From the IMG/VR virus record IMGVR_UViG_3300020214_000155, positions 1 to 20,503 of that record: DNA of 20,503 nucleotides; one strand, 5' to 3'. This document shows positions 1 to 20,503 of this stretch, one piece after another. This stretch comes from a virus. Numbering within the stretch: position 1 is the first letter of the stretch; every line of letters starts with the position of its first letter. Both the position numbers and the translations under genes were made by a program. The notes beneath the pieces were generated by a model. That model had not been told where the DNA came from, searched no databases, and saw only the letters and a list, made by a program, of their open reading frames with translations.

Positions 1-770
1 AATCCGCCACCCATCGGAACAGTATTTTCTTGGTACTGTGTCCAACCATCATCAAATTTATGATCTGGGTTTGTGCCCATCATGGACTTAACAGAATTCC
101 ACCAGTCTGCATCCACAGATTCCTTCTGCATTTTCTTTTTGGCTTTCTTTTCGGATTTCTTCTTGGACTTATTTTTGGAGAACATTGGAACTTCTTCGCC
201 CATATCATGCTTCTTGGCGGCTTTCATTTTGGCTACATGCTCTTCGCTTTCGCCTTCTTCATCATCGCCGTCCAAATCTTCGCCTGTTTCTTCTTCTGCG
301 GCTTCAAGATCTTCATGATCTTCATGATCTTCATGATCTTCATGATCTTCATGATCTTCATGATCTTCATGATCTTCATGATCTTCATGATCTTCATGAT
401 CTTCGTGATCTTCGTGATCATCTTCGTCAGACCACATTTTCTTCTTGGACTTCTTTTCTGCTTTTTTCTTGGACTTCTTCTTGGACTCCTTTCCACAGAA
501 TTTGCAATCACCCTCGTCACCGTCCTCAACATCAATATCGTCAGGCTCATCTTTATCGGAGACCGCATCGACCATTTCGCCGTCGCCGGTTACGTCTTCA
601 TCTTCATCTTCCATATCTTCGTCATGCATTTTCTTCTTAGATTTCTTTTTTGCTTCATCAATTAGACCGAATTTACTCATGATGCCCAAGGATTGTGGGC
701 CTTTTATTCCAAGAGCCATAGTGGGCATAACAGATTCATTGATTGCTTGCCATTGCTTGTATGATAACAT
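1..770 (-). CDS. Acidic/lysine-rich phage protein with EDH repeats, possible prohead-core protein (3' end cut by window)
   Basis: The minus-strand frame is open from ATG at 770-768 to the window edge (256 codons) with no stop. The start is supported by GGAG about 7 nt upstream. The N-terminus MLSYKQWQAINES fits the M-x-[ST]-[YF]-x-x-[FW] pattern of the T4 capsid-targeting leader and is followed by the Ala/Gly-rich segment MALGIKGPQSLGI. The rest is low-complexity: KKKSKKK clusters, long Asp/Glu runs, one CxxC (DCKFCGKE), then twelve tandem Glu-Asp-His units, more acid, and KKSEKKAKKK. It ends at the window edge in a folded-looking Trp-rich segment (DADWWNSVKSMM). The charge pattern and leader suggest a protein packed in the prohead core, as for T4 gp67/gp68 and internal proteins; this is inference. 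It is divergent from the gene at 860. Calling it coding is secure; the role is not. Confidence 0.8.
   Translation of the reverse strand, partial: MLSYKQWQAINESVMPTMALGIKGPQSLGIMSKFGLIDEAKKKSKKKMHDEDMEDEDEDVTGDGEMVDAVSDKDEPDDIDVEDGDEGDCKFCGKESKKKSKKKAEKKSKKKMWSDEDDHEDHEDHEDHEDHEDHEDHEDHEDHEDHEDHEDHEDLEAAEEETGEDLDGDDEEGESEEHVAKMKAAKKHDMGEEVPMFSKNKSKKKSEKKAKKKMQKESVDADWWNSVKSMMGTNPDHKFDDGWTQYQENTVPMGGG
308..415. repeat. 12 x 9-bp tandem repeat (GATCTTCAT / GATCTTCGT)
   Basis: Ten exact copies of gatcttcat (308-397) are followed by two copies of gatcttcgt (398-415). The unit is a multiple of three and is read on the minus strand as Glu-Asp-His, so length changes add or remove EDH tripeptides without breaking the frame. 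The near-identity of the copies suggests recent expansion by slippage. Confidence 0.97.
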
Positions 771-859
771 AATTTTCTCCAATCTAACTTGTGTTAGTAA
801 TTATAAACTATATATAGGAAATGACCTTTCTTTTTGTTAAAAATATAAGGAACTCCCAT

Positions 860-1690
860 ATGGCCAAAAAAATACTACTGCTTTTTGTGTTCTTGGTGTT
901 CTTGGCTTGTGTATACACTTACCTGACAACGCCACAGGCTCCACCCAATTATTTAAGCTCCGAGGATCAAATTTCTATTACTCCAACCCCAGAAAAACAA
1001 CATGAGGTCTTTGGGGCCATCAAAACTATTAACGATAGAAACGAGAAAATAACGAGCCTTTATGTTCCGTCCATTAACATGCGGATCAAGCAAAAAATGA
1101 CCGTAAGCACGACGGGTTCTATATATTTTCAAAAAGAAAAGCGATACAGAATGACCGTAAAATCAGTAATGGGGCAAGAAATGGATATTGGCTCTAACGA
1201 TACCCACTTTTGGTTCTGGTCGAAACGGATGGACCCACCAGACTTATTTTTCGCCAGCCACAAAGACTTGGATAAAGCCATGCTCAAAACACCACTTAAT
1301 CCATCATGGCTGATAGAATCTTTAACTCTAGGCAAAATACACACAAAAGACATAGAAGTTGGTGAGTTGAAGGGTAATTGGGTTGTTTTACAAAAAAGAA
1401 AAGCCGCAAGAGGCGAAGATGTTGTTGTGGCAACTTTAATTTCAAAAGAACAAAATCCTCAAATATTGGGCAATTACCTTTACAACGGCCAAGGAAAAAT
1501 GATTGCCAGTACCGAAATAAGCAATTATTTTGATATGAATGGGTTGTTGGTTCCTAAAACCATGTTTATTACTTGGTACGAAGAAGGTTTGACTATGGAA
1601 TGGAATTTTGGACAACCACAAATAAACTTGCAAATTCCAGAATCCGTCTGGCAAATCCCAAACTACCCCAGAAAAATAGAAATCAAATGA
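860..1690 (+). CDS. Exported LolA/DUF4292-like protein
   Basis: A 276-residue protein. ATG at 860 is preferred because AAGG lies 9 nt upstream and the product then begins with a clean signal sequence (MAKKILLLFVFLVFLAC); the in-frame ATG at 821 would add 13 residues ahead of it. The Cys after FLA could be a lipid-modification site, although the lipobox is not canonical. After a Pro/Thr-rich spacer comes a beta-rich region with alternating strands (SLYVPSINMRIKQKM, YFQKEKRYRMTVKS) and the motif MDIGSNDTHFWFWSKR, then PPDLFFASHKDL. I associate this pattern with LolA/DUF4292-like periplasmic lipoprotein-handling proteins, often planctomycetal. This is recognition from memory. In a phage it may alter the host envelope or be a host gene picked up by transfer. 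It converges on the small-gene operon at 1691, with adjacent stop codons. Confidence 0.75.
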   Translation: MAKKILLLFVFLVFLACVYTYLTTPQAPPNYLSSEDQISITPTPEKQHEVFGAIKTINDRNEKITSLYVPSINMRIKQKMTVSTTGSIYFQKEKRYRMTVKSVMGQEMDIGSNDTHFWFWSKRMDPPDLFFASHKDLDKAMLKTPLNPSWLIESLTLGKIHTKDIEVGELKGNWVVLQKRKAARGEDVVVATLISKEQNPQILGNYLYNGQGKMIASTEISNYFDMNGLLVPKTMFITWYEEGLTMEWNFGQPQINLQIPESVWQIPNYPRKIEIK

Positions 1691-1939
1691 TTATTTTAAC
1701 CCAGCCCGACGAATAGCATCTCGTCGGATTTTCTGTGTCTTCTTTCTTTCCTGAACCTTGCCAGTAAGACTTCGCTCGGCAGTCGGTACTGCTGCTGCTC
1801 TTAATGATGTGGGGGTCGGTGCAGCAGCTTGTCCGCCTTGTGCAGATTGTGGGCCAGTAACCGGACGAAGTATATTACCATTTCTGGTGCGGGTCATCGT
1901 GTTTCTCATGGCATTTCTGCCTCTGCAACTACATGCCAT
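1691..1939 (-). CDS. Small basic protein with MACSC N-terminus
   Basis: An 82-residue protein, strongly basic (many Arg), starting MACSCRGRN, with a Gly/Ala/Pro/Thr-rich middle (GGQAAAPTPTS) and an Arg/Lys-rich C-terminus (ERKKTQKIRRDAIRRAGLK). Purine-rich AGAGGAAAA stands just before the ATG at 1939. Its start overlaps the last 11 nt of the preceding gene (1929-2099), so translation is probably coupled. Cys-x-Cys at the N-terminus plus basic tail would suit metal or nucleic-acid binding, but no family is recognised. It is the last gene of a three-gene operon of tiny proteins. Confidence 0.75.
   Translation of the reverse strand: MACSCRGRNAMRNTMTRTRNGNILRPVTGPQSAQGGQAAAPTPTSLRAAAVPTAERSLTGKVQERKKTQKIRRDAIRRAGLK
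1706..1731 (+). terminator. Possible terminator for the 860 gene inside the convergent ORF
   Basis: CCGACGA (1706-1712) pairs with TCGTCGG (1721-1727) across an 8-nt loop and is followed by ATTTT. It lies 16 nt after the stop of the plus-strand gene. The T-run is short and the site falls inside the minus-strand gene, so it could be chance. Confidence 0.35.
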
Positions 1940-2099
1940 TTTTCCTCTTTTCTCTTTGTTTTAGAATAAGTTCCTGTTGTTTCTTTTTGTTCAATAAACT
2001 CAAAGCAATTTTTTCTTGTTGCTGAAAAAAAGATGTGTTGCCTGGTGTGCCCTTTATAGTACACCCGCCACTACATCCACCACCTTTACAACATGCCAT
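1929..2099 (-). CDS. 56-residue Cys/Gly-rich N-terminal protein
   Basis: ATG at 2099-2097 has the strong ribosome site AAGGTG (2104-2109) 4 nt upstream, overlapping the stop of the gene before it. The product begins MACCKGGGCSGGC, four Cys in 13 residues, and then forms a Gln/Lys/Glu/Leu-rich amphipathic helix (FFQQQEKIALSLLNKKKQQ and on). It is too short for most gene finders. The Cys cluster could bind a metal or iron-sulfur centre. The helix composition resembles that of the neighbouring 2108-2302 product, which hints at tandem duplication. Confidence 0.75.
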   Translation of the reverse strand: MACCKGGGCSGGCTIKGTPGNTSFFQQQEKIALSLLNKKKQQELILKQREKRKNGM

Positions 2100-2107
2100 G
2101 TATCACC

Positions 2108-2302
2108 TTAGAATATAGGAGCTTTAGTTTTATATATTGAGTTTCTGATTTTATTCATTTTTTCAGAGATGGCTTTGAGTTTATTTTCTTTTTCTTTTTG
2201 AGAAATTTTGACGGCAACAGCCTTGCCACAACCACAACCGCCAGTTGCAGCAGCTTTTGTCGTAGTTACTGATTGATTTTTGTCTAAACCAACTTTTAGC
2301 AT
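2108..2302 (-). CDS. 64-residue protein with GGCGCG motif and charged helix
   Basis: Begins MLKVGLDKNQS and contains ATGGCGCGKAVAVK, then a Lys/Glu-rich helix (QKEKENKLKAISEKMNK). The frame is open up to 2431, but a start there would run into the plus-strand gene at 2328. ATG at 2302 fits the 25-bp divergent gap, although no clear ribosome site precedes it. The stop (2108-2110) lies 8 nt before the next ATG, so the three small genes form one operon. The Cys-Gly cluster followed by a charged helix is shared in outline with 1929-2099. Function unknown. Confidence 0.6.
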   Translation of the reverse strand: MLKVGLDKNQSVTTTKAAATGGCGCGKAVAVKISQKEKENKLKAISEKMNKIRNSIYKTKAPIF

Positions 2303-2327
2303 ACTATATTTATTGCAGGAGAAAAGA

Positions 2328-3854
2328 ATGTTCATGCAAGAAAAGATAAAAGAATTGGTGTCATCCGGGCTGGATATTGCAACTAAGAAATTTTCTGGCG
2401 GAAACGCAGAAGATGCCGAAATTGTAGTCAAACAAGTTTTGAAAGTAGAACCCGAAAATCAGCAGGGATTGCAACTACTTGGGTTGATAAAGCACAAAAA
2501 AAATGAACATGAAAAAGCCATCGAGATATTCGAGTCTGCTTTGACCGCTGATCCCGAAAATATAGAAAATCAGAACAATCTTGCCTTGTGCTATGCGGGC
2601 ATAGGCAATTACCCAAAAGCCATAGAATTGCTGGAAAAAGCAGTGATTGAAAACCCAAAAGGGTTTATGTACAGCAATTTGGGACTTCAATATCGAAACA
2701 ATAAAAATATTGACAAGGCAATTGAGAACTTTGAAAAATCTTTAGAAATCGAACAGACCGCACACACATGGGGCATGTTGGGCGGCTGTTATGGCGAAAA
2801 ACAAAACCTAGACAAAGCCGAAGAATGCTTTCACAAATCACTACAGATGGACCCCAAGTTTGCCCCCGGACACGTTGATTTGGCATCCATTTATCAATTA
2901 AGAGGTAATTGGGAAAAGGCTTGGGAGGAATATGAGTGGCGTTTTGAGGTTTACCAACAAACAAAATTCTGGCAACAAATCTACGAGCCGGAAAAGAAGT
3001 GGAATGGTGAAGAAAACCTATCAGGAAAAAGGATAATCATCCACTCTGAACAAGGAGCAGGAGACGCAATTCATTTTGTGAGATACGTTCCGTTGCTCAA
3101 AAATCTTGGATCGCACACGATTATCCATTGCTGGGAGAGTTTGGCAAGCCTGTTCAAACCTTTGGCCGATGAGGTTTACACAAAAGACCCTTCACTTATT
3201 CCAATTTATCAAAAACGGCAAGCAGATTTTGATATGCCAGTTTATGACTTTCACTGTTCATTAATAAGCTTGCCATACTTATTGAAATGCAAAGAAATAC
3301 CCGGAACTCCCTATCTTCATACCGACAAAACAATGAACATGGACGACTATAAGGGGTTATTTAAAATAGGAATCGTTTGGGGAGGAAATCCACAACACCC
3401 AAACGACGCAAATCGTTCATGTAAGTTAAATCAATTCCGACCTATATACGAATTACCAAATGTGAAGTTATTTAGTTTACAAAAAGATACACGTCCTCGT
3501 GCCTATCGGTTTATGCCGACGCCAATCGACTTAACCGAGGGTGCAAGTGACATGAAAATAGTCGATGTATCCGAATTTATGGAAAATTTCGAGGATACAG
3601 CGGCAATTATCAAAGGAATGGACTTGATAATTAGCGTTGATACAGCGGCGCTTCATTTGGCTGGTGCCATCAATCGACCTGCGTGGGCAGTTCTGGCATG
3701 GAATTCAGATTGGCGGTGGAAGCTCCGGGGTGATACCACCGAATGGTATTCGAGCGTAAAATTGTTTCGTCAGCCCCAAAACGGAGATTGGGAATCAGTT
3801 TTTCAAACAATGGCAAATAGGTTAAAAAATGATTATCTACTACAGAATAAGTAG
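2328..3854 (+). CDS. TPR-repeat glycosyltransferase (GT9/heptosyltransferase-like C-terminal domain)
   Basis: A 508-residue protein. ATG 2328 follows AGGAG by 6 nt; an in-frame ATG at 2280 lacks such a site. Residues ~20-205 are tetratricopeptide repeats (e.g. ALTADPENIENQNNLALCYA; NIDKAIENFEKSLEIE; LDKAEECFHKSLQMDPKFAP). Residues ~230-505 are a GT-B-like domain: SGKRIIIHSEQGAGDAIHFV, KIGIVWGGNPQHPNDANRS, LFSLQKD and SVDTAALHLAGAINRPAWAV, the last typical of ADP-heptose/GT9-type transferases. TPR-GT proteins of this form occur in bacteria and some phages and probably glycosylate proteins or surface glycans. The 3' end overlaps the next gene by 26 nt, which suggests the two act together. Donor and acceptor cannot be read from the sequence. 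Confidence 0.88.
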   Translation: MFMQEKIKELVSSGLDIATKKFSGGNAEDAEIVVKQVLKVEPENQQGLQLLGLIKHKKNEHEKAIEIFESALTADPENIENQNNLALCYAGIGNYPKAIELLEKAVIENPKGFMYSNLGLQYRNNKNIDKAIENFEKSLEIEQTAHTWGMLGGCYGEKQNLDKAEECFHKSLQMDPKFAPGHVDLASIYQLRGNWEKAWEEYEWRFEVYQQTKFWQQIYEPEKKWNGEENLSGKRIIIHSEQGAGDAIHFVRYVPLLKNLGSHTIIHCWESLASLFKPLADEVYTKDPSLIPIYQKRQADFDMPVYDFHCSLISLPYLLKCKEIPGTPYLHTDKTMNMDDYKGLFKIGIVWGGNPQHPNDANRSCKLNQFRPIYELPNVKLFSLQKDTRPRAYRFMPTPIDLTEGASDMKIVDVSEFMENFEDTAAIIKGMDLIISVDTAALHLAGAINRPAWAVLAWNSDWRWKLRGDTTEWYSSVKLFRQPQNGDWESVFQTMANRLKNDYLLQNK

Positions 3855-4662
3855 CAGCAACTACGAAAAACCCAGAATGCCGGGAGCGAGCAAACAAATT
3901 TGTCTCGAAAATTTTCTCAAAGTCTTTGGAGAGTTTGATATTCGCCTCATCAAAGACAATTGTAACGAAGAAGTTGAAAAAGAAATATCAAAAATTCTTA
4001 AAAAATTCCCTCTCATCAAACAAGAAAAAACAGAATTGGGAAATTCCGGGTCGTTTAAGTACGTCTACAACAAAGCAATACAAAATGATAAAAACGAAAT
4101 TGTTTATTTCGTAGAAGACGACTATCTTCATCACCCAGATGCTGTGAAGGTCATCTTTGAAGGATTAACGGTGGGTGAATATACAACACTTTACGATCAC
4201 CCCGATAAATACACCCAAGAATACAACTATGGTGAAACCAGCAAGGTTATTAGATCAAAATCGCACCACTGGAAGCATTCGATCAGTACAACCATGACTT
4301 TTGCTTCTAGGGTTTCAACCCTAATCGAAGATAAAGACGTTTGGCTCAAACACTGTAATGGTCCACATCCAAACGATCACGCAGCGTTTTCTGAATTGAG
4401 GAAAAGGCTTTCCGTCGCTATTCCTGGCTTAGCATTCCACAACGATTTGGCTTGTTTTACATTTTTCCCAGCAGGTAAAGCTCCGAATGTCGAGCAGTGG
4501 GTTTTGGATTATTTGAAAGATACGCTCGTGCGTCAAATTTATGCGTGCAATGACGGCGACATGGAAGACATGATGCACGAATTGCTTTATCGAAAAGAAT
4601 TGAAGCCAATACACAAAGTAATTTGTCTAGATCAAATATTAGAAATGAAAAAGACGAGATAG
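3829..4662 (+). CDS. GT-A-like glycosyltransferase-type protein (EDD motif)
   Basis: A 277-residue protein whose ATG lies 26 nt inside the end of the TPR-glycosyltransferase gene. It has the nucleotide-sugar transferase pattern YNKAIQNDKNEIVYFVEDDY, with Glu96-Asp97-Asp98 as the probable metal-binding DxD-equivalent. Later come HHWKHSISTTMTFASR, GPHPNDHAAFSELRKR and IPGLAFHNDLACF, where acceptor and base residues would be expected in such folds. I recall similar hypothetical transferases in phages but cannot name a CAZy family. The overlap with the upstream transferase argues for one pathway decorating a phage or host component. Confidence 0.7.
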   Translation: MIIYYRISSSNYEKPRMPGASKQICLENFLKVFGEFDIRLIKDNCNEEVEKEISKILKKFPLIKQEKTELGNSGSFKYVYNKAIQNDKNEIVYFVEDDYLHHPDAVKVIFEGLTVGEYTTLYDHPDKYTQEYNYGETSKVIRSKSHHWKHSISTTMTFASRVSTLIEDKDVWLKHCNGPHPNDHAAFSELRKRLSVAIPGLAFHNDLACFTFFPAGKAPNVEQWVLDYLKDTLVRQIYACNDGDMEDMMHELLYRKELKPIHKVICLDQILEMKKTR

Positions 4663-4705
4663 ACAAATTGCTTCGTCTACCTCGCCTCTAACTGCACCCC
4701 ACTTT

Positions 4706-5041
4706 TTATTGTTGGGTGGAGCTTTTGGTCTTCTTTTTAGTCTTGGATGCCGTCTTAGTCTTGGATGCCGTCTTAGTCTTGGATGCCGTCGTTGAAGATG
4801 CTTTTGCGGCGACCCTGCGAGGCTCTGCAATAGCAATACCGTTGTAGCCCAAGGTCTTCGCAAGATTTCTTACGGCACCAGTGAGAGAGGAACGAGATGT
4901 AAACCGTGTGGAACCATCGAACTTGCGGGCCAACTTGGTTGGTTGAAGTCCACAGATGCTCACGGTTGCTTCGTACCACTGCTCCGAACCAGCCTGACGC
5001 TCGGAAACCTTCACTTGCAATTCATTAGTAGTCGTACTCAC
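4706..5041 (-). CDS. Small protein with histone-H1-like Lys/Ala/Thr tail
   Basis: A 111-residue protein starting at GTG (5041-5039), fixed by AAGGAG (5049-5054) 7 nt upstream. Residues 1-75 look folded (EQWYEATVSICGLQPTKLAR, FTSRSSLTGAVRNLAKTLGY). Residues 78-111 are a tail of Ala-Ser-Lys-Thr-Lys-Thr repeats, as in bacterial histone-H1-like and other DNA-binding proteins. The upstream region contains TTATAATAAG on the minus strand (5081-5090), also found as CTATAATAAG before the 6560 gene and possibly a promoter element. The DNA-binding role is inferred only from the tail. Confidence 0.75.
   Translation of the reverse strand: MSTTTNELQVKVSERQAGSEQWYEATVSICGLQPTKLARKFDGSTRFTSRSSLTGAVRNLAKTLGYNGIAIAEPRRVAAKASSTTASKTKTASKTKTASKTKKKTKSSTQQ
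4741..4790. repeat. 18-bp tandem repeat, about 2.8 copies
   Basis: tcttggatgccgtcttag occurs at 4741-4758 and 4759-4776, with a 14-nt partial copy at 4777-4790. On the minus strand it encodes the ASKTKT units of the basic tail of the 4706-5041 gene. Confidence 0.92.
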
Positions 5042-5113
5042 TCAAAAACTCCTTAAAAAAATTGTTGTTTGCTGGACCCGCTTATTATAAACATAAACCA
5101 AACAGAATCAATC

Positions 5114-5782
5114 TCACTTTTTCAAATTCTTCGGAATAAAGTTCCTGAACCTCTCAGAAGAAATCTTCAAGTGAGTCGGGAAAGTGGGTATCAGCATCTT
5201 CCGTCTCTTTGGTCGAAATCTCTTTTCATAAAACAAATCAATCGCATCACGATACTTGACGAAGACTTCGCCGGGCACATTGGTCCCCAGAAAATGCTCC
5301 AAATTAAAGCATGTCAGAACATCCACAATCGTGCGATGCACTTCGATAATTGGAATTTGTTTTTTTCCCGCCCCGACTCTCGAAAAGTCTATGAACCACA
5401 AATAAGTCTCCGGGTCGTACATGAAAACTGGATTTTTAAGCCCGATAAACTCGTGGGCGTCAATATACTCCTGAATTTGAGATAACCACAACTTGCGATG
5501 TTGATTGGCGTAACACTGGTAATAAAGCGAAGCGATAAGGCTTCTAAAACTCAAAATCAAGATGTGCTTATTTCTTTTTGTACAGAACCCATTTCTAAGA
5601 CAGAACGGACAAAAAATTCTTTCAGGTCCGGATAACTTCTTAATTACGAAGGAATTACAAGCATTTATTGTGATGGATTTCTGACAAAATATACACTTTT
5701 CTAAGATTTTATTCGATAATTCACCCGGCAAAGCATCATTCGCTGGTATGAAGGAAATTTTTCCAGAATAAACTTTTTTCAT
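5114..5782 (-). CDS. Hypothetical protein with two CxxC zinc-finger halves
   Basis: 222 residues from ATG 5782; a GTG at 5824 would extend it by 14 residues. Neither start has a convincing ribosome site, so the N-terminus is uncertain. Near the N-terminus are CIFCQKS and, about 25 residues later, FCPFCLRNGFC, a likely zinc ribbon. The middle is aromatic-rich (SLIASLYYQCYANQHRKLW, VFMYDPETYLWFIDFSRV). The C-terminus is Arg/Lys-rich (KRFRPKRRK). I have a vague memory of similar unassigned proteins in large phages but no name. It is divergent from the 5866 gene. Confidence 0.75.
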   Translation of the reverse strand: MKKVYSGKISFIPANDALPGELSNKILEKCIFCQKSITINACNSFVIKKLSGPERIFCPFCLRNGFCTKRNKHILILSFRSLIASLYYQCYANQHRKLWLSQIQEYIDAHEFIGLKNPVFMYDPETYLWFIDFSRVGAGKKQIPIIEVHRTIVDVLTCFNLEHFLGTNVPGEVFVKYRDAIDLFYEKRFRPKRRKMLIPTFPTHLKISSERFRNFIPKNLKK

Positions 5783-5865
5783 TTTTGGCGTCCATTTGAT
5801 ATATAACTTCTGAGGCCAGCACACTAAATATTACCATCAGATAAGATACAAAACGAGGTAAGTAA

Positions 5866-6075
5866 ATGAAGACATTTATTGATTTTTGTGGAAAAAGCAA
5901 AAAAGAACTGCCGGTATACGGTGTTGACGAAGACACAAAGAGAGCAGGCATTATGCATTGGGCCTACCCAGATGCTTATGTTCGTCAACAATATCCTGAT
6001 GCCTATTTCATGCCTACCGCCGCTGATGCTGTACAGAAGATGGGAAATCACAAACCGTCTCGTAGCGCCAAGTAA
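5866..6075 (+). CDS. 69-residue protein with capsid-targeting-like leader and YPDAY repeat
   Basis: GAGG lies 7 nt before ATG 5866, and a perfect hairpin terminator follows the stop, so this is a complete single-gene unit. The N-terminus MKTFIDFCGKS closely matches the T4 leader MKTYQEFIAEA (M-K-T-[YF]-x-[DE]-F). The body has a doubled motif, AYPDAYVRQQYPDAYFMP, and a basic C-terminus. It may be an internal virion protein; function otherwise unknown. Confidence 0.8.
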   Translation: MKTFIDFCGKSKKELPVYGVDEDTKRAGIMHWAYPDAYVRQQYPDAYFMPTAADAVQKMGNHKPSRSAK

Positions 6076-6097
6076 ATCAAAATTTAGCAAAGTAGCT

Positions 6098-6129
6098 AAC
6101 AAGGGAGATGAAAGTCTCCCTTGTTTTTT
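6098..6129 (+). terminator. Rho-independent terminator
   Basis: An 11-bp perfect stem, AACAAGGGAGA (6098-6108) with TCTCCCTTGTT (6115-6125), 6-nt loop, followed by TTTT. It closes the 5866-6075 transcript. The stop codon of the convergent gene begins at 6128-6130. Confidence 0.92.
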
Positions 6130-6448
6130 AATTCATGCGATCTTTGTGATCGGCGTCTGCCAAGTCATCTTCTGACTTGGGAAGTGATTGAGGATTTCTT
6201 TCCCAATAACCCCATTGATCTTCGTTCGCTGGATTCTGGAAGACCATGCCTCTTTTGTAATATTTCTCAATCAGTTGTTCAATGCGATCTTTTGTCAAAT
6301 TGCATTCTTTGGCTAACTGAGACGTAGATCGCCAGGTCCACTTGGGATTTCTGATTAACGCAATAAAAAACGCTTGCTCTTCATCCCCTTGTTTGCAGCC
6401 TTGAGGATACACATCGTACCAATTTGGTGGAAGTTTTCGTTTCGCCAT
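6128..6448 (-). CDS. Small winged-helix-like protein
   Basis: A 106-residue protein; ATG 6448 is preceded by AAGGGTG. The N-terminus is KRKLPPNWYDVYPQG. The central STSQLAKECNLTKDRIEQLI is a helix-turn-helix pattern, followed by a wing-like turn (RGMVFQNPANEDQWGYWER), and the C-terminus is acidic. This suggests a winged-helix DNA-binding regulator or a phage-typical wHTH of unknown target. It is convergent with the 5866 gene and divergent from the 6560 gene. Confidence 0.8.
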   Translation of the reverse strand: MAKRKLPPNWYDVYPQGCKQGDEEQAFFIALIRNPKWTWRSTSQLAKECNLTKDRIEQLIEKYYKRGMVFQNPANEDQWGYWERNPQSLPKSEDDLADADHKDRMN

Positions 6449-6486
6449 TTTTTCACCCTTTTCTAAATTGAAGCTGACTTACATAC

Positions 6487-6492
6487 TATAAT
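6487..6492 (+). promoter_or_regulatory. TATAAT -10-like box upstream of the 6560 gene
   Basis: TATAAT sits in the divergent gap, within CTATAATAAGAGG. The nearest -35-like TTGAAG (6468-6473) is only 13 nt upstream, so a standard sigma70 promoter is doubtful. TTATAATAAG also occurs ahead of the minus-strand gene at 5041, which may mean a phage-specific promoter. Confidence 0.4.
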
Positions 6493-6559
6493 AAGAGGAA
6501 GTCCGCATCGAATTATATATCTTTTCGGCTTCTGAAACAACAAAATTAGGAAGGTGAAT

Positions 6560-7036
6560 ATGTTTAGAAAAAAAATGAATCGCATAGAGCGAAGGGAATT
6601 TCAGAAACAAAAACTTGCACAGAATTTAGCTGGAAGTGGTTTGTATGTCTACGAGAACAACACCAGTGGCACATTAACTTTGCCAAAACCAACCAATTCG
6701 GGCAAGCGAGTTGTAGCTCCAAAGGAACAATTCCAAGGCGATAGCTATTTCTTGAGCCTAGTGAAACCACCGAATAATTTGCTCAAATTAGTAAAGACCA
6801 TCACAACGGACTTACCAGCAGAAACACAACCCCAAACACTTATGGAGTCAAATATGAACGAACAAAAATTGATTTTGGATCAACCAGACCGTGTAACATC
6901 TAAAGGCACTATTGAACAAGTTGTAAAACAACAGCCCGTTCAGAAGCTAAATGATTCGGTTGAGAAAAAGCAGCCATCAAAGGAAGTCCTCTTAACGGAA
7001 GACCCATTGGACGGCGTAGAAATTATTCTTGGATAA
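6560..7036 (+). CDS. Hypothetical Lys/Gln-rich protein
   Basis: 158 residues from ATG 6560, with AGGAAGGTG directly upstream; a GTG two codons earlier is part of that ribosome site. The N-terminus is very basic (MFRKKMNRIERREFQKQK). Then come a short aromatic segment (GLYVYENNTSG), a Thr/Pro/Gln-rich stretch with little predicted fold, and an acidic end (TEDPLDGVEIILG). No family recognised. A strong terminator lies 22 nt after the stop. Confidence 0.8.
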   Translation: MFRKKMNRIERREFQKQKLAQNLAGSGLYVYENNTSGTLTLPKPTNSGKRVVAPKEQFQGDSYFLSLVKPPNNLLKLVKTITTDLPAETQPQTLMESNMNEQKLILDQPDRVTSKGTIEQVVKQQPVQKLNDSVEKKQPSKEVLLTEDPLDGVEIILG

Positions 7037-7058
7037 AACCCAATATCCGAATACGAAT

Positions 7059-7089
7059 AAATGGCCCGGCGTATATGCCGGGCCATTTT
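7059..7089 (+). terminator. Strong hairpin terminator
   Basis: A 12-bp perfect stem, AAATGGCCCGGC (7059-7070) with GCCGGGCCATTT (7077-7088), loop GTATAT, TTTT at its 3' side. The A-rich 5' side could also terminate minus-strand transcription. It isolates the AAA+ cassette from upstream transcription. Confidence 0.92.
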
Positions 7090-7091
7090 GC

Positions 7092-7120
7092 TTTACAGCC
7101 CACAGTTCCTGTGGTATAAT
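7092..7120 (+). promoter_or_regulatory. Sigma70-type promoter with inverted repeat in the spacer
   Basis: TTTACA (7092-7097) and TATAAT (7115-7120) are 17 bp apart, near-consensus and optimally spaced. The spacer contains CCACAG-TTC-CTGTGG (7100-7114), a 6-bp inverted repeat positioned like an operator. It would give a leader of about 105 nt ahead of the ATPase gene and is the best bacterial-type promoter seen in the window. Confidence 0.8.
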
Positions 7121-7231
7121 TCCCCAACGCCCCATCTGGCACCAGAAAACTTCTTGGGAAAATAGCTGGGAGTAGATTCCTGCGTTCCGTATAGATGTTG
7201 AACGATCCATTAGCCAAAGGAACTCAAACCC

Positions 7232-8521
7232 ATGTACAAACTGTATTTGCAGCGTAAAACACAGAACAGGGTCAGCAACGAAAAGATCGAATCACAGATC
7301 GAATATATCCTCAAGCGGGGCACGGCTGCGGGCCGGGGAAATACTTGGATCGTAACTAAGCTTCGAATTCCCCCTGTCCAGAAGGAAGGATTTTGGCATT
7401 TTACCTATGAGGTAAATTTCACCAAGATTCGTGGCGAACGGGGTGCAGAAGCGGAATACAACCAATGGGAAAAAATTAAGACCATGATTATCCAGACGGG
7501 TGCTGCTGCAAAGTTTCAGCAATATCCGTGGTTGGTCGTGGACCCTCAGAATAATGCCACTGCCGTCCGACTTCCTGTCGTCGTCACCACGCCAGCGGCG
7601 GCACAAGCACCGGCAGGACCACCGGAGAATATTGCAGACATTATCTCGCAGGCCAGCGAAGCCATTGCTGACCGGCTGTTGAACGGCGTCCGAGAAGTCG
7701 GAACGTCTCTTGGCGGGGTAAAGACATGGAATGATCTGATTATTCCGCCCGAATTTTTTGGGGCAGGAAGCGATCAGGCATTGAGCCAACACCCCGCATG
7801 GAAGGATTTGTATGATCTTGGGCCGCAAGTCCGGCTTTTGATGAACAATATTCAGCGAGCCGCAACGACAGGCGGCGAAAGCCGCAACCACGGCGTATTG
7901 TTCGGACATTCAGGCTGTGGCAAGACGACAACCTTGCTCTCATTCGAGAAAATGTTCGGTGAAGGTTCGGTACTTCGTCTGGATGCAACCAGCACCACAA
8001 AAGCTGGCTTGGAGAAAATGTTCTTCAATGATCTGACGGAAATTCCGCCGTTGGTCTTTATGGAAGAGGCTGAAAAGGCCGATCCCGAAGCGTTGAAGAT
8101 TTGGTTGGGAGCATTGGATGATCGTGGCGAAATTCGGAAAATAAATTTCCGAGTGAACCAGCTTCGCTCATTGAGGGTCTTGTTCTTCTGCACAGTGAAC
8201 AACAAGGCTCTCTTCGACAAGATGATGGGTTCCGATGGTTCTGAGGCGGGCGCTTTGTCGAGCCGCTGTGTGAGCCAGATTTACTTCCCTCGTCCATCCA
8301 ATGATACCCTTCGTCAAATTTTGAAGAAGGAAATTGACCAACACGGTGGCAATTATGATTGGATTGCACCAGCGTTGGATTTGGCAAAAGAAATGGGAGT
8401 ATCTGACCCTCGTATCGTCCGACACTACCTTGCTGGTGGCGACCGTCTCATGGATGGCGGATACCAACGTGACTGGAGGGCGATCCAGCAGGCACAAAAG
8501 ACTTTTCAAAATGGTGGTTAA
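7232..8521 (+). CDS. AAA+ ATPase
   Basis: A 429-residue protein starting at ATG 7232, with AAAGGAA 11 nt upstream. Residues 1-~165 form a separate N-terminal region ending in an Ala/Pro-rich linker (VVTTPAAAQAPAGPPENI). The AAA+ module has Walker A GHSGCGKT (225-232), Walker B PLVFMEEAEK (273-282), sensor-1 FFCTVNN (N323), an arginine-finger candidate SSRC (R345) and a sensor-2-like DPRIVRHYL (R394). The closest general look is a clamp-loader/RuvB/Cdc48-type remodeller rather than a helicase, but the partner is unknown. The coding sequence is visibly richer in G+C than its neighbours and has its own host-type promoter and flanking terminator, which suggests a separately acquired, early or constitutively expressed cassette. 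The structured RNA at 8530 follows 8 nt after the stop. Confidence 0.9.
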   Translation: MYKLYLQRKTQNRVSNEKIESQIEYILKRGTAAGRGNTWIVTKLRIPPVQKEGFWHFTYEVNFTKIRGERGAEAEYNQWEKIKTMIIQTGAAAKFQQYPWLVVDPQNNATAVRLPVVVTTPAAAQAPAGPPENIADIISQASEAIADRLLNGVREVGTSLGGVKTWNDLIIPPEFFGAGSDQALSQHPAWKDLYDLGPQVRLLMNNIQRAATTGGESRNHGVLFGHSGCGKTTTLLSFEKMFGEGSVLRLDATSTTKAGLEKMFFNDLTEIPPLVFMEEAEKADPEALKIWLGALDDRGEIRKINFRVNQLRSLRVLFFCTVNNKALFDKMMGSDGSEAGALSSRCVSQIYFPRPSNDTLRQILKKEIDQHGGNYDWIAPALDLAKEMGVSDPRIVRHYLAGGDRLMDGGYQRDWRAIQQAQKTFQNGG

Positions 8522-8529
8522 GTGACTCT

Positions 8530-8672
8530 CCCCACCGCAAGCGGTGGGGCTTCGGAGTATTCTAATTACGCAAGCGTAATCAGCAATAATTGGCGGCTTA
8601 CATCCACAAGGCAAGCCATGCCACATCGGAGTACCGACGTGGCATCCCTTCGGGTTGTGGTTTTACGCCGCC
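8530..8672. ncRNA. Candidate structured RNA with two hairpins and a four-way junction
   Basis: Two hairpins come first: CCCCACCG/CGGTGGGG (8530-8549) and ATTACG/CGTAAT (8565-8580), both with CAAG loops. An outer helix, GGCGGC (8592-8597) with GCCGCC (8667-8672), then encloses a second helix, CCACAA (8604-8609) with TTGTGG (8655-8660). This holds three back-to-back hairpins with no unpaired bases between them: GG-CAAG-CC (8610-8617), ATGCCAC.TCGG/CCGA.GTGGCAT (8618-8645) and CCCTTCGGG (8646-8654). The density of perfect pairing in non-coding DNA is hard to explain by chance. Strand is unclear: CUUCGG favours plus, while the single A.C mismatch (8625/8638) becomes G.U on minus. No Rfam family is recognised, and omega-RNA or IS200/IS605-end relics are alternatives. 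Confidence 0.6.
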
Positions 8673-8673
8673 T

Positions 8674-9099
8674 TTATAATAAATTCAACCTCATGTGGCA
8701 GTCAAAAACTTCGTACCCAAATTTTTTGTAAAACAGAACCAAATCTTGTTTGCAATCAAGCAACACTTTATAGCAACCAAATCTTTTGGCTTCTGCAATA
8801 AGGTGCCTTTGTAATAAAGAACCAATTCCTTTGCCTTGATGATCTTTGTGCGTGGCTACGTCTTCAACGTGGCCCGATTTGCTGCCCCCGTGGAGGAACT
8901 TTTGTTCTACAAAGAGTGTTGCAGCCCCCACTACATTCCCGTCGTCTTCAACGACGACGTATATTTTGACGCATTCTGGAAGATTTTGAAATAACTGCAA
9001 TGCGTCTTCGGGGGTCATATTTGTTGGTCTTAAATTTGAGAGAGTTTCAAAAAATCCTTTCGTCAAATCTTCTGGCTGTAAAGGTCTAATCGTCATCAT
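8674..9099 (-). CDS. Glucosamine-6-phosphate N-acetyltransferase (GNA1-type GNAT)
   Basis: A 141-residue GNAT, near the usual compact GNA1 length. Diagnostic segments are GHVEDVATHKDHQGKGIGSL (residues 76-95), which includes the acetyl-CoA pyrophosphate loop Q-G-K-G-I-G, and GCYKVLLDCKQDLVLFYKKF (108-127), equivalent to the GNA1 motif GCYK-x-x-LDC...FY-x-K-x-GF. The enzyme would acetylate glucosamine-6-phosphate with acetyl-CoA, leading to UDP-GlcNAc. This single-domain form is mainly eukaryotic and uncommon in bacteria, which normally use GlmU. The ATG at 9099 or 9096 lacks a clear ribosome site but overlaps the end of a small upstream ORF, so coupling is likely. It lies back-to-back with the RmlA-like gene, supporting a sugar-nucleotide role. 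Confidence 0.85.
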   Translation of the reverse strand: MMTIRPLQPEDLTKGFFETLSNLRPTNMTPEDALQLFQNLPECVKIYVVVEDDGNVVGAATLFVEQKFLHGGSKSGHVEDVATHKDHQGKGIGSLLQRHLIAEAKRFGCYKVLLDCKQDLVLFYKKFGYEVFDCHMRLNLL

Positions 9100-9196
9100 G
9101 GACTAAATGAGTATATTTAGATAAAATCGCCGAGGCCGGTTGTTGTCCCACTAGCAGGGCAAAAATAGTAAAAATCAATATAGTCTTCTTCAACAT
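9086..9196 (-). CDS. 36-residue signal-peptide ORF ahead of GNA1
   Basis: ATG 9196-9194 has AAAGGAAAA just upstream. The product has a textbook secretion signal: MLKKTILIFTIFALLV, then GQQPASA with an Ala-x-Ala cleavage site, leaving a mature peptide of only 13 residues (ILSKYTHLVHDDD). Its stop (9086-9088) lies 14 nt inside the GNA1 ORF. It may be a coupling leader, a secreted micropeptide, or the remains of a longer exported protein. Confidence rests on the ribosome site, signal pattern and overlap. Confidence 0.55.
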   Translation of the reverse strand: MLKKTILIFTIFALLVGQQPASAILSKYTHLVHDDD

Positions 9197-9248
9197 TTGT
9201 TTTCCTTTCACTCTATTAACTAGGCATTTCATAAGAAGGAAGAAAAAA

Positions 9249-10025
9249 ATGAAAGGCGTTATACTTGCGGGTGGAATGGGAACTAGACTTTATCCTTTAA
9301 CAAAAGTCACAAACAAGTGTTTGTTACCAGTTTACAACAAGCCAATGATTTACTGGCCAATCGAAAGTTTGGTCCGTAGCGGCATTACAGATATTCTCAT
9401 TGTCTGTGGAGGTAATGCTGCTGGCGAGTTCTTGAGAATTCTTGGCAACGGCGAAGAATTCGGCTTGAAGCACCTTCACTACACTTACCAAAAAGAAGCA
9501 CGAGGCATTGCTGATGCTTTGTCGTTAGCCGAAGATTGGGCCGATAATGAAGCTATTTGTGTTATCCTAGCTGATAATATTTTTGAAAATGGCTTTCCAG
9601 ATGCAGTTCAACAATTTGAAGCCAACCCAGACGGGGCCAAAATATTTTTGTCCGAAGTAGAAAATCCACAACACTACGGCGTAGTGGAAATTGACAAGAC
9701 GAGCGGCAGAATTATTTCCATCGAAGAGAAGCCCAAAGCTCCGAAATCCAACTTGATTGCAACCGGGTTGTATATGTATGACAAAACTGTGTGGGATTTC
9801 ATTCGTAGTTTGTCTCCATCAAAGAGAAACGAACTTGAAATCACAGACGTAAACAACCGATACTTGAAGATTGGAAAATTGTCGGCTCACAAAATTGATG
9901 GCTGGTGGATGGATGCGGGAGAAAATATTGAAGGATATTTATCCGCCTGCCAAATGGCTGGTACAATAAAAAAGGGTTGTGCAGTTGCTGAAAAATCTAA
10001 GGAAAAGTTAGTTAATCTACACTAA
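9249..10025 (+). CDS. rmlA: RmlA-type sugar-1-phosphate nucleotidyltransferase
   Basis: A 258-residue protein with AAGGAAG before ATG 9249. It has the nucleotidyltransferase signature KGVILAGGMGTRLYPLT (2-18), CLLPVYNKPMIYWPIESL, the metal-binding VILADNIFENG (D109), HYGVVEID, SIEEKPKAPKSN (158-169), ATGLYMYD and WWMDAGENIEGYLSA (D222 as second metal ligand). It would couple glucose-1-phosphate with dTTP to make dTDP-glucose, the first step to dTDP-rhamnose and related sugars. The C-terminus is shorter than the ~290 residues of cellular RmlA, lacking part of the allosteric/dimer region, so exact substrate is uncertain. No later rml genes are in the window, so the product is presumably used by host enzymes or by phage genes elsewhere. 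Confidence 0.9.
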   Translation: MKGVILAGGMGTRLYPLTKVTNKCLLPVYNKPMIYWPIESLVRSGITDILIVCGGNAAGEFLRILGNGEEFGLKHLHYTYQKEARGIADALSLAEDWADNEAICVILADNIFENGFPDAVQQFEANPDGAKIFLSEVENPQHYGVVEIDKTSGRIISIEEKPKAPKSNLIATGLYMYDKTVWDFIRSLSPSKRNELEITDVNNRYLKIGKLSAHKIDGWWMDAGENIEGYLSACQMAGTIKKGCAVAEKSKEKLVNLH

Positions 10026-10040
10026 TATGAATACCGTTAG

Positions 10041-10202
10041 TAGACGGGACACAGAGGTCTTCACGCCCAAAAGATTTTGAGCGGCAGTCGCCCCAAGACA
10101 AACAATGATCTTGGGAGAAATGACTTTAAGTTGCAAATCAAGAAAGAGGTAACAGTTTCTTGATTCTTGTGGAGTTGACACCGTATCTTCTGAGGAACCC
10201 GG
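10041..10202 (-). pseudogene. Relic of a family-4-type uracil-DNA glycosylase
   Basis: On the minus strand, an internal fragment reads TPQESRNCYLFLDLQLKVIS, then PKIIVCLGATAAQNLLGVKT, then SVSRL. This matches the UDG family 4/5 block in which 'TPEE..NC.P.L..Q...I.P..IV.LG..AA..LLG' is typical. The N-terminal uracil-binding motif, the cluster Cys residues and the C-terminal His motif are absent: upstream sequence runs into the 10255 gene and a stop occurs just after SVSRLLTVFILV. The frame is open from about 10235 to 10017 but has no ribosome site. The fragment occupies the gap between rmlA and the 10255 gene, so this looks like the leftover of a gene lost by deletion. Confidence 0.65.
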
Positions 10203-10254
10203 CAGAAAAAGCATGGGAAGATTTTCAGGAGACAAAAAAAGAATTGGAAAAATA

Positions 10255-10947
10255 ATGTTCCTACCCCTATTGCTTTGGATCGTTCTGGATGAAACTTTTT
10301 ACATGCCAGAACCCACAAAAGAAATAAACGAAAAAATCGCCTTGTTGGGCAATGATAATTTTCGAGTTAGAGAAAAAGCAGACAAAGAACTCAGAGAAAT
10401 CGGCTGGCCTGCCCTCAAGGGCGTGTGTCGGGCTGCGAGAAGTAGCCCTGACCTCGAAATTAAAATACGAGCAAGTCATATTTACACGACATATTTGCAC
10501 GTTGCAAGCGATGATAAAGAAATTCCAATTCCACCCATCTGGTTTATAGACGAAAAACTTCGATACCCCAAAGGATTTACACTCGAAGTCACTAAGATTG
10601 AAAGACTTGGGAGCGTCTGTAAAATTCTTGATGTGCCAGATTTAGCCAAATCATTTTACGATAAGGCCGCAAAAAGAAACGAAGAGTTTCCCAGCGGATA
10701 TAGTAATGATGATTACGCCAAAGAAGCCACTACGTTGTATATAAGACAACGACTTCTTCGGGGCGAGAAACACGAAGACTTGAAAAAAGTGCTTAATCAG
10801 GCTGTCAAGAACAGCAAAGCATACAGACATTACTATCAGACTTCGGATATTACAAACGAATGGCCCGCCTACGACTGGCTTAATTCACCGCCCGGTCCTA
10901 TGATTAAATTGGAAGATTTTAAAGAACCAAATCCGTGGGGACCATGA
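10255..10947 (+). CDS. Exported HEAT-like protein of planctomycete style
   Basis: 230 residues from ATG 10255 (GGA 6 nt upstream); the frame extends to 10213 but would add 14 residues before a hydrophobic N-terminus (MFLPLLLWIVLDETFYM) that suits export or membrane anchoring. Then INEKIALLGNDNFRVREKAD, ELREIGWPALKGVCRAARSS and PDLEIKIRASHI form one HEAT-like helical unit of the type common in planctomycete secreted proteins. The remainder is helical and charged, ending SPPGPMIKLEDFKEPNPWGP. The stop overlaps the next ATG (ATGA at 10944-10947), giving coupled translation with the DUF6065-like gene. Role unknown; host origin is an inference. Confidence 0.72.
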   Translation: MFLPLLLWIVLDETFYMPEPTKEINEKIALLGNDNFRVREKADKELREIGWPALKGVCRAARSSPDLEIKIRASHIYTTYLHVASDDKEIPIPPIWFIDEKLRYPKGFTLEVTKIERLGSVCKILDVPDLAKSFYDKAAKRNEEFPSGYSNDDYAKEATTLYIRQRLLRGEKHEDLKKVLNQAVKNSKAYRHYYQTSDITNEWPAYDWLNSPPGPMIKLEDFKEPNPWGP

Positions 10948-11762
10948 TAGACATTGCATATCGCTTAGGTAAAGCGTTACCACCTCGCCCAATCAAACTC
11001 AAAATTCCGGGTTGGGCGGGGACCAATAATTATCATGGTGATGGTGGTCCACCCCAACCGTGGCATTGTGTGCCATTTGTTGAAGGGAATACTTACGGAA
11101 TTGAGTTTTTGTATTCATACGAAGAAGAACAACGAGTTACCAGAATAAATGGTAAAGTAGAGTTCTCAAATCCAGACCTTCCATTCAAATGTTTTGCAAA
11201 CGGGCATTACGGCTATCAAAGTGGAACGGATATTAAAGTACCAGACGGATACGTTATCCGACTCGAACCCCACCCAAGATATTTTGTTGACGAAATAGGG
11301 GACGTGCCTTTGATGTTGCCGGGGCACATACAAACCCAATGGTGGACAAGATTTTTCTTTATCGTATTCAAAAGCCCGCTCGAAGGGCAAACACACATCT
11401 TTAGATATGGCGAACCGTTCGGCCAATTCTTAGTTGTACCAAAGAAACCGGATTACAAATTACGAGAGCAAAATCAAGAAGAAGCCATTGAAAGAAATCA
11501 GCTTTCGGAGTTGACTTTTTTATATGACGAATATTTGGGGCAGAATGCTTGGCGGGCAGATAACGGCATTCCCTTCAACGACAAATACAAACAGATGGCT
11601 AGTGCCTATGCCAAAAACGGCATGGACGGAGTGAGAGAGCTACTTGATAAATGCCGAGAAAAGGGCGAACAAAAAATGCAATTGATTCAATCACAAACCA
11701 ATAAAAAGAAAATAATCAGACGCCTTATCAAACGGAAGATTTCAAAACAAAATGAGACATAA
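10944..11762 (+). CDS. DUF6065-like protein
   Basis: 272 residues. Start chosen at ATG 10944, which overlaps the upstream stop as ATGA and has GGGG 4-8 nt before it. The N-terminal half has KIPGWAGTNNYHGDGGPPQP followed by WHCVPFVEGNTYGIEFLYSY, a combination I associate from memory with the uncharacterised DUF6065 family. Further aromatic beta-like segments are LEPHPRYFVDEIGD, HIQTQWWTRFFFIVFKSP and FGQFLVVPKKPDY. The C-terminus is helical and strongly basic (KKKIIRRLIKRKISKQ). Co-translation with the HEAT-like gene suggests a shared function. The last 35 nt overlap the convergent gene at 11728. Confidence 0.72.
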   Translation: MIDIAYRLGKALPPRPIKLKIPGWAGTNNYHGDGGPPQPWHCVPFVEGNTYGIEFLYSYEEEQRVTRINGKVEFSNPDLPFKCFANGHYGYQSGTDIKVPDGYVIRLEPHPRYFVDEIGDVPLMLPGHIQTQWWTRFFFIVFKSPLEGQTHIFRYGEPFGQFLVVPKKPDYKLREQNQEEAIERNQLSELTFLYDEYLGQNAWRADNGIPFNDKYKQMASAYAKNGMDGVRELLDKCREKGEQKMQLIQSQTNKKKIIRRLIKRKISKQNET

Positions 11763-11916
11763 GACAAATTTGAAGCAAAAGCATTTTTGCTTCGGCAAGA
11801 GGAAGTCTGAATTCCTCTGCAATTTTTTTCCCGCTGATTCCAGTCGGGTGCTTCTTAATCGTCTGGATTAAAGGACAATTTTCGAGATTTTGACAATCAA
11901 CGCATTCGATGGTCAT
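11728..11916 (-). CDS. 62-residue Cys-containing HTH-like protein
   Basis: AGGA lies about 8 nt before ATG 11916. The N-terminus ECVDCQNLENCP has three Cys (CxxC plus Cys14) that could bind zinc. GISGKKIAEEFRLPLAEAKM resembles a helix-turn-helix, as in small MarR/IscR-like or FeoC-like winged helices. It is the last gene of the minus operon 14021-11728 and overlaps the end of the plus gene by 35 nt. Confidence 0.65.
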   Translation of the reverse strand: MTIECVDCQNLENCPLIQTIKKHPTGISGKKIAEEFRLPLAEAKMLLLQICLMSHFVLKSSV

Positions 11917-11962
11917 GTTTCAGTCCTATATTGTGATTTACAACAAGACAGATTCTATCCCA

Positions 11963-12553
11963 TTACTTTTGGCTGTCAAGCACATTTTTACTCGCCAACC
12001 ATTCCGAAAACGAGTTTTTTGGGATTTTGCTATTTATCGCACGTTTGTACGAAGACCAATGTTCGGCCATTTTTGGGTGCAATTTGTATTCGCCTAACTC
12101 GTTGATAGGTATCCACTTAGCCTCGCTATGTTCTTTACTGATTTCGCACTCGAAGGGTTTAGAAACCCTGTAAACAAAAACATGGAAGTTGTGGTGCCCG
12201 TCTTTTTCGTGAAATTTTTCGATTTGATAACCTTGCGGTCCAGCCCCGCATTCTTCCTTGGTTTCACGCCATGCTGTAGCGATGGGGCTTTCGCCCTTTT
12301 TCGCACCACCGCCCGGAATTCCCCACGTTCCCGCATTGTCGCTTGGCTCTTTTCGCTTTAGCAACAAAACAGAATGGCCATCCGTAAAGAGGATTCCGGC
12401 CCCGGATTGATGCCAATATCGCTTGCCATCCCTCCCGATTCTGTGAAATTGCTCAGAAAAAGTGGGGAAAACGTCGGCTTGAGTGACGCCCCACGCCAAG
12501 CATCCTTCACAAATGTCTTGGTCGCTGGATTCCCCGCAGTAGCAACAAATCAT
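11963..12553 (-). CDS. Nudix hydrolase with N-terminal zinc ribbon
   Basis: A 196-residue protein. Residues 1-20 (MICCYCGESSDQDICEGCLA) carry CxxC and CxxC pairs, a zinc-ribbon-like finger. Residues ~46-180 are a Nudix domain with an intact box: G82-x5-E88-x7-REtxEEcG (to ~104), preceded by NAGTWGIPGGG. The metal-binding Glu residues (E97, E100, E101) are present. The enzyme would hydrolyse a nucleoside-diphosphate-linked compound; the substrate could be an oxidised nucleotide, a nucleotide sugar or an RNA cap, and cannot be decided from the box. Its ATG overlaps the stop of the previous gene (ATGA, 12550-12553), so it is coupled. Confidence 0.88.
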   Translation of the reverse strand: MICCYCGESSDQDICEGCLAWGVTQADVFPTFSEQFHRIGRDGKRYWHQSGAGILFTDGHSVLLLKRKEPSDNAGTWGIPGGGAKKGESPIATAWRETKEECGAGPQGYQIEKFHEKDGHHNFHVFVYRVSKPFECEISKEHSEAKWIPINELGEYKLHPKMAEHWSSYKRAINSKIPKNSFSEWLASKNVLDSQK

Positions 12554-13146
12554 CCTTTTGGTCCCCTCTTCAACGGAACTGGCTTCAATTTCTCTTGATG
12601 ACGATCAGGCTGATCCTTCAAGTGATGCATCATATTGTTCAATTCTTTGGCTATTCCTGCGGCATTATCAGCATCACACTTTTTATTTGTCTGAATAGAA
12701 ATTGTCCTTCTTTCACGATTATAAAATCCTTTGGATATTACAAAACAAGCGTGTTCGGCATTCCATGTGACAACCCCAGCCCATTCTCCATCATCCCAAT
12801 TTCTTGTAGAAACCAATAAACGGAGGGGTTTTTCTGTAAAGACATGCTTCGTATGATAGCCATTATTCTTGAGAGCGGCGCTCACATATCCCAAAGCAAC
12901 CTTGGCGAACCCTTCCAAAACTTCTTCTTTTTTCGTGCGATAATTGACTTCAATACCGTATCTGGAAGTTTCGACTGCTTCAACAAGTGTATTCTCACGA
13001 TGTTCAAAATAGGTTTTTAAATTACCTTTAAGAACAATGCCAAAATACTCCAAAGCGAGCTTGGCAAATTCATCTTTGTTGATGAATTTAAACTCGCCGG
13101 AATCGCCAATGTTCTTTTCTTGATACCAATCTTTATATGATTTCAT
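12550..13146 (-). CDS. Leader-bearing hypothetical protein with internal duplication
   Basis: 198 residues from ATG 13146, with GGGG 7 nt upstream and 2 nt after the stop of the gp13-like gene. The N-terminus MKSYKDWYQEKNIGDSGEF matches the T4 capsid-targeting leader pattern (MKTYQEFIAE). The body has two similar helical segments, FAKLALEYFGIVLKGN and FAKVALGYVSAALKNN, each followed by a beta-like stretch, which suggests an internal repeat. RLLVSTRNWDDGEWAGVVTW precedes the C-terminus, which is basic (KLKPVPLKRGPKG). Cotranscription with a neck protein supports a virion or prohead-internal role. No family recognised. Confidence 0.8.
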   Translation of the reverse strand: MKSYKDWYQEKNIGDSGEFKFINKDEFAKLALEYFGIVLKGNLKTYFEHRENTLVEAVETSRYGIEVNYRTKKEEVLEGFAKVALGYVSAALKNNGYHTKHVFTEKPLRLLVSTRNWDDGEWAGVVTWNAEHACFVISKGFYNRERRTISIQTNKKCDADNAAGIAKELNNMMHHLKDQPDRHQEKLKPVPLKRGPKG

Positions 13147-13148
13147 AT

Positions 13149-14021
13149 TTACCCCATAGAAGGACCAAGCAAATCGCCCCATTTATTGAGTAGCTTTTCT
13201 TCCCATTCTTTTTTCTCTTCCAATCCTTCTTGTAGGATTTGCTGGCCATCCAACTGAACACCACCGTTGGGACCGGGCGGATTCTGGATTTTAGAACGAA
13301 TTCTGCCAAGAATAATCTTGGCGAATGCCAAAGCACCTTCTTGCATAGCCTGAGTAACCATTGCAAAGTCTGGTCGTCGCTGTAAATATCGAACAATTAC
13401 CGGGAAACTTCTGTAAGGAGTAGGGTATAATTTGACGTGATTATATCCGCCCAGCCATTCCCAACCGCCCTGTTGACCAGAAATTCTGTTGTACATATCT
13501 TCGTATTGTTTGTACAAAACCCATTCGCCCATCTTTCCCCAAACAGGTTGTTGAGGGTTAATACCACCTGCAATACTACCGTAAGCACCCGCTCCCATAT
13601 ATTCGAGGGGGATTACACCGCCTAAATCTGATGCAGAAAATGCATGTTTTGCAGTTTCTTTGTAATAGATGTTACGAACGTATCCTACATCGACTGGCAA
13701 TTCATAAACGCTTTGCCCCGGTGTAGCGTAAAAAGTGTAATACTGGAAATATTCAGCAGGAGCGTAGTCCTCAAATATTTGAAGAGCAAAGTCAATTGCA
13801 TTGTAAACTTGTTGTTCGTCTAACTCTAACGCAATTACGGGGGCACCAAGCATGGTGAGAACATATTCCTTGATTTGTTCTCTAACTTTGAGTCTGGAAC
13901 GTCTAGGACCAATTTTTACCAAGGGATCGGTCGCACCTAAATCATTGCAAGAAGGACAGTTGGCATAAGCGCTGTACTCTTCTTTGCTGGGTCGAGGAAT
14001 AAATAATATATTGCTGCTCAT
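13149..14021 (-). CDS. Neck / head-tail connector protein, T4 gp13-like
   Basis: A 290-residue protein from ATG 14021; no clear ribosome site, but the divergent 41-bp gap leaves little choice. LKVREQIKEYVLTMLGAP, then VIALELDEQQVYNAIDFALQ and IFEDYAPAEYFQYYTF, follows the pattern I recall for T4-like neck proteins (short helix, L-G-A-P, D-E-Q, A-I-x-x-A-L). Beta segments follow (GQSVYELPVDVGYVRNIYY, HVKLYPTPYRSFPVIVRYL). The C-terminus is a helical segment from QAMQEGALAFAKIILGRI through GLEEKKEWEEKLLNKWGDLL. These features are typical of head-completion proteins. A Cys pair (ANCPSCND) lies near the N-terminus. Family call is from memory and moderately sure. Confidence 0.65.
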   Translation of the reverse strand: MSSNILFIPRPSKEEYSAYANCPSCNDLGATDPLVKIGPRRSRLKVREQIKEYVLTMLGAPVIALELDEQQVYNAIDFALQIFEDYAPAEYFQYYTFYATPGQSVYELPVDVGYVRNIYYKETAKHAFSASDLGGVIPLEYMGAGAYGSIAGGINPQQPVWGKMGEWVLYKQYEDMYNRISGQQGGWEWLGGYNHVKLYPTPYRSFPVIVRYLQRRPDFAMVTQAMQEGALAFAKIILGRIRSKIQNPPGPNGGVQLDGQQILQEGLEEKKEWEEKLLNKWGDLLGPSMG

Positions 14022-14062
14022 GTCAATATATAGTTTTAGGATTACGAAATGGGGTTGTAATT

Positions 14063-17000
14063 ATGAAAGCTGTTAACTTCAAAGATTTCTTCAAAACAAA
14101 ATTTTTCTCAGAAGACAGGAAATATGTCACCGCATATATGCCAAAGCTCTTCGAGATGGCTAGACCATTTGACGCCACCGATCCTACGGCCAGTGGAACA
14201 GGCGACGTGGCAAAGCTTCCTATTCGTATTGATAATGATGACATTGAATTTCTATATCAATTCCCACCAGAACTTTGGGGACGTGCGTTGCACACCCGCT
14301 ATCACGACGATTTATATGCCGCTTTGAAAGCCAGAGAGGAAGCCCGTAGTCCAAAATACGAAGAATTAATGGAAAAAATTAAGCAAGCTCTAGTATCAGG
14401 AAATCTCAGAACACTTATAGATGTAGTCAAGCCGCACATTCTAAGAAAAATTCAGGACAATTACGGTCCAGAATGGTCAAACACTTATAAAGGGAACCTA
14501 GAAAAAGCCGCTACGGGCGCTGCTAAGGATATTGCTTATTATGCAGTTGAAGAGGCAATGCCAAATACTGTGGTCGATAATGAACCTAAAGTTTATGTAT
14601 TTCGTGGATCAGGAAAAGGAACCCGATGGATCAAAGCTCGCTCATTTATCAATCGTTTAATCCACAAATTAGAAAGAACACGGCATCATGAACACTCTCC
14701 AGACGCCGGATTGTCAAAGTACGGACATGAAAAGGGACAATACGGATATGATTTACATGGTGTCAAAGAAGGAATGCCGGAGAGAAATATTCCTCATAGC
14801 ATTCAAGGTATGCAAATGCCTGCGAGTCAAACAACTGTGGAGCGCATGAAGGATTTTCTTGCAACAAATGCTCACGGAATATATGGCGAATTACCAAAAG
14901 AAGGCGAAGAAGCCGAATTGTCTTCTGGCGAAAAAATACAAATAAAAAAATACCAACCTGTTGCAGCCGGAAAGGGCGGACAAGGCGGCGGACAGACCGA
15001 AGATACGTTTATTAGTAAAAAACATCAAAACCCACTCATATCCAAATACTGGAACCTTCTGAGTTTGGCTAACGCTCCCTTCCGTACTAAAAGCGGCGAA
15101 AAGGTTGATCCTAAAAGTTTTGCAACCAACACGGAAAAACGAAAAGAAGCTGTACGACTTGCCAACCAAGATATTAAGTGGTTGAAACAAAATGGCGGCA
15201 TTTCTGGCCCGCCAATTCCCGGCCATCCCCAACACAAGGAAGGGATGCCGTTCGATCAGCGTCAAATTGTACACCTTCCTCACTTTGAGAAGGAAATTGT
15301 AGAAATAGACAAAGAAGGCAGAGAATTCAAAAAGAAAATTGACATGCCATTCGTTAAACCGGCTGGATATTTTCGATCTATTGGCAGTTTACCCGAAGAT
15401 TACGAAAGAGACGATGAGGGCAAAATCGTCATCGGCCCAGATGGTAGATGGAAATATTCAATCCCAGACGAAGAACGCAGAGGCTATGAGAGAGATTATG
15501 TTGATGTTCACCCAGACGACTATGAAGAAATTCTAAGAAAAACACGCAAAAAAGGCGTATATGCTACGGGGGCTATGTCGGTAAACCAAAATACGTCTGG
15601 CACTAGACCACTCGAATACGGTCATAAAGATTATCTCGCAAAGATGTTCCAAATCTTTGGCCCAGACCAGGAAGATGATCGCCCCCGCCCCACAACAGCG
15701 ATGAAAATGTACAAGTTAGATAGTGAAGGACAATTAGACCGCACGGGAGAAGGCGGACCATTTTATGATGACATTATTCGTGGTATTAGATACTGCTTAA
15801 AAGGTCCTAAATGCGGTGGGGTCACAATATGGGAAAGAAATATTGGTTTGGGTAATATCGAAGAACTTCACCAAATCGTTTTTCAAAAAATGCAACGAAA
15901 TATAAATGATCCAGATATGTTGGTCCCAAGTAGACGTGTCACATTTGCTAACACTCAAACAAGCATGATTATGCAACAAGACCACGAAGGTGGTAAAACT
16001 CGCAGAAAGAGAATTCTTGGAAAAAGCCCAGCTTTGCGTAACCAGTCAATGAATCGTGCTACGGCAAGTGCGGAAACAGGTGAAGAAAGTTCGTCAACAA
16101 CTCAAGACATTGTTACACAAAAGTTGATAGACAGAGGCTTCTATCGTGACGAAATTGGTGACACGGTAAGTAGAAGGCAACTCTCTGGTCAACACAAATT
16201 CCCTTACGATGTACACCAGATGCGTACTTTACTCGATGAATTAAGAAAAGAAGCCGGAAATGCCGATATAGAAGCTAAGGTAGCAAAAGAAAGAAGCCGT
16301 CAAGATATAGGCGAAGAAATCATTAAGTTACTTTCAAAGTCTATTCAAGACAAAACAATTGTTGCTCTACAAATCTACGAAATAATTAAGAAAATGATAC
16401 AAGTCGATGGTTATACATTGGACAAAGACGTGGAAAAAGAAGCCAATAAAGTTATGAAGGCAATTACCAAAAATGCACAAACATCAAAACAATTGGTATT
16501 AAATTTTGAGCAACTTCCAATGACCATAAAATATTCTAGCTCGGATGAACTACGGGCCGGTCAAGCTCAACAACAGCCACAACAAACCCAAGCTGGTGGC
16601 AGAGACAAAGACCTAGATGTTGCTATCGACAAGCTATGGGCGGATATTCTTGACAGAATTCCAACTGACGATAGGAACAAGTTTGTTCCTACTGAACAAA
16701 TGAAAACGGCTTTGTTGCCTCAAGGTGGAGAGAATGTAAGTCGAGTGGCTAAATTGATTGCCAGCAACTTCGCTGGTAAGGAAAAGGCAATTGCCGCAGG
16801 CGTACAAGACGCTATTTATGATGCTTTGGATATGGAAAAACCGGCTGAGCAAAAGCCAGCGGCTTTGCCGGTAAGTCCTCAACAACAAACTCCAAAACAG
16901 CCGATCCCAATTCACCCTCAAAGTCCAGTAGCAGCAGCAGCTAGGAGAGTGGCAGTATCGGCTCAAGAGAGAGCAAAGGGTGATTGGAAGACATTGAAGG

Positions 17001-17194
17001 ACAATAAAGACTTGTTGGCTTTGGCCTTCCACCAGGAATTCTTGGCTCGGTTGAAAAAAGAATCACTAGAAATTCTAAGAGCAGCTATTTTACGGAATCA
17101 CGGAAGTGCAGACAATCAAGATGAAGTGCGACAAGCTCTATTAAAGGTGGATAACGAAATCCAAAGTGCAATAAGAACCGAAAAACGAAATTAA
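14063..17194 (+). CDS. Large (1043-residue) orphan phage protein with capsid-targeting-like N-terminus
   Basis: One uninterrupted frame from ATG 14063 (GGGG about 9 nt upstream). The N-terminus MKAVNFKDFFKTKFFSEDRK contains an F-K-D-F-F core like phage capsid-targeting leaders, shifted by two or three residues. Most of the protein is charged, Lys/Glu/Gln-rich and probably helical or disordered, with His/Gly/Tyr-rich parts (HHEHSPDAGLSKYGHEKGQY), a more ordered middle (IIRGIRYCLKGPKCGGVTIW, IGLGNIEELHQIVFQKMQRN), and Gln/Pro/Ala linkers near the end (AQQQPQQTQAGG; SPQQQTPKQPIPIHPQSP). The C-terminus is a helical segment (HQEFLARLKKESLEILRA). No enzymatic motif is seen. Position among neck genes suggests a virion-internal or tail-associated protein. 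Confidence 0.85.
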   Translation: MKAVNFKDFFKTKFFSEDRKYVTAYMPKLFEMARPFDATDPTASGTGDVAKLPIRIDNDDIEFLYQFPPELWGRALHTRYHDDLYAALKAREEARSPKYEELMEKIKQALVSGNLRTLIDVVKPHILRKIQDNYGPEWSNTYKGNLEKAATGAAKDIAYYAVEEAMPNTVVDNEPKVYVFRGSGKGTRWIKARSFINRLIHKLERTRHHEHSPDAGLSKYGHEKGQYGYDLHGVKEGMPERNIPHSIQGMQMPASQTTVERMKDFLATNAHGIYGELPKEGEEAELSSGEKIQIKKYQPVAAGKGGQGGGQTEDTFISKKHQNPLISKYWNLLSLANAPFRTKSGEKVDPKSFATNTEKRKEAVRLANQDIKWLKQNGGISGPPIPGHPQHKEGMPFDQRQIVHLPHFEKEIVEIDKEGREFKKKIDMPFVKPAGYFRSIGSLPEDYERDDEGKIVIGPDGRWKYSIPDEERRGYERDYVDVHPDDYEEILRKTRKKGVYATGAMSVNQNTSGTRPLEYGHKDYLAKMFQIFGPDQEDDRPRPTTAMKMYKLDSEGQLDRTGEGGPFYDDIIRGIRYCLKGPKCGGVTIWERNIGLGNIEELHQIVFQKMQRNINDPDMLVPSRRVTFANTQTSMIMQQDHEGGKTRRKRILGKSPALRNQSMNRATASAETGEESSSTTQDIVTQKLIDRGFYRDEIGDTVSRRQLSGQHKFPYDVHQMRTLLDELRKEAGNADIEAKVAKERSRQDIGEEIIKLLSKSIQDKTIVALQIYEIIKKMIQVDGYTLDKDVEKEANKVMKAITKNAQTSKQLVLNFEQLPMTIKYSSSDELRAGQAQQQPQQTQAGGRDKDLDVAIDKLWADILDRIPTDDRNKFVPTEQMKTALLPQGGENVSRVAKLIASNFAGKEKAIAAGVQDAIYDALDMEKPAEQKPAALPVSPQQQTPKQPIPIHPQSPVAAAARRVAVSAQERAKGDWKTLKDNKDLLALAFHQEFLARLKKESLEILRAAILRNHGSADNQDEVRQALLKVDNEIQSAIRTEKRN

Positions 17195-17202
17195 GAGCTA
17201 AT

Positions 17203-17493
17203 ATGGCAACAACAGACCTAAACCCGTGGATGAGCTATCTCGGTAACCCGAAAGCTCATTATGTTCAAAAAAGCATGTTCCAAATCCTACAGGATCGGTA
17301 TGTAAAACACCAAGACATTGTAGAAAGGGTTGGAGTATCACTCCTAACCGACAAAGACGTACAGGCTTTTTTACAAATGACGATTGAGGTATATGAAATA
17401 GGCTATCTTAAAGCTGTGGGTGATTATAAAGAGCAACTTGAGAAAATGGGAATTAAGGCTACGGTGGTTCACCCAGATCAAGTTTCAAAATGA
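17203..17493 (+). CDS. 96-residue hypothetical protein
   Basis: Begins 8 nt after the large gene's stop, with AAGAG about 5 nt upstream, so it is in the same transcript. Mostly helical (SMFQILQDRYVKHQDIVERV, LQMTIEVYEIGYLKAVGDYK). Begins MATTDLNPWMSYLGNPKAHY. No family recognised. Its last 16 nt overlap the end of the convergent gene 17478-18143. Confidence 0.8.
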   Translation: MATTDLNPWMSYLGNPKAHYVQKSMFQILQDRYVKHQDIVERVGVSLLTDKDVQAFLQMTIEVYEIGYLKAVGDYKEQLEKMGIKATVVHPDQVSK

Positions 17494-18143
17494 GGCTGAA
17501 AATCAGATGGATGGGAGGTAATGATCCAACCGCCCGTCTTTTCGACTATTTCCTGTACTCTCCACCATCTTTTTTGTGCGGTTTTGGGATATATGATCGA
17601 GCCTTGAAGTATTTGATTGGTAAATTTGTCTGCTTGTGTCCAAAATTTAAAAGTTAAATCAGACATATCTAAAATCACCCCCTCGAAAGAGAAAGGGGAT
17701 TTGTATTTTAAAGTTTGCACATTATCGCCGTAAACACTGTCAATTTTAACGTCAAGAAAAGCTGGCAGGCAGTGAATAAATATTTTTGGAATGGAATTGT
17801 CGATATTTTCGGGTCGTGGAGGCTTAACAATCTTGTTTTCAACCACAGTTATTTCGGATTTTGGTTCCAAAATGACCTTGGGTTCAGAAATTGTTGGCGT
17901 CTCTACTACTTTAATATCAGATTCTTTGGGAATTAATGCGGCAGCTTGGTCAAGTTCATCAATAAAACTATTGCGAACTTGAAAATCTGTTTTGATGGCA
18001 TGAAGCTCTGAAGAGTCGGGCAGGATTTCGTTATCCCACTTCATATTGTGAACACGGAACTCCTCCCATATTTTTTGTTCTTTCATTATGGGATTTGGTC
18101 CCTTCAAACGATAAACACTGCCGTCCTTATTTTTCAAAGCCAT
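17478..18143 (-). CDS. Virion-structure-type protein sharing an N-terminal motif with the gp14-like gene
   Basis: 221 residues from ATG 18143 (AAGAG 6 nt upstream); the frame extends to 18167 without a better start. The N-terminus MALKNKDGSVYRLKGPNPIM resembles that of the 19870 product (MLRNQDGTPYTLAGSIQQF): 'L-[KR]-N-x-D-G-[ST]-x-Y-x-L-x-G'. A middle linker is Glu/Pro/Val-rich (VVETPTISEPKVILEPKSE). The C-terminal domain has KIFIHCLPAFLDVKIDSVYG and AQKRWWRVQEIVEKTGGWII, typical in feel of phage connector or tail proteins. Its start overlaps the end of the homing-endonuclease gene by 10 nt. Confidence 0.75.
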   Translation of the reverse strand: MALKNKDGSVYRLKGPNPIMKEQKIWEEFRVHNMKWDNEILPDSSELHAIKTDFQVRNSFIDELDQAAALIPKESDIKVVETPTISEPKVILEPKSEITVVENKIVKPPRPENIDNSIPKIFIHCLPAFLDVKIDSVYGDNVQTLKYKSPFSFEGVILDMSDLTFKFWTQADKFTNQILQGSIIYPKTAQKRWWRVQEIVEKTGGWIITSHPSDFQPHFET

Positions 18144-18907
18144 TTTATTCTCTTTTCTGCAAGCCAAGATTCAAATTCTTTTTTGCAGTATTTGCCTTGT
18201 TTATTTAGATTGTGTTGTTTTGGAATGGGACGCAAGTTTTCCAAACAGTTTATCAATTTTAAGTCTTGAATTCCATAATCTATAAACGCCTTTATTGGAA
18301 AGACATGATCTAAGTGCCATTCATCTTTAATGATTTGCTTGAATTTATCCTGATTTATCCAGTTGCGAAACTCATCTGAAGTAAATCCTAACATTTGACT
18401 TGTTTTATATATTTTTTTCTTACCAAATGATTTCAAAGACCTGTGCAAAAGATTGTAACATCGCTTCCTCAAAGACTCATTCTCTTTGATAAATTCCCTA
18501 TCAGGATTCCATTTATGATTTTTTGGACCTATTTTCAAACTACAATTTCGACAGCGATGCCCAGACTTAAAATTAGAAAAGGTAATTTCTGCGATGTTGT
18601 TACAAGAACATTTGTAAACAAGTGGTGTTAGAGAATTCTTATATTCATCACTCAAAAGAATGCATTTGTTAGATTCAAAATATGATTTAACATATTCATA
18701 ATCAAAAGCTCTGGTTTTTGAACTTTTCAGATTGCCACAATTTTTACATCTAGCACCTAATCTGAATCTCTTCAAGTTATTTTTAGCTTTACTGCCGCAT
18801 GAGCATACATATTCTAGCGAAGTATTACTATCTTTATATTGTGATACAAGTTTACAACCTTGATCTTTAAAGATTTTTTCAACTTCGTTTTGGGATAATT
18901 TTCGCAT
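18134..18907 (-). CDS. Free-standing HNH homing endonuclease with two zinc ribbons
   Basis: 257 residues from ATG 18907 (AAGGA 7 nt upstream); in-frame codons further out reach into the 19002 gene and are not used. Two repeated ~60-residue units each end in a CxC...CxxC zinc ribbon: C35/C37/C54/C57 (VCSCGSKAK..RCKNC) and C100/C102/C119/C122 (KCSCNNIAE..RCRNC). The C-terminal HNH nuclease shows WHLDHVFPIKAF (H198, D200, H201), LINCLENLRPIPKQHNLNK (N224, H232). Such zinc-ribbon/HNH proteins are phage mobile genes that cut intron-less or gene-less alleles. It sits between structural genes, overlapping the start of the next minus gene by 10 nt, and there is no intron. Confidence 0.88.
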   Translation of the reverse strand: MRKLSQNEVEKIFKDQGCKLVSQYKDSNTSLEYVCSCGSKAKNNLKRFRLGARCKNCGNLKSSKTRAFDYEYVKSYFESNKCILLSDEYKNSLTPLVYKCSCNNIAEITFSNFKSGHRCRNCSLKIGPKNHKWNPDREFIKENESLRKRCYNLLHRSLKSFGKKKIYKTSQMLGFTSDEFRNWINQDKFKQIIKDEWHLDHVFPIKAFIDYGIQDLKLINCLENLRPIPKQHNLNKQGKYCKKEFESWLAEKRIKWL

Positions 18908-18972
18908 TATGATTCCTTTTCTGTTTATATAGAAATAGGACCAAATAAATTTCTCAAAAAAATTTGCACAAT

Positions 18973-18980
18973 TATAAATA
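18973..18980 (+). promoter_or_regulatory. TATAAATA late-promoter-like box
   Basis: An exact TATAAATA, the core of T4-type late promoters (recognised by the gp55 sigma factor), lies 21 nt before ATG 19002, with AGGAG (18991-18995) between. Suits expression of a virion gene. No gp55 homologue is in this window to confirm the system. Confidence 0.6.
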
Positions 18981-19001
18981 GAAGAAAAGTAGGAGTCAAA
19001 T

Positions 19002-19427
19002 ATGGCATTAGTAGTACCTGACGTTGCTGAAATTCTGATGTTGCAATATATCGTCAATATGTTGGCAACAGATGGCACAGCCGGACCAGCCGGTGGAAAT
19101 AGAGTTCTCAGACTTTACACCAACAATCCAACTATTGACGACAGCATTACGACTTCAGTTATTACTGAGGCGGTAGGAGCTACTGGTTACGCTCCAATTA
19201 CCCTTGCGGGTTCATCTTGGACGACAACTCAGGCGGTGGGCGTAACTACGGCAGTTTACAGTGAACAGACCTTTACATTTACGACGGCAGTGACAATTTA
19301 CGGGTATTATGTAACTTCCCAAACAGGTGGAAACTTACTATGGGTTGAGAAATTCTCAGGCGCTCCGTTCCAGTTGCCATCAGGCGGTGGCGAGATTGCT
19401 ATTACACCCAAGATCACTCTTGATTAG
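19002..19427 (+). CDS. Beta-rich phage virion-type protein
   Basis: A 141-residue protein with AGGAG 6 nt before ATG 19002 and a late-type promoter in front. Starts MALVVPDVAEILMLQYIVNM, then RVLRLYTNN, a Thr/Ala/Val-rich beta region (ITEAVGATGYAPITLAGSSW, AVYSEQTFTFTTAVTIYGYY) and LLWVEKFSGAPFQLPSGGGE. I have seen this layout (RLYTNN ... WxxxxFSGAPF ... GG) repeatedly in large-phage proteins of unknown role, probably surface or tail-fibre-associated. No exact function. Ends at a pair of terminators. Confidence 0.8.
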   Translation: MALVVPDVAEILMLQYIVNMLATDGTAGPAGGNRVLRLYTNNPTIDDSITTSVITEAVGATGYAPITLAGSSWTTTQAVGVTTAVYSEQTFTFTTAVTIYGYYVTSQTGGNLLWVEKFSGAPFQLPSGGGEIAITPKITLD

Positions 19428-19526
19428 TGATAAATTTCAATATGACCTTACTAATGAGGTTATGAAAAATACAACTAACCAAACGAACTGCAAAAAGATT
19501 ATAAACTACTATTTGAAAACGAAGAG

Positions 19527-19552
19527 TGCCGAGCAAACCGCTCGGCATTTTT
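19527..19552 (+). terminator. Rho-independent terminator 1
   Basis: TGCCGAGC (19527-19534) pairs with GCTCGGCA (19540-19547), loop AAACC, followed by TTTTT. About 100 nt after the stop of the 19002 gene. Confidence 0.88.
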
Positions 19553-19562
19553 CAATAACTTG

Positions 19563-19599
19563 AAAACCTTCTGCCTATATAAAGGCAGAAGGTTTTTTT
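19563..19599 (+). terminator. Rho-independent terminator 2
   Basis: AAAACCTTCTGCC (19563-19575) pairs with GGCAGAAGGTTTT (19584-19596), 8-nt loop TATATAAA, followed by further T's to 19599. Only 10 nt after terminator 1, so transcription of the virion gene is stopped twice before the 19615 gene. It has A-rich and T-rich sides and so may act on both strands. Confidence 0.92.
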
Positions 19600-19614
19600 G
19601 TTAAAAGGGCGATT

Positions 19615-19870
19615 ATGGACTTTTCAAGCTGGTTCTTACCAGAAAGAGAGAATGCTTTAGAAGTATTAGACATGATTTGGAACAAAGAAATTGAGAAGTT
19701 AGACATAAATGCTGTACGAGGCCAGTTGAGTATCCCGGAAGAACGTCTTGATCATCAAATTGATTCGTGTTGCAGGTGATGAAACCAAGGAAGAGTTGGG
19801 TCTTTCAGGGCCGACGTATAACTGGGCAAAAAGACCCGGATCAGGTAAAAGAGCAATCGGGAGAGAGTAA
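19615..19870 (+). pseudogene. Small phage gene broken (or programmed) by a +1 frameshift
   Basis: ATG 19615 opens MDFSSWFLPERENALEVLDM and continues to EIEKLDINAVRG, LSIPEERLDHQ, then hits TGA at 19777. In the +1 frame from about 19748 the sequence reads LIRVAGDETKEELGLSGPTY, then NWAKRPGSGKRAIGRE, and ends at TAA 19868-19870, overlapping the next ATG (TAATG). That frame has its own TGA at 19727-19729, so the switch must lie between 19730 and 19776. The total span is 256 nt, one more than 84 codons plus stop, as expected for a single inserted base. Explanations are an assembly/sequencing error, a true mutation, or programmed +1 frameshifting. Function unknown. Confidence 0.7.
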
Positions 19871-20409
19871 TGTTAAGAAATCAGGATGGGACACCCTATA
19901 CGCTGGCGGGCAGCATTCAGCAGTTTAATCCTGATGCCCCTGAACACGATTTGTTTAACGATTGGGATCAAGAGGCTATCAAGCGTGGCGGTTCCCCTTT
20001 ATATTACTATGAGGTTTTGATTCAACCACAAACTGTTGATCCACTTTATTTGGAAGATCGTGGAAAACTATTCTGCAATAATCCTATCATGTTGTGGTGC
20101 AATTATGAACCAATACCATCGCAGAATGAGCTAACTCGATTTGGCATCGACGCCCCGGATGAAATGAGATTTGAAGTAAATTATCGTGCGACCCTTAAAA
20201 GTATAGGGCATCCACCCAAGATTGGTTCGAGATTGTTTACTCCACACCTTAGAGAGAATTGGGAAGTAATTCAAAGGAATTTAGGCGAATTCAAAATGTG
20301 GGGTGCATTAAGGCTAGAATTGATATGTCGCCGATTCCAAGAAACTGTTACCACAGGCGAAGGCAAAGTTACACAGAAACAACCCGATTCAAAAATAAAA
20401 ATTGTGTAA
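19870..20409 (+). CDS. Neck protein, T4 gp14-like
   Basis: A 179-residue protein. The start shares its A with the preceding TAA (TAATG); GGGAGAGAG precedes it. The N-terminus is MLRNQDGTPYTLAGSIQQFN. Then come PLYYYEVLIQPQTVDPLYLE, CNNPIMLWCNYEPIPSQNEL, TRFGIDAPDEMRFEVNYRAT, PPKIGSRLFTPHLRENWEVI and KMWGALRLELICRRFQETVT. The order E-D...P-x-x-M...L-x-[KR]-FG-[IL]...D-x-M-x-F...P-x-x-G...W-x-V...L-x-L-x-C-x-x-F matches my memory of T4-like neck protein gp14 (head closure, joins head to tail). Moderately sure. Confidence 0.62.
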   Translation: MLRNQDGTPYTLAGSIQQFNPDAPEHDLFNDWDQEAIKRGGSPLYYYEVLIQPQTVDPLYLEDRGKLFCNNPIMLWCNYEPIPSQNELTRFGIDAPDEMRFEVNYRATLKSIGHPPKIGSRLFTPHLRENWEVIQRNLGEFKMWGALRLELICRRFQETVTTGEGKVTQKQPDSKIKIV

Positions 20410-20434
20410 TATATATAAAAAAGGGGAAAACAGA

Positions 20435-20503
20435 ATGTCATCTTTTTACGAATTTTATAAAAAATTAAGTCAGGAACGGCGTATTCATGAAAATACACCC
20501 GGC
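20435..20503 (+). CDS. Start of a leader-bearing gene (3' end outside window)
   Basis: AAGGGG lies 8 nt before ATG 20435. The visible 23 codons begin MSSFYEFYKKLSQE, matching the M-x-[ST]-[YF]-x-[DE]-[FW] leader pattern, and run off the window. It is preceded by an AT-rich stretch (taatatatataaaa) 26 nt after the gp14-like stop. Probably a virion- or prohead-directed protein. Confidence 0.6.
   Translation, partial: MSSFYEFYKKLSQERRIHENTPG

Follow-up and report, generated by a model that had tools for sequence, protein, structure and literature searches.

The window and its genes

The window, which is the entire IMG/VR record of 20,503 bases, carries a gene for a T4 gp13-like neck protein. 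Via this gene it is related to 45 contigs in IMG/VR and to one in the annotated collection, LR756511, an uncultured phage of 595 kb. The relatives include contigs of 527, 381, 254 and 225 kb; given these sizes, the window most likely represents just part of the genome of a huge myovirus-type phage. Its nearest contig is G009. The genes of relevance to this study are the following, where the matrix scores refer to the leader matrix introduced in the next section.

3..770, minus strand: MLSYKQW protein, leader residues 1-7 at 770..750, 3' end cut by the window
5866..6075, plus strand: MKTFIDF small protein of 69 aa, leader residues 1-7, matrix score 6.4
11963..12553, minus strand: NUDIX-type protein without leader, zinc-ribbon N-terminus
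12550..13146, minus strand: MKSYKDW protein of 198 aa, leader helix 4-10, variable spacer, predicted cleavage between LVE56 and A57
13149..14021, minus strand: T4 gp13-like neck / head-tail adaptor protein (phrog_211 Ad2, E=2.9e-16)
14063..17194, plus strand: 1043-aa protein with the shifted leader MKAVNFKDFF, aromatic pair at residues 6/9-10, matrix score 8.0
19870..20409, plus strand: T4 gp14-type head closure protein (Hc2), weak match (phrog_679, E=0.037)
20435..20503, plus strand: MSSFYEF protein, first 23 aa only as it is cut by the window end, candidate cleavage between IHE19 and N20

The original prediction was that five proteins of the window share a leader peptide resembling the one that directs T4 internal proteins into the prohead. 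Checking of the translations confirmed MKTFIDF, MKSYKDW, MLSYKQW and MSSFYEF at the start of four of them and the shifted FKDFF in the fifth. Four of the five match the pattern M.[ST][FY].[DEQ][FW] exactly, the exception being the 14063 protein, and for four of the five the leader recurs in homologues. A Pfam and PHROGs scan of four window leader proteins gave no confident assignment. The MSSFYEF protein has a clear relative only in G009 (a 141-aa homologue starting MSSFYDF), and for the 1043-aa protein homologues turned up in the three nearest contigs but nowhere else, the phage collection included.

Leader enrichment at protein N-termini

The leader was followed in a clade set of 10 related contigs, each covered in large part or in full (LR756511 included; up to 595 kb, 3113 genes), with genes called by a simple caller that was blind to the motif. 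The phages T4, cyanophage S-PM2, pelagiphage HTVC008M, jumbo phage GAP32 and phiKZ were used for comparison. Motif enrichment at N-termini had been suggested as a check on the leaders, and the literal pattern, a looser rule, residue pairs and a matrix all agree that it exists. The literal pattern was found at 56 of 3113 clade N-termini vs. none of 12,540 internal methionines (p=3.5e-40), and its four matches among about 26 window genes correspond to p about 6e-13, taking 1 per about 12,540 as the upper limit of the rate. The looser rule, which demands an aromatic, any residue, a polar residue and F/W inside residues 3-8, marked 192 of the 3113 genes, while about 22 are predicted from the internal-Met rate. 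About 10% of the 192 calls are expected to be false, e.g., those in a primase-like family and other families without a conserved leader.

A leave-one-genome-out matrix gave an excess in every large clade contig, with 55 observed vs. 6.1 expected in LR756511, 44 vs. 2.1 in G001 and 37 vs. 3.7 in G005. Within the window, 4 of 25 callable genes score at least 6, with about 0 expected; the MLSYKQW protein has a score of 10.2. The same matrix detected no leader excess in GAP32 and phiKZ. The five tagged proteins originally proposed hold, but the scale was set too low, as about 15-50 proteins are tagged in each large contig, unlike T4 with its three internal proteins (IPs). Leader variants seen in the clade are MKSYKDW..., MLSYKQWQAINES... 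and MKTFREWYKEK...

The motif is short and degenerate, and the shifted FKDFF would be weak evidence by itself, so one could ask if a few N-termini resemble each other by chance. The contrast between internal and N-terminal occurrences of the exact pattern refutes this for the set and leaves coincidence possible for single genes; as an explanation of the leaders as a whole, we give it practically no weight.

Correspondence with the T4 capsid-targeting sequence

The capsid-targeting sequence (CTS) of the T4 internal proteins IPI, IPII and IPIII was reportedly described by Mullaney and Black in 1996. In IPIII, residues 4 and 7 matter for targeting and residues 8 and 10 for processing (review PMC9026906). 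Among all N-terminal residue pairs tested in the clade, the strongest was aromatic-aromatic at positions 4/7 (96 vs. 38.6), and since these are the same positions on which IPIII targeting depends, the leader fits a CTS of the T4 type. In an alignment of one representative from each of 127 families, hardly anything beyond the consensus MxxFxxWLxE is shared. When the matrix was trained on the huge phages only and run on T4, gp61.1, IPI, IPIII and IPII came out as the top 4 of 242 genes, i.e., the three known T4 internal proteins were recovered blind by a matrix of the clade.

The clade leader resembles the T4 CTS in being an N-terminal peptide of about 10-20 residues with aromatics at 4 and 7, a hydrophobic residue at 8 and Glu at 10 or later. 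It differs from it in that Trp is common at position 7, the register varies and the spacer to the cleavage site is often long. The cargo also differs, as the clade cargo is not homologous to the IPs: the mature parts of T4 IPI/II/III had no homologue in the clade (phmmer, E<=1). Judged by sequence comparison, the shared homology is that of the tag and the machinery, not of the cargo.

Predicted cleavage sites

A cleavage motif of the gp21 type was expected downstream of the leaders, and such a motif is both enriched there and conserved within families. Within 20 residues after the leader, [LI]xE occurs in 47% of the leader genes vs. 22% at the equivalent place in other genes (p=1.6e-13), and the count in leader genes was 91, compared with 50.5 +/- 5.7 in shuffled leader segments. 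The enrichment holds with one gene per family (60/136 vs. 390/1740, p=6e-8). Neither [VA]xE nor [LI]xD/Q/K was enriched after the leaders. Over half of the leader genes have no strict [LI]xE in those 20 residues, and P3 of the cleavage site is wider than L/I. In the clade, Glu peaks 3-5 residues past the second aromatic, and the distance is 3 in T4 IPII and IPIII.

In four window families a Glu at the domain boundary is conserved after a spacer of variable length. The clearest case is the MKSYKDW protein, where leader and Glu56 are both present in 13 of 13 homologues while the intervening spacer varies and is deleted in several. L, I or F occupies P3 before the invariant Glu, and the conserved domain starts at about residue 60. 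In the AlphaFold2 model the leader forms a short helix, and residues 41-63, which include Glu56 and separate the leader from the domain, have very low confidence; a structural search with the predicted domain gave no confident match (best E 0.16). All nine members of the MLSYKQW family have the leader and keep [LI]-[NSK]-E followed by [SN], which in the window protein places the predicted cleavage between INE12 and S13, ahead of an acidic, Lys-rich body. The leader is found in nearly all members of the MKTFIDF family, where Glu22 (VDE) is kept ahead of the RAGI..WAYPDAY core. For the 1043-aa protein, cleavage is predicted between LFE31 and M32A, and its homologues keep x-E-M-[AS] while spacer and leader register are variable.

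Protease and head genes

The original prediction of a gp21-type protease is borne out in the relatives, as half of the related contigs (9 of 18) and LR756511 have S77 (T4 gp21) protease matches with E about 1e-25 to 1e-28. The 20.5-kb window itself has no S77 protease gene, and neither the window nor G009 covers the protease region. A gp23-type capsid protein is likewise present in the relatives (E about 1e-83 to 1e-89), among which both protein families of T4 thus occur. T4 gene order is seen in G002 and G005, where a large portal-like gene is followed in turn by the protease, a coiled-coil gene and the capsid gene; the coiled-coil gene was assigned as scaffold by its position between protease and capsid gene only. 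A plausible hydrophobic-N-E site lies near residue 48 of the capsid proteins of the clade. Cronobacter phage GAP32 has S77, gp23 and a gp55-like sigma as in the clade, but no leader excess, and therefore having the protease is not enough to predict the tag.

Probable cargo of the leader

Among 1843 families of clade genes, 136 carry the leader, and these are unrelated to one another. Pfam domains found in them are NUDIX, P-loop kinase, poly(A)-polymerase/tRNA nucleotidyltransferase, C39-type cysteine protease, VWA and phosphoribosyltransferase, and several of these domains start 15-40 residues from the protein start. Only 3 of 12 members of the NUDIX family, on three contigs, have the leader; in the LR756511 homologue the domain begins right at the protein start, and the window copy (11963-12553) has its zinc ribbon in place of a leader. 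The kinase family similarly has members with and without leader. The NUDIX, kinase, tRNA nucleotidyltransferase and cysteine protease proteins that carry the tag are likely capsid cargo.

Such enzymes are not classically structural, and the tagged genes are dispersed across the genome, which would also suit a tag that addresses the phage nucleus, a membrane or the replication site instead of the prohead. However, no homologue of the phiKZ nuclear shell protein gp54 was detected in the clade, the tag agrees with the T4 internal proteins at the capsid-targeting residues, and gp21-type cleavage motifs come after it. We therefore regard a destination other than the prohead as unlikely.

Late promoter of the leader genes

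The T4 late-promoter core, TAWATA (TA[AT]ATA), was found within 20 nt upstream of 66 of the 192 leader genes vs. 186 of 2921 others (p=1.4e-27; by family p=1.5e-26). Mostly it lies 4-5 nt ahead of the ATG, as in 53 of the 192. From what holds for T4 late promoters, this spacing presumably puts the transcript start at or adjoining the AUG. A late-promoter core so close to the ATG of many tagged genes is a further difference from T4. TAWATA is placed likewise before some genes without leader, the gp13-like and gp14-like neck genes among them, and because the element is common to leader and neck genes, the leader genes belong in the late structural-gene promoter class. An iterated profile search found a gp55-like late sigma factor in large clade contigs, including the nearest relative of the window.

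The frequent promoter next to the start codon could mean that the N-terminal bias reflects how translation starts on late leaderless mRNAs, with selection acting at the RNA level and not for protein targeting. Yet the signal is a residue class (the codons of F, W and Y differ) with the pair in several registers, and the late neck genes carry TAWATA but no leader. Furthermore, most leader genes lack TAWATA, a Shine-Dalgarno-like stretch is present in 75 of 192, and the DNA beyond the promoter core is dissimilar. Selection on the RNA is thus a very improbable source of the leaders.

The tag moves among unrelated proteins, often together with the late promoter, and the leaders might in that case be functionless by-products of N-terminal recombination or of recent copying of a promoter-leader cassette. 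Against this, upstream DNA outside the promoter core has just 29% pairwise identity, and homologues retain the leader and the Glu while the spacer in between is lost. Functionless copying appears slightly less probable still than an RNA-level signature.

A probable capsid-loading system of the T4 type

Collectively, the leaders are very probably capsid-targeting sequences like those of the T4 internal proteins, from which we infer that the tagged proteins dock on the prohead, are cleaved, end up in the virion and are injected. The tagged proteins would be made late in infection with the N-terminus M-[KLI]-[TSN]-[FYW]-[KR]-[EQD]-[WFY]-[LIV]-x-E, and aromatics 4 and 7 would dock the precursor on the scaffold core of the prohead. 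A gp21-type S77 protease may then cut after hydrophobic-x-Glu at one of two places: in the leader, where the offset to the second aromatic is 3-5, or where the variable spacer ends. The released cargo would remain amid the DNA of the mature head and probably be injected at the next infection.

With less confidence, though on balance we favor it, we propose that a phage clade of 200-595 kb uses a T4-type tag to load dozens of unrelated proteins per genome, enzymes included, from more than 100 families, with many of them encoded by single genes that have their own leaderless-type late promoter, so that the injected proteome could be read from the genome. The enzymes in this general loading are NUDIX hydrolases, polynucleotide-kinase-like ATPases, tRNA nucleotidyltransferase and C39-type cysteine protease.

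N-terminal signals for the virion interior are known from other phages. Inner-head proteins of the SPN3US/phiKZ type have propeptides, several of more than 100 residues, that are removed by the prohead protease (PMC5694885). Removal by the prohead protease is likewise predicted for the clade leaders; unlike the clade, phiKZ has no excess of the short aromatic tag by the matrix. For DarB of P1, the N-terminus is enough to bring a reporter into the capsid, and the Dar N-termini have no common consensus according to the authors (PMC9024508). The clade leaders resemble DarB in that the packaging signal is N-terminal and differ in having a consensus. The CTS itself is already known from T4; what is new here is the scale, the cargo range and the promoter arrangement. 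A search of the open-licence literature found no report of a CTS on dozens of proteins per huge uncultured phage.

If the tag is a CTS, it would place well over 100 families, most of them unassigned, in a single compartment and at a single stage of action. A readable tag provides a testable list of proteins that are probably packed in the heads and injected into bacteria, and candidates for first-wave counter-defence or takeover proteins of huge phages can be picked from this list. The ranking of gp61.1 next to the internal proteins opens a test in T4. The clade leaders would also be a rich source of natural variants for a capsid-loading signal that has already been used for packaging of foreign proteins.

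Leader-bearing proteins and the prohead protease

When T4 genes were scanned with the matrix trained on huge-phage leaders, the top match was gp61.1, which outscored all three known internal proteins and is predicted, from its sequence, to be an internal head protein of T4.

NC_000866 18966-19130 (T4 stretch L272): gp61.1, hypothetical, 54 aa, N-terminus MKTFKEFIKED...

The MLSYKQW protein of the window (3-770, minus) contains a low-complexity tandem HED repeat run (window 250-350). In several genomes, a small tagged protein with helix-turn-helix-like sequence recurs no more than a few kb from the MLSYKQW gene.

LR756511, stretch L253:9466-9780: small tagged helix-turn-helix-like protein
Relative G002, L112:10748-11053: the same
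Relative G017, L120:10078-10389: the same

The main S77 protease match of LR756511 lies at 526 kb, separate from a diverged second match (242621-242989, minus; L169; E=3.5e-9) in a 304-aa open frame.

Other window genes and late transcription

Two window proteins, 17478-18143 (minus) and 19870-20409 (plus), have similar N-termini (MALKNKDGSVYRLKGP and MLRNQDGTPYTLAGS, respectively) and are possibly gp14-like paralogues. Translations of other window genes suggest surface-glycan functions.

2328-4662 and 9249-10025: TPR/glycosyltransferase-like genes, together with one for an RfbA-like nucleotidyltransferase

Many late genes of the clade carry the late promoter core TA[AT]ATA 4-5 nt upstream of ATG (fetched stretches L065-L258), and this close spacing suggests that their mRNAs are leaderless.

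L230:10486 (plus): TA[AT]ATA-ATG
L249:15872 (minus): TA[AT]ATA-ATG
L123:14585 (plus): TA[AT]ATA-ATG

What the first reader, a model, noticed from the sequence alone, without database searches (positions are those of the whole stretch)
8530..8672. Unexplained structured RNA with a seamless four-way junction
Non-coding DNA between the ATPase gene and GNA1 folds into two hairpins plus a P1/P2-closed junction whose three internal hairpins abut without a single unpaired base (8604-8660). Three hairpins share a CAAG loop, and TCGGAGTA occurs twice (8552-8559, 8626-8633). No tRNA or riboswitch family is recognised. It could be a phage regulatory RNA, an RNA partner of the ATPase, or a relic of an omega-RNA/IS200-IS605 end.
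Basis: partly seen in the sequence, partly recalled or inferred. Interest (0 to 1): 0.75.

Follow-up and report, generated by a model that had tools for sequence, protein, structure and literature searches.

The report
Miniature IS200/IS605-type phage transposon
The folded DNA between two phage genes is very probably not a regulatory RNA but a 154-base miniature 'jumping gene' of the IS200/IS605 family that has kept only its two hairpin ends, inserted exactly between two convergent genes; relatives of it sit in other phages, one of them inside a homing-endonuclease-like gene.

Summary
The structure is real (RNA z -4.9 on +, -6.6 on -) and its stems covary with homologues, but it belongs to the minus strand and is a transposon, not a free-standing RNA gene. 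Window 8675..8522 (minus) is a 154-bp ends-only IS200/IS605-type element (a PATE/MITE).

Its left end (8675-8592) recurs in four other IMG/VR phage contigs. Its right end (8553-8522) aligns with a right end that, in L260, directly follows the C-terminus of a TnpB. Both ends obey the IS608 guide/cleavage rule: C_L TTAT with G_L AAAA, C_R TCAC with G_R GAAG. Sister mini-elements use TTAC/AAAG, and an autonomous TnpA+TnpB element of Bacillus phage BSP12 appears to use TTAA/AAGT.

The 'seamless four-way junction' is the left-end imperfect palindrome; the same branched layout recurs in a sister element, L325. The window has no tnpA or tnpB and no room for an omega-RNA scaffold, so it would have to be mobilised in trans by a Y1 transposase (inferred). 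New member of a known kind.

The parts
8522..8675 (-). whole mini-element (154 bp), left end to right end; read on the minus strand
   Evidence: left and right ends delimited by homologues with unrelated flanks and by the IS608 cleavage-site rule
8676..8679 (-). C_L / target tetranucleotide TTAT, retained in the left flank
   Evidence: TTAT precedes all six known copies of this left end (window, L247, L248, L092, L283, L287)
8592..8675 (-). left end (LE): 11-nt spacer, G_L, branched palindrome, 3' extension, outer helix P1
   Evidence: model R1 hits in five virus records, E 1e-24 to 1e-30 (three of its sequences built the model)
8661..8664 (-). G_L guide AAAA, directly 5' of the left palindrome
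   Evidence: pairs with TTAT under the IS608 rule; sister elements have AAAG with TTAC
8604..8660 (-). left imperfect palindrome IP_L: P2 CCACAA/TTGTGG closing three abutting hairpins (the 'seamless four-way junction')
   Evidence: DNA fold z -5.5 for the LE core; P2 compensatory change A-T to G-C in L283; same layout in L325
8618..8645 (-). central hairpin of IP_L, ATGCCACGTCGG-TACT-CCGATGTGGCAT
   Evidence: 5 two-sided compensatory changes against L247, none broken
8602..8603 (-). 3' extension AT of IP_L (position of A42/T43 of IS608, which form base triplets with G_L:C_L)
   Evidence: AT in window, L247, L283, L325, L332, BSP12; IS608 triplets in PMC5934647; A missing in L326
8565..8580 (-). 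small spacer hairpin ATTACG-CTTG-CGTAAT between the two ends
   Evidence: sequence and fold only; no homologue found
8522..8553 (-). right end (RE): GAAG + hairpin + AGAG + TCAC
   Evidence: aligns with the L247/L259/L260 right end, score 27 against 15.2 +/- 2.1 in shuffles; pattern GAAGCC..GG..TCAC
8550..8553 (-). G_R guide GAAG
   Evidence: same in L247, L325, L332, BSP12
8530..8549 (-). right palindrome IP_R, CCCCACCG-CTTG-CGGTGGGG
   Evidence: 3 two-sided compensatory changes against L247, none broken
8522..8525 (-). C_R right cleavage site TCAC, the last 4 nt of the element
   Evidence: right flanks diverge directly after TCAC in L247, L259, L260, L325, L326
8674..9099 (-). GNAT acetyltransferase gene (neighbour, not part of the element); its stop codon TAA straddles the left junction (T from the target, AA from the element)
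   Evidence: ORF and Pfam PF00583 E 5e-18
7232..8521 (+). ATPase gene (neighbour); its stop codon abuts the right end
   Evidence: ORF; weak AAA_22 match below Pfam's cut-off; relatives in five contigs

Best explanation
Window 8675..8522 (minus strand) is a non-autonomous, ends-only transposable element of the IS200/IS605 type (a palindrome-associated transposable element, PATE). SHOWN by sequence: it has a left end and a right end, each a subterminal palindrome preceded by a 4-nt guide (G_L AAAA, G_R GAAG) that matches, under the IS608 base-pairing rule, the 4-nt cleavage site at its junction (C_L TTAT in the left flank, C_R TCAC at the right tip); both ends are repeated, with unrelated flanks, in other phages, and the related right end directly follows a tnpB 3' end. 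INFERRED: when the phage DNA is single-stranded (replication, repair), a Y1 HUH transposase TnpA supplied in trans by a phage or host element binds the two palindromes on this strand, the guides position the cleavage sites, the element leaves as a single-stranded circle and re-enters 3' of a TTAT. The branched junction is thus a transposase-recognised DNA structure; any RNA made from it is incidental. It has lost tnpA, tnpB and the omega-RNA scaffold.
For: Left end in six copies in five contigs, each preceded by TTAT, with otherwise unrelated flanks. Right end aligns with L247/L259/L260; in L260 it directly follows a TnpB C-terminus (PF07282). L247 holds a 324-bp LE + tnpB-3' + RE copy inside a DUF7487/TnsA-like endonuclease gene, and leaving the element out keeps the reading frame. 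Guide and cleavage sites covary: TTAT/AAAA (window family), TTAC/AAAG (L325, L326, L332), TTAA/AAGT (BSP12), all with TCAC/GAAG on the right; IS608 has TTAC/AAAG and TCAA/GAAT (PMC5934647). L325 and L326 share a 96.6% identical 356-bp match in unrelated surroundings, which fixes the boundaries at (T)TTAC and TCAC. BSP12 encodes a Y1 TnpA (PF01797, E 7e-45) and a TnpB next to ends of the same layout. In the 20.5-kb window only this site fits C_L-spacer-G_L-stem-AT. Nine two-sided compensatory changes, none broken.
Against: No Y1 transposase was found in the window or in the related phage fragments, so the mobiliser is not identified. No empty site for the window's own insertion exists in the data: the relatives have other genes there. 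The window's copy is single in its record. The guide rule was used to place the window's exact left boundary, so that part is partly circular. The C_L/G_L assignment in BSP12 is my reading of the sequence, not an annotated or measured site. The outer helix P1 never varies and so is untested.
Confidence: 0.93

Rival explanations
1. A phage-encoded regulatory or structural RNA transcribed from the minus strand.
For: Strong, covarying structure; a promoter-like TTGACT-18-TATTAT just upstream on the minus strand; stable CTTG tetraloops.
Against: Copies are transposed units with unrelated flanks and fixed ends, one inside a gene; covariation is equally expected of a DNA hairpin read by a Y1 transposase; no Rfam match.
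Confidence: 0.04
2. A transposon remnant that now serves the phage as a bidirectional terminator or as 3'-end protection for the convergent GNAT and ATPase messages (as REP-like hairpins can). Compatible with the best explanation as a secondary role.
For: It exactly fills the gap between two convergent stop codons and both strands fold strongly.
Against: No T-run follows the strong hairpins; only a weak terminator-like site was called here. Other copies lie inside a gene or after an existing terminator-like hairpin.
Confidence: 0.2
3. A functional omega-RNA (reRNA) guiding a TnpB in trans.
For: The related right end follows tnpB directly in L260, where an omega-RNA 3' end is expected; longer sister copies (L247, L325, L332) keep much more sequence between the ends.
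Against: Only about 38 nt lie between the window's left and right ends, with no trace of the sequence that sister copies keep there; no TnpB in the window.
Confidence: 0.04
4. An end of an IS607-type (serine recombinase) TnpB element rather than an IS605-type one.
For: A serine recombinase gene and a second TnpB lie on the same contig as L260.
Against: Subterminal palindromes with guide/cleavage-site covariation, a fixed 4-nt left target and the BSP12 Y1 TnpA element of the same layout point to Y1 chemistry; that recombinase gene is about 1 kb away and its TnpB is not followed by this right end.
Confidence: 0.03

Closest known systems
PATE-like element of Halanaerobium hydrogeniformans (IS200/IS605 ends only; PMC7290912)
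   Same: Left-end hairpin, no tnpA, and (in the L247 copy) the last stretch of tnpB plus the complete right end.
   Different: Phage rather than bacterial chromosome; 154 bp against about 271 nt; the left palindrome is three-branched; the window copy has no tnpB remnant.
IS608 of Helicobacter pylori (PMC5934647)
   Same: Guide 5' of each palindrome, C_L and C_R sites, insertion 3' of a tetranucleotide, AT 3' extension of the left palindrome.
   Different: C_L TTAT/G_L AAAA instead of TTAC/AAAG; C_R TCAC/G_R GAAG instead of TCAA/GAAT; spacer of 11 instead of 15 nt; branched left palindrome with an outer helix; no genes.
TnpA+TnpB IS200/IS605 element of Bacillus phage BSP12 (MH707429, locus L337)
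   Same: Same right-end layout (GAAG-hairpin-TAGT-TCAC) and a similar left end with an outer helix and a branched palindrome; guide rule met.
   Different: Autonomous; C_L/G_L TTAA/AAGT (my reading); sequence otherwise unrelated.
ISCaje1-4 of T4-like Campylobacter phages CP220/CPt10 (PMC2853527)
   Same: IS200/IS605 elements, mostly TnpB-only, living in the genomes of T4-like phages.
   Different: Gene-bearing copies; the ISCaje3 left end folds around a simple hairpin.

Membership tests
IS200/IS605 (Y1) transposon ends | Subterminal palindromes at both ends on one strand | tested here: met
   IP_L 8604-8660 and IP_R 8530-8549; folds and compensatory changes
IS200/IS605 (Y1) transposon ends | 4-nt guide 5' of each palindrome that base-pairs with the cleavage site by the IS608 rule | tested here: met
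   TTAT/AAAA and TCAC/GAAG; covaries in sister elements (IS608 sites from PMC5934647)
IS200/IS605 (Y1) transposon ends | Insertion 3' of a fixed short target kept in the left flank, with no target duplication | tested here: met
   TTAT before six of six copies of this left end; right flanks all differ. The empty site itself was not seen for the window.
IS200/IS605 (Y1) transposon ends | Y1 HUH transposase tnpA (autonomous members) | tested here: not met
   no PF01797 in the window or the related fragments; hence filed as ends-only, not as a complete IS
IS200/IS605 (Y1) transposon ends | Y1 TnpA cleaves these ends as single strands | not testable with these tools
   needs biochemistry
PATE / ends-only IS605 derivative | Both ends, no transposase ORF, related to a gene-bearing element | tested here: met
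   154 bp with no transposase ORF; right-end family follows a tnpB C-terminus in L260
TnpB omega-RNA | Scaffold of about 100 nt or more upstream of the right end | tested here: not met
   about 38 nt between LE and RE
Rfam families incl. HEARO, riboswitches, group I/II introns | Match at gathering score | tested here: not met
   0 matches; relaxed search gives chance hits only
tRNA/tmRNA | ARAGORN call | tested here: not met
   0 genes

The most novel reading that the evidence does not exclude
These phages carry a distinct clade of IS200/IS605-type mini-elements whose left end is a conserved four-way-junction DNA structure with an outer helix, and which have naturally re-programmed their target by paired changes in guide and cleavage site (TTAC/AAAG, TTAT/AAAA, TTAA/AAGT). 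The longer minis (L247, L325, L332) would also keep an omega-RNA that a TnpB could use in trans, using the sequence next to each insertion as guide.
Probability: 0.3. Interest if true: 0.6.

Novelty: new member of a known kind. Interest (0 to 1): 0.4.

Why it matters
It removes a tempting 'new structured RNA' from the list and replaces it with a concrete, testable object: a miniature single-strand transposon inside a phage. It gives natural examples of the IS608 guide/target code changing in step on both sides (TTAC/AAAG and TTAT/AAAA, perhaps TTAA/AAGT), a code otherwise altered by engineering. It also warns that highly structured, covarying intergenic segments in phages can be DNA transposon ends, so covariation alone does not prove an RNA function.

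Tried and rejected
Rfam at gathering and relaxed thresholds on the window, and on L247: only chance hits; the MIR439 hit on L247 (27.6 bits against a gathering score of 90) reflects a generic long palindrome. tRNA/tmRNA: none. blastn against phage and plasmid records with the window segment or the L247 element: nothing meaningful. GNAT as bait in viral contigs: no relative. Left-end model in 299 genomes of one bacterial phylum: one weak hit, inside a PIN-domain-like ORF (my reading of its sequence), rejected. An attC/integron site, a diversity-generating-retroelement hairpin and a group I intron (for the L247 insert) were considered and dropped: no group I match up to E 10, the right end abuts tnpB, and the ends follow Y1 rules. 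The L287 right-end coordinates in alignment A2 were mis-set, so that alignment was not used.

Full report
OBSERVATION. Folding is far better than chance on both strands, and better on the minus strand (z -6.62) than on the plus strand (z -4.87). With DNA parameters, the minus-strand left part folds into P1, an internal loop, P2 and three hairpins that abut without an unpaired base. There is no tRNA and no Rfam match; relaxed hits are chance. The record is a 20.5-kb virus contig.

FIRST CLUE: THE PLACE. The segment lies between two convergent genes, the ATPase (+, ends 8521) and a GNAT acetyltransferase (-, ends 8674). Five relatives of the ATPase at 61-63% amino-acid identity have the same neighbours upstream and the same NTP-transferase gene downstream, but different DNA in between, and nothing like the segment next to the ATPase or elsewhere in their records. 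So it is an insertion in a variable region, not a partner of the ATPase.

SECOND CLUE: HOMOLOGUES. Pattern scans of IMG/VR found the left 80 nt again, 90% identical over a 91-base stretch, in two contigs of one metagenome: one copy at the end of a 44-kb contig (L092) and two in a 32-kb contig (L247, L248). A later scan found a more divergent version in two further contigs, L283 and L287. Each copy is preceded by TTAT and otherwise sits in unrelated DNA. Window and L247 differ in the central hairpin by five two-sided compensatory changes with no broken pair; P2 has a compensatory A-T to G-C change in L283; the right hairpin has three. A model of the left end hits the window and the four other contigs and none of the ATPase relatives.

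THIRD CLUE: IT IS A TRANSPOSON END. In L247 the copy is 324 bp long and interrupts a DUF7487/TnsA-like endonuclease gene; leaving it out keeps the reading frame (...WLAESY|PVKCDKNKVYFRSS...), and Xanthomonas phage phiXF1 has a continuous homologue across that point. Its 3' part ends TAGAATGCTGGAAGCC-GCAGGGCTTGCCCTGC-GGTAGGTCAC, which aligns with the window's other end, TAGAATACTCCGAAGCC...GGGGAGAGTCAC (score 27 against 15.2 +/- 2.1 in 2000 shuffles, none as high; the pair was chosen after seeing it). The same right end occurs at the start of both contigs with different right flanks, and in L260 it directly follows the C-terminal 76 residues of a TnpB (PF07282 match). L247 is therefore an internally deleted TnpB-type element, and the window is a still shorter one.

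THE RULE. In IS608 the transposase recognises palindromes, and a 4-nt guide 5' of each palindrome pairs with the cleavage site: G_L AAAG with C_L TTAC, and G_R GAAT with C_R TCAA (PMC5934647). In the window the 4 nt 5' of P2 are AAAA and the left junction is TTAT; the 4 nt 5' of the right hairpin are GAAG and the right tip is TCAC. Both pairs fit (positions 1-2 and 4 Watson-Crick; the pairing scheme is the one given for IS608 positions 16-17 in that paper plus my recollection for position 4). The two bases 3' of P2 are AT, as in IS608, where A42/T43 form triplets with the guide pairs. Among records of the same group, two mini-elements, L325 and L326, share a 96.6% identical 356-bp match with unrelated flanks, and a third, L332, has the same layout; all three use TTAC with AAAG, and their right ends are again GAAG...TCAC. 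An autonomous element in Bacillus phage BSP12, with a Y1 TnpA (PF01797, E 7e-45) and a TnpB, has the same right end and, by my reading, TTAA/AAGT on the left with an outer helix and a branched palindrome. The changes in guide and target in step are the strongest argument that the mechanism is IS608-like.

THE FOUR-WAY JUNCTION. The left palindrome of L325 is again a closing stem (CCCCTAC/GTAGGGG) around three abutting hairpins; L332 can be drawn the same way and folds so when a few flanking bases are included, but its minimum-energy DNA fold for the exact palindrome does not return the closing stem, and L247 folds with a short interruption. The annotated left end of ISCaje3 in Campylobacter phage CP220, by contrast, folds around a simple hairpin. 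The literature searched here did not turn up a description of branched left ends, but ISfinder could not be searched, so I do not claim novelty for it.

WHAT IT IS NOT. Only about 38 nt lie between the window's two ends, so it lacks the tnpB-3'/omega-RNA region that the longer sister copies keep; it is unlikely to guide TnpB. No Y1 transposase was found in the window or in the related fragments; mobilisation would have to be in trans. That step, the single-strand circle and re-insertion are inferred from IS608, not shown.

KNOWN KIND. Ends-only IS605 derivatives are known as PATEs, for example in Halanaerobium (LE hairpin, last 58 nt of tnpB, complete RE; PMC7290912), and IS200/IS605 elements are known in T4-like Campylobacter phages (PMC2853527). 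The window element is a new member of that kind.

Noticed in passing
L247 5537-6913: A DUF7487/TnsA-like (homing-endonuclease-like) gene is interrupted by a 324-bp ends-plus-tnpB-3' mini-element whose length is a multiple of three; leaving it out keeps the frame, so precise excision would restore the gene.
   Followed up: partly
L325, L326, L332 (records G010, G011, G002): Three further IS200/IS605-type minis of 312-349 bp (TTAC target) that keep a probably omega-RNA-like stretch before the right end (CTTGG.GTAAGACC in L326 and L332).
   Followed up: partly
L283 9829-9908 and L287 1982-2061: Left-end copies sharing about 105 bp, after which the sequences diverge with no recognisable right end: possibly solo left ends.
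   Followed up: no
L260 1313-3572: A serine recombinase ORF and a second, 360-aa TnpB on the same contig: possibly a separate IS607-like element, with other ORFs in between.
   Followed up: no
window 8674-8679: The GNAT stop codon TAA straddles the left junction (T from the target, AA from the element), so the insertion may have set the gene's present end.
   Followed up: no
window 275-440: A 9-bp tandem array (about 13 units) coding for an Asp-His-Glu repeat in a charged minus-strand ORF.
   Followed up: no
window 4737-4790: Three exact 18-bp tandem copies inside a basic minus-strand ORF (4706-5041).
   Followed up: no
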